Positions 1-64,000 of a DNA stretch of 64,000 nt are shown piece by piece. This DNA is from Isoetes taiwanensis (lineage: Eukaryota > Streptophyta > Lycopodiopsida > Isoetales > Isoetaceae), in contig JAJEKV010000085.1 of NCBI GenBank assembly GCA_021234155.1, positions 2,180,896 to 2,244,895 of the forward strand, in the 5' to 3' direction. Below the pieces are notes generated by a model. It did not search any database. It had not been told where the DNA came from and saw only the letters and a program-made list of their open reading frames with translations. The stretch's first letter is position 1. The number at the start of each line of letters is the position of its first letter. A program made the position numbers and the translations under genes.

Positions 1-800
1 AAAAGAAGGCGCAGCAAACATATTACTGTCCGGGTTAAAAAAACCCTGCCTCGAAGAATTTTCGGGGGAAAAACTATGACAGGAGTAAGAGTGTTATCAA
101 ACTGTACAGACATCTATCACGAGGAAAAATATACATATATCAGGCAAGCGCCCGAGGACTAAGCCGATCCCAGCGATCTATGACCTCGTGACAGAGGTCG
201 TGCTCAACATCACATGCAGTCGCTGGCGAGGCTAGGCCAGCTGAGCATAGAGTGTCCGAATTTCATCATATGTCGGGCAACTCTGAAGGGTGTGGCATTC
301 TTCTTCCACAGCTCCAACTTGGCAGCGTTGACAAAGCCTCTCCTGGCTTGGCTCCCCAATCCATCTTTCTGTCTCAATCTGGAGACGATGTGTGCCTGTG
401 CGGATGGTGGCAATGGATCTGTGCTTTTTCATGGGTAAATGGGTATGCAGATAGCGTTGCGGGCCCGCTCCAACAAGGGGTTTATCTGGTGTTGCTAATG
501 TGCCGTCTTGACATATTCAAAAGTATTGGCATCCTAGACTTGCTGAGAAAGCATGTATCAAGGTATTGTCTGATGCTGTCGCAATCTGCCTCTGTTTGCA
601 TTTGGATGCGCTTGTGCTCCTGCACATTCTGTCTAGCCAATCACTGAGATCTCTTTTCCTGCCAACATGCCTTTAGACGCTGGGGCCCCATTGCCATGGT
701 GTAAGCGAAGTAAGGGAGGCGAGCATCTTCCATACTTCCCACCTTCTGGAAGTAGATGATGTGTCGGTTAAGGGTCCCCCTCTGAAGATGCAAGAAGCCT
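1..800 (-). mobile_element. Non-LTR retrotransposon copy A, truncated and cut by window edge
   Basis: Minus-strand remnant of an APE-type LINE family seen seven times in the window. Around 232-432 the minus strand reads a cysteine/histidine-rich C-terminal segment (HRLQIETERW, then CQRC, then CHTLQSCP), the zinc-finger-like tail found after the reverse transcriptase in many non-LTR elements. At 641-856 it reads IIYFQKVGSMEDARLP and MGPQRLKACW, matching copies C and D in the same order. Positions 1-110 hold the 3' region with the A/C-rich hairpin also seen in other copies. Several frames and stops are needed, so it is dead. Similarity to copy D fades near 800, taken as the 5' truncation. The 3' end lies left of the window. 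Confidence 0.75.
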
Positions 801-1027
801 TCAAAGAAAATACATGTCAAAGAAACAACAAAGTGGCAATTGAATTGTAAGGCCATTAATGCTTTTCGTATATATATTTGTTGGTTGATTCATCAACACA
901 AAACATGTGTTATGGCAATCATCTCACTAATACCACATATCAAAAATAGATAAAATATATTGATGGTGACATCATCATCTCTGCGACGCCTCCTGCTCGT
1001 ATACAGTGCTCCAACCATATAAGAACA
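801..1027. other. AT-rich intergenic stretch
   Basis: No gene is visible. The stretch separates LINE copy A from a short repeated block. Only scattered short shadow ORFs occur. Confidence 0.5.
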
Positions 1028-1224
1028 TGAGATTCCCTCCTGTCAGCACATGCTTGCCAATACGAGGTCATATGTCTAATGCCAGACTCTTGATGGTGAG
1101 CAAGAATCTGACATGGAAGGAATAGACGTGTCATCCATCTCGTCTTCCTCGGGACCGATATAGCTGTGGAAGCGCATAAACATGAGCACATAACAATATA
1201 ACAAATATACATAGCCACCTTGAA
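1028..1224. repeat. Flank block shared by LINE copies B and C (copy 1)
   Basis: This roughly 190-bp block abuts the GGAA tract at the 3' end of LINE copy B. A homologous block at 8691-8845 abuts the equivalent tract of copy C. Both begin GATTCCCTCCTG, share TTGATGGTGAGCAAGAATC and GGAAGGAATAGAC, and end with ATATAACAAAT followed by TAGCCAC. Identity by eye is near 80% with one gap of about 32 bases. The nature of the block is unknown. Confidence 0.7.
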
Positions 1225-1246
1225 AGAAGGAAGGAAGGAAGGAAGG
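1225..1246. repeat. (GGAA)n microsatellite at LINE copy B 3' end
   Basis: A simple GGAA/AAGG run sits exactly where minus-strand copy B ends, so read with the element it is a (TTCC)n 3' tail. The same kind of tract marks the ends of copies C and E. Confidence 0.8.
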
Positions 1247-1305
1247 TATTTTTATCGTCCACGGAGACCAATCGGTCTATGGGACCCAATACAAAAGCGC
1301 AACAA

Positions 1306-1382
1306 GCAGATTATTACCCGGATTAAAAAACCCCCGCCCCGAAGGGTTTTCGAGGGAAAAACCGTGGCAGCAATCAGCCTGC
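1306..1382 (-). other. Hairpin-A-like element in 3'UTR of LINE copy B
   Basis: Arms near 1306-1318 and 1364-1382 are imperfectly complementary around a core with AAAAAACCCCCGCC and GAAGGGTTTTCGAG. The same core appears in LINE copies A, C, D and E and in the non-coding elements at 6.5, 39.8 and 47.7 kb. Confidence 0.6.
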
Positions 1383-2207
1383 TGACAAACTGTTCCAATA
1401 TACGAAATGCAAAAACACACAAATATATACACTCATGTCATCGTGCCGTAGTGCACGGTCGGTGGCGGCGGTGAGGGGCAAAAGGTGAGCTCGCGATCCG
1501 GTACCTCACAGATATGCGACCACGAGCGCGTCTCGGCGGTGTGTTCATCAACAAATGTAGGGCACCGTCCGTACTGCATTAAAGAACATTCCGCACCTGG
1601 TCCGGACCAGATCTTTGAGCAACTCGAAAGTGTGAGACTCATCCTCAATGGCACCCGCTTGACGGCTTAGCCAGGCCAATCATGCGGGCTCGCTCCCAAT
1701 CCACCGCCTGCCTCACGAAGATGGTGACAGGCTGTCAGGCGAATGGAGGCAATGGGTAGTGGCTTTTCCAGGCGGTAGGACCTTGGTAAAGTCATGGCCC
1801 GACCAATCACCCGGGGGTTGATGTGCTCCTTGTAATGGGCCGCTTTGACCGCTCTAGAGTGTCGGGGTCCCAGAGCTTGCGAGGGAAGCAAGTGTCCAGT
1901 ACTCCCCAGTCTTGCCACGACCGGGCCCTCTGTGTCCACCTCCGCATCGTGCTCCTGCACATTCCATCGGCGAACCATTGATCTCTCTTACCCCTCAGCA
2001 ATTACGAGGCATGGCGGAGCCCATTGCCATAAAGCGTAAGCGAGTCGCGGGGCCAGCGAGCATCACCCATATTAACCACTTTCTAAAATAGGCGATATTG
2101 TCTATCAAGGCTGCCCGCTGAAGCGGCTTAAAGAATCAGTTTCCTGCAGCAGAAGTCGATACCAGGGGGACTGAAGGTTTCACCCAAGTGCCCGTGCCAA
2201 AAATGCC

Positions 2208-3420
2208 TTACGCACTGCTCCAAGTCATTCGAATTAAGCCAAAGGGCGGCCCGGACCCCAAACCGACCCGTCTGAGAAGGCTCTCGACCCGAGGCCCGGA
2301 GCAGATGTGGCCCATGGCCCCAATCATAGAGCTACGCCTGGTAGTGCATGGCATAAAAGCGCTTTCCGGCCTGGCTGTCGCAAGTGGATGAGCCTCCCAG
2401 CAGGCGAGGAGAAGTGCTCCAGCCCAGTGCTTGGTGGGAAGCGTGACCTCCACAGCTGTCCCCTCGATATGTGAGTGCAGGAGGCGTGGGGTGGCGTGAA
2501 GAGGATATGAGAACCACCGGTCTTGGCCGTATTCACGCGTATGTCTCTGGCAGTCGGGAGAATGTGTCTAGGGGCATCAGGATGAGGGAGAGATAGCTTA
2601 GGGTGTGGGCGAGGAAGGTCATTGATCGTCGCATAGATGAGCTGGTGGATGACACATTGCAAAAGCGGCCATGCCACCCCCCACATTCGGTAAGCCCGGG
2701 GCTCTAACCGGGTCAATGTAAAAAGGCCAAAAAAGTGTTGGTGAGAGGGGGCAGCCTGTGGGACCCCGATCTCACACGGTGAATGCTTGGCGAGTTTGGT
2801 GCATCTCCGCCAAAAACAACTCTCACATGGCTTTGTATATGGCATTACGCAGCGGCGGCAGCCCCGCTTGATGCAGTCCTAGCCCATAACTTTTCGGGGG
2901 ACCGTATCCAAAGCAACCTTCGAAGTCCACAAAGCGGCAATACAAGTCCCGCTTAGATGGTTTGGTATCTTCAATCGGTGGCGGAGTGTAAAGATATGGT
3001 CAATGGTGAGTGGCGGGGTCTAAAGCCCGCCAGGTGTGAGGGCTCGCGACATCCGCCGCCTCTGCCCGGGCCAATTGCCGCCGAGAATGCTAGCCAATAA
3101 TTTGGTAAATCTTTGACCCGACCATGATCGTCCGTGTGGTGGCGGACGGGTGCAGGGTCGCCCCGCCTTGTGAATGGGGACAACCCCCGCGTGGTCCATT
3201 GTCGGAAACCTTCCGCAATGCTTTCGTTGAGCGGGGGTAGTGAGGATCGGCACGAGGGCTGCCCCTGCCCATTTGAGTAACTTCGGCCTCGCATACCATC
3301 GAGGTCACCGCCTTCCCATTAGCCGGCCAAGTGCAGGCCCTCCACAACATCCTCCTCGCGAGAACCAATGGGAGGCCATCCTGAGGGGTGTGGGCGACGC
3401 TGGCGTCCACGGTGGGTCAT
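2208..3420 (-). pseudogene. Reverse transcriptase domain remnant (LINE copy B)
   Basis: Broken frames read, in order, a GVVPIHKAG block (about 3150-3180; in intact elements this is the VPIHKKGD-like first RT motif), IGVPQ and FGLFTLTRLE (about 2700-2770, the degenerate QGCPLSPTLF motif), and a downstream thumb-like region. The catalytic YADD box is not recognisable here, although it is intact in copy C. Stops and frameshifts occur between blocks. Confidence 0.6.
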
Positions 3421-4291
3421 AGAGCTCTTTTAAGTCTTGTTTCCCCTTTGCCGGGTGTGATGTCCCCGTAGAGGGCTGGGCTGGCCTTGAAGCACTCTGT
3501 GCCAAAGCGGTTCGAGGATATGAGCGGCCCCGGGCCGAACCTCCCCCGATGCCCGGCAAGGTACCGCGCCTTTGTCTCCTTTCGATAGGCTGTGATGTCT
3601 TGTGTGGGAAATTTGCAAGCGCACTGACTGGATCGAGAATGTGGAGCCGGTGGCTTGCGTTCTTTACGACCATCAAACCACCGATTCTTACGGAATGTTG
3701 CTGCCCCCGAAGCCACGCGGGGAGGGGGAGGGGAGGGTCCGCTAAAAGCACTCCGGTCCGGGCTGCATCCCGTAATAGCTCATTCAATACATCACCGGTT
3801 CGCTCTAGTGTGGGGGTCCGCGGTAATTGCCGCGGGGCATCCATGAGCATCTGGCGTAGTCCTACGCACGCTCATAATCGATGCGCCAAACCCAGGATGG
3901 CGGGGCCGCATAGTGGGGGTTACGGGCCCCCGCTAACCATGTCCAAATAAAGTGGAAGGGTGATTCGGAGTCGACCTCTCATCCCGACCGCTCTGGGCGG
4001 TGCCCTTCTAAACGACCATGAGATGCATATCTTGGCGCAACTACCACATAAGTGCACCACACTAGACCCTCCCCACGATTGTCCGTACTGCAGGTGCACT
4101 TTTGCGGTGAAGTGGGCCATCCGATGATCCATTGCAAATTGGCGAAGTCAAAAATGGCACATAGCGGGGAGCAACCATGCGCCCAAAGCTGACACGCTAT
4201 CATCCGATCCTCGTGGCGGAGGTTGGCTCTGCGGGACATAAATTGCAGGACATCGTCGTGTAGGGGTCAAGTCTCATGGGCTCTTGTACTC

Positions 4292-4745
4292 CTATTGCAT
4301 TGAAATCCCAAGAAGGACGATCCTACCAACGCTTGTCTTCTTGTCATCATATAGATGCGACATAAGGGTCCATCCTATCCGCATTCTCGAGTGGCTGCGA
4401 TAGAAGGTGCTCTCGTGTGAGGGAAATAACAGCGGCCGAAAAGGGGTTGCCGCGGTATTATAATAACGAACCCACAAGTACCGGTTGTGTCTGGCGGGTT
4501 CTTCGAGGGTAAATGAATGTGCCAAGGTTGTCCGATAGTAGCAAGCAACCCCACCATGATCCCTCTGTCTGGTATTGTATTGAAGATCGAGAAATGTTGG
4601 TAACCCAAATGATCAGTGAGCTCAGGCTCTTTGATGCTCCCATGTCTCCATGAGAAAGATGGGATCCATATCGCTGCCACGTTTGAGATTGTCCCCTTCG
4701 CCAAGGGAAGCCTCGACAATTCCATGAGACCACCCTGAGGCACAA
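4292..4745 (-). pseudogene. APE-type endonuclease domain remnant (LINE copy B)
   Basis: The frame starting at 4745 gives CLRVVSWNCRGF, the usual first motif of apurinic-like endonucleases in non-LTR elements. After frame changes, GGVACYYRTTLAHSFTLEEP and RYLWVRYY follow, matching the second part of such domains. At 3979-4239 a further stretch (GRLEGHRPE) fits the end of the domain. The frame breaks show it is non-functional. The domain would nick target DNA to prime reverse transcription. Confidence 0.65.
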
Positions 4746-5704
4746 TTTCTATTTGTTAGCAGTGGGTATGCATGCTGAGTCGCGGGGAGGGCCGGGAAGC
4801 TGAGGGTGAGTGAGAAATAGATGGAGCGGAGGCAGCATGTGGCTGAGAGGGCGTGGGTCGTGAGGGAGCTTGAGGAATAGGAGCAGGAGAAGGGGGTTGT
4901 GGTAGGAAAAGTAGAAGCCCGGGGCCACGTTCAAATTGCGATTGGGGGTGCAGGGTCTGCGGCGATGGCAGTGGGCGAGAAAATGTGCATCTTGCCCGAA
5001 CCAATCTGCGGCACTCCCTTGGTGGCGGATGCCTCTGACCCTGACAAGCTCCTGTCTGCGTGCCTCCTGTTGTGCGGGACTCAGGTTTCAAAACTGTTAA
5101 GCTAAATTAGTACATAGTAATTTCATTACATATTATTTACACCCTTCATATCATAACTTTATATTATATCACTTTACAATACAACTTCAAAGTCTTACAT
5201 CTATCTAACGATCAATCTAATAACATTATTTACTTTATAGGTACAATTTTGAATATGTTATTATCTACGTATAATTAAAATTTATATCAACATGGGTAAA
5301 AGATATTATGAATACGGGTAAGAGCATGTTAGGTTCTACATGTTTTGAAAACTACTAGGAAAACACTCTGGATAGTCAAAGATGACGATATTATTTGGGT
5401 TCCTAACCTATTGTTATCACAAAGTACCTTACATCATGTATGTACTACTACTCTTGAACATAGCACGATTTCTTTTAATCAAGATTGAAGTCTAGGTACC
5501 TAAAAATATAATTGTGTTTTTGCACAGAAGTACATAAAAAAGTACCTTTTTGATAAATTCTTACATGCTTTCACCCATACCGCATTCGAACCAATCAATC
5601 ATGGTTTTAATTATTCATTTGTTGGCCTATGAATAATTTTATCACGATGTCCACCATATTCTCTACACGAGGGTGAAAGACATCGCTACAACAAGAATAG
5701 ATGA

Positions 5705-5735
5705 ATACATTGAAGGTTCAAATCCTTCAATGTAT
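5705..5735 (+). repeat. Perfect 31-nt inverted repeat with T-arm-like centre
   Basis: Twelve-base arms (ATACATTGAAGG and its exact complement) flank a 7-nt loop TTCAAAT. The central AAGG-TTCAAAT-CCTT has the form of a tRNA T-arm, which doubles as a pol III B box, but no rest of a cloverleaf is attached. Confidence 0.6.
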
Positions 5736-5769
5736 AATAAGAAGAAGACAATAAAATAATACTTTATTA

Positions 5770-5925
5770 TCTGATTAATTTAATGGTAAGTGCAGTTGGT
5801 TGGGAACCAAGAGATTAGGGGTTCAAATTTATTTTTTATAAATTGTTGTAAGATATAGCAATAAATGTTGGTAAGGTCTCAGATCTATTATCATGAGGTT
5901 AGAGGTTCGACTCCCTCAACTATAA
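5770..5925 (+). other. Two tandem tRNA-like (pol III A/B box) segments
   Basis: Segment one (about 5770-5830) has ATGGTAAGTGCAGTTGG followed by AGATTAGGGGTTCAAAT. Segment two (about 5862-5925) has TTGGTAAGGTCTC followed by GGTTAGAGGTTCGACTCC. Spacing and motifs fit A and B boxes of tRNA-derived promoters such as SINE heads. Neither folds into an obvious complete tRNA. Confidence 0.45.
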
Positions 5926-6471
5926 AGAAAAAAAATTAAAACTAAAAAAGTCAACGATCAAAGTCAATAGATCACTCTCACGTCGTGTCTAGAGCCCTTG
6001 TGAGATTCTCACATGTGGCTTTGGGACATGGTGAGAGTCCTCGAGCCAATTTTACTTTTGCTTACCCAATTAAATATTTCTAATATATAGATTTAGCTTA
6101 CCATGAAAATTTAAGCTAGCTTTCATCAATGATATAATTTTTCTAGATGTCTATCTTGGCTAACATGACACAGATATGATAGATGACTCTCACCATGTGC
6201 CAAGGGGCCTTTTGCGCACCGTAAGAGTCATGGAGTCCACTTGGCCAAATCTAGTAGTCCACATTTTAATATAATTTTGGTGAGAGACTCGCCGATAGGC
6301 ATATCTTTCATCACAGCAGTGTACAACATTTTGAAAAAATATCTAAGGTGGAGGGTAATCCACCAATTGGGTCTGACTACCCACTAATAATACTAAAGGG
6401 GACCTGCCATAGGAACAACCCAGGCCCCTTTAAGATGGCGTAAAATAAGAAAGGCAAATAGGAGGCAACGT

Positions 6472-6546
6472 GCGAAAGTTTATCACCGGGATGAAAAACC
6501 CCGCCCCTTCGGGTTTTCGAAGAAAACCCTAATGATAAACCTTCGC
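6472..6546 (+). other. Hairpin A, locus 1
   Basis: Arms GCGAAAGTTTATCA (6472-6485) and TGATAAACCTTCGC (6533-6546) pair over 14 bases with one mismatch. Between them lies the shared core: GGGATGAAAAACCCCGCC, then TTCGGGTTTTCG, then AAGAAAACCCTAA. Inside the core GGGTTTTC can pair either with the upstream AAAACCC or with the downstream GAAAACCC, so two alternative inner stems are possible. Confidence 0.75.
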
Positions 6547-6849
6547 CCGACGGCTCCAAAGGAAAAGCCCGGGCCATCAAAGTGGAGATCATTGATGAAA
6601 AAGTCGAGGAAGCACAAGATGGAGGTCGCAAATCAGACGATGCATCTCAAACTCCATGGAAGAGCCGAACCAAAGAAAGAAATAGCCATGATCACTGAAA
6701 ATTTAGGAGAAAAGAAAACAAACAGAATGCATTAGACGTTAGAAAAGTAACGCAACAAAGTTGCCATAGGATGAGATGACCCGAAAAGAAACAACACAAA
6801 AAGAAGCAATTAACTCAAAAAATAGAAGCCATCATGCCGGCTCGGCGAA

Positions 6850-7050
6850 GCCTCCCAAGGGGGGCTGGTCCATGACAAATCACAATCCTCCAATAAGAGA
6901 AGGGGCTGGTCACACAAGCCACGCGACATAAGAGCATATAAAAAATATAACCTCTCAAATACAGAGGGGCTGATCACGCGACATAACATCATATCTTAAA
7001 ACAGCATAACCTCTCAAATATAGAGGGGCTGGTCACGCGAGCCACGCGAA
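6850..7050 (+). repeat. Hairpin-bearing mini-repeats
   Basis: Four spaced copies of GGGGCTGGTCA/GGGGCTGATCA, most followed by CGCGA or GCCACGCGA. Each is preceded by a short complementary run such as CCTCTCAAATACAGAGG. Related units occur on the minus strand at 39.55-39.64 kb. Confidence 0.65.
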
Positions 7051-7111
7051 ATGGAATCACAAATCAAAATGAAAAACATGAATGCAAACAACTTAGGGTG
7101 GGGAGAGGGAA

Positions 7112-7230
7112 CTAAGACCCAAGAAAAACTGCTATGAGAAGACGCCGATAATGGAGAAAGAGCCCAAAGACGTATATATAGCCTTGTCTCTCCCAAAATG
7201 GCGATCCGACGGTGTCGAATCGCATGCATT
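7112..7230 (+). repeat. Direct repeat R, locus 1, first copy
   Basis: About 119 bp running from CTAAGACCCAAG to CGCATGCATT. It holds GAGAAGACGCCGATAA, a TATATATA box near 7173-7180 and the left arm plus loop of hairpin B. It matches 8483-8602 with about four differences. A purine-rich run lies directly upstream, as a polypurine tract would. Confidence 0.7.
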
Positions 7231-7243
7231 TTGGCGAGAGACT
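7184..7243 (+). other. Hairpin B, locus 1
   Basis: GTCTCTCCCAAAAT pairs with ATTTTGGCGAGAGAC, and inside this CGATCCGAC pairs with GTCGAATCG. The right arm is formed by motif T, so the hairpin spans the R/T junction. Confidence 0.7.
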
Positions 7244-7623
7244 CGTCTGGAGGGGGGAAACCGACCAATCAAAAGAGAACTTCTATAAGATGATGATTGC
7301 CACTATAAAGTTGACATGTGTTGAATGAGCATCAAGAAAAAATCAATACCATGTCTAACAAATCAAAACTCCCAAATGTAATTGCCAAGATATGAAGATT
7401 GCTAAATGTATCAAAGTGGTTACGAAGGAAACCTGGGGGGAACTAGAAATTACTAAACCCTAGGAACAATTTGGAAATAGAAAGAAATCAAGGTAAACAA
7501 ATCTAAATGGCAACTAAACAAAAAAACACGCGGGACCAATAGTGGCAAATAGATAAAAGGAATAAGAAGTCATTTGTAAGGAAGTCGGTTGAATAAGAAA
7601 TCACTTTTAAAAGGTATGGTTGA

Positions 7624-7690
7624 TTGGGAGACTCGAACCTTCACCATCAACATCCGAGTCAAAGCCTGTAACCACTAGGCTAAACCAAAT
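7624..7690 (-). other. tRNA-like segment (degenerate tRNA or SINE head)
   Basis: Minus strand reads TAGCCTAGTGGTTA (A-box/D-arm form), and about 30 bases later GGTTCGAGTCTCC (B-box/T-arm form). An imperfect acceptor stem may be present. It lies inside the second body of the bipartite element. Confidence 0.5.
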
Positions 7691-8022
7691 ATAACTTTTA
7701 AAACACAAATCGAGATTTCATAAAACCGTCATATGCTGTGAATAGGTAACCGAACAAAAGGCGATAGAGAAAAGAGAGAACTCCGGAATGCTAAAAACGA
7801 AGAAGAAAAGAACGGGTAGAACAAATCCGATCACAAAATCAAACCAGAGGGAAGAAGAGCTATGCTTGATGATCAGAATTAGACTAGTAAGAGCGATTCA
7901 CAAAAGGAAGCAACCGATTTTTCCAAATAGACAGGTATGGGAGCAAAAGGGAAAAAATATTAAATAGCCAGAGATCGGTCCAAGGAAATCGCCGGTTAAT
8001 CATAGAATACTGAAAGCGCTCA

Positions 8023-8460
8023 ATCACATGAGAATTTGAGGCAGTACCTTCCAAGATCCCTGCATGCAAGCCAAAATTCGAGAGCCAAAGCAAGCAAGAA
8101 TCATTCATAAAACTGATAGATCCACAAATGTGTGCATGTAAAAGAAGCAAAGGAACGAAAACATGAATGAATCATGTGAGAATTTGATGCAATACCTTCA
8201 AGATCCATGCATGCAAGCAAAAATTTCATAGCCCAAGCGAGAATCATTCATAAAACGTATAGATCCACAAATTCGTGCATGCAAGAGACACAAAGGAACG
8301 AAAACATGAACGAATCACATGAGAATTTGATGCAGGATCTTCAAGATCCATGCATGCAAGTAAAAATTCCACAGCCAAAGTGCGCAAGAATGATTCCTAA
8401 AACTTACAGATCCACAATTTGGTGCATGCAAGAGAAGCAAAAGAATGAAAACATGAACTA
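8023..8460 (+). repeat. Three tandem units of about 145 bp
   Basis: Units start near 8023, 8171 and 8314. Each contains GAGAATTTGA, AAGATCC-TGCATGCAAG, AGAATCATTCATAAAAC (varied), AGATCCACAAATT and AACGAAAACATGAA in the same order. Confidence 0.85.
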
Positions 8461-8482
8461 ATAATCAATGCTTGGCCGACGA

Positions 8483-8602
8483 CTAAGACCCAAGAAAAAC
8501 TGCTGTGAGAAGACGCCGATAATCGAGAAAGAGCCCAAAGACGTATATATAGCCTTGTCTCTCCCCAAAATGGCGATCCGACGGCGTCGAATCGCATGCA
8601 TT
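8483..8602 (+). repeat. Direct repeat R, locus 1, second copy
   Basis: About 120 bp nearly identical to 7112-7230, with the same TATATATA box and hairpin-B left arm. Homology stops at GCATGCATT, where the first copy continues into motif T. That boundary is shared with the second R copy of the 54-kb locus. Confidence 0.7.
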
Positions 8603-8690
8603 GTTCTATTCTTTCATTATTCATTAAGCTAGCTAATTACCACTACTTCTTGCTAGCTCTCAGCTCTAATCATGGTTCTTGCTCTAATCA

Positions 8691-8845
8691 GGAGATTCCC
8701 TCCTGTTAGCACATGCTCGCTTGATGGTGAGCAAGAATCCGACGTGGAAGGAATAGACATTTCATCCTGTCTCCCTCGCGACTGACATAGCTGCGGAAGT
8801 GCATAAACACAAGCACGTAGTAATATAACAAATGCTTAGCCACTT
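8691..8845. repeat. Flank block shared by LINE copies B and C (copy 2)
   Basis: Homologous to 1028-1224 and in the same position relative to a GGAA tract and a minus-strand LINE 3' end. It lacks about 32 bases present in copy 1. Confidence 0.7.
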
Positions 8846-8870
8846 CGAAGGAAGGAAGGAAGGAAGGAAG
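8846..8870. repeat. (GGAA)n microsatellite at LINE copy C 3' end
   Basis: Run of GGAA units at the 3' boundary of the minus-strand LINE. Confidence 0.8.
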
Positions 8871-10460
8871 TTTATTTTAACGTCCACGGAGGCCAGAGGC
8901 CTATGAGAGCGGCAAGCGCGAGCAAAAAGCCAAAACCCCAACACCAAAACAAACAATGTAATCAGATAGAACCCTACTACACGGGATGAAAAAACCCCCA
9001 CTTGGGAGGAAAAACCCTAACGATGGGCTCTCAAATACCATGCCCCGGAAAAGAGCAAGTCGGCGGCGAAATCTGCCCGGGATGTAAGCTCCCGGTCCGG
9101 CTACCATAGGTGATCTTGATAATCGATGTAGCGGTGTGTCGAGCATCTAAGATCGAGTGTGCTTTGCTTTCGGACATGGGCATATCTTTGGGCGCATTTG
9201 GAGGGCATGGTGCTCATCCTCTATCACGTGCATCTCACAACAACGACATATCCTCTCCTCCCACGGAGATCCTGTGCCGCCATTCACCCCCAGCGACACA
9301 TCTCAGTTAGGGTAATGGGAACCCGTCCTTATGGCGGCAATAGCTCTCCGTTTCTTCACAGAGATGTGTGCTTTCAAGTACCGATGGGGTCCATGCTCAA
9401 GGCTGGGATTAATCTGAGCGTGATAGTGCTCTGTCTTGGGCTTTGCAAGAGTAGAGGCATCCCACAGAGTGGCAGCATAGCCCGCATCCAATTGCCCATT
9501 CTGCGCATCAGAATCTGCCAGTGCCACCATCTGTTGGTAATCCATAGACCACCTCCTAAACCATCCCTTACAGTGCTCGTGCCATACCCTCTTCAGCCGC
9601 TGGGGGCCCTGCGTTAACAACACGGCCTGTGGGGGCAAGCGATGCTCATCCATCCCATCCACCTTATGGAAGCAAGTAAGATGCCTTCGCATAGCAGAAT
9701 GCTGTAAAGGCCAGAACCCCGTCTCATACAACAAAATCGATGCGATGCGGTGTCCTTCACTCCCGGGCTATATGTCAAGAAAGCTTTACGCACCCTTTCC
9801 AACCTATCCCACGTATTTTGCTAACTATTTGGGCCCCAAACCTCCACCCCATATAGCGACACCGGCTCAACAAAGCTCTAAAGGGTGTGCTCTCCTCGCC
9901 CGATCCACGAGAGATCTATCCGGCAACACGCGTTTTGCACTGCATATAAAGCCTTCCAGCCTGCACTGGCTCTTCTCTCCACACACTCATCCCACAGCAT
10001 GTTAGTAGTGAAATCAATTCCCAGATACTTGAAGCTCCGCACCATCTCCACTTCCTGTCCCCTGTAATAGAACTCCGGGATAGGGTGTTGCGAGGACAGG
10101 ATCGCGAGAAGCTTAGTTTTGTGCAAGTTCACTGTCATTCCCGTTGCCCCACAGAACCCACTGAGGGCATCCAAATGCTGCTGCATACTGCTGGCCGTGT
10201 GAGCTAGCAAAGCTACATCATCCGCATATAGTAACTGGCTCACAGAGGTCGCATCAGATAATTGCACCCCGGCTCCCCCATGGTGCTGCATCCACGTCTC
10301 CAAGCTATCAATATACAACCCAAAAAGCGTTGGAGACAACGGGCAGCCCTGCTTAACTCCCATAGTGCTAGCTACCCGCCGATCCTCATAAGGCAGTGCA
10401 GCATAAATCCCATCATAAAGCTGGTGCACCACATTCTGCAACTCCGGTGCGATCACCATA
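8871..10460 (-). mobile_element. Non-LTR retrotransposon copy C with readable RT core
   Basis: 5'-truncated member of the same family as copy B. The RT part is the best preserved in the window: VKQGCPLSP (about 10,338-10,361), LLYADDVALLA with the catalytic YADD box (10,217-10,228), and FKYLGIDF (about 10,010-10,033). A frame change near 9.8 kb leads to the C-terminal part (9303-9734, with MGPQRLKRVW-like and SIA/IAAIRTGSH motifs). Its 3'UTR is strongly diverged from copy B, so it belongs to another subfamily. It ends in a (TTCC)n tail. Confidence 0.75.
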
Positions 10461-10729
10461 AACCAGATAACATCAGAATCAACTACAACATATATCAATA
10501 TCCTACCCAGCTCAGTCTCATGGGGATCGACTGATGTCTTGATCCTCCAGAGATCATTGCAGATAGAATTCATGGCAAATGGATTTGGCTGGCAAAGGAA
10601 CATGGTCATTGGGTAGTCCACACCATTTTCTCCTCTTGTGCACACTTTGCAGATATAAAAATATTTGCTATGTAGTCCATGCATTTGGGATTGTAAGTTG
10701 TAGGTATTCATGTCTACTACCAAATGCAT
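9878..10729 (-). pseudogene. Open frame fusing upstream DNA to LINE reverse transcriptase
   Basis: A 283-codon open frame. Its C-terminal two thirds (from about 10,450 leftwards) is the RT core of LINE copy C, with QGCPLSP, YADD and FKYLGID. Its first 90 or so residues (10,450-10,729) do not resemble any LINE segment in the other copies and I do not recognise them. The join probably reflects the 5' truncation point of the LINE falling in frame with flanking DNA. Whether it is expressed is unknown. It lacks an endonuclease domain, so it cannot retrotranspose alone. Confidence 0.5.
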
Positions 10730-12042
10730 TTTGAAGGTTGAGCTTCCATAGCTTTAGGAATTCTGAATATATGTGGAGCAAATGTGTTAACATATTTTCC
10801 CAAATATGAGATTTGCTTACCGTAGTTGGTTGGGTGTTTTTATGGGTGGTTTTTTAATTCACATACTCAAAAAAGCATGTGGGCGACACATGTGCTGCAC
10901 AGGTGCTGACTGCCCTTCATTGCCCTTCAAACTGCCCTTCATTGCCCTTCCATAGCCCTTCATTGCCCTTCAAAAAATCATGAGTGTTTTCTATTATATA
11001 AAGGATATAATGACCATATTAGTGATGCAAATCATGATGACATAAATTATTTGGTGAAGGTGCTTATATGTGCTGTGATGGTCAAAAAACTGGGTAGGTC
11101 AATTAAAAAGTTACCCTTATTTAGTTTGTGCTTTTGTTTTATGTTGATCTATACAACAGGAAAAATGCATGATGTTTGAAAGTTCTGATCCCAAGCTTTT
11201 GGAACAATATCTAGATGGTAGTTTTTTTTTCAAAAATATGGGGTGCACATGACTTGGCCTCAGTTAAAACTGGTCATCATCATGCACATATAAACCCCAC
11301 TTTGGCACCTGGAGCACAAGCTTATTTGCTTGCACAAAGAAGCTTGTAGCTATTGCATCAATACATTCAGGATCACACAAGCTATAAATTTGAAACATGT
11401 AGATGGGAGCGGCTGCAATCGCCATGCAAGGCAAAATTATGTACATCTAGCCAGCTATCAGTGACTGCAGATGAAAATTACACACTTCTAAGATATCCTG
11501 CTTTTGTGATGATTAATAATTGTTCTTTTGACATTAGCATTACATTCTATGCTTCCACAACTTCTCAGAGCATGATTTGTGTATAACTTGGCATTATACA
11601 TTCTTGAGGTATTAAATACGCCTCTTTAATTGATGAGCCAACATTGTACAAATTGATTTATCATTGATTGCCTAGTATCATCTTAATGCAAAGTTTTTTT
11701 GGAAACCTTTCGGGGCACGGGTTTTTTCATCCTAATAGTAATGGTTGTACTAGGCCATCGTATGGATCGCATGGCCTATTGGCATTCTTGGATGTTAAAG
11801 AATTTATTTTTATTCCTTATTTGGGTAAATCATTTCTTATTCGGGACTTTTGATTGCAACCTCAACATATATCAGTGTTCTTCATTGATTTGGATTTAAT
11901 TCAATTAAATGTAACGTATAAACCCAAGTGCAAATTCCCATCAATCTTTAGGCCATTGCGGTCAAGATTGTATACAAAAAGTTGGCCCAAATAATAATTA
12001 TACAGCATGAATGATCCACCACCAATGGGCTCTACATTGTAT
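10730..12042. other. AT-rich intergenic region
   Basis: No gene is supported. A short imperfect tandem repeat of TGCCCTTCAT units lies at about 10,910-10,975. A degenerate hairpin-A core in minus orientation lies at 11,690-11,742. Confidence 0.5.
11690..11742 (-). other. Degenerate hairpin-A core
   Basis: Minus strand reads GGATGAAAAAACCCGTGCCC then GAAAGGTTTCC, matching the shared hairpin-A core. The outer arms are no longer complementary, so it looks like a decayed copy. Confidence 0.45.
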
Positions 12043-12135
12043 GGCAGCAAGTAAACTCAGGAGCTGATTCTAGGGGGTCCCCCGGCCGGCAATAGCCGGG
12101 AGCGTGTCCCGGAATCTGCGACTGAGTTTGCTGCC
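12043..12135. other. Long 93-nt hairpin
   Basis: GGCAGC...GCTGCC, then AAACTCAG...CTGAGTTT, GATTC...GAATC and CCGGC...GCCGG pair in nested order with small bulges. GC content is well above that of the flanks. It could be a small-RNA precursor or a MITE remnant. I do not recognise a known miRNA in the arms. Confidence 0.5.
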
Positions 12136-12888
12136 ACCACAGCATGGTACTGGATCTGGAGTTTGAGATTACCTGCTGATTACCTCTTGAGCAGAATCAG
12201 CCCACTATTTTCCATTCCGGAGGCAGAACGACCGATCCAATTTCCATGTTGTAAAGAAGATGGTCACACGATACAGTGTGGAACATTGCCTTGCGAATAG
12301 AGAAATGTCTATAGAAGTTTAAGTTATTTCTTAGGTGTCCAATGGTGTCCAATGTCATATACACATTGGTGATCAGCCCATAAAATTATGTAATTTCTTT
12401 TGTATTATATCTATTTTTAGAGGTGGCTAAGGTGGCTTTCCATTTATCAGCAAGCCATTGGTTGTTACCAAGTACAAATGTTCAACTTCAATCTTCCAAC
12501 CATTGGTCTTCAATAGCACATAAAAAGGGAAAGTCGACCTAGACAATGATGATATGGTATGAATGATCTCACACCAAAATTACGAATTGAACCAAGTGGG
12601 CCATAGTAGGAATAGAAAAATGACTAGGTGTAAGTTAGTAGAAGGTGAGAATCTTAATGTCTTGAGTGGCGTCCACTATCATAAACACATGCACTGAAAA
12701 GATGAGAAGATAACTTGCATGTCAAAGGATAGGTCTTGACAAAATGTATGCCTATGCCCTTTTTTGAATTACATATATTTTTTGGGGTGGCTAATGTGTC
12801 GTTCCATTTGCCGGCCAGTCGCGCCATCCCATTGGCTCCATATCTCATAAATCAATACAACCTATGCTATAGATATGAAATCAACGAG

Positions 12889-12896
12889 TATATATA
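12889..12896 (+). promoter_or_regulatory. TATA box of the Vps62-like gene
   Basis: TATATATA followed by GAGG, about 77 bases before the putative 5'UTR intron and 161 bases before the start codon. This fits a plant core promoter. Confidence 0.6.
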
Positions 12897-12972
12897 GAGG
12901 CAGCTTTGGTTCATGAAACTCACTCAACATTTCCTTCTTGCTTGATCTGCTACTTATTATTAGCTAACAGAG

Positions 12973-13048
12973 GTAATAATGCAAGTCATTAACGGCTTTC
13001 GTTCGTTCTCCAATCTTTAACATACTTACCTGTATGCATCCTTTGCAG
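12973..13048 (+). other. Probable 5'UTR intron
   Basis: A 76-base segment begins GTAATAATGC after AACAGAG and ends in CCTTTGCAG, eight bases before the start codon. The donor, pyrimidine-rich end and acceptor are good. Transcript evidence would be decisive. Confidence 0.5.
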
Positions 13049-13056
13049 GCACGGAT

Positions 13057-13749
13057 ATGGCAATGGCACCGTTTATCTACAACGAAAAGGTGGTGCTTTA
13101 CTTATGTATGTTATGCATCGTTTTCACAAGCAAGGCTATGGCAGGAGAAGCTCCGTTTATCTACGGAGTGAAAATGCAAGGGATTAAACAGTACGACGAC
13201 ACGGGCTCTCATGCACACGAGGATCTGAGTGTATGGAAACCAACGATGAAAGGGTGCTTATCTCAATATGGAGGCCAACTGCCAGTGGCAGGGTATATGA
13301 ACGAGAAATCAACAATGGCGTTTCGTTTCTTCAAAGAGATCGATACTTTGGCAGTGGGAAGTGGGAACGAGTGGTGGAAAATAGTGTGGACGGATGCAGG
13401 CAGCAGGAGGCCTGACGATTACACAGTGTGGGTGATAAGGGAGGAAAAAATCCCCTCGGGTTATTCATGTCTGTCCCCGGCCTTCTTCAAGAAGGACAGA
13501 GGTAGGCAGCCTCCCACTCCATCCGAGGTCGACGGCCAGGTTCTGGTTAAGAGCGAATACGTCAATTTTGTGTCCGGTGATAAATTAGTCCACATTTGGA
13601 ACGACCGTGGTAGCGGTGCCCGTCAAGATGTCACCATTTTCACTGGTCCTGATGGATTTGGAGCTTTTGCTTCCCCTAACTATAATCCTACCCCCTCTGG
13701 CTTATTTCCTCTCTTGGATCTTTTAAAGGGTGCTCAGGTCCTTTCCTAA
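13057..13749 (+). CDS. Secreted protein with three Vps62/DUF946-like repeats
   Basis: Intact 230-aa frame. Residues 1-29 form a likely secretion signal: hydrophobic core VVLYLCMLCIVF and an AMA cleavage motif before G30. The mature part shows three spaced copies of a [WY]-x-D-x-GS-x4-D-x-[ST]-[VI]-[WF] motif: YDDTGSHAHEDLSVW (about 43-57), WTDAGSRRPDDYTVW and WNDRGSGARQDVTIF. This pattern is typical of plant Vps62-related (DUF946) proteins, whose biochemical role is poorly known, although the chain is shorter than most family members. APFIY occurs twice, at 4-8 and 32-36, with nearly identical codons. A TATA box, a 5'UTR intron and a downstream AATAAA support a real gene. The family call is from motif memory only. 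Confidence 0.65.
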   Translation: MAMAPFIYNEKVVLYLCMLCIVFTSKAMAGEAPFIYGVKMQGIKQYDDTGSHAHEDLSVWKPTMKGCLSQYGGQLPVAGYMNEKSTMAFRFFKEIDTLAVGSGNEWWKIVWTDAGSRRPDDYTVWVIREEKIPSGYSCLSPAFFKKDRGRQPPTPSEVDGQVLVKSEYVNFVSGDKLVHIWNDRGSGARQDVTIFTGPDGFGAFASPNYNPTPSGLFPLLDLLKGAQVLS

Positions 13750-13938
13750 AAGCCTTGCCTTCCAAGTTGGTTAGCATGTCTATTTGGCCCCTAATTATGT
13801 GTAAGTAATGTTTTAAGTATTGTGTAAGCTGCCTTCCAAGTCGGTATGGTATGCATGTCCCTAAGCATGTAAGTATTGTGTAAGACGCCACCCCGAGGTC
13901 GAGTTACTATAGTGTCCTCTTATGTATTAGTGACGATA

Positions 13939-13944
13939 AATAAA
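13939..13944 (+). terminator. Candidate polyadenylation signal
   Basis: AATAAA lies 190 bases after the stop codon of the Vps62-like gene. Confidence 0.45.
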
Positions 13945-15498
13945 AACTATATCAAACTATATGTGAATCTTGTGCTTCGTTAATAAATACACGTATTGTG
14001 GATCTTTTATTACTGCTAAGAAAATGCCCATTGTTCAGGTAACAAATGGCCATATTAAAGGAAGTGTAATTTTACATGTTTAGTGTTTTCATCTTAAGTA
14101 GCTTCTTAGCTCAACAATGCTAGACAAACTTCTCGTTATGCTAGTAATTTGTCAAATAATATGCAATAGTTTATCAAATATGCCTTGTGATGGTGCATGT
14201 CTTGATTTGTTAATGCTATGATTGACAACAGTATGTCTTGATTTATTACCGCCATAATTCACAAAGGTGCATGACGCAGTTGAACTCTTATTCTTACTTA
14301 TCTACACGTAGTCATACTTCACAAATCTGGGATATTGCTTTAGCACTGGAGTTAGATCTTATTAAGATATTTCTAATCTTCAATGTATTGCATATGTTAA
14401 ATTAAACTCCATAAATTAAGATGTGAAAATAGCAGCACCATTCCAACAGAAAAGCCCCAAATTAGTGAGATCTATTGAGATCTTTATAATCTTGAGAGTT
14501 TTGCATGTGTTTTGACCACATACCATTGGAAGAGATATGAAAACAGTGGCATCATATCATAACGATTTGTCTGCTACTAAAGATTACAATGAGATCTTAT
14601 CCAATGCACCAAATAAAGACTCATTTGGAGTATTTTATAAGAATCATAAGCCTTGAATTAGTTATAACTGTTTTACTTACTGGATTTTCATGGATTTTCA
14701 GGGTTTCCTTTTTGATTGGTGGTTTTTGTAGCCTAGTCAATGTTTATCAGAAGGCCCTTTTATGATCTCCAAAGATCCCTACTACCATTGTTGTCTCATT
14801 GTTGTGACTTTGAAATCCTTAGGATTCATTGTCTTGCATCATAGAGACAAAGGAAGATGATGTAGAATTAGATGAGGATATATCATCATTGCTAAGTTGA
14901 AATAAATTAGACAGAGGAGGCAATGTGTAATAAGCTACATTGAGAAGTATCATGTGTAGGAACTTCTAGGCATTTCGAATATCATTTTTCCCCTCCATCC
15001 CAAGGGTTGCCCCCTACGGGCAACTCAAAAATTTTTTAGTTCCATTACAGGAAAATGGAAGAGTACGAAATTGGACAATGGACAATGAAGTAATATTTAT
15101 AACTACATCTAATTAAACTACCGACTATCTCATACGCTTCATTCCTAATTTATTCACGCTTCTCTTTACATATTTTCTATCACGTAGCTTATGTTGTCAT
15201 GAATGTCTTTCCAATAAGGGAGGATAGTCTTTGCAATTATATAAAGCTTGCATTTTGGAGTTTATATATCTATGAAATGTTTGAATTGCATAATCAACGT
15301 CAAATCTGTAATTATCAAGTAATGAAAGCTTCTAGTATACTCATATCCAGTGTAGGATCAGAAGGACTTGAATGCATGGCCAGTTTTATACATGGGGTGG
15401 TTGCGGAATTTTATATAGCCATAAGCTTCTAAAGAAGTCCCTTGATATATTGATGATGGAAAATGGAAACACCGATGCCAAACTGTAATCCAAAACAC
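13945..15498. other. AT-rich intergenic region with one strong stem-loop
   Basis: No gene is seen. At 15,004-15,025 GGTTGCCC and GGGCAACT form a stem-loop followed by an A/T run. A very similar stem-loop followed by A-tract lies at 36,911-36,943. Confidence 0.5.
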
Positions 15499-15499
15499 T

Positions 15500-16790
15500 A
15501 ATAGAATAGAATAGAATATAATATAATTTTATCGCCCACGAGACCAACCGCCTATGGGACCCAAGTACAAAGAGAGAGCAAATGCAGCGATTACTACCGT
15601 GATTAAAAACCCCTCAAGGGTTTTCGGGAAAACCTTAGTAGCAATAAGGATGCCGACATACCGCATAGCTTATATACATAATCACAAGTACAACCGAGGT
15701 TAATGCCTGGACATGGGGCATAATCGAAGTCCGCTGTATCCATTACCTCCCCGGAGGTACGATCCCAACAAGCCTACAGAGGCCCGTGCTCGAGCTCATG
15801 CAAGGCCCGATGGGGCATTAACTAACTCGAGCATACCGAGCCCCGATATGCTCATATCGCGGACAAGCCTGGAGGGCGGACTTTCATCCTCAATGGCTCG
15901 CTGACAAAGACCGGATGCACTCGCCCTCACGCTGCCCCCGAATCCATCTCCATGTCTCAATGCGGAGGTGGTGTGCACTGTCTTAATGGAAGCAATCACC
16001 CCGCTTTTTCATGGGTAGATGGGTGCGCAGTAGTGGTGTGGGCCCCACGCGAGCATGGGATTAACCCGGCATATAATTTGCCACCTTGACATGTGACAGG
16101 GCCTCTCGCGATCCCAAAGCTTGGCCATGAAGCAAGCATCCAAATATCGCTTCAAGGCAACGCTGCTTTCCTTCGGTGTATGCACCGGTCCACATCCGTG
16201 TGCCTCGCACATTCCATAGCGAACCACCGGGCTTGCTTGTCTTTCCAAAGAAGCTTTGAGTCGCCAAGGGCCCATCGCCATCGACAAAGCAAGGTTGGGC
16301 AGTAGGGCTTCATCCATAGCCACCACCTTCCGGAAGTAAATAATGTGACGCTCCAAATACACCTCAGAATGGAAGGAAGCCTGCCTCCCCGGAGCAAGAT
16401 CCGATATGGGACCGTGGATTTCACTCCCAAAGGCTCCGGCCAAGAAGGCCTTCTCAGACTGCTCTAGATCGCTCCAAGTGGTGAGGGATATCACCGCCCC
16501 CCACACCCCATAGAGGAGGACCGGTTCAACCAAGGCCCTCGAACAAGTGTGCCCAGTGACCCCATGCATACTGACTCTACCTTGTGGATCGTTGTTTTGC
16601 ATTGCATACGGGGCTTTCCGACTGCGGTGACCCGTAACTCGATGGATGCATCCCAATGTGTGGTAGTAGAAAACTCAATGCCCAAATACTTATATGACTG
16701 AGCCACCTCCACTACCTGCCCCTGGTAAGTGAATGAGGGAAGGCGTGGGTGCCGGGATGATAGAGAATGTGGCACGTCAAAATGAACATG
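15500..16790 (-). mobile_element. Non-LTR retrotransposon copy D
   Basis: Minus-strand, 5'-truncated copy. From the right it reads YKYLGIEFSTTTHWD (end of the RT, about 16,680), then VEPVLLYGVWG (about 16,500-16,530), IIYFRKVVAMDEALLPN (about 16,300-16,350), MGPWRLKASLER and the C-terminal region, then a 3'UTR with a shortened hairpin core (15,583-15,655). The element ends in an (AGAAT)n run at about 15,500-15,520, not GGAA. Frame changes make it inactive. Confidence 0.75.
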
Positions 16791-18197
16791 TAGTATCTTT
16801 TTAGTTTGATTCGATTGATATGATCTGTTGTTCCTCCCATGTTACAAGATTATCAACGTGGAAAGCAATGATGCAGAGCTCATTTCCTTTAAATTTATAG
16901 TAATCTATTCCAGATCTTTGAAAACCTTAAAGTACTGATCTATTTTCTTACACCAACACCATGGTGCTTGCTTGAGTCCACATAAGTCTTTAAAAGCTTG
17001 CAAATAAGATGCTCAAAACTTTGATTTTCATTTGCTATAGTTTTCAGCCATGCAAAATAGTGAGTGATCAAAAGGAAGTCACGACAGAAAAAGTGCGTAA
17101 GCATCATCATAATCAACTTTTTGTGGAAAGTCTTGCTTTGTGTTTATTTATAGTGCCATCTATGTTGTACTCAGTCACTTGATGCCAATATCATGTTTTG
17201 TTTTCGGTAGAAGGGCTAACTCTCAATTTTTCATTCTTCATAAGCATGCCATACTCTGCTTTCATATCAGCATGCTACTTCTCTTTTATTGCTGCAAATA
17301 TGCAACCCTTTTTTAGCTAAGACATGAAATGTAGATCAGGGACTAAGGGAGGATCAAGGATTGAGGGCTCAAGAGGAAGAAGTAGAAGTTAGGTGATATC
17401 AATGCTAATCTAAAACAAGTTAGGCTAATAAGTTACACTGAGGAGAAGAAATAAATTGAGAAGCATGAGGGGTATCTCATTGTCTACAAGAAGCAAAACA
17501 AGAGCCAAATATTATATAGCATAGGAGCCAATGAATATTATATAGCATCTGCTTGATTCTTCGAGATGCCTTTGTTTCATGCATCCAACCACCTGCCGGG
17601 ATTCGTTCAAAGGAGGGGGCCGTCTGCTTCTGTCGAGGCCGGATAGTGCCGTCGAAGGGGGCTGGATGATTCAAACTAGCCCAAAACTGTTCAAATCCAA
17701 CTGGACCAACGACAACGCCTTGTTTCTAAGGAGATTGGATAACAAGAGATTGAAATTCATGAATCATTAACCATTGAGCTAGCCCGGGGCCCAGGCCCTT
17801 CAAGAGTACAATCCCTTCAGATTTTTTATCTTCCAAACTAAGTAGTTTTGAAGTGGTTTCAAAATATCATGGGGTCAAGGAACGGCCCCCACAACATTAA
17901 AGAGAGAAATACATATTTCCATTAACTGTACATTTGAAAGTGCGTACAATTCTCCTGTACGGGTACCCAATGACATTCTGATTAGAGAAAATAATTTTAT
18001 ATGTATCTGCCATTGGAAACCAATAGTATACCCATCTGGGGATTAGGCTACCATGCAATTTTCTTACCTGGTTCTAATTCATGTTATGTGCCCGATCGAC
18101 ATGACAATATTGGGCCAAGTTTCCACCTGAGCATATACAAGGGGCATCTGATGCCTGTACATTTTTACACTATAATTCCAGATGGAATATCTTACAA
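16791..18197. other. Intergenic region
   Basis: No gene or recognisable repeat is supported. Only short shadow ORFs occur. Confidence 0.4.
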
Positions 18198-20304
18198 TTA
18201 ACATTTTTTTGGCCGCTCATATTTTGGAGGTAAGCTTGGACAATGTTCATCCATCCGTGGGTAAGGATCCAAAGTATTATAATCAGGCAGTTCCATACGA
18301 TATTTCCCAAGCAATTGGCAGTATGGCAATGGTGAATTATCATTCTCATTGCACCATGCAGGAAGCCGCTCTTGAACCTCAAAGAAGTTTAGCATGTATG
18401 CGTCACGAATCTGAATAGAAAGAAAAGATAGAGCAAGTCAGAAAATTCATCCAATATATTTAACCGTGGCACTTTGCAATGCAACAAGGAGCACAGCTAC
18501 CGTAAATTCTGTGACTTGAATTGAATCTGAAATATTTCCAAAAAGGCCTGCTTCTTTGTACATTTCCAGCACAAAGGCTACACAGGAACCCAATCATCCT
18601 TTTCAGGTATGGTGAGAATTTGTCCAAACGAAACACCGCACATCTCACCTTCTTTAATTATGTCAGGAAGATCTAGTCCCTGATTGAAACAGCAGAACAT
18701 AAGCAATCAACATAGTACTATAGGACTGATGCTGTAAATGAAGGCATGTAGCACCTCTGTCCCAGTCTTTTGTTAAGAGCCTCATTCCACATATTCGCTG
18801 CATAATGAGGTTGCAACCGGGTCCAGACAGTAAGCACAGAGGCAACCTGCAAAAAAATGAACTCTATAAATGCGAGGTATACCTGATCATATTTTACTAC
18901 ACTCGTTTATTAAAAAACCTGAGTATAAAATCAGGATATGAAAAAGAGGTATTTTACCAAGTTGGAATCCAAGGGAGACGGGTAGTTGCCATCCAAAGTG
19001 TCAATCCAGCTAAAGATCATATTATGATAACCATAAGGTTTGCCATCCATGCTACGTGCATATTGCCAGGCAGCAGCTGTATGATTAAACTTTGCCCTCA
19101 AATCTGAACGTAGTAGTAATAATGCAACATGAGAGTCTGCAGGATCATTGACTTGTTGAGTCCACCAATCGTCCTAGGATAGAACTGCAATTATTTTTTC
19201 ACCCTTCACATGTGACAAATGAAGATTAAAGACGGATAAAACGTAGAACCAAACTTCTTTTGTCTATGCAATGAAATACCTTTTCGTTTCTCCAACCCAG
19301 AGGTTTCCATCTTCATCTCTGAGGCACACTGCTGTCCCGCATATGCACCAGTCACCCATTTTTCTAATGTTTCAAACCCACCCCAGCGGCCTCGTATTTT
19401 AGACATGGCCAGAAAGTCACCAGACTGAATATCAGCAGCGCTATAATTGGTTACAGGTTGTGGACGTTTCTCAAACGAGGCACCCGTATGCCTTTTCAAA
19501 AACTCAATGTTGGCAGTTTCTCCCCATCCAGTATTAGAAAAGATAGGTAATGCATCCCAAAGAGCCACTAAAGTACCCAACATCCCTGCTTTCATCAAGA
19601 ATATAGAAATGCCTTTCTGCTTCACCTGCCTGAGTGACGATTTTCAGTGACTGATGATAACAAATCTTAAACATTGATGAGGAGACCACTCATTCTCTCC
19701 TTCTTGCCATTCTTTGATGGAAAATGAGTGCTTGCGTGCAGTGAAATAATAATCCCAGCTCACACGATATGGTGTTGCAAAAATGTACAAGTCCATGCAA
19801 GTCCAGCTATGAGGCTTATTAGTGTGCAAAAAACAAAATGCTGTAAGCTTGTGAATCCTTACATAGTATGGCCTAAAACGAATTGACCCTGTATTAGGGA
19901 AAGTCAATACTTGAATTAGAAACTAGCTTTTGTGTGGCGACAAAAATAAAAAAGTTTATGAAGCCCACCTGTATGTAGAGAACTCCACCACCAGTTTCGT
20001 TGGCACTTGTGGGTTCGGTGAATTCCATCCAAGCCCGATTCTCGTAAAAGCACGCACCTTTCCATTCGTTTGAACTATTGTTCTTCTCATCATCAGAAAC
20101 CGCAGCCACAAACTGAGGCAATAAATCCAAAGCACTGTGCAATTTATTTACAAGGGGCCAAGAGACAGAGTGAGGCAAAAGGGGCAATACATCGCGGGGA
20201 TGGAAGAGGTAGGGCAATTCTGTTTCAAAACCAAGTCCAAGGACACAAAAAGGGAAAAGTATTGGGAAGGCTAATATGATCACAAAGACCTGGTCGCGCG
20301 CCAT
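18198..20304 (-). pseudogene. Seven-exon pseudogene of a conserved plant secretory protein
   Basis: Exons by splice signals and continuity: 19969-20304, 19687-19814, 19280-19629, 18958-19203, 18755-18846, 18501-18679, 18198-18410. Exon 1 begins with a signal peptide and contains PYLFHPRDVLPLLP. Later exons have HSWTCMDLY, GGFETLEKW, LQPHYAANMWNEALN and a C-terminus ending PPKYERPKKC. I recognise this as a plant family of about 500 aa and unknown function. The order GH...C suggests a permuted papain/NlpC-like fold (inference). Lesions: about 4 bases lost near 19,333 at the family's GHT motif, an in-frame TAG at 19,174-19,176, and a deletion near 18,585 removing the residues before the conserved CVAF. 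Introns are kept, so it is not a retrocopy. Sequencing error cannot fully explain three lesions. Confidence 0.75.
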
Positions 20305-23300
20305 AGCCAGGTCTTGCTGGAACGGATCTCCGCTTCCATAGCCAGGAAGTTAAGGAATATTCAGGCGGACTGGGAGACGTCGGGGGTCCGTGTGGGGGAC
20401 GGTTAGGATGGCCCGTTGAATAGCTTGGAGTGTGTTCGATGATGGAAGATGCGTTCATTTTTGTCAACATGTTGGCCTAAGCATGCTTCTACCTAAATGT
20501 GTGCTCCAAGATAACACGCCTTATTATTCATTCAAGTTTACGTGTTCATCTTCCATCCACTTCCCGTTTGTTGCCACTAAGTTCTACACACTTCGAGCAT
20601 ATACTTCGAATTTTAACTCCAGCCATCCATTCCATTCCAGCAGATTCCATAATACGTTCGCATATACCCAAATCAGTTGCATTAGTGTACAATTGCATAG
20701 TAGTGTACTGACCACGTCGTACATCTCAAATTGTTGGATCTAATCACAAATATCTTCTCTATCTATCAACCAAGTAAGGTGCCAAGGCACTACATATTGC
20801 CCCTATACCATGGACTACAATTGAATATCGTGCTTAACACGATTTTCCAAAAATACTTTACTTATGTTTGTTTTAAGTTTGCCCGGTAGCAAGATTTCCC
20901 CTGCTTAACCGAAAAAGGGTTTGATTTACATGATGTTCAAGAAGATGATATTCTACTGAATTACAAGGCATAATATATGGGGAAAATTCTAAATATATCT
21001 CTCAAGCTTCAAACATTTCAAAAATACCCTCCAACTAAATAGCATTTTTATAAGTACAAGAAATTTATCGCGGCGGATCTCTTTTGTTCGACTCGTGCAT
21101 GATTATCTTGTGTCACATTCCATCTTAGGCTAGGGTGCAATGTATAAGAATTTGAGGGAACTAACTAGTCAATTGTCAAGGAAACCCAACCACATGCTCT
21201 TAATAATAAATAGCTTAAGCACTTGGATGCAACAAGATTATTTCCCTGAAAGTATGCTCTTATTAATACATATATAAGGCAGTTTTCTTTTATGTTTGAA
21301 GGTAATATTTTTGCCCCGAGAAAAAACGCGAGCACGGCAAGTGTATTTTTTTAAATAGAAAAATATTTCTTTTTTCCTTCACGTTTCTTGCTCTGCAAGC
21401 AATCCTGGCTTTCATACTCCCGCACTCGCGCATCCCTGTTCCGCCATAGCCAGACACTCCAAGCATCTCCAAGGACGGCCGCTTCGGCTGCTTCAAATCT
21501 GCTGCTTCCCAGAGCAAAATTTTTCATTCTATTTTCATGAAGCAAATTAGCTCATTTTCCTGAAACTATTCATTGTCTATGAAGGCGCAGAACAACGAAG
21601 GGTCTGGACAGAGCTAAACTAGATGCTGATGCTTAGAGGTCCTATATGCTTTAACTAGCTCGCCAGTTTGCATATATATTTGAGCTTTCTACAAGCAAAC
21701 GCCAATTACAAAAATATTGTTCTTGGCAAAAGCCCTGCCATAATGAAGTACGTTAGTATGACAGACAACATAAATACCTCAGATACTTCAAGTATGAACT
21801 GAAGAGTCCATCCTGCTCAGAAGTGCCTTTCTTTTCTGCTTTCTTTTCTTTATTTTCGAACCAAATCCAAACACGTTTTCTTCCACCCTTAATAGTTATG
21901 CAAACTTGCTCTTATTTTACAGCATTTTCTTAGATCAAACCTGGAACTCAAGCAAATCATAAAGCTACAATATTTTTTGCTCTTACCTATCTCAGAGTGT
22001 GAAACTTAGTATGAACACATAAATACTGCTTTTTGTTCTTACATGTTTCAGAATGTGAAACTTGGAATGGCAAACACATAAAGGCCGCTAGCATGTATTG
22101 TGTAGAGTAATTATTTAGTTAGAATGGTTAGAGGGCAATGGTGTCTTTTGGCAAACATCAAAATTATAAATTGATGTCCAAATAAGAAATACAATGTCAA
22201 TAATGATAGATTTCTTTCATGTCTGCCTGCACAAGTTGAGGCTGTAGCCTATTACGGAATATCTCAGAGGACTTTCAAATGCTGGCCCGAATATCAGATG
22301 AGCTTCAAATATTGTCTTGAATACTTTGGATGGAGCCCAATGGCATCGTAAGAAAGCCGGGAGGCTACAAAAATCAGGCCAGAATACTTCTGATATTAAG
22401 GTTTGAATGCTCTGTGGTCTTAAATGCTCTAGGAAGATGGAGTCTAAAAATCAAAATGTGTCCTACATTTGAAGTACAAATATAATTCGCCCGTTTATCT
22501 GTCGTAAGGGTCTCACAGGGGTGTTTATCCTCTTCATAACATGCCACATCAAAATAGAGAAAACAATTCAATTAAAAGAAGAAGATGGATGGAAAGATGC
22601 TTTACAAATGTAGGCCATTGATTTTTGTAAAAGGGAAGTCTGGCTTTCATAGTTTATGTCAGACAGAATTTTCTGTTCTATGTCATAAATCTGTATCACC
22701 ATTTAATTCATGTTTTTTCTAAACCAGTAGTGTTATGATTCTAATGGGTTCGTGACATGTTCCGATTATTTGTAGCCATCGGGAGCTGCATACCGTGCTT
22801 CTGGATATGATGTAGAACAACTTGGGTTATCAGTAAGTATTATCTAGTCCTTATGTTGTTTTTGTAGTCTCGTATTGCAGCATTGCGTATTATATGTACA
22901 GTAGGCTTGGAACATTTCGTATTTGATTAAGACCTGGCTCTAACTTCTAAGAACATGTGCAGTATCTTGGACTGAGGGAAAAGGAGTATGACATCAGGGC
23001 ATACACGAACTTTTATACTATAACCAGCCTATTTGGTATTGAGCTTTATTCATATCTGATATCTATTTGTAGGTATTCTAAGCTAGCATTGTCAATGATG
23101 CGAACATTTCTCATCTGTTCCTGCTATTCCAAGAGTCTTAGTGTAAGATTCCTAGACTTTGCAATTATGTCTCTAGAAGCTCTGTTTATGTTTTAGCTTG
23201 ATAGCCACATTTGACTAGGGGTTGATGCCATTTTGTAGGCTTATTGGATCTACTAATAGAAAATGGTACAAAAGCATAAAGCAGATATGGTGAAGCATAT

Positions 23301-24238
23301 GAGGAAAGGTAATTACCTTGGACTGTTGTTGGGCCAGAGGAGAGGGTGTGGAGGTGGGATCGGGGAGTTGAGAGAAGAGGGGATTAGCCCTTGCATGGAG
23401 CATCAGAGCAAAATCGGCCCAAGATCACCTTTAATTTTGCCAGATCCTCAGCTTGATGTAGAGAAGAGGTTTTTTTCTGAGTTTTGGGCCACCCAACCGA
23501 GTTCGGCCAAGTGGATTATGGGTTTAATGGTCCCATGCTTTTCTTTTTTATTAATTTTAATGGAAATGTTACTTGGTTAACTTACAAAACATTAGCCAAT
23601 TAAAAGCCATTCCCTATTGCACTTTCAAAATAAGTGTTGTATTGTTTTGTCAAATTGTCCAACCCAGTTGGTCCCTTTGGGCCACTCCATCATATGGATG
23701 TCCCTTGGGCTTCCAAATGTGTCCCGCATGTTTAATAAACGTAACACTTGAATTGGGCAGAATTGATAAAGATTTTTAATATTTGTTTATGTTTTTGTCA
23801 GTCTCGTCGTTTGTTCTGAACTATTAGATGATACTCAATGGTGGTAATAGCATGGTCCTTATGAACCAGAACCCTCTATCTAATGGCACAAGAACACAAG
23901 GCAATATATAGGTTCGAATCATGTATTACTAACTAGCATAATTCCAATCAGTAAAGGATTCAGTACAAGAAATGTTTTCTTAGTTGTTGCATCTGTAACA
24001 AGTCACTTCCCAAATGCAGGGACCTCGAGAAAGAGAAATGTTCGCGGCGACTGGCGGCTGCGATAAATTTCTTGTAATAATAAATAGCTTAAGCACTTGG
24101 ATGCATAACAAGAGTATTTCCCTGAAAGTATTTTTCCCTCTGCTTATTGGCCTCTCCATGCCCTAAAAAGTAATGTTCTTTTAAGGTTCTGCGTATTTGT
24201 GTTCTTATTATTGCAAACTGCAATTATTGTCATGTTGC
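20305..24238. other. Intergenic region with two exon-like segments and a short duplication
   Basis: No complete gene is seen. Bases 21,197-21,264 and 24,071-24,140 share AATAATAAATAGCTTAAGCA and TATTTCCCTGAAAGTAT, and both lie near the string GATAAATTTCTTGT or its complement. Two exon-like segments at 22.78 and 22.96 kb are listed separately. Confidence 0.45.
22776..23030 (+). pseudogene. Two exon-like segments of an unrecognised gene
   Basis: Bases 22,776-22,832 lie between TTTGTAG and GTAAGT and read AAYRASGYDVEQLGLS. Bases from 22,963 follow ATGTGCAG and read YLGLREKEYDIRAYTNF. The codon pattern and splice sites look exon-like, but I do not recognise the family and find no other exons, so a gene fragment is likelier than a gene. 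Confidence 0.3.
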
Positions 24239-24270
24239 AAGGAAGGAAGGAAGGAAGGAAGGAAGGAAGG
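24239..24270. repeat. (GGAA)n microsatellite at LINE copy E 3' end
   Basis: Eight GGAA-type units immediately before the LINE 3' terminal sequence TATTTTTATCGTCC. Confidence 0.8.
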
Positions 24271-24400
24271 TATTTTTATCGTCCACGGAGACCAATCGGT
24301 CTATGGGACCCAATACAAAAGCGCAGCAAGCGGATTACTACCCGGATTAAAAAACCCCTGCCCCGAAGGGTTTTCGAGAGAAAAACCGTGGGGGGGTTTA
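24271..24400 (-). mobile_element. Non-LTR retrotransposon copy E, 3' end only
   Basis: About 130 bases nearly identical to the 3' end of copy B: GTCCACGGAGACCAATCGG, TATGGGACCCAATACAAAAG and most of the hairpin core. It is cut after AAAAACCGTGG, so the right hairpin arm is missing. It is either a severely 5'-truncated insertion or was interrupted by the L1 element that follows. Confidence 0.75.
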
Positions 24401-24675
24401 GATATAGACACGGGGTTGGCAAAGCCCACATATCCTGGGATGCTAGGGTCAATCTTGCACCCGCCTTGATGAATGTAAGTGGGAACAAGAAGATGAACAA
24501 AAAAGGAGATGGAAACAATTCCAAGGTCATGATTTGCGGTAGGGGTAATCCCAAGGTCAAGGCTAGACAGATAGTTATGCTGAGTGGGGATAGGTGCGAT
24601 ACGGGAGCAGGGAAAGGGAGGGTATGGATCCGTACTTTCTTGGTGTGCATGGGGATTTGATGTGGAACAATAATA

Positions 24676-25390
24676 ATGAAAATAGTCTCGTGGAATTAAG
24701 GGTGTGCTGAAAAGGGCCAGAGTTCTTACAGCTATAAGATCTATGAATGCTGACCTCTTACCCGTGCAGCTAGAGGTACCAAAGGGGGGACAGGAATTTT
24801 ATGGAGAGGGCTAACAAGCAATCTTCAACATGTGGGGACTAACGGGAGGTGGCAGGTAGTACAATTTGAAACAAATGAAATCCATTGGGATTGATTAACG
24901 TATATGCCACCAACAAGCCTGCAGAAAGAGCTATGCTATGGAGAGAAATAAACACGTGGCTAGTCAGCCAACCAGGGGAAAATTGGATTTTAGGAGGTGA
25001 CCTCAACATGACGGATTGATTAGGAACCTCTTAGAGGAAGAGAGGGTAGCATGGGATTCCCTTTTCAATAACAATGGATTTATCCTTCTCCCACTATCGA
25101 ATACCCCATACTCTTGGTCAAAATAAGCAGAAGGGTATGGACAGAGTCTACTGCCTCTTGGATAGGTTCTATTTAGCCAAAAAGTCGGCCCCGTTCATGG
25201 ATAAGTGTTTTGTGGAAGGGGATCTTGCTTTCTCGCAGTCTGACCACGTGCCACAAAAACTAGTATTTGAGGAGCTTCCCACTGCAAGAAGAAGGGGCAA
25301 TGTTCCCCTTAAATTCAATACTGGTCTCTTAGGAAAGGAAGCATTCTGCATTCCCTTTAGGGAATTTATTACGACACAACCAAGGTAAGA
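24676..25390 (+). pseudogene. L1 endonuclease domain remnant
   Basis: Frames read KIVSWN, later NWILGGDLNMT (the GDFN-like metal-binding motif), GFILLPLSNTPYSW and FSQSDHVP (the SDH catalytic motif). The order matches plant L1 APE domains. Stops and frameshifts disable it. Confidence 0.7.
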
Positions 25391-25403
25391 TGAGCTCCCT
25401 ACT

Positions 25404-27385
25404 ATGAAAGCATGGATTAAAAAAAGTGCACTAATGAAGGATTGGATAAAGAAATGGGGCAGAGAGCGGGCCCAGGAATTACGAAGATCTAAAGTCGATC
25501 TTTATGATCAAATCCGATTTGACCCATTTAACTCTGCATATCAGAATCTTGAGGAAGAATTAAGCACCAAAGTTAAAGCAATAGAGGAAGAAGAAGCACG
25601 TGGGGCAGCCATGAGATCTAGGACTAAGTGGTACGCTGAAGTGGTTCATGAAAGCTCTAAATATTTTTTTAGATTGGCTGGATCCAGGTTGGCTGAGAAC
25701 AGCATTACTTCGGTAATTGATGACCAGCATCAAGTCATAAAAGGTGAAGCCAAAATAAGATCATTTTTCAGAAATAGCTACAAGGGGCTTTTTAAAAAAG
25801 ATCCTCTTCCAAACGATTATCCCTCCCAATGCTCAAAGTGGATATCTTCCATCCGTTAAGATCTTTCGATAAATGCTGACGAGAACAGACTATTGCTTCA
25901 GGAACCAGGTGATGCAAAAATCTATAAGGCGCTAAGTTCTCTAGCCTCTGGAAAATTCCTAGGGCCAGATGGGTTCCCACCAAAGTTCAATGTGGAATTT
26001 TGGGATATCTTGGGTCCCTTCTTTGCCGTTGCAGTTAAAGGAGCCTGGGCTGTTAGATATCTCCATCCAACCTTGGCAGCTGGATTCATTGCACTCATTC
26101 CAAAAGTAAGTAGGCCTCAGGCTATCAATGAATGGAGACCGATAGCATTGACCAATGTTTTGTACAAAGTAATCATGAAAGTAATAGCTGCCCGAATTAA
26201 GCCAATCTTGGATCGTGTAATAGGGTATGAGCAATCAGCATTTCTTCCAAATAGAAACATCTTGGAAATTACTTGGCTGCCAGGAGGGGCTTCATTGGTG
26301 TAGGCACTCAAGCCAGAAGTGTGTCTTGCTTAAACTTGACTTTCGTGAGCCTATGACTCACTCAGATGGTGTGGATTAGAGGCTTTTATGGCACAAATGG
26401 GTTTTGAAATGAACTTCATAAATCTAGTCATGGGGTTGAATAAGATGGCATCTGCATCAGTGCTATTGGATGGCCAGCCCTCTGGTCTCTTTGACCTCGG
26501 TAAAGGAATTAGACAGGGCTGCCCCCTCACCCCATACTTATTTCTGATCATGGCAAACGTTCTAACTTGCATGGTGAAGGATTTGGAGGTAAAAGGTACA
26601 TTAAATGGCTTAACTCTCCCTGGATCAGACAGAAGGTTGATAATAATGCAGTATGCGGATGATACTTTCCTTTTCTTAAGATATGATGATGAGAGCTTCG
26701 AAGCCTTTCAGGATGCATTGGGTTCCTTCTTCTCTATTGCTGGAATAGGAATCAACCCAGCCTTATATGGCCTTTTGATGGGGCTGCTAATGCCAGGGTT
26801 AGAGCATGGAACTATCATGTAGTAGCCACCTCAGAGACTATAAAGCTTCTAGGAATGCCTCTTAATCTAGCAGATAATATAAAAGGGCTATGGTCTCCTA
26901 TCGTAGAAAAGATCCGAAAAAAGGTCAATCTATGGTCCTGTAAAGCTTTCTCAACAATGGGACGAGTGACAGTAGCAAATGCAATCCTCAATGCCACACA
27001 TATCTACCATATCTACTATTCCTCGACAATAGTGGCACAAAAGTACGTATATGACCAGATTTTGGTTATTATCCGTAAGTTCATATGGGGGAAAAAAGCG
27101 AAGGTGGCATGGTCAGAAATGTGTCGAGACAGAAAGGATGGGGGTTTAGGATGTAAAGACTCAATGATTCAGGCAAAAGCGCTAGCGGCTAAGTTTGTTT
27201 GGCGGGCAATTCAGAAGGATAGATCACCGGCAACTGACATAGTGAGATTTTGGCTTCAACAAGGCAAAATAAGAGGCAAAGAGACTGCGTCCCTCTTCTA
27301 CAAGTTCACAATGGGCTCAGGCACATCCCCTGTAATGAGGAAAATCTGGGAGCTTGGCAAGAAGTGCAAGACCTTTTTCATGTGA
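25404..27385 (+). pseudogene. L1 reverse transcriptase remnant
   Basis: Pieces in order: GPDGFPPKFNVEFWD (about 25,960), FIALIPKV and EWRPIALTNVLYKV (26,085-26,170), QSAFLPNRNI, then in another frame KGIRQGCPLTPYLF (about 26,500-26,545), QYADDTFLF with intact YADD (26,652-26,663), LLGMPLNLAD and the thumb region to about 27,385. At least three frame breaks separate the blocks, so no full polymerase can be made. Confidence 0.8.
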
Positions 27386-27603
27386 CTGATGCTCCATGGG
27401 AAGCTCGAGGTCTTAGCATATTTTGGAATGTACAAATTTGGGAAAAGGACCAACTCCCACTAGCACTGGTACACCCTCGTATTTTTGTCAAATGGCATGA
27501 GGCAGGAGTAACTAAGGTGGGGCATTTATGGGAAAGTGGCAGATGAATCTCATGGACTAGACTGAGGGCCCTTGTTCCTACTGTAGGAGTAGGGGACAGA
27601 AGG

Positions 27604-28297
27604 GTGTTCAAAGAAATAATGAGGAATGTTACTATTCTCTCAGATATTGCAGGGCCTGCGGAAAAATGGATGTGTGGGGATGAAGATGGTTACAAGGTCA
27701 GGAAAATATATGGTCTGCTGATGCTGCCACCTCCACTTAAAGCAGCCGAAATATTGGGTTTAGATCAAGCAGACACCAGAAGACTATTAACTAAGTCCTG
27801 GACTTCTCTGTGTTCAAGGAAGTTACAGCTTTTTTGTTGGAGCAGTCTACAAGACGGCTTGTGTAATATGACATGGTTACTGAACAGAGACATAGTGCAC
27901 CATGATCTTTGCCCATGGGCTGTGGTGCCTCAGAGACACTGGATCACCTCTTGTTCTGTCCTAAAATAAGCGACTTTTGGAGATGGGTCAGTCCAATTAT
28001 TGGGTTGGACATGCATGGCCAGAAATCTTAGTCAGCCTAGGGGAAGATATCATCCATCTAACACTTACCAACATATCTCTTTGGTGTATATGGAAACACA
28101 GATGTGGAGTAGCTCTTGGTGGCTTAGTTACATCAGTAGACAGAATAAAAAATCAGTTCAACCAAGAGGTGGCCCTCATGGCCCTGGCTCATCACCGTAA
28201 GTTTGGATGCAACTACAACAAAGAGCTAGACAGGATCGGAAGTGTGGTAGGGTTCTACTCGTTCTTCAGGTGCCATTGGGACTCACATGATGGATAA
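27604..28297 (+). pseudogene. L1 ORF2 C-terminal (zf-RVT-like) remnant
   Basis: Reads LQLFCWSSLQDGLCNMTWLL followed by a C...C...ET-DHLLFCP arrangement after a frame change. This is the zinc-binding region common after plant L1 reverse transcriptases. The region ends 300 bases before the poly(A) tail. Confidence 0.6.
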
Positions 28298-28620
28298 TTG
28301 ATACCATCCAACTCAACAGAGGCAAATCCGTTTTGAGTTTCAACTATCGTGCAAAGGGGATATCCATACATCCACCTTTCTTGGGAAGTGGCCAAAAGTA
28401 CTAGGTAGTATCGCCCTTGGGAGAAGATGGGAGGTACCCTATAGTAACCTAGGGTTAGAGAAGACTGGAACTGCTGCCACGGAGTACAAGACTGGACTGG
28501 AGGGGTAACCCCATTAGTGACAATTCTTTCTAGCTATCCTAAAGGGGACATTCACTATATAATTTATTTATATTAATATATATCCTTACCCTCCAAAAAA
28601 AAAACAAAAAAAAAAAACAA

Positions 28621-29758
28621 TTTAGACTTGCATGAAATCCACTTAGAGTACCTTGAGGATCGGCTTTGCACAAATAGCCATCCCCGGAGCACAAACACAA
28701 CAAGATTTCCCAAAATCTGAAATACAATCGAGTTTTGTTGGAGGACCAAAAAAAAACAAGGTGCTGCGCACGAGGGGTTGCCCTCCGGTGGCCCGAGAGT
28801 GTGTTTTCATGGGTTCTGTTTCGTTCTTATGTGTTGGGTCTTGTTTTGTGTGTTGGCAGGTCACCAGTTGTTGCATTGCTACTGTACATCCTTTGCTTTG
28901 ATTACTCTTCTTACTAACGTCGAATACAGCCTTTGTTGCCAATCTCCAGCTTGTTTGGAGCTATCCTCCAGTATATTGTTGTTACATGTGGGGAGCAACT
29001 CGAAATGCAAGTGGCATATGGCTCTTAACATTCATGGCAAGACTCAAAAAACATTATCATAATAGACTTGATAGGGTTATCAAACTTGTAAATGTGCTTG
29101 TATCCTTGGGAACCTTCCATCAAGTAATGTGGCATTGTTAAGTTTCTGCCCAATAAACCTCTATTGTTATTATTCATCATTGAAATACTGCACTGACCAA
29201 CCCATCAATTCCATCTGAGATGAAATAGAAAAATATCTTTCGACGAATACAATAGAACCATGAATAATAACTATTTAATACCCATATACAAGAATGGACC
29301 AAGGAACCTGTGTGAGAAAAACCTATAAACTTTTTTGTTTTCCACATTAACATTATTGTACGCTATAAAATGGGCTTGAATCCAAGGATCAAGATAGTCA
29401 AGAAGGTTTTTAATAAAACGACGTAACAATCGAATGCGCTTAAGAACACTTAAAATGCACTAGCAAAATATGCAAATACGGCCGGACGAGTTGAAACTTG
29501 CCACATAGCATGATAGCTACGAAGTCAAAATTTGCATTCAAGGTCACATGAGCATTATTCTGGCAATTTTTTTCTAGAAGCTTCAGCAATTTTGTGACGA
29601 TTCTGCTGTTAAAATTTCAGGCATGTAAACTTTCAGACGAATCAGTATTTACTTCTGAAAAACAAGGATTTAGGCCTGAATTCTACATACATGGATACAC
29701 AGGAGGTTCAACATTGATATATATATATACAAGTTTTTGTAATATGAGGGGTATACAA
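28621..29758. other. Intergenic region
   Basis: No gene is supported. It begins just after the L1 poly(A). A short (TA)n run lies near 29,720. Confidence 0.4.
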
Positions 29759-29759
29759 A

Positions 29760-30800
29760 CTCAACTGGTACTTTGACGATTGTATAAAATCAACTGGTAG
29801 TTTGTGATCAAAATGCTTACGAGGATTTTTACACCCTCGACTTGTGTTGCAAGCATAAGTTGGTGCATGTGAGAACACGGGTTATCCTTACGGAAATCTT
29901 GATTGAAAGCTAGTGTATAATAGAACACCAGAAATTCCATTACAAAATGAGGGAGTGTAAAATGATCAAAATGCTTATGAAGATTTTTATCACCCTGGAC
30001 TTGTGTTGTAGGCATAAGATGTGGTTGTACTATGAGCGATTGTACATAATCGACTGGTAATTTGTGATCAAGATATTTCTGAGGATTTTCACCCTTGACT
30101 TGTGTTGCAGGCATAAGAGAGAGCATGCGAGAGCAAGGGTCATGCTTACACTAACCTCATATTTCATATGCATTGAAAGCTTTTGCTCATTAAAAGAACA
30201 CCAAAAATTGCATTCTGAAGCCAAGTCTTCATTATGCTTACACTTATGCTAATGCCATACCAATAATTGTGTGGCGAAATGCTAATCTATATTTCACATG
30301 CATTGAAAGCTTCTGCTTATAAAAGAACATCAAAAATTACATTGTGATGTCAAGGTTTCAATATGCTTTGCTTGATTGACAATGCTTATGAATGATTTTT
30401 ATCACTCTTGACTTGTGTTGCGGGCATAAGTTAGCGCATGTGGTTGTACTATAAGGTACAGTCGACTTGTAATTTGTGATCAAAATGTTTATGATGATTC
30501 TTATCACCCTTATCTTGTGTTGCGGGCATAAGTTAGGGCATCTGAGAGCAAGGGTCATGCTTATGCTAACCTCATACTTCGCATGCATTGAAAGCTTTTG
30601 CTCGTAAAAGAACACCAAAAATTGCGTTCTAAAGCCATATGCTATATTGTATATGCGTCAAAAGCTTGTGCTTATAAAGGAACACTAAAAACAGCATCGT
30701 GAAACAGTGACCCCATATTTCAGATGCATTGAAAGCTAGTGCTTATAAAAGAATATCAAAAATTGCATTGTGATGCCAAGGTTTCAATATGCTTTGTTTA
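29760..30800. repeat. Higher-order tandem repeat
   Basis: The anchor CTTGTGTTGC.GGCATAAG recurs at about 29,840, 29,998, 30,097, 30,411 and 30,510. Two pairs are spaced 99 bases apart and the pairs are offset by 413. A second anchor, ATTGAAAGCTT...ATAAAAGAACACCAAAAATTGCAT, recurs at about 29,905, 30,172, 30,302, 30,587 and 30,730 with a matching offset of about 415-428. So a unit of about 415 bp containing internal 99-bp repeats was duplicated. Confidence 0.75.
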
Positions 30801-31770
30801 TGATTATTATAAAGCAAAGTTCAAGAACTTGTCATTATAAATGTCAAACAGATATTTAAATTGTAGCATCTTTGTCGTGCCAGTGTTAAATATTGCACTG
30901 ACTAAACAAATGTTAAAGTTGCACTACTTATATCGTCAGAAATGCAAGGAAACACGAGATTAAAATGCGTAATGAGCTCACTGCAAAAGCCTTGTAGCAA
31001 GTAGGAAAGATCTCATCTTTCTTTCTAAATGTGTATTTGATTGAATTAGAAAGTCATGAATCATAGGTTGCTATTATCTAATTATCTAGCTAGAGAGCTA
31101 TCATATACTTATCGACTTGGCTATGTGTGTACTAATCAATGTGTGTACTGATCAAACTACAAAATAACTCAAGCAACTTGACAACATTAAATGTTTTAGA
31201 GAGGCGTGGTATTGTGCCTTGATGGAGTTGAAGACTTTATTTAAGCTAATTCAAATTCGACGTATTGGGTAAGGCCAAATCAAAATATCAAGCTAGATTT
31301 GAAATAAACTCAAAGAGTCTAATTAAAACTAGAACATCAAACTTGCATTGCAAGTCAAACCCACCTTAGCTCAACTCAAAAACTCAAGCCAGAGTGCTAG
31401 GCTCATGACTAGCTCTCTATGGGTGTTATGAAGATCGCAAGTGGGCATCGCTTGGGGGCCAAAATAATGATACATAAGTCTTTTAAACTAGGAACATACT
31501 AACATCTACAATCTTAACTTCAATCAGGGAGCTAGTAGACTAGAGTTAAACTCGCAATTTTCGAAGTGCATCAAATAGAAAATGTTCATAGCATTTCATA
31601 CGACATTATAACTATGATCATAAAGGCCACACACAATTGTACTGCTAAAGATACTCTTATTCATCATACTACTCAATTGAGTATCAATCTTAGCCATCTA
31701 AAAAATGCCTTTACATCTGTAAGATCAATTTGAAGTCTATTATTTGGGGTGTATTATCATTTGGGGTGTC
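30801..31770. other. Intergenic region
   Basis: No gene or clear repeat is seen. The region is AT-rich. Confidence 0.4.
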
Positions 31771-31771
31771 T

Positions 31772-32215
31772 ATTATTTTTTTTGACCATCCAATGCTGGC
31801 ATATTTCACAGCATATGCCATGGGGCGGAATTCCAGCCCTTAAGTGCAAGTCAATATGGGGTCAAATCCCCTATATTTGACTTACCCCTAAGATTCAACC
31901 AAACTATTGAATAGCTGCAATCTCTGAAATTTGGAAGTTAAAGACCGTGAATGGAATAATATGTATAATATGCCTCAATCCGGGGGCACACGAAACATCA
32001 CACATTGCACGACTCAAACACACAACAGAAAAGATTCCAATATGACAATCCCGGTTCAATCCGATGCTCATGGCTTAAACTTATGTGAAGCTTCGAATCC
32101 AGTTTAATTTACGATCCTGACTCAGCCCGACTTGCAACAGACCCGACGGGCTTGGGGAATCGAACCCCAACAAGAATCCTATGCCCTTGGCTTACCCGAT
32201 GAACCGACCTTTGAC
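31772..32215 (-). mobile_element. SINE-like element, copy 1
   Basis: On the minus strand a tRNA-like head carries GGGGTTCGATTCCCC (B box) at about 32,145-32,165. The body contains GGGGATTTGACCCC and GGCATATGCTGTGAAATATG, and the end is GGATGGTCAAAAAAAA. The body matches 57,765-57,940 closely. About 190 extra bases lie between head and body relative to copy 2. Confidence 0.6.
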
Positions 32216-33634
32216 AATCTTCAACAAGTTTTTCTTTTGTGGCTATGTCAAGGATCTCGTGCACAAATAGCCCAAGCCCCGCAAATCACGGACTATCTAA
32301 AACCCTCGAAGGCAAAAACACAAAGGTTATGCACACACGCTTAAGGCAAAAACACAGATTATGCACAAACCCTCAAGGCGGATGCGAGCATTTCCTTAAA
32401 TACAGATCGCGGCAAACCCTCAAGGCGGATGGGCCCTTTTCATGAGCCCTGTCTAACCTACGTCGGGGAGATCACATATATAATAAGAGCAAAGTGAAGT
32501 TGGGGGAGTGTTATTAATGTTTGTGTAGTTTTCTTAGCGTATACACAATATTAGCTTGATCATGCTCTTATATTCTCATGAAGCATATATATAATATTAG
32601 CTTCATCATGCTCGTATATTTTGCAGTTCCAAAGACAAGTAGAATCATTGATAGGAAACAAATTTTCTGCAGTTTTTCTTGATCTTATAAAACAAAGTTG
32701 ATTGGCAAACCTCAATCATGTAGAAATAGCGAGTAAAGAATGTAGTCATGCCTCTGTAATTAAGCAAGTAGGTACACATATGTGTTGAGTGTCTGACACT
32801 AGCATTGAATGCAAAACTGTGCCATAGCACAGGTTTAGCATCCCCAGGACTTTGAGCATCTGAGATGTTATGCGACTCCATCAGAATCCAAGTTCAATTT
32901 TCAATTGACTGCCCCTTAAAATAAATACTCTACAGTTTCTGGCTGCTTCTGGTGTTAAACCACAGTACCAGCTTCCAGTTCTAATAATACTTGCTGCAAA
33001 TTATCAAACAAATAATGTTATCATAAAGTACAGCTTAAATACAATGAGAATATGCACGAGCAATACAAACCAAACTAAATCACACTAGATGAAATCACTG
33101 AATTGAAACATGCTCTGCAATTTGAACAAAGTAAAACATCCATGGTTTTTCCCATGTATCATAGCTCTGGCACAAAAGGAGAACTGGTTTTAAAGCTCAG
33201 AATGAATCAAACACAGGCTAGAGAAGCAAGATTTCTGCAGTGTCCACAAAAGATATCTAGCAGGTTAAAATCTACTGATTTATAATGTGCTTACACTTTT
33301 GCATAAAAACTCACATAATATTTTTCAGATCCGCACCACTATTTTCTTTTGTTTCTGCGTTCATAAATGTGACAGAATATGGCAAAACGTTTTAGACCTT
33401 AAGTATTTGAAGTCTCCCTTCTTCAACTGGTAGCAATTGCTTTCATTTAGATAGCAGAACCTCTTTACGTCTCCCAGTTTGTTTCTATCTTTCAGCATCG
33501 GGAGACAAAAAAATCCATCAAATGTCATCCCTTTGCTGACAACTTACTAAAAGTGTTAATGGCGAAAGCAACCTGAAGATGCACAAAGCTGATAAAAGAA
33601 ATGATAATTCCATTCTGGATTTGATATCTATACA
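32216..33634. other. Intergenic region
   Basis: No gene is supported. Repeated AAACCCTCAAGGCGGATG segments lie at about 32,355-32,430. Confidence 0.4.
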
Positions 33635-33918
33635 ATGCAAGATCGCTCTAATAGAAAAGTTCTCACAGCAGCACCTGACATCCGACCACTCTTATCAAAC
33701 TGAACTTCAACAAACTTCCCAAAGCAGCTGCACATAAAATATAAATCCTGAGCTTATCAGGAGAAGAGGATTTGATGAAATGCTATATCTAAGATCGCCA
33801 CAAGGAATCTGATATCAGATTCTATGAAAGGAATACAATCCGACCGACAACACTATTTACCTGGAATTATCACTACGACTTGTTTTGGCATTTTTTCAAA
33901 GGCCTCAAGAAGGGGGCT
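33635..33918 (-). pseudogene. Myosin motor-domain fragment, two exons
   Basis: Minus-strand exon 33,861-33,918 lies between an AG acceptor and GTAAAT and reads SPLLEAF, then after a 2-base insertion AKTSRSDNS. The next exon, 33,635-33,727, follows TGTGCAG and reads [20 protein letters not shown] and RTFLLERS. These are the switch-I-adjacent blocks of class VIII/XI plant myosin motors. The frame break in GAAAAAATGCC and the absence of P-loop, relay and tail exons nearby show this is a fragment. Exon-intron borders are kept, so it was copied as genomic DNA. Confidence 0.75.
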
Positions 33919-34401
33919 CTATAGTTCTGCTCTACACCACAGCCACCACCAAAATGAACAGGCTTTTATTCTCATCTGACATTGCCCTAAGGCCCACCAT
34001 GCAAATTTTGTTTTAGCCTTTCACAATTCAATCAAATAGAAAGGTCGTCCATTCTACATATAAAGTGATCCCATAAAGGCAATATTAACGTAAAACTAAG
34101 GACGAAATGGACTGTCAAGCTCTGCAAATGCAAGTGCAGAAGACATTCAAATCAAATACCTTGATTCGCAAAAAGACGCTGGATCTTCCTATCAGCTCCT
34201 TACTGCACGATTAGGCACTCTCAGATTAACCTTATAGGTCATAGTATAATTTACACAGACAAAAACTGCACTAAATTTGCTCAACTTGGCTAACATCAAT
34301 GCAACCGTTGGACTAAATACCATATTATATTTTCCTTTACGGACATGGTGCTCTGTTTTATTGGCGCTTCCATTGTTTATTGGTGGCCATGACACTCAAC
34401 T

Positions 34402-34948
34402 ATCGTTTCTGGCAGAGTGAAGAACGACTAACGAACCAATAACTCATACTCCTTGTCCTGGCCATGACCGGGACGTTGCGTTGACACGCACGACTAACGA
34501 ACCAATAACTCATACTCCTTGTCCGCAGCTATCAGCGCATTGATCAATCAAGCAGTGTGTCTAAAATGCACATTCTCATCAGTCATGTGCCATGAACTAA
34601 TAACAACTTGCCTTCAATCTTGTGAACATGATGCATGATAGAACCGAACTCAAATCCTGCTTGGTTACTAGATGGTGTCCCCATGTATTTTTCAGTATAG
34701 TATGTGTCGTATCCATCCCATGCTATTACCGGAGCTCCTGCAACTGCACATTCGAAAATTTTGGGACAGCGAGCCAAGGCCATCGCGGCTAAATAGCCTC
34801 CATAGCTCCAGCCATAAATCCCATCCTGTCTGCTTTTAATAGTCCTTTGCACTCCAACTTCTTGATCTTCAATGTCAATGTGGCCCATGTTATATTTAAT
34901 CGCACTCTCAAACTTTATGCCTCATCTCGAACTTCCTCTGTTGTCCAG
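34402..34948 (-). pseudogene. Dipeptidyl-peptidase-IV-like (S9) catalytic fragment
   Basis: After an ATGCAG acceptor at 34,949 the minus strand reads LDNRGSSR, an in-frame TGA, then GIKFESAIKYNMGHIDIEDQ, the nucleophile motif YGWSYGGYLAAM, CAVAGAPVIAWDGYDTYYTE, HHVHKIEGKLLLVHG and, in a shifted frame, DENVHFRHTA then LINALIAADKEYELL. These are prolyl-oligopeptidase-family (S9B) blocks in the right order, including the serine and aspartate of the triad. The final histidine region is missing. Lesions are a TGA for an expected arginine codon, a frameshift after VHG, a second TGA, and a 66-base tandem duplication at 34,425-34,524. No beta-propeller exons are recognisable upstream. Confidence 0.8.
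34425..34524. repeat. Partial 66-bp tandem duplication inside the S9 fragment
   Basis: CGACTAACGAACCAATAACT and the following CATACTCCTTGTCC occur twice without change, starting at 34,425 and 34,491. Confidence 0.85.
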
Positions 34949-34949
34949 C

Positions 34950-36242
34950 TGCATATGCAATGATATCACATGAGCATGGTAAATATATTTGATGTAAAAT
35001 GAAAAGAAAGTGAGTACCTCTCCCATTACCAGCAAGCAATGCCCATACTTGGTGACTGTAGCAGCCCTGTCAGCGGAGACTCTCTTTGTGAACCCTAGGG
35101 TGAAAACCTGGCAGGATAAAAGGATCTCTGTTTAATCAATCAGATGCACTTGATAATCTGATGTTCAGCCACTGAAATGATCAACCAGCAATACCTCTCC
35201 TTTGTTGGCGAATTCTATAAAATACTCGTATCCATGTGCTTTGATTGGTAAGGAGGAAAGTAGCAGGCTGCTATGTACAGGTGAAGCGTGCCAAGTCATT
35301 TTTTTTAAGACTTAAATAAAACAGTCATTCCACCTGAACCTCTTCAATCCCTCCACCTGAACAGATTCCCATTGTACTTGCGTACATCCAGAAGGTCTTC
35401 CAGCTGAGTTTCAAATGTTTCCATGAAGAAAATTATGTCTTTATCCTTGATGGCATCCATTACACTTCCTGGTTGCCTCAATAAACTGCCATACAGCTGC
35501 CAACTCTAATGAGCCAGCAGTGGTCTCATAGACCCCGAGTCCCTGTCTATGATCCATGTTCTGGATAATGACCCTGCCATCTCTATGAATTGCCCATTTA
35601 TTTGGTTTCTCCCAAGCTTCTGCAACCTGCTGTAAGCAATTGCGTTTGTGCTCGACTTACGATGCTGTGAAGGAATGAAGGAAAATGATTGGCATGCTAA
35701 ATAGATCTGATGTCAGATTACTGGCTGGTCAAAACCTTTCCCCTCTTAAGATGATTTGTTTATGATTCTGCATAGCTTCCCAAAGGGATTTACTTCCCTT
35801 TCCTCCCTGAAAAGAGTCAAACAGGGAGAAATATATGTGCTGATCATTTAATTCCCAGAAAAAGTGCACCCATCAGCATGGACATGAATGGAAAGCATTT
35901 TTCTATTCGTTCCATAGTCGCAATGGATTCTGAACCAAGAGGTAGGATGCAAAATATGCTAGAATAGTTAATGCTAGTACCAATAGCAGCTAACCTATCT
36001 AGCTACTCCAGCTGTTTTCAGTTCAACGTGCACGAGCTTTGATAAGACCTTTCGGAAAACAAAGCAGAATTAAAAAATATTGTTGACCTTAAATTATAGA
36101 TGCCTACTTGAAGGTCCTATAGGAAAGCATCAAATAGATGTCCTACGGGATTGCAAGAACACTAACCATTCACAGAAACAAAAAAATAAGGAATGCGATC
36201 TTCAAAATCCAAGAATCTTACCGATTTAGTCATTTGCTGCTT
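34950..36242 (-). other. Exon-like minus-strand segments of unrecognised origin
   Basis: Around 35,034-35,112 an AG/GT-bounded segment reads GFTKRVSADRAATVTKYGHC. Around 35,196-35,260 one reads AHGYEYFIEFANKGE before a GT. Around 35,370-35,640 frames read WAIHRDGRVIIQNMDHRQG and MDAIKDKDIIFFMETFETQL with frame breaks. I do not recognise these families. They may be upstream parts of the disrupted neighbours or further captured gene fragments. Confidence 0.35.
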
Positions 36243-36250
36243 CAAAATCC

Positions 36251-36429
36251 ATCGCGGTAAATGTCGGACACTGACATGTTATACCCAGCCTTAAATGGCA
36301 AAAAATCGGCTAAGTCCACAAAAACGCCGTGTATTTTTTTTTGGGCGTGGCTATAACATGTCAAACACACGGATATACCACGGATATGCCCGTGGGTATA
36401 ACATGTCAGTGTCCGATATTTACTGGGCT
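36251..36429. mobile_element. 179-bp MITE with about 40-bp TIRs and 8-bp TSD
   Basis: GTAAATGTCGGACACTGACA near the left end matches the complement of the right end over about 33 bases with two mismatches, and more weakly to about 40. CAAAATCC flanks both sides (36,243-36,250 and 36,430-36,437). An 8-bp duplication fits hAT-type transposition. Internal ATAACATGTCA repeats are present. Nearby A/C-rich sequence contains related octamers, so the TSD is likely rather than certain. Confidence 0.65.
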
Positions 36430-36910
36430 CAAAATCCCTTCAAAATCAAAATCCCCTGTTTGTCAACTTGGGCGGATGTGGATGAAAATCTTATGCGCTC
36501 GAACTGAACTTCGACAACCAGGGGGCAAAGTGGGAAAAAAAATTGCCACCGCAATTAAATAACTCGCCACTTCATCCTCCCCGAAAACTCACTGGATTCG
36601 TCTCTGGACTCCGCCATAGCCGTCCCTTGCTTCAGATGCCCGAGATAATTGAATTAAAGATCTTGAGACGGAAACGGCAGAGGTCGGCCATTTAAGCTTC
36701 TGGACAACAAAACACGAAAGTAAGATTCAGGACTGAATTCTTTGGTTAAAGTGACCCTGGGCGAAATGCAGGCAAGTAAGAATCCGAGGTGCAGAAGCCA
36801 TAGCCAAGTCCGGCAGATAGGATGACCGAGCATTTACAGGCATAGTCATCAGCATATGCTAGGTATATGCCAGCATATACTTGAATATGCCCACATACCC
36901 ACATAAACGA

Positions 36911-36943
36911 GGGTTTGCCCCCTAGGGGCAACCCAAAAAAAAA
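36911..36943. other. Stem-loop followed by A-tract
   Basis: GGTTTGCCCC and GGGGCAACC form a stem, then an A10 run. It resembles the stem-loop at 15,004-15,025, so the two may be ends of a common repeat. Confidence 0.4.
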
Positions 36944-36949
36944 ATGCAT

Positions 36950-37186
36950 GGCGTGCTCCTTAGGGACTCTTCACTGGCTTTATAGCTCCATATGAACTTG
37001 CAGACGGATGTATTTGGAACGCAGAGTGAGCAAATGGACAAAAGAGGTTATCCCTAAATCCCAGGCTGCTTCCTCAATCCGACGATTTGACCCCTTTCAT
37101 TTTACAACTCGATTTGCTACTTTGGGTTGCTTCAAATTGCTGGCATGATCACGATTTTTGGAAGTTTTTAATTGCGTCTGGGAAGA
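36950..37186. other. Short intergenic stretch
   Basis: Nothing recognisable. Confidence 0.3.
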
Positions 37187-37639
37187 CCGTATTTATCATC
37201 CGGGATGTGGTTAATCTGGACACCCATTATCAGCCACCAAGAACCGCGCAGTTGCAAGCCCAAAAACCAACTGTTTTTTGCCCTTTTTTGATCGATTCTG
37301 CTCTATTTCGCCTCAAATCTCTTCTTCTCTTCGTCAATCTAGCATAAAAGGGGCATACAAAGCGATTGGCATGCTTTTTAAAGCGGATCAAACCGCCCAC
37401 GGAGCAGGAAGAGCGATCTGATCAAAATTTCTGCCCCCACCGCACAGTTCTACGCTGGTTTTTTGTCCGGGATTAACCACTTTTTGTCCCGGATTAACCA
37501 CTTGGCCGATATCGGATGTCCTGATTAACCACCACGGCTGATATAGGATGTCCGGGATAACCCCCCCGGCCGATCACCGATGTCCGGATTAACCACTCTG
37601 TTTTGTCCGGAAAAACCACATCCCGGATGATATATACGG
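37187..37639. mobile_element. 453-bp TIR element with internal minisatellite
   Basis: CCGTATTTATCATCCGGGAT at the left end and the complement of the right end agree over about 35 bases with four mismatches. From 37,454 the interior carries about six imperfect units containing TGTCCGGGATTAACCAC, several followed by GGCCGATATCGGA. The unit resembles part of the terminal repeat (GGTTAATC-GGAC inverted), so the array may have grown from the right terminus. No clear target duplication was found. Confidence 0.55.
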
Positions 37640-37652
37640 AGTTCCGCTTGCT

Positions 37653-37756
37653 GGACCTGTTTGCCAGGGAAAAAGCTGTAGCCTATTGCTTCCAACCCAT
37701 AGCATTCTTGCCGCCCCCAGAATCGGACCCGTTTGCCGGGAAGAAAGCTGTTTTTT
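37653..37756. repeat. Direct repeat pair
   Basis: GGACCTGTTTGCCAGGGAAA-AAGCTGT and GGACCCGTTTGCCGGGAAGA-AAGCTGT lie about 74 bases apart. Confidence 0.7.
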
Positions 37757-38479
37757 CTGTATCAGGCATGTATTGATGCCCCACATACTCGTGATTTATT
37801 TTGCTTTGAGTTTAGTTGTATAGATGCGAAGCTCCTTCTGCCAGATTTTGATCTACTGCGATGACCCTTTTGCAGATTGAGTCCACTCATTCTGTTCAGA
37901 CCATCGAATTGCCAGTTATAATGCTTTGGATATAGCAGTGCCCCTTCGGTGAAGAAAACCCTGCCATTGCAAGCGCTCAGGCGATGGCGGTGACTCGTTG
38001 GCGCTTCACAATCCAACGAATGGTGCAGACTGGACGGACGTCTCGGATTAGTGCCTTGAAGAATATTCTACTAGAATCGTTCTACAATACTTACATAACC
38101 AACCATACTGCGGAATCGAGAGGGTTTTATAAGTATGGTTACTCTATTTTGTGGGACTCAAGATTAATATTATAGATTAAACTAAGATCTTTCCAACGTG
38201 GTCATTTAAGTCACAAGAAATTCACAAGTTATGATTATTTGAGTTGTTTTTTATAATATTTTTTTAACATAGTGTAACTTGAACGTTTCAACTCCAATTT
38301 AGATGATTCTACTGCTACTACTGGATAGGTCTCATTCTCATTATATGTTCACGAAAAGCATTATTGCCATTTGAGCCAAATATCATGTCTCTGAAGTATT
38401 ATTTGGAAATTTTGCAAACTTGAGAGGTATATTTGGAATCGATTCTAAAAAAAATCTGATGTCATTCATTCTTGTTGTT
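37757..38479. other. Intergenic region
   Basis: No gene is supported. Bases 38,390-38,450 are an inverted, diverged match to 20,990-21,050 (CTCTCAAG with flanking AAATATA), a dispersed repeat of unknown type. Confidence 0.35.
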
Positions 38480-38930
38480 GTTTAGAGGAAATATCCTCTG
38501 GCCGATCCATTACGTAGGAAAACCAACGCATGCCTTGGCAGGTCTTTATGCACGAATTAGTGGGTTCACCACGCCCGTACTCTGCTTAAAGGCATGCTTG
38601 CACCGATTACCCCCAACATAATTGTGGAGATTCCTAGGATGAAAATGATTTAAAGTCAATGTCTCTGTCTTCATCCATGGCCTTCAACCATTGTGCACGT
38701 TGTGCACTTTCTGTGCCTCTTTAAAACTATGCGGTACAACAACAAGATCCTCTGTGGCAAAAACATAGTCATTTAGCCATGATGGAGGTTTTTTAACTCG
38801 TGTCAAATGAGAGACATGAGTGTTTTCTTGCAGGGGAACCTCAAGTGGTTCAGGCAGAAGATCGTTTTCTGGTACATCTAGATCTATGGGGTCAATATCT
38901 CTCTGTGGGGACACAGGGGATAAAGGCAAA
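38480..38930 (-). mobile_element. Ty1/copia polyprotein remnant
   Basis: The minus-strand frame from 38,929 gives an acidic/proline-rich linker then RVKKPPSWLNDYV, the segment just before the reverse transcriptase in copia polyproteins. Downstream a frame-shifted AMDED/DFKSF stretch fits the RT entry. No LTRs or other domains are nearby, so this is a fragment unrelated to the young copia at 42 kb. Confidence 0.55.
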
Positions 38931-39359
38931 TTTAGTAATGTGGGATGACAGGATTGGCTGGGGGCACAATAGTTTTCTTCAAGGTGGATATAATTTAAAT
39001 CATATTTTATATCTTCCCTTGTATAATGATATATGTCATGGAGAGTGTTGTAACATGTTTACTTTCATCGTCTCCAATACCAAGGAAGGATTCGAACTAT
39101 GTTATGTGTTCACATTGGAAACTCAACAATCTCATGCAGAGGAGGGGCTTCTTCTTGCATGGGCTAATCTTTCTTGATGCTTCTTATCCTTTTTCTATCT
39201 CTTCTATCTTAGCCTTTTGTCCGGCATGGACAATGCTTCGGCCTTCACCTCAGATCTAAATGAAAGTCTTTGGTTTCAAGATGTTGTTATTTCATGTGAG
39301 TTGCATCATGAGAATACCAATCAATCCACGTAGCAGATCGAGATTCTCTTGCAAGACAA
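38931..39359. other. Intergenic region
   Basis: No clear gene. It may contain further decayed copia sequence. Confidence 0.3.
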
Positions 39360-39830
39360 GCATGCATGCATTGCATGCGTCGCATGCATTTTTTGGCCGC
39401 TCATTCGGTTGAGAGATCACTATTTCTTCCAGGTTTCTTCATCAGCTTCTCATCGGCGCTTTCTCATCTCTCAACAGTGTCCCTTGTTTTCCTCCGTCCC
39501 TCCCATAATTTTGTTATTTATATAATGTTATATGTTAAATATTATTGCGTGGCACGCATGATCAGCCCCTCACATTTTCGAAGTTTGGTGGCATGGCTCG
39601 CCTGAACAACCCCTCACTTTTTCGAAGTTTTTATTTTACTCTATTGTGTTTTTTATGCTGGTGATGTGCAGGTGCAGGGGTGATGCGCAACTTTGGCGGG
39701 TCTTTTTGAGAACGTTTAGCAGCCTTGAGTTGTTCAAGCTTCTTGCTGAGAGCTTATCGCTAGGGGTTTTCCTCGAAAACTCGAAAGGGCGAGGTTTCTT
39801 AATCCCGGCGATAAGCTCTCGGCAGGTACA
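39360..39830 (-). mobile_element. Non-coding hairpin element, partial minus-strand copy
   Basis: Read on the minus strand: hairpin A (39,825-39,745), two mini-repeats GAGGGGCTGATCATGCG / GAGGGGTTGTTCAGGCG (about 39,640-39,550), GCGCCGATGAGAAG (about 39,450), then a decayed hairpin B with GCCAAAAAATGCATGCGACG (about 39,400-39,375). The order matches the first unit of the element at 6.3-7.2 kb, although the sequence is much diverged. The second unit is absent. Confidence 0.55.
39745..39825 (-). other. Hairpin A, 39.8-kb copy
   Basis: Arms TGCTGAGAGCTTATCGC and GCGATAAGCTCTCGGCA pair throughout, with one G-U-type position in RNA. The core has the same layout, but the inner stem reads CTCG/CGAG where others have CCCG/CGGG, a paired change. 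Confidence 0.75.
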
Positions 39831-40890
39831 ATAGCCAACATCTGTAGAAAACAATTTTATTTTTGGGGTCCAGGTGTTATAACTGGATATTCCCTGTGTT
39901 TTTTCATTGTTTTGGGTAGCTTGCGATGTGCAGCTACCCACTCTTTATCATTGTAGACACACTGCTGAGATGAATGAAAATCCTATCTATTTATGTGATG
40001 ACGTTGTTTCATGCAAGTCGCATCACGAGAATGTGTACTTCAAGCAAGGCTTGGGAGCAAGTTTTAAAGTATCTCAAACGAAGTTTGGGCATTACTGCAC
40101 ACTTCCAATTGGGTTTATACTTCAAGCAGGGGTTAAAGGTGAACATTCACTCCAAGTTGGGCTTTAAGGTATATCCCACATGTTGAATGCACACCTATAG
40201 GTTAGGCATCAGGCAAGGCTTGGGAACAAAGGTGCATTTATGCATGATTTGAAACATGGATAGAACCTTAGCAATCATGATTGTTTAGCTAAATGTAGCA
40301 TAGAAGGATTTCATTCCCCTAAGAGGATGTAAGAATTGCTATATATAGTTGAAAGATCAAACTGCCTCGGGTGCTTGCGTTATAAAACAACCTCTACGGG
40401 AATAATGCCACTACTAATTGTCCACTAATATTGAGAACAATGGGGTGCAGAGGTATGCCAAGGGTTACAATATTTATTAATTAAGTTATGATAACATGAT
40501 TCTATTTGATTACAACTACAGAGTAGTTTTATAAAATTAAATGATTGTTTTTTTAGGATCATGTGGGTAAGAACCCAAAGCGATTAGCAATTGGGATACT
40601 GCAAAGTGATCGTTGTTAATCCAATATAAGCTATCTTAAGCTGGGCTTGAAATTAACAACTTCGACGGATAAAAAATAAAGGTCTATGGCTTTATGCTAA
40701 GAGTAGCAAATTATCTTTTACAAGGTAAGTATAGATTCTAAGGATCAAGAGATGGCATTGTCTCCGGGAGAGCACTATGGCCAGAATTAAATCTCAAACA
40801 AAGGTAATGAATATGCCAAATGTCAATTGTAATTACATTGCTTGAAATACGTAAGTGCGTTTATTTCAGTACTATCCTAGAAATCTGACT
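39831..40890. other. Intergenic region
   Basis: No gene is supported. Scattered AAGCAAGGCTTGGGA-type motifs resemble the minisatellite that follows. Confidence 0.35.
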
Positions 40891-40894
40891 ATCT

Positions 40895-41300
40895 AGGAGT
40901 GGAGTGAAACTCTAAGCATGGCTCAAAAACTGAGTCAAAACTCTAAGCAGGGCTTGGGGAGTGGAGTCAAACTTTAAGCAGGGCTTAGAGAGTGAGTCAA
41001 ACTCTAAGAAGGGCTTAGAGAATGAATCAAAAACTCTAAGCAGGCTTAGGGAGTGGAGTCAAACTCTAAGAAGGTCTAAGAAAGCGAGTCAAAACTATGA
41101 ACATGGCTTAGAAAGTGGAGTCAAACTCTAAGCAGGGCTTAGAGAGTGAGTCAAACTTAGAGAGTGAGTCAGAAGTCTAAGCAAAAGTTAGGGGGTGGTA
41201 AAACCTCTAAGTAGGGCTTAGGAAGTGGAGTTAACACTCCTATAAGTAGGGCTTGGGGGTGGTCCAAACTCTAAGCAAGACCAAAACTCTTATAAGCATA
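40895..41300. repeat. Minisatellite of about 32-40-bp units
   Basis: Around ten degenerate units built on CTCTAAGCAGGGCTTAG followed by AGAGTG(G)AGTCAAA. Unit length varies, and units decay toward the right end. Confidence 0.8.
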
Positions 41301-42141
41301 CCATCCAAGCTGAATATTAGATAAGTTATATGTTAAGTTGTAAATTGGATGCAAGCTTTAAGATTCACTTCCAAAAGAAAAGGATTGCTTGATTAGATAA
41401 GTTTTTGAAAGGGGGAGAAAAGGTTTTCCTAACCTTAGGAAAGAATAAGCAAAATGGAAGGCAATAGCAATATCAAACTTACCACAGGGTGGTCTAGGAT
41501 ATGTTGATAAGAATAGATTGCTATTAGAATTACCACAAGCTTCCTAAGAAAAATGCATAGCGAATTAGAATGTGAATCTGGAACTTAAAACATTGGTAGT
41601 TAAAGGGTTCATATAATAAGATGTATGTTGTTAGACTTAGGAAGGAAATTTTCCTCGAAGAATGGCATTGTCATGGCAGGGCCAGGCATACAATGGCATA
41701 GTCTAACAAGGCACAAAGTCTGAACCACCCCTCTTTATTATCAAAGTAGTGTATATTATATGTATGGCATACCTGCTATTTTTGAACCCCTTTTAAACAT
41801 TACACTAGAAACTGTATTGTGTGTGTTGCCCACAAAATGTGATCCTTAAGGGATATATTATTGGTATTCTGTGGAATAAAACCAAAAGGGGCTAATCCTG
41901 AAATTGGCTAAGAATTCTTGATAATAATTGGAGCAAGAGATTCAACTCTAGGAGTTGTGATAGAGAATTCCATGGGAATTCATGGTAGTATACACAAATA
42001 AATTAGCCATAATTGGTGTACTGTATATTTATGGGGCAAGGTCTCCAGAAATGCAAGAGTTAACCTGGGGTTGATCTTGCAATAGCATCTCCGATGAAAG
42101 ACCATAGTGTGAATTTACATGGCGGTAGGATTGTGCTTGGG
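41301..42141. other. Intergenic region
   Basis: No gene is supported. Confidence 0.4.
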
Positions 42142-42313
42142 TCTATTCTAGTAAGGGACTCGCAAGGAACACAAAAACCGGCCAATAGGCTTGTCATTCA
42201 TCACAGCAGCATTATATAATGTTTGAAGAATATAGATGGGGAGCTGACCATAACAATGTCGAGCTACCCCATAAGGAAAACAATGTGCATAGGCAGCATA
42301 GAAGGGTAGTGGC

Positions 42314-42864
42314 TGTTAGCAGTTGTCAGAAATTATCATATATGTAATAGGGGTTTCTACAGGGAAGATTACATGAAGATCAAACAACTTACAAGCCTAC
42401 AGGAGCCAAGGTATTTTGAAGACAAAGATTCAACCTAAGGTATGTCATTGTGTGAAGATTATTTCTTAATGCATGTTAATTCCAATGGTTCGATTGAGCC
42501 AATTTTCTACCTCACGAATGTGGGATAAACATGCAAACTTTTGGAGGGAACTAGGCCGACCGATCCGGCACCGAATTCCATTTCTAGATGCTTGCCGTTC
42601 GGATCTTGACTTCATAAGAAGAATGAAAAAAGGAAATGAGTAAGGAGGTCGAAGGTTCTTCAATTGTGCCGCAGATTTAATGGAGTATTTAGTCTTGTAA
42701 AGTGCAAGTGAAGTTCGTTGGTTTCATTGTTATCTAAGACTATTGAACCATTGAAAGATAAGGTTATTTAAATGTTCATTTGAATGCTCACGTTTGGGGG
42801 GGTATTGTCAATTGACCATAAGGTTTCATTTGTGATCTAACATCTAAGTTTTGAAATACTCACA
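42314..42864 (+). repeat. 5' LTR of copia element
   Basis: 551 bp from TGTTAGCAG to ACTCACA. It differs from the 3' LTR by three SNPs and one indel block (an extra ATGTCATTGTGTGAAG-type stretch, where the 3' LTR has a short repeated TTCAACCTAAG). The flank GTGGC is duplicated after the 3' LTR. Confidence 0.95.
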
Positions 42865-42866
42865 TT

Positions 42867-42880
42867 TGGTATCAGAGCAG
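42867..42880 (+). other. Primer binding site
   Basis: TGGTATCAGAGC lies two bases after the 5' LTR and is complementary to the initiator methionine tRNA 3' end, the usual primer for plant copia elements. Confidence 0.9.
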
Positions 42881-42884
42881 GAAC

Positions 42885-45800
42885 ATGGCCAGTAGATTTG
42901 GGGCAAATCTGCTTAGCACAGTAGATGTTTATACAGGAGGACCTGGTTTCCAAGTTTGGAAGGATGCAATTAAACACATCCTAGAAGTGGAAGAATTATG
43001 GGATCTGGTTGATCCAAATGGAGGAACATTTGCACAAACTGGTGCAGAAAGTAGCACACCTGCAAGGTCTGCTACTGGAGGTGGTAATGCAACACAATCT
43101 TATGCTGTGGCTGCAGGTTCTGGGAGCTCAGGGAGCACATCATCTGGGGCAACGTCTCATACAGTGAGCAGTGGTGCAGGTGCTGGCAGAACCATCTATG
43201 CTAGGACAAAGGAGGCTCAAGGGATCATCACCTGCAAGGTTAGTCCCACCATTAGATTGAAGTTAAGAAATATGAGTCCTAAGGAAATGTGGAAGTTTCT
43301 TCTCAAACATTATGAAGAGAAGAGTTCTTCTCAAATAGACCTCTTAGAAAATGAATTGAGGAGTCTCAAACTGAAAGAAGAAGTTTCAAAGTTTTTCAAT
43401 ACCTTTGATAATATAGTTGCAGACCTCAGTGGAGCAGGAGTAAGTCTAACTGAAAGGTATCAAGTGCTTGCAATTGCTAGGTCTATTGGAGATAATGAAC
43501 AGCTGGCTATGTTTATTAGAAACATGGCCAAAACCAGAGAGGAGGCAGAAAACATTATAAGAACAGAGATTGAGCAAAAGAAAATGTTAAAGGGAGAAGA
43601 TGCTGAAGCATCTGAAATTTTGTTTGCTGGGAAGAAAAGAGGAGAAAAGGGAGTTTGCTTTCACTGTCATGAGCCAGGTCACTACAAAAATAATTGCCCC
43701 AAATTGAATAAAGAATTCAATTGCTATACTTGTGGAGGCAAGGGGCACATAGCTGCAAAGTGTCCTACACCAAAGGATTATAACAAAAATAAAGGAACTG
43801 GTAGTTCAAACAAAGGAAGATCAAATTTTAAGGGTCGAGGTGGGAAGAAACCTGCTGGCACATATGTAGCCAAAGAATCTGAAAAGGAGGAATCAGAGGA
43901 TGAAGATGAGGTAAAATTTGCTTTTGCAATCCTTGACAAAAGAGAAACTAATCACAAGTCTGATGTACTTGTAGTTGATAGTGGAGCTGAAAGATCAGTA
44001 GTTCAATCTACTGATCTTCTCAAGAACTTTGGAGGCACACACTCAAGGAATATCCAAGTTGGAAATGGGGAACTCCAACATATTGAAGGAAAAGGACTGC
44101 TACAGCTAACAGACCTGCAGGGGCAAATAGTGGATATTGAAAATGTCCTGTGTGTTCCAACCATTATCAAAAATCTTATTTCTGTCAGTCAATTAGTAGA
44201 CCTTGGCTATAGAATCACTTTTGATTCAAAAGGATGTAACATCTTTCTTGGAAATGAATTAAAGTTTTTTGCAAAACGTGTTGGAAACTTGTTCCAAATG
44301 AATAATATGCAATGTGATATTATTAATGATGTGCATGACTCTGAAACTGAAATGTGGCACAGCAGACTAGCACACACTCATTGCAGCAATATTAACTCCA
44401 TGGCTAAAAAAGGATGGCTTGAATGCAAAGAAACCAATCCAGACAAGTTTGTTTGTGAAGGATGCATGCTAGGGAAGCTGAATAGACTTCCTTTTCACAG
44501 GAGGAAAAAGAGGGCAAATGAACCATTAGAATTAATACACACGGATCTATGTGGACCTATGAACATCAGAGGGAGAACAAACAAAAGGTATTTTATATCC
44601 TTCATAGATGACTTCAGCAGATATTGCAAAGTTTACTGTTTGGAAAAAAAGTCTCAGGCTCTTATTGCTTTTAAACAATATGTCAGTGAAGTTGAAAGAG
44701 AATCAGGGAAAAAGGTAAAATGTGTAAGATCTGACAGAGGAGGGGAATACCTCTCAACTAAATTCAAATTGTATTGCATTGCAAATGGAATTAAAAGACA
44801 GATGACATGTAGGTACAGCCCACAACAGAATGGAGTTGCTGAACGAAAAAATAGAACAGTGATGGATGCTGTGAGGTCCATGATCAAACACTCTGGCTTG
44901 CCTAACTATCTCTGGGAAGAAGCCCTCAAAGCAGCTATCATGATTCAAAATAAACTTCCTACATCTAGCCTAAAGGGAAATACTCCAGAGATTCTATGGT
45001 CAAATGTTAAAGATAAACCAGATTTCAGTATGCTCAAAGCCTATGGTTGTTTAACCTATGTGCATGTGCCTATAGAGCTAAGGAAGAAGTTAGATGACAA
45101 AGCTCAAATTGGATACTTGGTGGGATATGACAGTGAATCAAAAGGGTACAGAATTTTTATTCCAGAAAATAAGACTGTAATAATAAGCAGAGATGTGTTT
45201 TTTAAGGAGGATGTACTTTATAAGGACAGGAATGTCATCAAAACAAATACATCTAAGGAAAGCATAAATGATACTTCAGGAAAAACATCACAATCAACAA
45301 GCTATGATTCAGATGAGGAGGACAAGAATAATGATTCAAGTCAGAATGAAGATGGAAAACCTCAAAGCAGTTTAGAGCACAGCAGTACAGAAATTATTCC
45401 ACCTAAAAGGAGGAAGACACAAGCAGAAAAACTTCTAGAAGAAGCTGGAATAGATACAAAAGCATATGGAAGGGATGATGTTGGCAGAAGCAAAAGGCTG
45501 GACAGAATTGAAACAGAAGATGTTGAGGAGGAAATTGAGCAAATCATGGCAATTCTTGAAGATGAAAAGATTCCACAAACTTATGAGGAAGTGTTGATTT
45601 CTGCAGATAGAGATAAATGGTTGGATGCAATTGAGAAGGAATTAAATTCCTTCAAAACCACTGAAACATATGAAACAGGAGATCTACCTAATGGTAAAAC
45701 TGCTATAGGCAGTAAATGGATCTTTAAAATTAAAACATGTGCAGATGGCAGCCATAAATATAAGGCCAGGTTGGTGGCAAAGGGGTTCACTCAAAGAAAA

Positions 45801-47120
45801 GGAAGAGATTTTGATGAAACCTATTCTCCAATAGTCAAATTGACAAGTGTAATACTGTTATTAGCTTTGGCAACTGCTTGGAACCTAGAATTACATCATA
45901 TGGATGTAAAAACAGCTTTCTTAAATGCCAAATTAGAAGAAGACATTTATATGAAGCCACCTGCTGGAATTGAAGTTGAGAACAACAAAATATGGAAGTT
46001 AAAACGTGATGTGTATGGTCTAAAACAAGCACCTAGAGAATGGTATCACTGCATAGACAATTTCCTCAGGGAGCAGGGTTTTGAGAAACTTAAGAATGAT
46101 GGGAACTTGTACATTTTTAGGGATGAATCCAAATATTGCATTATAGCTCTCTATGTGGATGATTGCATCATGAGTGCAAATTGTTTAGATGTGCTAAACC
46201 ATTGCAAAAACATGTTGAAGAAAAGGTTTCACATGACTGATCTTGGGGAACTACAGAAATTTTTGGGTATAGAAGTAGTTAGAAACAGGGACAAACATGA
46301 ACTATGTCTGAAACAAAGCCAGCACATAGAGAATATGTTAACAAGGTTCAACCTATCTGAAGCTAATGTTGTGCAGACTCCCATGGTACCAGGGCACAAA
46401 TTGACAGCTGATACAGAGATGACTGAATCAGAGATTAAAGAAATGGAAGATATACCTTACAGGGCCCTCATAGGTTGTCTTTTGTATTTATCAAATAATA
46501 CTCGGCCAGATATAACTTATGCTGTGAACATCTTAAGCAGAAGATGTCATAATCCTAGCAAAACTCATTGGATAGCAGGGAAAAGAATCCTAAGGTATCT
46601 GAAAGGCACTAAAGATTTTGGAATAAAATTTGACAGCTCAAACTTGACATTGGAAGCCTATAGTGATGCTGACTGGGCAGGGGACCTAAGCATGAGAAAA
46701 TCAACCTCAGGGTATGTCATTTTTTTAGCAGGAGGACCTATATCTTGGAGAACAAAGAAACAAAATGCCATAGCAATGTCTTCTGCAGAAGCAGAATACT
46801 CAGCAGCCTCTCTAGCATCCAAAGAAGTGGTTTGGCTCAGAAGACTTCTGGAAGAACTCAGGTGTGTTCAAAATGAACCAACTAAAATTCTGACTGACAG
46901 CCAAAGTTGTATGGCAATTGTAAAAAACCCAGTTGACCATGAAAGGACCAAGCACATAGAATTATCTATACATTTTATCAGGGACCTAGCCAGCAAGAAA
47001 TACATTCAAATGGAATATGTCAACACCTCAGATCAAGTGGCAGACGTCTTTACTAAAGCTCTGACTGAAAACAAGTTTACAAAGTTCAGGGATTGTTTAA
47101 ATGTTTGGACAGCAGCTTAA
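42885..47120 (+). CDS. Ty1/copia Gag-Pol polyprotein, intact
   Basis: Uninterrupted 1411-aa frame. Domains in order: Gag (about 1-250); two CCHC knuckles CFHCHEPGHYKNNC and CYTCGGKGHIAAKC (about 257-295); aspartic protease DSGA (about 365); an HHCC integrase zinc domain (about 487-540); the integrase catalytic core with HTDLCGP (about 551), SDRGGEY (about 616) and NGVAERKNR; reverse transcriptase from WIFKIK (about 945) with YGLKQAPREW (about 1043) and YVDD (about 1089); RNase H with SDADWAGD (about 1258) and SSAEAEY (about 1300). All catalytic signatures are present. Near-identical LTRs and an intact frame point to a recent insertion that may still be competent. It encodes capsid and replication enzymes for cytoplasmic reverse transcription and nuclear integration. 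Confidence 0.97.
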   Translation: MASRFGANLLSTVDVYTGGPGFQVWKDAIKHILEVEELWDLVDPNGGTFAQTGAESSTPARSATGGGNATQSYAVAAGSGSSGSTSSGATSHTVSSGAGAGRTIYARTKEAQGIITCKVSPTIRLKLRNMSPKEMWKFLLKHYEEKSSSQIDLLENELRSLKLKEEVSKFFNTFDNIVADLSGAGVSLTERYQVLAIARSIGDNEQLAMFIRNMAKTREEAENIIRTEIEQKKMLKGEDAEASEILFAGKKRGEKGVCFHCHEPGHYKNNCPKLNKEFNCYTCGGKGHIAAKCPTPKDYNKNKGTGSSNKGRSNFKGRGGKKPAGTYVAKESEKEESEDEDEVKFAFAILDKRETNHKSDVLVVDSGAERSVVQSTDLLKNFGGTHSRNIQVGNGELQHIEGKGLLQLTDLQGQIVDIENVLCVPTIIKNLISVSQLVDLGYRITFDSKGCNIFLGNELKFFAKRVGNLFQMNNMQCDIINDVHDSETEMWHSRLAHTHCSNINSMAKKGWLECKETNPDKFVCEGCMLGKLNRLPFHRRKKRANEPLELIHTDLCGPMNIRGRTNKRYFISFIDDFSRYCKVYCLEKKSQALIAFKQYVSEVERESGKKVKCVRSDRGGEYLSTKFKLYCIANGIKRQMTCRYSPQQNGVAERKNRTVMDAVRSMIKHSGLPNYLWEEALKAAIMIQNKLPTSSLKGNTPEILWSNVKDKPDFSMLKAYGCLTYVHVPIELRKKLDDKAQIGYLVGYDSESKGYRIFIPENKTVIISRDVFFKEDVLYKDRNVIKTNTSKESINDTSGKTSQSTSYDSDEEDKNNDSSQNEDGKPQSSLEHSSTEIIPPKRRKTQAEKLLEEAGIDTKAYGRDDVGRSKRLDRIETEDVEEEIEQIMAILEDEKIPQTYEEVLISADRDKWLDAIEKELNSFKTTETYETGDLPNGKTAIGSKWIFKIKTCADGSHKYKARLVAKGFTQRKGRDFDETYSPIVKLTSVILLLALATAWNLELHHMDVKTAFLNAKLEEDIYMKPPAGIEVENNKIWKLKRDVYGLKQAPREWYHCIDNFLREQGFEKLKNDGNLYIFRDESKYCIIALYVDDCIMSANCLDVLNHCKNMLKKRFHMTDLGELQKFLGIEVVRNRDKHELCLKQSQHIENMLTRFNLSEANVVQTPMVPGHKLTADTEMTESEIKEMEDIPYRALIGCLLYLSNNTRPDITYAVNILSRRCHNPSKTHWIAGKRILRYLKGTKDFGIKFDSSNLTLEAYSDADWAGDLSMRKSTSGYVIFLAGGPISWRTKKQNAIAMSSAEAEYSAASLASKEVVWLRRLLEELRCVQNEPTKILTDSQSCMAIVKNPVDHERTKHIELSIHFIRDLASKKYIQMEYVNTSDQVADVFTKALTENKFTKFRDCLNVWTAA

Positions 47121-47141
47121 ATGTCATATTACATATATGAT

Positions 47142-47151
47142 AAAGGAGGAA
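47142..47151 (+). other. Polypurine tract
   Basis: AAAGGAGGAA directly precedes the 3' LTR and would prime plus-strand DNA synthesis. Confidence 0.8.
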
Positions 47152-47682
47152 TGTTAGCAGTTGTCAGAAATTATCATATATGTAATAGGGGTTTCTACAG
47201 GGAAGATTACATGAAGATCAAACAACTTACAAGCCTACAGGAGCCAAGGTATTTTGAAGACAAAGATTCAACCTAAGGTTCAACCTAAGCATGTTAATTC
47301 CAATGGTTCGATTGAGCCAATTTTCTACCTCACGAATGTGGGATAAACATGCAAACTTTTGGAGGGAACTAGGCCGACCGATCCGGCACCGAATTCCATT
47401 TCTGGATGCTTGCCGTTCGGATCTTGACTTCATAAGAAGAATGAAAAAAGGAAATGAGTAAGGAGGTCGAAGGTTCTTCAATTGTGCCGCAGATTTAATG
47501 GAGTATTTAGTCTTGTAAAGTGCAAGTGAAGTTCGTTGGTTTCATTGTTATCTAAGACTATTGAACTATTGAAAGATAAGGTTATTTAAATGTTCATTTG
47601 AATCCTCACGTTTGGGGGGGTATTGTCAATTGACCATAAGGTTTCATTTGTGATCTAACATCTAAGTTTTGAAATACTCACA
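47152..47682 (+). repeat. 3' LTR of copia element
   Basis: 531 bp, TGTTAGCAG...ACTCACA, followed by target duplication GTGGC (47,683-47,687). Confidence 0.95.
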
Positions 47683-47683
47683 G

Positions 47684-47762
47684 TGGCGACAACTTCTCAT
47701 TGGGATGAAAAACCCCGCCATTTCGGGTTTTCGAGGAAAACCCTAATGAGAAATGGTCGCCA
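47684..47762 (+). other. Hairpin A, locus 2
   Basis: Arms TGGCGACAACTTCTCATT (47,684-47,701) and AATGAGAAATGGTCGCCA (47,745-47,762) pair at 15 of 18 positions. The core GGGATGAAAAACCCCGCC...TTTCGGGTTTTCGAGG...AAAACCCTAA matches locus 1. The copia insertion lies exactly at the foot of the left arm. Confidence 0.75.
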
Positions 47763-48011
47763 ACAACCTTGGATGGTTGCCTGGAGAATCGAAGGAAGTG
47801 GGGCGATGGCGTACGCAAGAGGGAGTGAACGTGCGAGACGGTATAATACCTGCAAAAGAAATGGAACACATAGAAGGCACCCATTAACAATTAAGGAGAA
47901 CAAGAACGTGCATGATGGCGAAGCGGCAAGCTGCACAACAACAGGCACCCAAAAACCTGATGCGAGTGATTAGTAATGAGGAGAAATCAACAATACATAG
48001 CGTAAGAAGAT

Positions 48012-48187
48012 AGCATCACCCGGAGGGTGGAGAGAAAAAAGCATCACCCGCGTGGGAAGAAAGAACATGATAAAAAAGTAATTTGCATCACCGTAGGGTG
48101 GAAATCAACAGCATCACCTACAGGTGGAGAACAAGACAGCACAATGCAGGTGTAAAAACACGATTATAGCAACACCTGGAGGGTGGA
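48012..48187 (+). repeat. Hairpin-bearing mini-repeats, locus 2
   Basis: At least five units of the type GCATCACCCGGAGGGTGGA at 48,013, 48,041, 48,085, 48,111 and 48,169. Each contains CACC and GGTG or GGGTGG, able to form a small stem with a variable 3-5-base loop. Confidence 0.65.
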
Positions 48188-48270
48188 CAACAGTAAGGTA
48201 TGCATGAACAAAAACACATGTGAAAAAGAAGAAACAAGTGCCCAAGCAAATCAGGGCGGGAAGGGAGGGA

Positions 48271-48398
48271 AACAATGGGCATTGAGAGAAGTGCTGCTGT
48301 GAGGAGACGCCGATAACCGGCCTCGAAGATGGAGTGTACTTATATAATAGCTCATCCCTGCCCAGAATGGCGATTCGAGGGCTCGGATCGATGCTATT
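48271..48398 (+). repeat. Direct repeat R, locus 2, first copy
   Basis: 128 bp with GCTGTGAGGAGACGCCGATAA, TTATATAATAG (TATA-like) and the hairpin-B left arm CCCTGCCCAGAATGGCGAT. It matches 54,253-54,380 with five differences. A purine-rich tract precedes it. Confidence 0.7.
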
Positions 48399-48410
48399 CT
48401 GGTAAGGGAC
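48356..48410 (+). other. Hairpin B, locus 2
   Basis: CCAGAAT pairs with ATTCTGG, the outer CCCT with AGGG, and inside CGATTCGAG with CTCGGATCG. Locus 1 has CCAAAAT/ATTTTGG and CTCTC/GAGAG at the same places, so paired positions changed together. Confidence 0.7.
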
Positions 48411-49017
48411 TCGCAAGGAACACAAAAACCAGCCGACTACCAGAGAACTTCCTTAGCTATAAGCCAAGCCGCTGAGAAACGTCCAATTGTTGAGCCGAGT
48501 CGCGAATCACGTAGCGAGAGAAAAGATGCATGCCGGGCAGGGAACAAATGCAACAAGAATTAACCACAGGGTCCAAGGCGAAGGTAAGGTTATGGCCAAG
48601 GATGGGGAGAAAAAGGATGAGAGGTCAAGGTTAGAGTAGAATGCTTGAGGTTGGTGATATGGCTAGCGAGAACAAAGGATCCAAAAAATGAAATATCTTG
48701 ATAAGGTTGCAATAAGGATGTAAAAAATGTCAATGACAGGGATGGTGTCAATAGATCATGTCTGTGATAAATCAAGGGATTGTATAATGCAATAAAAGAT
48801 GTGTCGAGTCTGAAAAACAAATAAAGAACCCAACCTAACAAGGGCATGCCAATCAATTCGATCAATATAAAAAGAGCATTGGCAAGTTAAATAATTATGT
48901 GTGAATGAACTAAAAAGATGAGGAATGCAAAAGCATAATGAGTTATCAAAGGTCATGAAATTATTTTACGGAAAGATGAGAACTATAGAGAATGAGTCCA
49001 GAAAAAATAATGTAAAA

Positions 49018-49197
49018 CGAGAATGTAGCCAACATAAAACCCATGTCACAAAACTCGATGGAATGCCAAACGCAAATATGTCATAACTAGAAAAATAAGA
49101 ATGCAAAACGAGAATGTATCCAATATAGAACCCATGTCGCAAAAATGCAATGGAGTGCCAAATGCAAATACGTCATAACTAGAAAATATGAAATGAT
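49018..49197. repeat. Two tandem 91-bp units
   Basis: CGAGAATGTAGCCAACATA at 49,018 and CGAGAATGTATCCAATATA at 49,109 start two units that stay aligned to TCATAACTAGAAAA. Confidence 0.85.
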
Positions 49198-50400
49198 ATC
49201 TGATTATGAGGCAAGACTACCTCCTGAAAGCCTAAAACTGTTAAAACGACTTTATGACAAAAAAATGCCATGCAACGCATTTGAGAAGTGGGACCTAAAA
49301 AGAAGCAATAGTTTTGAAATAAGACGTTATAAGGAGAATTGATAACATGCCGAAACCTATGAATAGATAACCAAATATAAAGCGTACTTACTAGAACGAG
49401 GTTGAGGTAGAGGTCGCAGAAGAGGAAGGTGAAGAACCCCTGAATATAAGCCTGAAGACGAGGAATATGACGAAAACAAGGGACAAGATTGAGTGAGACT
49501 CACGATTATGCGAAATGTCTGCCCATATATGACCGAATACAGGCACACTAAACAAATTAGATAAGCAGCATTTATAGAAACGAGAGATGAGGTAAAGTTA
49601 GCGGTAGCAGACATATTAGCGCAAAGTCAAAAGTCAAGAGAAAGGTCAAGAAGCAAAATGAGGTTGGCATCAAGAGCCAAGGTCTGGTCAGGCTAGCAGA
49701 GTAGAAATGGGTGGTGACGCCATAAAAAATAGTACCACATACCTAAAGCCATAAATAAATGCCCCAATACGAATAATACATTGACAAACGAGGAACGAGA
49801 TTGAGGAAGAGGTTGTAGACATGTTAGCACAAAGCAAGAGGAAGGTTAAGAAAGAATTTGAGATTAAAATGAAATCCAGAAACAAATGTAACTCATGACA
49901 TGTATATGGGCAATTTAGATAGAAACAAGCATGATGGACAGTCAATGAGTGCAACAAAGAGGGAGTGGCTATTGCAAGCCACAGCTAGAAGGACCAAAAC
50001 ATCATCCCAAAGACTAACCTTTGGAATGCCAACATCCATCTAACAAAACGTGTGTCGAAAAGAGATTAGTAAGAAAAGGATTAGTGGAATGGTTGGGTAA
50101 CGTGATGAGAGTGAAGAACGAAAAAGAGGGTCCCTGGGAGTAAGCAGTATCAGAAATCAAGCGGTGAAGTTGGGATGGGGCAAGCTACATACAGTAACGA
50201 TTGAGGGAGGAATGGCAGCGCGCATATTGGCCCCAGTTGGAATGACAATAAAGAGGTCAGATGTGAATAGATAATCATGGTACAAATGCAAAAAGCAAAT
50301 GGACATGTGAATGGAGATGAGGTAGATGAGGCAAGAGAATGAGAAAAGTAAGGCAACGACGAAGCAAAACTTAAATTATATCACATATTCATCTAAATGT

Positions 50401-52293
50401 AAGCCCCCAAATGCAAATGTGAAGTATGATGAGGATGCACACTGAGGATTAATTCGCTAACTTGAAAATGAAGCTCAAATAGATATGCAAGGGGACGATA
50501 GCTTGAGGAAATGGTGACAATGACAAAAGACACGAGAGAGAGAGAGATGTGTATGTAGCCAGAGTCAAAAGTCGTAAGGAACATGTGTCAGCATTGCAAA
50601 TGCGCCGCATTCAACGAAGCAAGGACAAGTCTAAGGAATGGGCAAGATGATGATGCTCGAATAGACAGGGTCAGCAACACAAATTAAGGTGGGAGTCAGG
50701 ATGAATTGGTTGAAGTGGACGCTAAATCTCACATCAAGAGCAAGGCTAGGTTGAATGAAGACTGCTAAAAAGCCATAGATTATGAAAATGAGAAGTAAAG
50801 GCGCTCCCAAGAAATAATGAAAGTCAAGACAAAGTCAAGATGGCTGATAGGGTGGAAAATATAAACACCCCACAAGTCTCAAACTAGGAAAATGCAGCAC
50901 ATAATATGAAGAGGGACAATGGAAATCAAAAAACCTAATGCATGATGGATGTGACCAACTGATGCCCAATACAAGAAGTCATGGAATATCCCTAGGCATA
51001 AAAATTGAGAAAGCAAAATTAGGCAATGACGAGAATGAAAAGGCTAAACACAAAAACAGTATACTAAAGTCATAGTCAAACATAGGGTTAGAAGGATGAC
51101 TTAGAACCAAAACAAGATGTTTCGTACCTAGAAGACCAAGATGAATAGCCAAAGATGGCATGGATCTAGCAAAAGAGAGGCTCAAACTGAAAATAGTAAG
51201 ATTCCTATGCTCGCCAAAAAGTGTGAGCTAAGTCAAAGGGAGTTATGGCCAAGGATGTAGAGGAGATGGAAGTCAAGAAAACCCAAGTTAGAGCAAGGTG
51301 GGATGCAACGAGGCTCGCCACAAAACAAAGTGATTAAATGAAAACAAAGTATTAGCAAAGGCAATTGTAATAAATATCTAAGGAACATGTTAAAAAACCA
51401 TAGATACATAGAATGAAACAATTATTGGACTAAGCCCCCAAATGCAAATGTGAAGTATGATGAGGATGCACACTGAGGATTAATTCCCTAATTTGAAAAT
51501 GAAGCTCAAATAGATATGCAAGGGGACAACAACTTGAGGAAATGGTGACAATGACAAAAGACACGAGAGAGAGATGTGTATGTAGCCGAGTCAAAAGTCG
51601 AAGAACATGTGCCATCATTGCGGATGAGCCGCATTTAACGAAGCAAGGACAAGTCTAAGGAATGGGCAAGATGATGATGCTCGAACAGCAAAGGTCAGCA
51701 ACGCAAATTAAGGTGGGAGTCAGGATGAATTGGTTAAAGTGGACGCTAAATCTCACATCAAGAGCAAGGCTAGGTTGAATGAAGACTGCTAAAAAGCCAT
51801 AGATTATGAAAATGAGAAGTAAAGGCACTCCCAAGAAATAATGAAGGTCAAGAAAAAGCCAAGATGGCTGATAGGATGGAAAACATAGACACCCCACAAG
51901 TCTCAAACCAGAAAATGCAAAGACATAATATGAAGAGGAACAATGGAAATAAAAAAAACCTAATGCATGATGGACGTGACCAACTGATGCCCAATACAAG
52001 AAGTCATGGAATATCCTTAGGCATAAAAATTGAGAAAGCAAAATTAGGAAATGACGAGAATGAAAAGGCTAAACACAAAAACGGTATACTAAAGTCATAG
52101 TCAAATGTAGGGTTAGAAGGATGACTTGAACCAAAACAAGATGTTTCTTACCTAGAAAGGTGGGATGCAACGAGGCTCGCCACAAAACAAAGTGATCAAA
52201 TGAAAATAATGTATTAGCAAAGGCAATTGTAACCAATATCTAAGAAACATGTTAAAAAACCATAGATACATGGAATGAAACAATTATTGGGCT
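50401..52293. repeat. Two tandem units, 1031 and about 862 bp
   Basis: The unit beginning AAGCCCCCAAATGCAAATGT at 50,401 repeats at 51,432, and both end CAATTATTGG.CTAAG. The second unit lacks about 167 bases between CCTAGAA and GGTGGGATGC. Otherwise few differences are seen, so the duplication is recent relative to the rest of the body. Confidence 0.9.
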
Positions 52294-52560
52294 AAGAAAG
52301 CCCCAAATTGACATAAAACCACCTTGAAACATGGAAAAAAGAACATATTACACATCCTTATCCAGGGACGTCAATGTAAAATTTTGAAACAGAAGTCTAG
52401 TTCCAATAGAGTAAAAACTATGTAGAAAAGAGATGCCTGTATCTAGACAAAATTGGCAAGCCAACATATGATGCGTAAAAATGATTCCAAAGACAATGAC
52501 TCAAGACACGCTTAACCAAAGAAATATATGATATATACCAGAGGTGGAAAATTGCTGAGG

Positions 52561-54252
52561 CAACACTTTTTCTTCAAAAAAAGCAAGTTACTAAAAGAAA
52601 GAGGGGAAAAAACTTAGGCCAGAGATTAGGGATGGCAGAAAGAAGCGAGATCAGGGAGATCGTGAGCCAAGGAGCAGATCTGTGAGAACAGGTTAGAGAT
52701 GGTTCGTCATCAAAAGAAATTCCTCCTGTGCTACATGCTCGACATATCCATGCTCGGTTCTGTAACTATCTTCGCCAAACAGCCATATTTGTTCAAATTC
52801 TTCACGAGTCTTTTCTTTTAGGTTATGGAGATGCCATTCGAATCTTGAATACCAGATCTATAGGTCCAAAAGAGGCAAATCAGCCCCTTTTTTGCTTGGT
52901 GCAGACCCCTTGGTTCATGATAAGCAACAGCAAATCGATTGTGCTCTTGCACAGCCCTGTCCACCACCAGTTCAAGATCTGCAAAAGAAGATTGACGCAA
53001 GCATCCAAGAACTTTTCATTTTCCATAGTCCAGCATAAGGCAGATTTCTTTCAAATCACAGCAGCAAAGAAACACAGAAGCAACACAAGTTTATTTCTTC
53101 ATTCATGCAGATCATAAAGAAACACAGAAGCAACACAAGTTTATTTCTTCATTCATGCAGATCATATTGTGAACCATCCTGGAGACAAACGATGGCTCAT
53201 CATAAGCTCTGTTTTCAAGCTAATTTAAGGCGATAAAACCGCGGTGAGAAGGGGCATTTGCTGGGTATGCATAGGCAGAAAAAGAAGGCAAAATTCGCTG
53301 TAAGCCATGCAAATTCAGCTAGATGTGATCCCAAACTAGAAGAAATTCAGAGAAATACTGCACATTCATAAAGAGAGAAGACCCAATCGTGAATCCAGCC
53401 AAGAAAGCCCTAATCATAGCTAGATTATGCTCTAGCTGCCAAATCGATGGAGCAAATTGCAAGAAACCATTAGAGAAGAAGAACTAAAAGATGTCGGCTT
53501 AACAGTGTCATTGCAACTCCTTGCATGTTGGAAAAAGCCAGACCTTCCACAACGAATTACATGTTAGAAATTGTTACAAAATGCAATATTCAACAAAGAG
53601 TCCAGAGAACTTTTTTACGATCTCCATAGGCTGGATAACAACGATTGGATCAGGCTTTTATATATGGATTCACCATGCACAGTCCTAATGCATCAAAATA
53701 GAAAGAACAAATTGCAAAAAGCAATAGAATATTGTGGAAAATTTACAGTAGACGCTATGAATGCTGAAACAACAAAAACCGCAAAAAAAAAAAAAAAAAA
53801 AAAAAAAAAACATGGAAGATTGTTGAAAATTGATATAATCTACATAAGCCAGTAAATATTTTATCATCCCTTTTTAGTGGATTCGCCATGTGCGGACCTC
53901 AAGGCATTAAATGTAAGGGAAAATAACGAATCTTAAGGATTTGATCACTCCCCGTGTGGATGCATTATGCACCGTTCTCGATGGCATCAAAATTGAACAA
54001 AATAACAAATCCCAAACAAGGAAAGATAAAGGAAGAACTGCACCATACCAAGCATGCCTTACCATACCGTATCATACCATATGGACTAGAAGGAGATAGA
54101 AACCCGATGAAACATATGATGGCAAGAGGAAGCTTTCGAAGGGAAAGAAGAAGATGATTCATTGAAAAGAAGGAGAAACAAAAGGGGAATGAGAAGATTC
54201 ATTGAAAAGAAGCGGGGAAACAAAGAGTGGGTGTAATGGAGGGAAACCAAGA
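52561..54252. other. Rest of second body, no gene
   Basis: No gene is supported. An exact 50-bp tandem duplication lies at 53,066-53,165 and an A28 run at 53,783-53,810. Confidence 0.4.
53066..53165. repeat. Exact 50-bp tandem duplication
   Basis: AAAGAAACACAGAAGCAACA...CATGCAGATCAT occurs twice head to tail without a difference. Confidence 0.95.
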
Positions 54253-54380
54253 AACAATGGGCATTGAGAGAAGTGCTGCTGTGAGGAGACGCCGATAACC
54301 AGCCTCGAAGATGGAGTGTACTTATATAATAGCTCGTCCCTGCCCAGAATGGCGACCCGAGGGCTCAGATCGATGCTATT
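54253..54380 (+). repeat. Direct repeat R, locus 2, second copy
   Basis: 128 bp about 96% identical to 48,271-48,398. It ends at GATGCTATT, exactly where the first copy passes into motif T. Confidence 0.7.
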
Positions 54381-55120
54381 ATTGTTACCACTGTATTAAC
54401 TATGAGCATAAAGAAGCTGAACCTTTTGTAGCATGTTAGTCTTAGATCTAGAATCAAGAATATTGAATTGGCGCTAGTTAGCAAATTCACCTGACTTGGA
54501 TCAGGTACTTAGTTACACTGGGTGCAATCTAAGTAGGAGCTGGGCTTCTACTGCAGTCCAAGGAATTGATAAAGGCACCATAAAGAACCTAAGGTTCATG
54601 ATGGAACAATAGATGCAAGGTCCCAACTACTAGGTATTGTGATACTAGTGGCAAGGTATGAACCTTAAGACCATTAATCAAAGATGTCTCGATATAGTGG
54701 ACTCAAGAAGGGTCAATAAAGATAGCATATGAGCCGAGTTAAAACTTGTGAATGGAATAAGAGTGCACACTATATTCTACAGGAGTCATTTCAAGAAGGC
54801 AATATTGTCCATGAATAGTGACAATACTCCAAGCCCTTAGCTTTGAGATATCTCCTGAGGCAATTCTAGACACTCGCATTTGGAAGCCGCGCAATATGAG
54901 ATATTACAAAGTACTTAATCTTATGGCGAGATCATTCACTCCCCGAGGCCACATGAGTACATGCAGCAAGATCCTCAATTGACTCAAAACTCGTGAAGGC
55001 CACGGAAGGATTATTAGAGTTCAAAATGAAGCCAGTTATCTAAACTAATAGCTTGGTCGTATTATGCATTATTTATTTTGGGGTAACGAACTTCACATCA
55101 CATGTCATAGTCTTTGGCAT
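54381..55120. other. Intergenic region
   Basis: No gene or recognisable repeat. Confidence 0.35.
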
Positions 55121-56100
55121 ATTAGAATAGAATAGAATAGATTTTTAGCGTCCACGGAGACCAACTGGCCTATGGGACCCAAACAAAAAAGAGAGCAGCA
55201 AACGTATTACTAGCGGGATTACTAGAGGCATGCCGTACAATTGTGTAGGATACCAATGTCAGGTCCGAAGACACAACCGAGTCCGTGCATCCATAACCTC
55301 CTCGGAGGTATGACCCCAACAAACCCACCGACGTATTCAACAACTCATGCAACGTTGGCCGCACTAGTAATCGAACATACCGCTCTCGATATGGGCAAAC
55401 ATCGGGCAGATCCGAGGGCATGACATTCATCCTCAATGGCGCTGCGGTGGTGGCAACATCGGCAAAAGCCTTTGCTCGTGCTTCCCGCCCAACGTCCTGC
55501 CTCAATACGGAGGCGATGTGCACTGCATGCGAATGGAAGCTATAAGTCCAAGGCTTCTTCATGGGCAACCGGGTGTATAAGTATCGGGTGTGGGCCTCTC
55601 GTGAGCCCGGGATTGACTTGTTGCTGATAGTGTGCCGCCTTAACGCGGCCGTCGGGGGCGATCCCGTCCGAGCCATGCGAAGGAAAGTAGCATCTAGGTA
55701 CAACTTAAGTGCCTTGTGATCTTTCTTTGTCCTTACATGTACACAATTGTTTGCATGTACACCCCAAATGGAGAACCATCATCGAGCTTGCTTGTCCTTC
55801 CAAAGAAGCTTTCAGCGCTAGACCCATCGCCATGGCCAAAGCAAGGTTGGGCAAACGATATCACCCATAGCGACCACCTTCTCGAAGTAAATGATATGGC
55901 GCTCCAATGCGGCCCGCTGATGGGGCGTAAAAACCCGTCTCCTAGAGTAGGATCCGGTATGGAACTGTGGACTTTACCCCAAGGGCTCGTGCCAAGAAGG
56001 CTTTCTCGCACCTTTCGAGGTCATTCCGTGTGTTGAGGGATATCACCGGACCCCATACGCCCCCCATATAAAAGGACCGGCTCGACTTATGCCCGAAATA
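55121..56100 (-). mobile_element. Non-LTR retrotransposon copy F
   Basis: Minus-strand 5'-truncated LINE. An (AGAAT)n run at 55,122-55,140 abuts ATTTTTAGCGTCCACGGAGA-CCAAC, the family 3' end. Upstream frames read LYLDATFLRMARTGSPP, the Cys/His-poor C-terminal region at 55,170-55,703, then FGRTSKLDDGSPFGV and MGL/ISF blocks to about 56,090. The hairpin-A core is missing from its 3'UTR, where only GGGATTACTAGAGGCATGCC remains. Confidence 0.65.
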
Positions 56101-56539
56101 AGAGTGTCTTGGCATTTTGATATCTTGGATCCTCCAGGGTCAAGCTTCCAGATTGGGTGGCCTGGCTTGCTCCAACATTTTCATGTTCATCTGCTCCGCT
56201 CTTCTAGTGCTCGTGGACACTATAGCATCCGGGGAAAGGGAATGCATGACATCAACTCCTTGACTCCATGGTAAGAGCTCCTCCAGTGCCAGGTGTGGGC
56301 TACAATGGTATGCACATATGGGGTTCACCCCACCACTTCTGATAGGGTTTGGATTGTATATCGTATTATCGTCATGCTATTTCTAATGGATTTGAGGAAC
56401 GCCGGATTTATAATAGACCGATGAGGACATGGGTTGCAATTATGAAGGGGAGAACCTGGTCTTAGTAGCTTGGTCGTACTATGCATCATGCAATGGTCTT
56501 CAAGATTTGGACAAAAATTTTATTTTACATGGTTATTTT
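56101..56539. other. Intergenic region
   Basis: No gene is supported. Confidence 0.35.
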
Positions 56540-57480
56540 TTTAATTTTTTTAATTTTTTTGAAGGTCATCAGAATATATTAATCACTCTCAGACAATACA
56601 TGATACAATGCGAGAGACAGGAATAAAACCCAAAGGATAACTTCGACCCAACCGAAGCAAAGCCACCCGCCTAAGCATGATAACATAATGCAAGAAAAAC
56701 TACTTTCTTGTAGAACACATATATCTTCAATACAAATAAATTTAACCAGGTTGAAGTTCCACATCCATAGAATCACTAAGAGCCAGTGCACTTGTCTTTT
56801 GGTGTCTGAAAGCGATTGGATCATATGGAGGGACATCCACTCAATAGTAATAGATACTGAAGCTACCGTGTGAATCAGTGGAGCTGAAATATAATTGCAG
56901 CGTGCAGCCTTCTTTATACGCGGGGAAGACCATCCTTCTTCCAGAAGTTCTTGTTTGGGAGCAATATCTTGAAAGCGAGAATATTGCTTCTCATCAAGAG
57001 AACTCGATGACACAGTCCGAGAGGCAAATGCACTAGAAAGAAGTGGTGGTGCAGAAGCAGCTTGAGAAGAAGGCATAAGAGACGGTAATACTAGTGAATT
57101 AACTGGTGCAGAAGGAGACACATCAGAAGATGATACAACAGGGCATGGAAATAAAGAAGATGCTATCAGACATGGTGTAGAAGCAATTGGGGATGCAAAT
57201 ATAGGAGTCTGCCGTATAAGTAGCAAAATCTTCAACACTAGGAAACATCTTGGAAAGCTCTAGTCCATTAAGCAGATGTAGCTTGTATTTGAAGAAAAGA
57301 GGACAACTCTTAACTACCACTGATTGAGGAATAGAAATACAAGTGGGAAGGGACATGCAGATTTGAGGACCATTAACAATGGAATGGGCAAGATGTATAC
57401 CCAATCCATTTGCAATTGCAGCCATAAAATAGCAATAGTTATATTTGGTCACTATTCAAGGATCACCCTTTGGATCATGA
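56540..57480 (-). mobile_element. L1-type LINE 3' segment
   Basis: The minus strand ends with FGWVEVILWVLFLSLALYHV and SESD before a stop, then TTAATATATTCTGATGACCT followed by an A-rich tail (plus-strand T runs at 56,536-56,562). This is the usual 3' end of plant L1 elements. The 219-codon frame to its right is serine/proline-rich and not recognised. No RT motif is present, so the copy is 5'-truncated or rearranged. Confidence 0.5.
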
Positions 57481-57764
57481 TTTTGTCTCTATTGTACTTT
57501 TCTTCTCATAATTAATGAAAACAAAACCTCATTCTCTCACCAAAAAAAAAGGGAACAAAAATAAAAGGTTGGTAAGATTCAATTATTCACCATATCAATT
57601 TGTTTGTCACACCAACCTAGAATTAGTGCAAGTTTGACAAGATCCTGAGTTTTGCCAAGAGGGTTAGGTTAACTTGGTAGGCTTATCACAAAAAAAACCG
57701 CGGCCCGAAGAAGGGAAAAAACATTAGTTGTAATATGTTTGCTGATAAACTGTACATCTATTAT
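57481..57764. other. Intergenic region with short A9 tract
   Basis: AATGAAAACAAAACCTC...CTCACC followed by A9 at 57,541-57,549 looks like the plus-strand tail of a small retroelement, but no body is recognised. A weak hairpin-A-like core (CACAAAAAAAACCGCGGCCC) lies near 57,690. Confidence 0.3.
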
Positions 57765-58020
57765 TTTTTAGGGACCATCCGATGGTGGCATATTTCAGAG
57801 CATATGCCATGGGGCGAAATTCCAGCCCTTAAGTGCAAGTCAAGGTGGGGTCAAATCCCCTATATTTGACCTACCCCTATGATGCAACCAAGCCATTGAA
57901 TAAATACATCTCAAAATTGGGAGTTTGACCAAACAAATAATTATGAGCCTGGGGAGTCGAACCCCAGTACAAGTTCCGATGCTCATCCAAGCATACTAGG
58001 AATCCCAGAAGAGGGATGCC
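57765..58020 (-). mobile_element. SINE-like element, copy 2
   Basis: The minus-strand B box GGGGTTCGACTCCCC at about 57,957-57,971 is followed by the body shared with 31,772-31,940 (GGGGATTTGACCCC, GGCATATGCTCTGAAATATG) and a tail near 57,768. An A box upstream is not convincing. Confidence 0.55.
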
Positions 58021-58899
58021 TAGTATACTTAGGGGCCGAAGCCCACTAACAAAGCAAAGAAGTCAGTACCAGCATATTGTTTGAAGTACAGAATTTGAAA
58101 AACAGCATTGAAAATTTCGGCCATATTATATAGCAGCAGGCTGCTCAAACACATTGAACAGGTCATGAAAATAACATTCCACACAATTCTGCTTAACAAC
58201 TGCAGCCTGCTAAACACGTGACACTTACATACAAATTTAGAGCCAGCAAAGCATCCATACCTGTCAAGCAATTCCATCCTGCTGAAACATATTGAACACG
58301 ACATTTAGAACAAAAGCATACCTATTATTCCCACAATACAAATCCAGAAGAAGGTTTCTCAAGCCCACACAAAAAAACAGAAGCCAACAGAACAAGAACA
58401 TGTAAAGACATCAGTTCATAGCGGAGCCATTTTGTGCATGCATGCCTAATAAGTTCATCTAGTTGCCGTATTTCTTGCACAAGCAAGACCTTCGCAAGGC
58501 TCATATGAGAGTGCAAGATGTGCAACTCAGAAACGGGCACCCCCAACTGATCCCACTCCACACCACAACAGATATGGCATTGTGAATTGAGACATAAAAC
58601 CCTCTAAGCTGCCGCCTGAGCAAGCGCAAGGATGCCGCAATCCTATGCGCCTCAGTTCCAACCTGGATAACGCTATTAACAAACTCTTGAGCACAAAATG
58701 TTGCCTCAGGCTCAGCCGAGAACAGAACAGGGTATGGGATGCTTCTATACCAGACGAAATAAAAGAGTCAGGCAAAGACACAGCAGGTTGCTCCATGCCA
58801 GCAACTGGTTCCCCATCAGTCTCCATATTCCCTGCAACTAAAAACAAAGAAACCTATGAAAACAAACCCAACTGTACAATGAAGAGGCAACCAAGATCA
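58021..58899. other. Region downstream of the HUH endonuclease gene
   Basis: A 106-codon minus-strand frame (58,527-58,847) follows the HUH frame but resembles no family I know. The stretch may be 3' non-coding DNA of the same element. No terminal repeats are recognised. Confidence 0.35.
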
Positions 58900-59823
58900 T
58901 CACCCAACAGCCATGGTACAATCATCCTTGTGCACAGGGATGAAATCCACACCAGGCTTAAGAATCACAACATCATCACTGTCTCCACTATAAGAATCAT
59001 CATGAATATCCGCAAAGTTATTATCTTGTTCATCAATAGGAATAGCATCATCCCAATACCGCCTCCTCCCAGGTCCATTCCTTTCCACAGGTACAAAACC
59101 TGCTGGCAGTCCAAACAAAATTGTCCTCATATCTGATGGCATGCAGTGACTAGGATTGAGCAGGACCCTCCATGCAGCCCGGACACGGTGCTCATTAATA
59201 TGGGCAGTATTAGGAGGGATAATCCAAGAACTAGACAATGTAAATTTTCCAGGACGAAACATCCTGGCCAGTGTATACAACAAGCTAGCAGTCAATCTAC
59301 GGTTCCCGTGATAGTTGACAAAATGGGCAGCTCGATTCAACAAGTTTTTGTTATCAAGAACAACTAAGTTTTTCGTATCACCAGCTCCCCATCTCAAATA
59401 CAAATCCTTACCTTTCTCGATGGCAGCCTCACTCACATTATGAAGATGGCAGACATAATGAACCTTTCCCACATCCTTCATACAATACCTAATCATACCC
59501 TCAAAACAATGAAGATGAGTGTTCTTGAGGGTTTTACACACCAATATCACACCATGAGGCTTACAAACCCAATTAAAAAAAAAATTTATGGCATCATTCG
59601 TGGCCCTAGGACTTTTAAATCGGGCTCTAAACACAGCCTGACAATGCAAATGATCTACAGTAGCACCACGCTCCATGGCCAGAGCTCCAGCAACACACCT
59701 CCGATTGCAAAATCCCACAAGACCATCATAAAAGCTCATGGGCACATCTTGCCCAGACAGACCTAAGGTGACACTCGCATCTATATAGATTCCAGTCCTG
59801 CTCAACAAAAAAACCACGACCAT
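58900..59823 (-). CDS. Replitron-like HUH (Rep) endonuclease
   Basis: 307-aa frame. SVTLGLSGQDV is followed by CVAGALAMERGATVDHLHCQ, where H58-L-H60 is the metal-binding HUH-type motif, and about 50 residues later by HCFEGMIRYCMKD with Tyr113 and Lys116 in a YxxK layout, the single-tyrosine catalytic motif of Rep nucleases. The C-terminal part contains PGRRRYWDD and an acidic stretch. The GALAMERG...HLHCQ and GM..YC.KD pattern is one I associate with the replitron-type transposases of green algae and early land plants. It would nick single-stranded DNA and become linked through the tyrosine. A second frame starting at 59,926 (MSLKRAARKGK) appears to be the original N-terminus, joined after a one-base frame change between about 59,775 and 59,813. 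No helicase domain is seen. Family call by motif only. Confidence 0.65.
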   Translation of the reverse strand: MVVVFLLSRTGIYIDASVTLGLSGQDVPMSFYDGLVGFCNRRCVAGALAMERGATVDHLHCQAVFRARFKSPRATNDAINFFFNWVCKPHGVILVCKTLKNTHLHCFEGMIRYCMKDVGKVHYVCHLHNVSEAAIEKGKDLYLRWGAGDTKNLVVLDNKNLLNRAAHFVNYHGNRRLTASLLYTLARMFRPGKFTLSSSWIIPPNTAHINEHRVRAAWRVLLNPSHCMPSDMRTILFGLPAGFVPVERNGPGRRRYWDDAIPIDEQDNNFADIHDDSYSGDSDDVVILKPGVDFIPVHKDDCTMAVG

Positions 59824-59926
59824 TCTCTTGGGAATTGGAAGAACTCAGGTTTACAATGTGGCTCACAGAACCAGGGACAGAGCAACCAACACTCTTCCCC
59901 TTTCTGGCTGCCCTCTTCAGAGACAT
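59807..59926 (-). pseudogene. Frame-shifted N-terminal extension of the HUH protein
   Basis: ATG at 59,926 gives MSLKRAARKGKSVGC...NSQENGRGFF, basic and serine-rich, then runs out of register at an A7 run (plus strand 59,807-59,813) or the nearby TATATAG. The offset is one base, so a single indel or sequencing error would join it to the 307-aa frame. Confidence 0.45.
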
Positions 59927-59939
59927 GGCAGAAAATCAC

Positions 59940-60344
59940 ACACAAAAACAAAGGCACAGAAGAACACAGCCGGCTTACCTATGTCCCCTTCGAGAACACT
60001 CCACCTCCGCTCCCCGCCAACGAACCCGGACCCCAAATTTTATCCAAAACTCCAAAAAGCAACAACCCACGCCCACAACACATCGGGACCTCCGACCTCG
60101 GCGGGGGACCTCGGCCGCCTCCGCCATCCCCAGAAGCGGCACCCTAAAGCGGCCCCTCACAGCCCCTGCCAACCGGGCACAAGATGCTCACCCAATATTC
60201 CGGGTTTCAATCCCCTTGCCACCAACAAAATAATATTCCACATAATGAATACCCCAATTAAACCATTGCAAATCTTATGTTATAAAAAAAACATTCCACA
60301 TTTCGCCACATTATGATCTTTAGGACCCCACCTAAAGCCATCTC
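59940..60344. other. GC-rich upstream region of the HUH gene
   Basis: Bases about 59,975-60,190 are far more GC-rich than their surroundings (CCTCGGCGGGGGACCTCGG and similar). Likely promoter/5' region of the element. Overlapping plus-strand ORFs have no recognisable domain. Confidence 0.35.
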
Positions 60345-60720
60345 CAGCATCACATGCAGCGGTTGGTTAGGTGGAATCAAACTTGCCTTGATAGACCCAA
60401 ATATTGCTTATTTTTGAAGAGTGTGGTACTCATCTTCAATAACTTTCGGTTGCCAACATGGCGTAGCCTATCTTCGCGATCTTCCTGTGCCTATCCGCTT
60501 GTCTCCATTCGAGGCTGCAATGGACAAAATCGGACTATGTTTCTTCATAGGCAAATGCGCTTAGCTGGTACTCTTGTGGAACCCTGGCAAGTGTGGAATT
60601 AATTTGGGCTTTGTAGTGTACTATTTTCACTAGTTCCAAAGCTCTAGCATCCCAAAGATACCGAGGAAGCACGTGTCAAGATAGTGCTTCAATGGGGGGT
60701 TCACATAGTGTAAACCATTA
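60345..60720 (-). mobile_element. Non-LTR retrotransposon copy G, internal fragment
   Basis: TCACATGCAGCGGTTGG near 60,350 matches copy A (TCACATGCAGTCGCTGG at about 210). TTCTTCATAGGCAAATG and CTAGCATCCCAAAGATACC...AGCACGTGTCAAGATAGTGC match the corresponding parts of copies A-D in order. It lacks both ends and is diverged. Confidence 0.55.
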
Positions 60721-60825
60721 GACCCAACAGGGATTGATTTTGAGTTGAACCATGCATATACTCTTACCTAGAGGTCCATTTTAGATGTCTCTATTACATA
60801 TGGAGCTAAAATAGAGGGTCATAGA

Positions 60826-60978
60826 GCATTCCTAAGGAATACAAAGGGTTTTTTCACAGCCAGGAGCGAGCTGGCCACCAGCAGCAGCCAGTCGCTACCC
60901 GGGCGCGACTGGCTGCTACCGGTGGCCAGCTCAAGGCCCTGGCTGTGAAAAAAACCCCTTTGTATTCCTTAGGAATGC
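60826..60978. mobile_element. Foldback (near-perfect palindromic) element
   Basis: Two arms of about 70 bp (60,826-60,895 and 60,905-60,978) are almost exact complements: GCATTCCTAAGGAATACAAA...GAGCTGGCCACC...GCAGCCAGTCGC and their reverse complements, around a short TACCCGGG centre. Each tip carries the palindrome ATTCCTWAGGAAT. As RNA it would form one long hairpin. No clear target duplication was identified. Confidence 0.8.
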
Positions 60979-61094
60979 AAAGCCCCATTCCAGAGCAGGA
61001 ATCTGCTCATTGTTGCTGCTCCACATAACTTAATGGCCTATTCTCCAGCATGCCCCACATCTTTACTGCATCAAACCAAGCAAGGCCATCCCTA

Positions 61095-63671
61095 TTACAT
61101 TATTGCATGTGGTATATTGTGAATGAAATCTTCTGCTTCATCCAGCCGTGTTGCTCTCCCCAACAGCTCAAGCATGCAACCATAGTGCCCTACCATGAGG
61201 GAAACATCATAATCTGCAGCCATTGAAACAAAGATCAACCATCCTCGTGAAAATAAACCTGCATGGCTGCATGCCGAAAGGATGCCAAGCAGAGTTGCAT
61301 CATTTGCTTTTACACCTTCCAATAACATTCTTTGTAAATGTTGGAAAGCTTTCTTCCCTTGTCCATGATGCGCAAATGCAGATATTAGTGTATTCCAGAG
61401 AATCACATTCTTTTCCTTTATCTTGTGAAATAAGCTGTTGGCATCATCCAGATTTCCAGCACTGCCATACATATTGATAAGTGCTGTTCCTACCATAACA
61501 GTTATTTCAGATCTATGTTCAACAATATGCATGTGTATCAGCTTTCCTTCCTCGAGGGCAGAAAGTGTGCCACATGCATCCAGGGCACTGATATAAGTGA
61601 CATCAGTGGGCGCAAATCCACCTACTTGCATTTGGTGGAAAAGCAATAAGGCATCTTTCGCATGGCCATGCTGTGCAAGGTTTTTAATCATGGCTGTCCA
61701 TGAAACTGCATCTCTTTGTTCCATTTCATTAAATACCTTACACAAGCTATCCAAGTTAGTACACTTTCCATACATATTTAAAACAGTATTACCAATAACC
61801 ACTTCGGATTGATGAGCACTCTCTAGAATATGAGCATGGATTACTTTGCCTTTTGCATGGTTGCTACATTCATTCAGTGTGCTAATCAACGTGACTATAT
61901 CTGGGTTGAAACCTTCATGTTGCATTTCTTGATAAAGTTGAAAAGCCCTGTTGACATTGCTTGGGCTGTGCACTGCTATCATAGCATTCCAGGACACAAC
62001 ATCATATGCCACCATGGTGTCAAACACCAAATGTGCGCTTTTCACACACCCGCTCTTGCCGTACATATTAAGAAGAGCATTTCCCATGTCAAGATCTAGC
62101 AAAATAGAATGTTTTAAAAGATATGAATGAACTAAGGTACCATTGATTAGATCAACAAGGTCAGCACAGGCTTCAAGAATGCTAATGACAGTAGGATCGT
62201 CCACCTTTACTCCTTCCTGATTCATTTGGTATAATAAGCTCATTGCATCCTTCTGACATCTATGTTGAGCATAAAGTGCAAGCATTGCATTCCAGCTAAT
62301 TATGTTTCTGTGGGACATTTTATCAAAAACCCTCTGTGCATCTTCAAGCCTCCTACAGGCCCCATACATGGTAATTAAAGCAGTTGCCAGAGCAGTTCCA
62401 GGTTCAGGATTTGTGAGAACGTGTGTCAGCTTACCTTCTCCTAGGTATCTTAAACTAGCACATGCACCCAAGATTGCAACAAAGGTAACATCATTTGGTA
62501 TAAACCCTTTCTTTCTCATCTGCCGGAAAGTTTGAAATGCTTCTTTGTTATACTCATGATGTATGCACGCCGAAATCATTGAATTCCATGATGCAATATT
62601 CAATATGCTCATTCGATGGAAAATCTTGTGTGCATCTATCAGACTACCAAGCTTGGAGTACATATTGATCAGGCCATTCTCTACATTCACATCAGAGTCT
62701 AAATGATAGCTAATGATAAGAAGATGAATAATTCTTCCCTCGCCAAGCCTTTCACATGCATCCATGGCACTAATAAATGTCATCATGTTTGGCTTCATAC
62801 CCTCTGTCTGCATTTGCAATAATAGGCAGAAGGCTTGCTTGCCACATGTATTTTGTGCATACGCTTCCATCATGGAATTCCACAAATTAATGTCCTTTCC
62901 TGGTGTGGTATCAAATATATATCTTCCATAATCTGAATTCCCACATTTACCATACATGTTAATAACAGAGCACCTCACAGCCAAATTGTGCTTTGTGTTG
63001 TTCTCCAAAATGTGTGCATATATCAAGTTTCCATCTGCAAGAGCCGCCGGACTGAAGCAGGAATTAGGGAGTATAATGTATGTGATGGTATCAGGAGTCT
63101 CACCCTCCTCTTGCATTTGTCGAAAGAGTTGAAGAGCTTTGGTTCCATCTCCATGTTGCACATATGCAGCAAGCATGGCATTCCAGGTAACCAAATTTCT
63201 TTCATACATGACATCAAAGACCTTGCGGCCTTCTTCTGGACACCCACACTTGCCATACATATTGATCAGATTATTGCATAAATATGTATCTTGTTCAAGC
63301 CCATTTTGAATAATGTAACCATGGATTCTCTGGCCTTCTTCTAAGGACTTTGTCTTAGAACATCTCTGTAAGAGACAAGCAAAACTATCTGCATCACATT
63401 GACCATTCCATCCCTCTATACTACGCAACCACTCCTCCAGCGTACCCAGCTTATGCAATACATGTGGATCTCTTATCAAATTTGGGTTGATCGCCAAGCA
63501 CACAGAGTTCAGATGCAATTTTCTCGTAAATTCAAGCCTATTTAACAGCTGAGCAACTGCTTCAAGTGAGGAAAAGGGAGAAGATGTACCTTGTTTAGTA
63601 TTGATATGAAAGTATATTGTTGCCGAAACTGAAGGTGAATTAACTATCTTGATGCGTCTAGCTAGCGTCAT
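61095..63671 (-). CDS. PLS-class pentatricopeptide repeat protein, no E/DYW domain
   Basis: 858 aa from ATG at 63,671; a slightly longer frame would need a TTG start. The N-terminus (about 1-45, basic and serine-rich, ARRIKIVNSPS) suits an organelle presequence. From about residue 95 there are about 23 PPR motifs in L-S-(P-L-S)n order, with repeated NLINMYGKCG, WNAMLAAYVQHG and HGYII-type signatures, ending with L2/S2-like SACSHAGLFSRGW and GHYGCMLELLGRATRLDEAE. The protein stops (TAA TAG) just where the E1 motif normally starts. PLS proteins bind organelle RNA one base per motif and usually specify C-to-U editing sites. Without E/DYW it would need a partner protein, or it is recently truncated. 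The coding region has no intron or lesion. Confidence 0.9.
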   Translation of the reverse strand: MTLARRIKIVNSPSVSATIYFHINTKQGTSSPFSSLEAVAQLLNRLEFTRKLHLNSVCLAINPNLIRDPHVLHKLGTLEEWLRSIEGWNGQCDADSFACLLQRCSKTKSLEEGQRIHGYIIQNGLEQDTYLCNNLINMYGKCGCPEEGRKVFDVMYERNLVTWNAMLAAYVQHGDGTKALQLFRQMQEEGETPDTITYIILPNSCFSPAALADGNLIYAHILENNTKHNLAVRCSVINMYGKCGNSDYGRYIFDTTPGKDINLWNSMMEAYAQNTCGKQAFCLLLQMQTEGMKPNMMTFISAMDACERLGEGRIIHLLIISYHLDSDVNVENGLINMYSKLGSLIDAHKIFHRMSILNIASWNSMISACIHHEYNKEAFQTFRQMRKKGFIPNDVTFVAILGACASLRYLGEGKLTHVLTNPEPGTALATALITMYGACRRLEDAQRVFDKMSHRNIISWNAMLALYAQHRCQKDAMSLLYQMNQEGVKVDDPTVISILEACADLVDLINGTLVHSYLLKHSILLDLDMGNALLNMYGKSGCVKSAHLVFDTMVAYDVVSWNAMIAVHSPSNVNRAFQLYQEMQHEGFNPDIVTLISTLNECSNHAKGKVIHAHILESAHQSEVVIGNTVLNMYGKCTNLDSLCKVFNEMEQRDAVSWTAMIKNLAQHGHAKDALLLFHQMQVGGFAPTDVTYISALDACGTLSALEEGKLIHMHIVEHRSEITVMVGTALINMYGSAGNLDDANSLFHKIKEKNVILWNTLISAFAHHGQGKKAFQHLQRMLLEGVKANDATLLGILSACSHAGLFSRGWLIFVSMAADYDVSLMVGHYGCMLELLGRATRLDEAEDFIHNIPHAIM

Positions 63672-63703
63672 GCTATACAAAGAATACGGTTTGGCAAGCT
63701 CAT
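63668..63703 (-). promoter_or_regulatory. Upstream ORF overlapping the PPR start codon
   Basis: ATG at 63,703 opens an 11-codon frame (MSLPNRILCIA) whose TGA overlaps the main ATG as ATGA. If transcription begins upstream, ribosomes would meet this ATG first, and the PPR would depend on leaky scanning or termination-reinitiation. Confidence 0.4.
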
Positions 63704-64000
63704 GTATAACCAGGAGCTTTGGATCGAGGTATTTTTAGGAGGCTGATCAGAGCCTGCTGTCCATCCTACAATCGTTATTGCCTTTGAACCAATTTGTTAT
63801 GCCTTCATAAGCGACAACAGGAGCGATCCGAAATTGCCACAGAAAGTGTTTTCCCACAGGGATCGGAATTGCCATAAGGGCATTTCAAGAGTTAATCTAA
63901 AACTTAAGGGTAATTAACCAATTTTCAAAACTACAAAATACATTCTACGTTGAGTAGGGGCATTCCATAAATTTTTGAAAAGTTAGGGGTACGTGGCGAG
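63704..64000. other. Upstream region of the PPR gene
   Basis: Presumed promoter/5'UTR of the minus-strand PPR gene. I see no convincing TATA box or other feature. Confidence 0.35.

Follow-up and report, generated by a model that had tools for sequence, protein, structure and literature searches.

A probable ENE-like hairpin in the 3' region of split-direct-repeat elements and of a LINE family in Isoetes taiwanensis

The window analysed here, a stretch of 64,000 nucleotides of Isoetes taiwanensis DNA, raises the question of why one hairpin should recur in three elements that had been described as non-coding and again in the 3' region of an unrelated LINE family, and what it might do in both.

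Hairpin copies and the strand of the RNA

The three hairpins, carried by the elements here called F1, F2 and F3 (Table 1), are real: folded on the strand on which the initial annotation had read them, each beats 200 of 200 shuffles (z = -4.61 for F1, -4.97 for F2 and -4.78 for F3). The core that they were said to share is present above chance, an 18-mer of it having four matches in the window with up to three mismatches (0.07 expected), two of them exact; the F1 copy is not among these matches. The three hairpins belong to a large genomic set, as a half-core pattern with up to two mismatches finds 4516 matches in the genome and a control pattern 69. From 100 listed places among these matches 68 loci were drawn; each of the 100 fits the seed without mismatch, which means that the seed itself selected the 3' half of the core. 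Three alignments were made. A1 has 51 rows (L008 and repeated hairpins left out, the F1 copy of the window added), A2 consists of 18 LINE rows and four window copies, and A3 has 54 rows, derived from 55 non-redundant cores minus L050, L053 and the short-apical copy of L037, plus two window copies, with four ranges trimmed. The covariance model R1 was trained on A3, and its scores on A3 rows are thus not independent.

Table 1. Hairpin copies, direct repeats and a coding frame in the window (CM, covariance model R1)
Feature	Position	Strand	Evidence or remark
LINE hairpin copy	1312..1371	minus	CM 49.4 bits; microsatellite tail 1227-1246
A1 of F2 element, shortened by deletion in the window copy	6274..6292	plus
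ENE-like hairpin of F2	6472..6546 (model core 6481-6536)	minus	CM 74.1 bits (training copy)
B1-A2 junction of F2 element	7111..7266	plus	A2 starts 7228
B2 of F2 element, ending GCATGCATT	8482..8602	plus
LINE hairpin copy, apical part shortened, both U tracts and G-C clamps kept	8976..9023	minus	CM 29.5 bits; tail 8848-8867
RVT_1 frame, upstream of the 8976 LINE hairpin, taken as the same LINE	9878..10753	minus	Pfam RVT_1 1.7e-17
LINE hairpin copy	15592..15642	minus	CM 43.0 bits (overlapping stretch in training set); tail 15502-15516
LINE hairpin copy	24336..24394	minus	CM 46.7 bits; tail 24239-24270
ENE-like hairpin of F1	39745..39825 (model core 39756-39813)	plus = RNA sense	CM 66.2 bits (overlapping stretch in training set)
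A1 of F1 element (inner end approximate)	39997..40032	minus	A2 begins 39315, minus strand
A1, outer split direct repeat of F3 element	42145..42182	plus (core strand)
ENE-like hairpin of F3	47684..47762 (model core 47695-47750)	minus = RNA sense	CM 77.8 bits (training copy); strand asymmetry
B1-A2 junction of F3 element	48269..48434	plus	A2 starts 48396
B2, terminal repeat of F3 element, ending GATCGATGCTATT	54251..54380	plus

The outer arms differ between copies and remain complementary, as had been claimed; 93.1% of the arm cells pair in the 51 rows of A1, against at most 57.5% when the arms are slid, and 80 cells are changed on both sides, against 24.7 in shuffles. In the inner stems nearly all variation is one-sided. 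A paired inner-stem change, also claimed initially, is present in the F1 copy of the window and in no other row (pair 54-66 is changed on both sides in 1 of 51). The strand first taken as RNA was rejected, because G.U pairs, tetraloops and coding frames favour the opposite one, which we take as the sense strand. On it there are 126 G.U cells as against 23 A.C in the arms of the 51 rows, and in the upper stem the numbers are 55 and 3, although 47 of these 55 lie at pair 45-66 and G.U cells are not independent events, since most sit at few positions; in the inner stems the count is weak (lower clamp 0 G.U and 5 A.C, top stem 3 and 2). A promoter at the sharp end was entertained in view of core-strand TATA-like motifs, and abandoned after the coding strand had been established. 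The strand asymmetry and the compensatory arm changes support the proposal that selection acts on a folded RNA.

U tracts, clamps and the competing fold

From 5' to 3' on the sense strand the hairpin consists of a variable stem, a G-C clamp, 4-6 U, a clamp, the apical hairpin, a clamp, 4-6 U and a final clamp. The central internal loop therefore has a U tract on each strand (mostly 4-6 U) and adjoining G-C pairs on both sides, features by which an ENE (element for nuclear expression) is recognized. The 5' tract, which lies outside the search seed, has at least 4 U in 69 of 72 copies; it is preceded by GG in 64 and followed by CC in 65 of the 72. Of 51 rows, 49, 51 and 51 have standard pairs at 33-79, 43-68 and 44-67, the 3' sides of which are seed-selected; once LINE rows are included, 21 of 54 rows have lost the outermost clamp pair. 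Both U tracts are kept in 16 model matches, 12 of them with at least three seed mismatches, one 3' tract being interrupted. Among 53 F1-F4 copies 36 have GAAA, GGAA or GCAA as apical loop, and CUUCG takes this place in 8 of 19 LINE copies. In a short-apical variant the apical part is replaced (171 genome matches, none for the control); it retains the 5' U tract and the clamps, and its two fully read copies have a 3' tract of 4-5 U.

Because the U tracts, the G-C clamps and the apical hairpin reproduce ENE anatomy, the hairpin probably serves retroelement transcripts as an ENE-like stability element in their 3' region. The initial annotation knew of no described motif like this one; the ENE is one that it resembles. 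Rfam has no match in the window at its gathering cut-off, and none of the matches found is named ENE, in a database from which plant ENEs may be absent.

Folding predictions count against the ENE-like reading: RNAalifold prefers a competing AAAA/UUUU stem, and the fold with both U tracts open is the minimum in none of 49 rows (2 of the 51 were skipped); it lies a median of 1.4 and at most 8.7 kcal/mol above the minimum, and within 3 kcal/mol of it in 34 of 49. A second reading, raised at the outset, is a switch between two exclusive inner stems, in which AAAA-CCC would pair either with GGG-UUUU on the 5' side or with GGGG-UUUU on the 3' side. In its favour, the stem preferred by RNAalifold is the 3' competitor, the 5' competitor appears in single folds of many copies, and the 54-66 change in one copy is compensating. 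Its AAAA-CCC segment is, however, absent from the short-apical variant, which keeps the 5' U tract and the clamps, and the single double change preserves the pairs of the ENE fold as well; a two-state switch is therefore unlikely.

Carriers of the hairpin

The hairpin is carried by split-direct-repeat elements, by three recombinase loci and by one LINE family. The elements first called non-coding have split direct repeats A1, B1A2 and B2 and end mostly in ATT. The A repeats are present in F1-F4 copies, which gives the split-repeat arrangement of the DIRS order. B2 was recovered in 11 of 30 examined copies (nine F1 loci, L043 and L044 being almost the same in sequence, and the F2 and F3 elements of the window); the remaining 19 showed none within the extent of each locus examined, nor was one found for the F1 element of the window, and no complete F4 element was seen among the F4 copies examined. 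A DUF4283 frame in L014 starts past the point where the F1 copies cease to align and was assigned to the flanking sequence.

Relatives of F3 and F4 encode a tyrosine recombinase, for which there are 58 matches genome-wide. In one locus, L069, the recombinase (Phage_integrase 6.8e-10) is joined on the same strand by a reverse transcriptase (RVT_1 2.6e-16) with an RNase H match that is weak and below Pfam's cut-off (RVT_3 0.00039); no methyltransferase domain, which separates DIRS from Ngaro, was found in the four scanned frames of L069. By these sequence features the relatives of F3 and F4 are DIRS-order (PAT/Toc/Ngaro-like) retroelements. No coding relative of F1 or F2 was seen, and these are placed with F3 and F4 because of the same repeat plan. 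Many split-repeat copies have no coding frame, yet carry the hairpin.

Nine recombinase loci were chosen regardless of the hairpin: L069 and L070-L077, the latter hand-picked (ranks 2-6, 8, 10 and 13 of the recombinase match list) and spanning 2 kb each from a start inside the recombinase gene. Three closely related loci carry the hairpin (80.7 bits), on the coding strand and 727-754 nt after the recombinase stop; L074 and L075 have it 175 and 174 nt short of the element end, with the internal repeats on one side and the 3' terminus on the other. The model has no match in the other six, L069 among them. Such a position, and the retention of the hairpin in frameless copies, are what would be expected of a cis signal acting in reverse transcription or packaging (primer placement, binding of Gag or reverse transcriptase) rather than in stability. 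That L069, with both its frames, lacks the hairpin, that five further recombinase loci have no model match, and that it is also found in a LINE, whose replication route differs, makes this role decidedly improbable.

The presence of the core in the LINE 3' region was confirmed by model matches in four LINE copies of the window, 66-109 nt before a DNA-encoded tail made of microsatellite repeats, (TATTC)n or (CCTT)n in the sense orientation, and not poly(A). It was this location near the tail that had suggested recognition of the hairpin by the LINE reverse transcriptase, with the non-coding elements hitch-hiking. We regard such recruitment as very unlikely, since the other carriers have termini of their own, the F3/F4 relatives encode their own recombinase and L069 a reverse transcriptase too, and the hairpin is internal to the element. 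A SINE mobilized by the LINE was rejected in the same way, the recovered ends being split-repeat ends, mostly ATT, and not LINE-like tails. A link to Replitrons was also discarded: although this abundant family has a Replitron_HUH frame at 58900-59844, the hairpin model finds no match there. A self-cleaving ribozyme or small-RNA precursor, to which the long near-perfect stem and microRNA matches short of the cut-off (at best 27.6 and 29.8 bits of the 100 required) might point, is scarcely credible, as no ribozyme family is among the Rfam matches up to E 10 and conserved U tracts with G-C clamps are not expected of a precursor.

A model for the hairpin and comparison with known systems

The sense strand, the long compensated stem, the U tracts with their clamps, the 3' position and the carriers can be read from the DNA itself. 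For the ENE-like element we propose that the U-tract loop would take up poly(A), in all likelihood the tail of the same transcript, and that a U.A-U triple helix would form with the U tracts. That the LINE tails in DNA are not poly(A), and that six of the nine recombinase loci have no model match, count against this proposal. The triple helix would slow deadenylation and decay, and a longer-lived transcript would leave more RNA available to reverse transcription. One hairpin may have spread between unrelated retroelements. We know of no explanation for the priming of reverse transcription in the DIRS order; a bolder version, in which a single ENE passed between DIRS-order and LINE elements as a mobile unit whose apical and outer parts can be exchanged, and the triplex also places the 3' end of DIRS-order RNA for reverse transcription, is speculative and rather unlikely.

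That two unrelated kinds of mobile element carry an ENE-like hairpin close to their 3' ends suggests that such devices can be shared. If the ENE-like reading is correct, poly(A) capture would be a strategy common to unrelated retroelements of one genome, and the large set of natural variants would separate the ENE parts that are retained (U tracts and clamps) from those open to exchange (the apical hairpin and the outer arms). The DIRS-order elements of this land plant would gain a cis element for RNA stability that can be tested, and it could be asked whether frameless copies outcompete autonomous ones through longer-lived RNA.

ENE-type elements were reportedly found in many plant transposable-element RNAs in an earlier survey. 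In other RNAs an ENE captures poly(A) in a U.A-U triple helix and delays decay. It is described as a hairpin close to the RNA 3' end with an internal loop rich in U (PMC8704770). For the ENE of the Arabidopsis copia element Evade, the adjacent G-C pairs are reported to be essential, and its deletion to reduce RNA stability and new insertions (PMC12501189). Like the Evade ENE as described there, the Isoetes hairpin is a stem-loop located 3' in a retrotransposon RNA, with G-C pairs flanking its U-rich internal loops; it differs in having two U tracts and an apical GNRA or UUCG hairpin, whereas Evade, an LTR element, has four U-rich tracts (PMC12501189). Unlike Evade, the Isoetes carriers are split-direct-repeat elements and a LINE, in a lycophyte. 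PAT, Toc, Kangaroo and Ngaro are described as combining reverse transcriptase and tyrosine recombinase with split direct repeats A1, B1, A2 and B2 (PMC4157794), a repeat plan that the Isoetes elements share, with the gene content present in L069; the Isoetes elements differ in their land-plant host and in that many of the Isoetes copies are frameless and bear the hairpin.

Copies of the hairpin and its conserved part

The hairpin has the layout of an ENE (element for nuclear expression), with two U tracts forming an internal loop, G-C clamps, an apical hairpin and variable outer arms. The three copies located in the window by the initial annotation are present where it placed them (see table) and, on the strand that it read (the core strand), fold far more strongly than shuffled sequences (z = -4.97, -4.61 and -4.78). 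Searching the assembly (1,658,258,908 bases, 1110 contigs) with an 18-nt half core and up to two mismatches gave 4516 matches, which are half cores and not complete hairpins, against 69 for the reversed pattern. Core copies were compared in 68 fetched loci and the window (n = 72).

The 5' U tract, which lies outside the search seed, contains four U in 44 of the 72 copies, five in 24, eight in one and three in two, with no run in one; it is clamped by GG upstream (64/72) and CC downstream (65/72). The second U tract is kept in 16 covariance-model matches, 12 of which have at least three seed mismatches and one of which (L037) belongs to the 72 copies; it usually has 4-7 U and is interrupted in one match (39756-39813). 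A short-apical variant pattern gave 171 matches, compared with 0 in the control. In this variant the AAAACCC-loop-GGG part is missing, whereas the clamps remain, as do the 5' tract and the beginning of the 3' tract; L037, the one variant whose surroundings were examined, is a LINE copy. On sequence comparison the conserved module of the hairpin is the clamped U loop, since the variant drops the apical part and keeps tract and clamps.

Across 51 aligned rows of families F1-F4 the proportion of paired cells is 93.1%, where shuffling gives 86.7% and sliding no more than 57.5%, and there are 80 two-sided changes (24.7 in shuffles); the number of pairs with two-sided change (8 vs 6.1) was reached by 41 of 500 shuffles and is not exceptional. 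The mixed alignment that trained the model (54 rows, LINE cores included) is 87.4% paired with 43 cells changed on both sides (vs 16.6), pairs with two-sided change (6 vs 5.0) and further pair types (19 vs 18.8) again being unexceptional. The compensating changes initially described for several stems hold for the long outer helix, which contains all two-sided changes, but not for the inner stems, which change almost only on one side. On its own, RNAalifold prefers a competing inner stem. With both U tracts open, the fold exceeds the minimum energy by 1.4 kcal/mol in the median and by 8.7 kcal/mol at most, and in none of the 49 rows folded is it the minimum-energy fold.

The core strand had been taken as the RNA sense; G.U/A.C counts, apical loops and coding frames point instead to its reverse complement. 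Read in that direction, G.U cells outnumber A.C cells by 126 to 23 in the arm pairs and by 55 to 3 in the upper stem. The excess is absent from the lower clamp (0 G.U vs 5 A.C) and top stem (3 vs 2), and G.U cells are concentrated at few positions, one pair supplying 47 of the 55 in the upper stem. On the same strand, apical loops are GAAA, GGAA or GCAA in 36 of 53 F1-F4 copies and CUUCG in 8 of 19 LINE copies; GNRA-type and CUUCG loops are stable RNA tetraloops. Seven copies have AAAA loops and 10 of the 72 do not match the loop pattern. The coding frames of the carriers also lie on the reverse complement.

Carrier elements and recombinase-encoding relatives

On the core strand F1-F4 share the plan A1, hairpin, B1A2, internal part, B2, where A and B are split direct repeats. 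B2 was recovered in 11 of 30 copies searched; its best match extends to the ATT end in nine and falls just short in L006 and L063. An A repeat follows B2 in L001 and at a second L063 match. L043 and L044 are near-identical across 4 kb. No frame of at least 150 aa was found within the window F2 element or the internal part of the F3 element. F1 and F2, with no coding relative among the loci examined, are placed by their repeat plan as read from sequence.

Features of the window (extents of F2 and F3 as interpreted)
Feature	Position	Remark
F2 element	6274-8602	
Hairpin	6472-6546	
LINE reverse-transcriptase frame	9878-10753	strand opposite the core; Pfam
Hairpin	39,745-39,825	
F1 element	start 40032	minus strand
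F3 element	42145-54380	copia inserted between A1 and hairpin
Copia LTR retrotransposon	42314-47588	one long frame; within F3
Hairpin	47,684-47,762	
LINE tail, fifth	55123	
Replitron HUH frame	58900-59844	
PPR protein frame	61098-63734	879 residues, without stop

Several further features were seen. In L063 two consecutive B-A junctions are separated by 358 nt, suggestive of a tandem repeat of the F1 internal part, and F1-F3 copies show by eye a possible second hairpin (GGGTAG/CTACCC arms) between hairpin and A1. Poly(A)-tailed sequences with similar 3' ends, perhaps another retroelement family, adjoin truncated F2 (L005) and F3 (L055) copies by eye. In L025 a 277-residue frame (291-1121), some 900 nt away from a copy of the hairpin, encodes a core histone domain (6.4e-40). 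Replitron HUH has at least 150 matches in the genome, all 150 scored of 2165 candidates having matched.

Across the genome, Pfam matched tyrosine recombinase at least 58 times, with 148 of the 246 candidates scored. The best match (L069) and eight others (L070-L077), chosen without regard to the hairpin, all have F3 or F4 similarity in the expected orientation (9/9). L069 has recombinase (6.8e-10) and reverse-transcriptase (2.6e-16) frames on the same strand, with a weak RNase H match; no hairpin was found in it. Judged by their sequences, these nine loci of a land plant are retroelements of the DIRS order with a tyrosine recombinase.

The model search of the nine loci placed a hairpin on the coding strand in L070, L074 and L075 (80.7 bits), 754, 750 and 727 nt past the recombinase stop, respectively; from hairpin end to outer-repeat end is 175 nt in L074 and 174 nt in L075. 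The three are 86-95% identical to one another and, as close relatives, do not count as independent events. None of the remaining six loci gave a match at E up to 1, a result that for L072 covers the element only as far as base 340, where element similarity stops; L077 has by eye an apparent remnant of the hairpin 3' arm.

The LINE carrier

The fifth hairpin family is a LINE with a microsatellite tail. Reverse transcriptase was identified in one window copy, with the tail on the expected side; frames in L012 and L066 are similar to it by eye but have no Pfam match. Four window copies have the hairpin at a distance of 66-109 nt from their tail, and the fifth window tail has no hairpin match. The likeness to the F1 hairpin includes the AAAACCC and GGGCGGGGUUUUUAAUCCC parts, of which GGGCGGGGUUUUUAAUCCC is seed-selected; in our judgement shared origin is likelier than convergence.

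Comparison with known ENEs and DIRS elements

ENEs are already known in RNAs of plant transposable elements. Adjacent G-C pairs are essential for the ENE of Arabidopsis Evade, and ENE deletion lowers RNA stability and mobility (PMC12501189). In other RNAs an ENE captures poly(A) in a U.A-U triple helix. By analogy with ENE mechanisms, as described in PMC11411715 and PMC10078130, the hairpin would capture poly(A), and this capture would slow RNA decay. The proposal is weakest at the LINE, where the DNA-encoded tail is not poly(A); here the RNA would have to be polyadenylated past its tail, or another A-rich strand bound. Among the matches listed, in a search with most subscription papers outside its range, no title or abstract described LINEs or DIRS-order elements with an ENE, and no title listed concerned DIRS elements in Isoetes. 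DIRS elements are stated to be absent from green plants in PMC3266345, and a 2022 review limits the order to green algae (PMC9033089); the land-plant elements that we assign to it from sequence contrast with that restriction.
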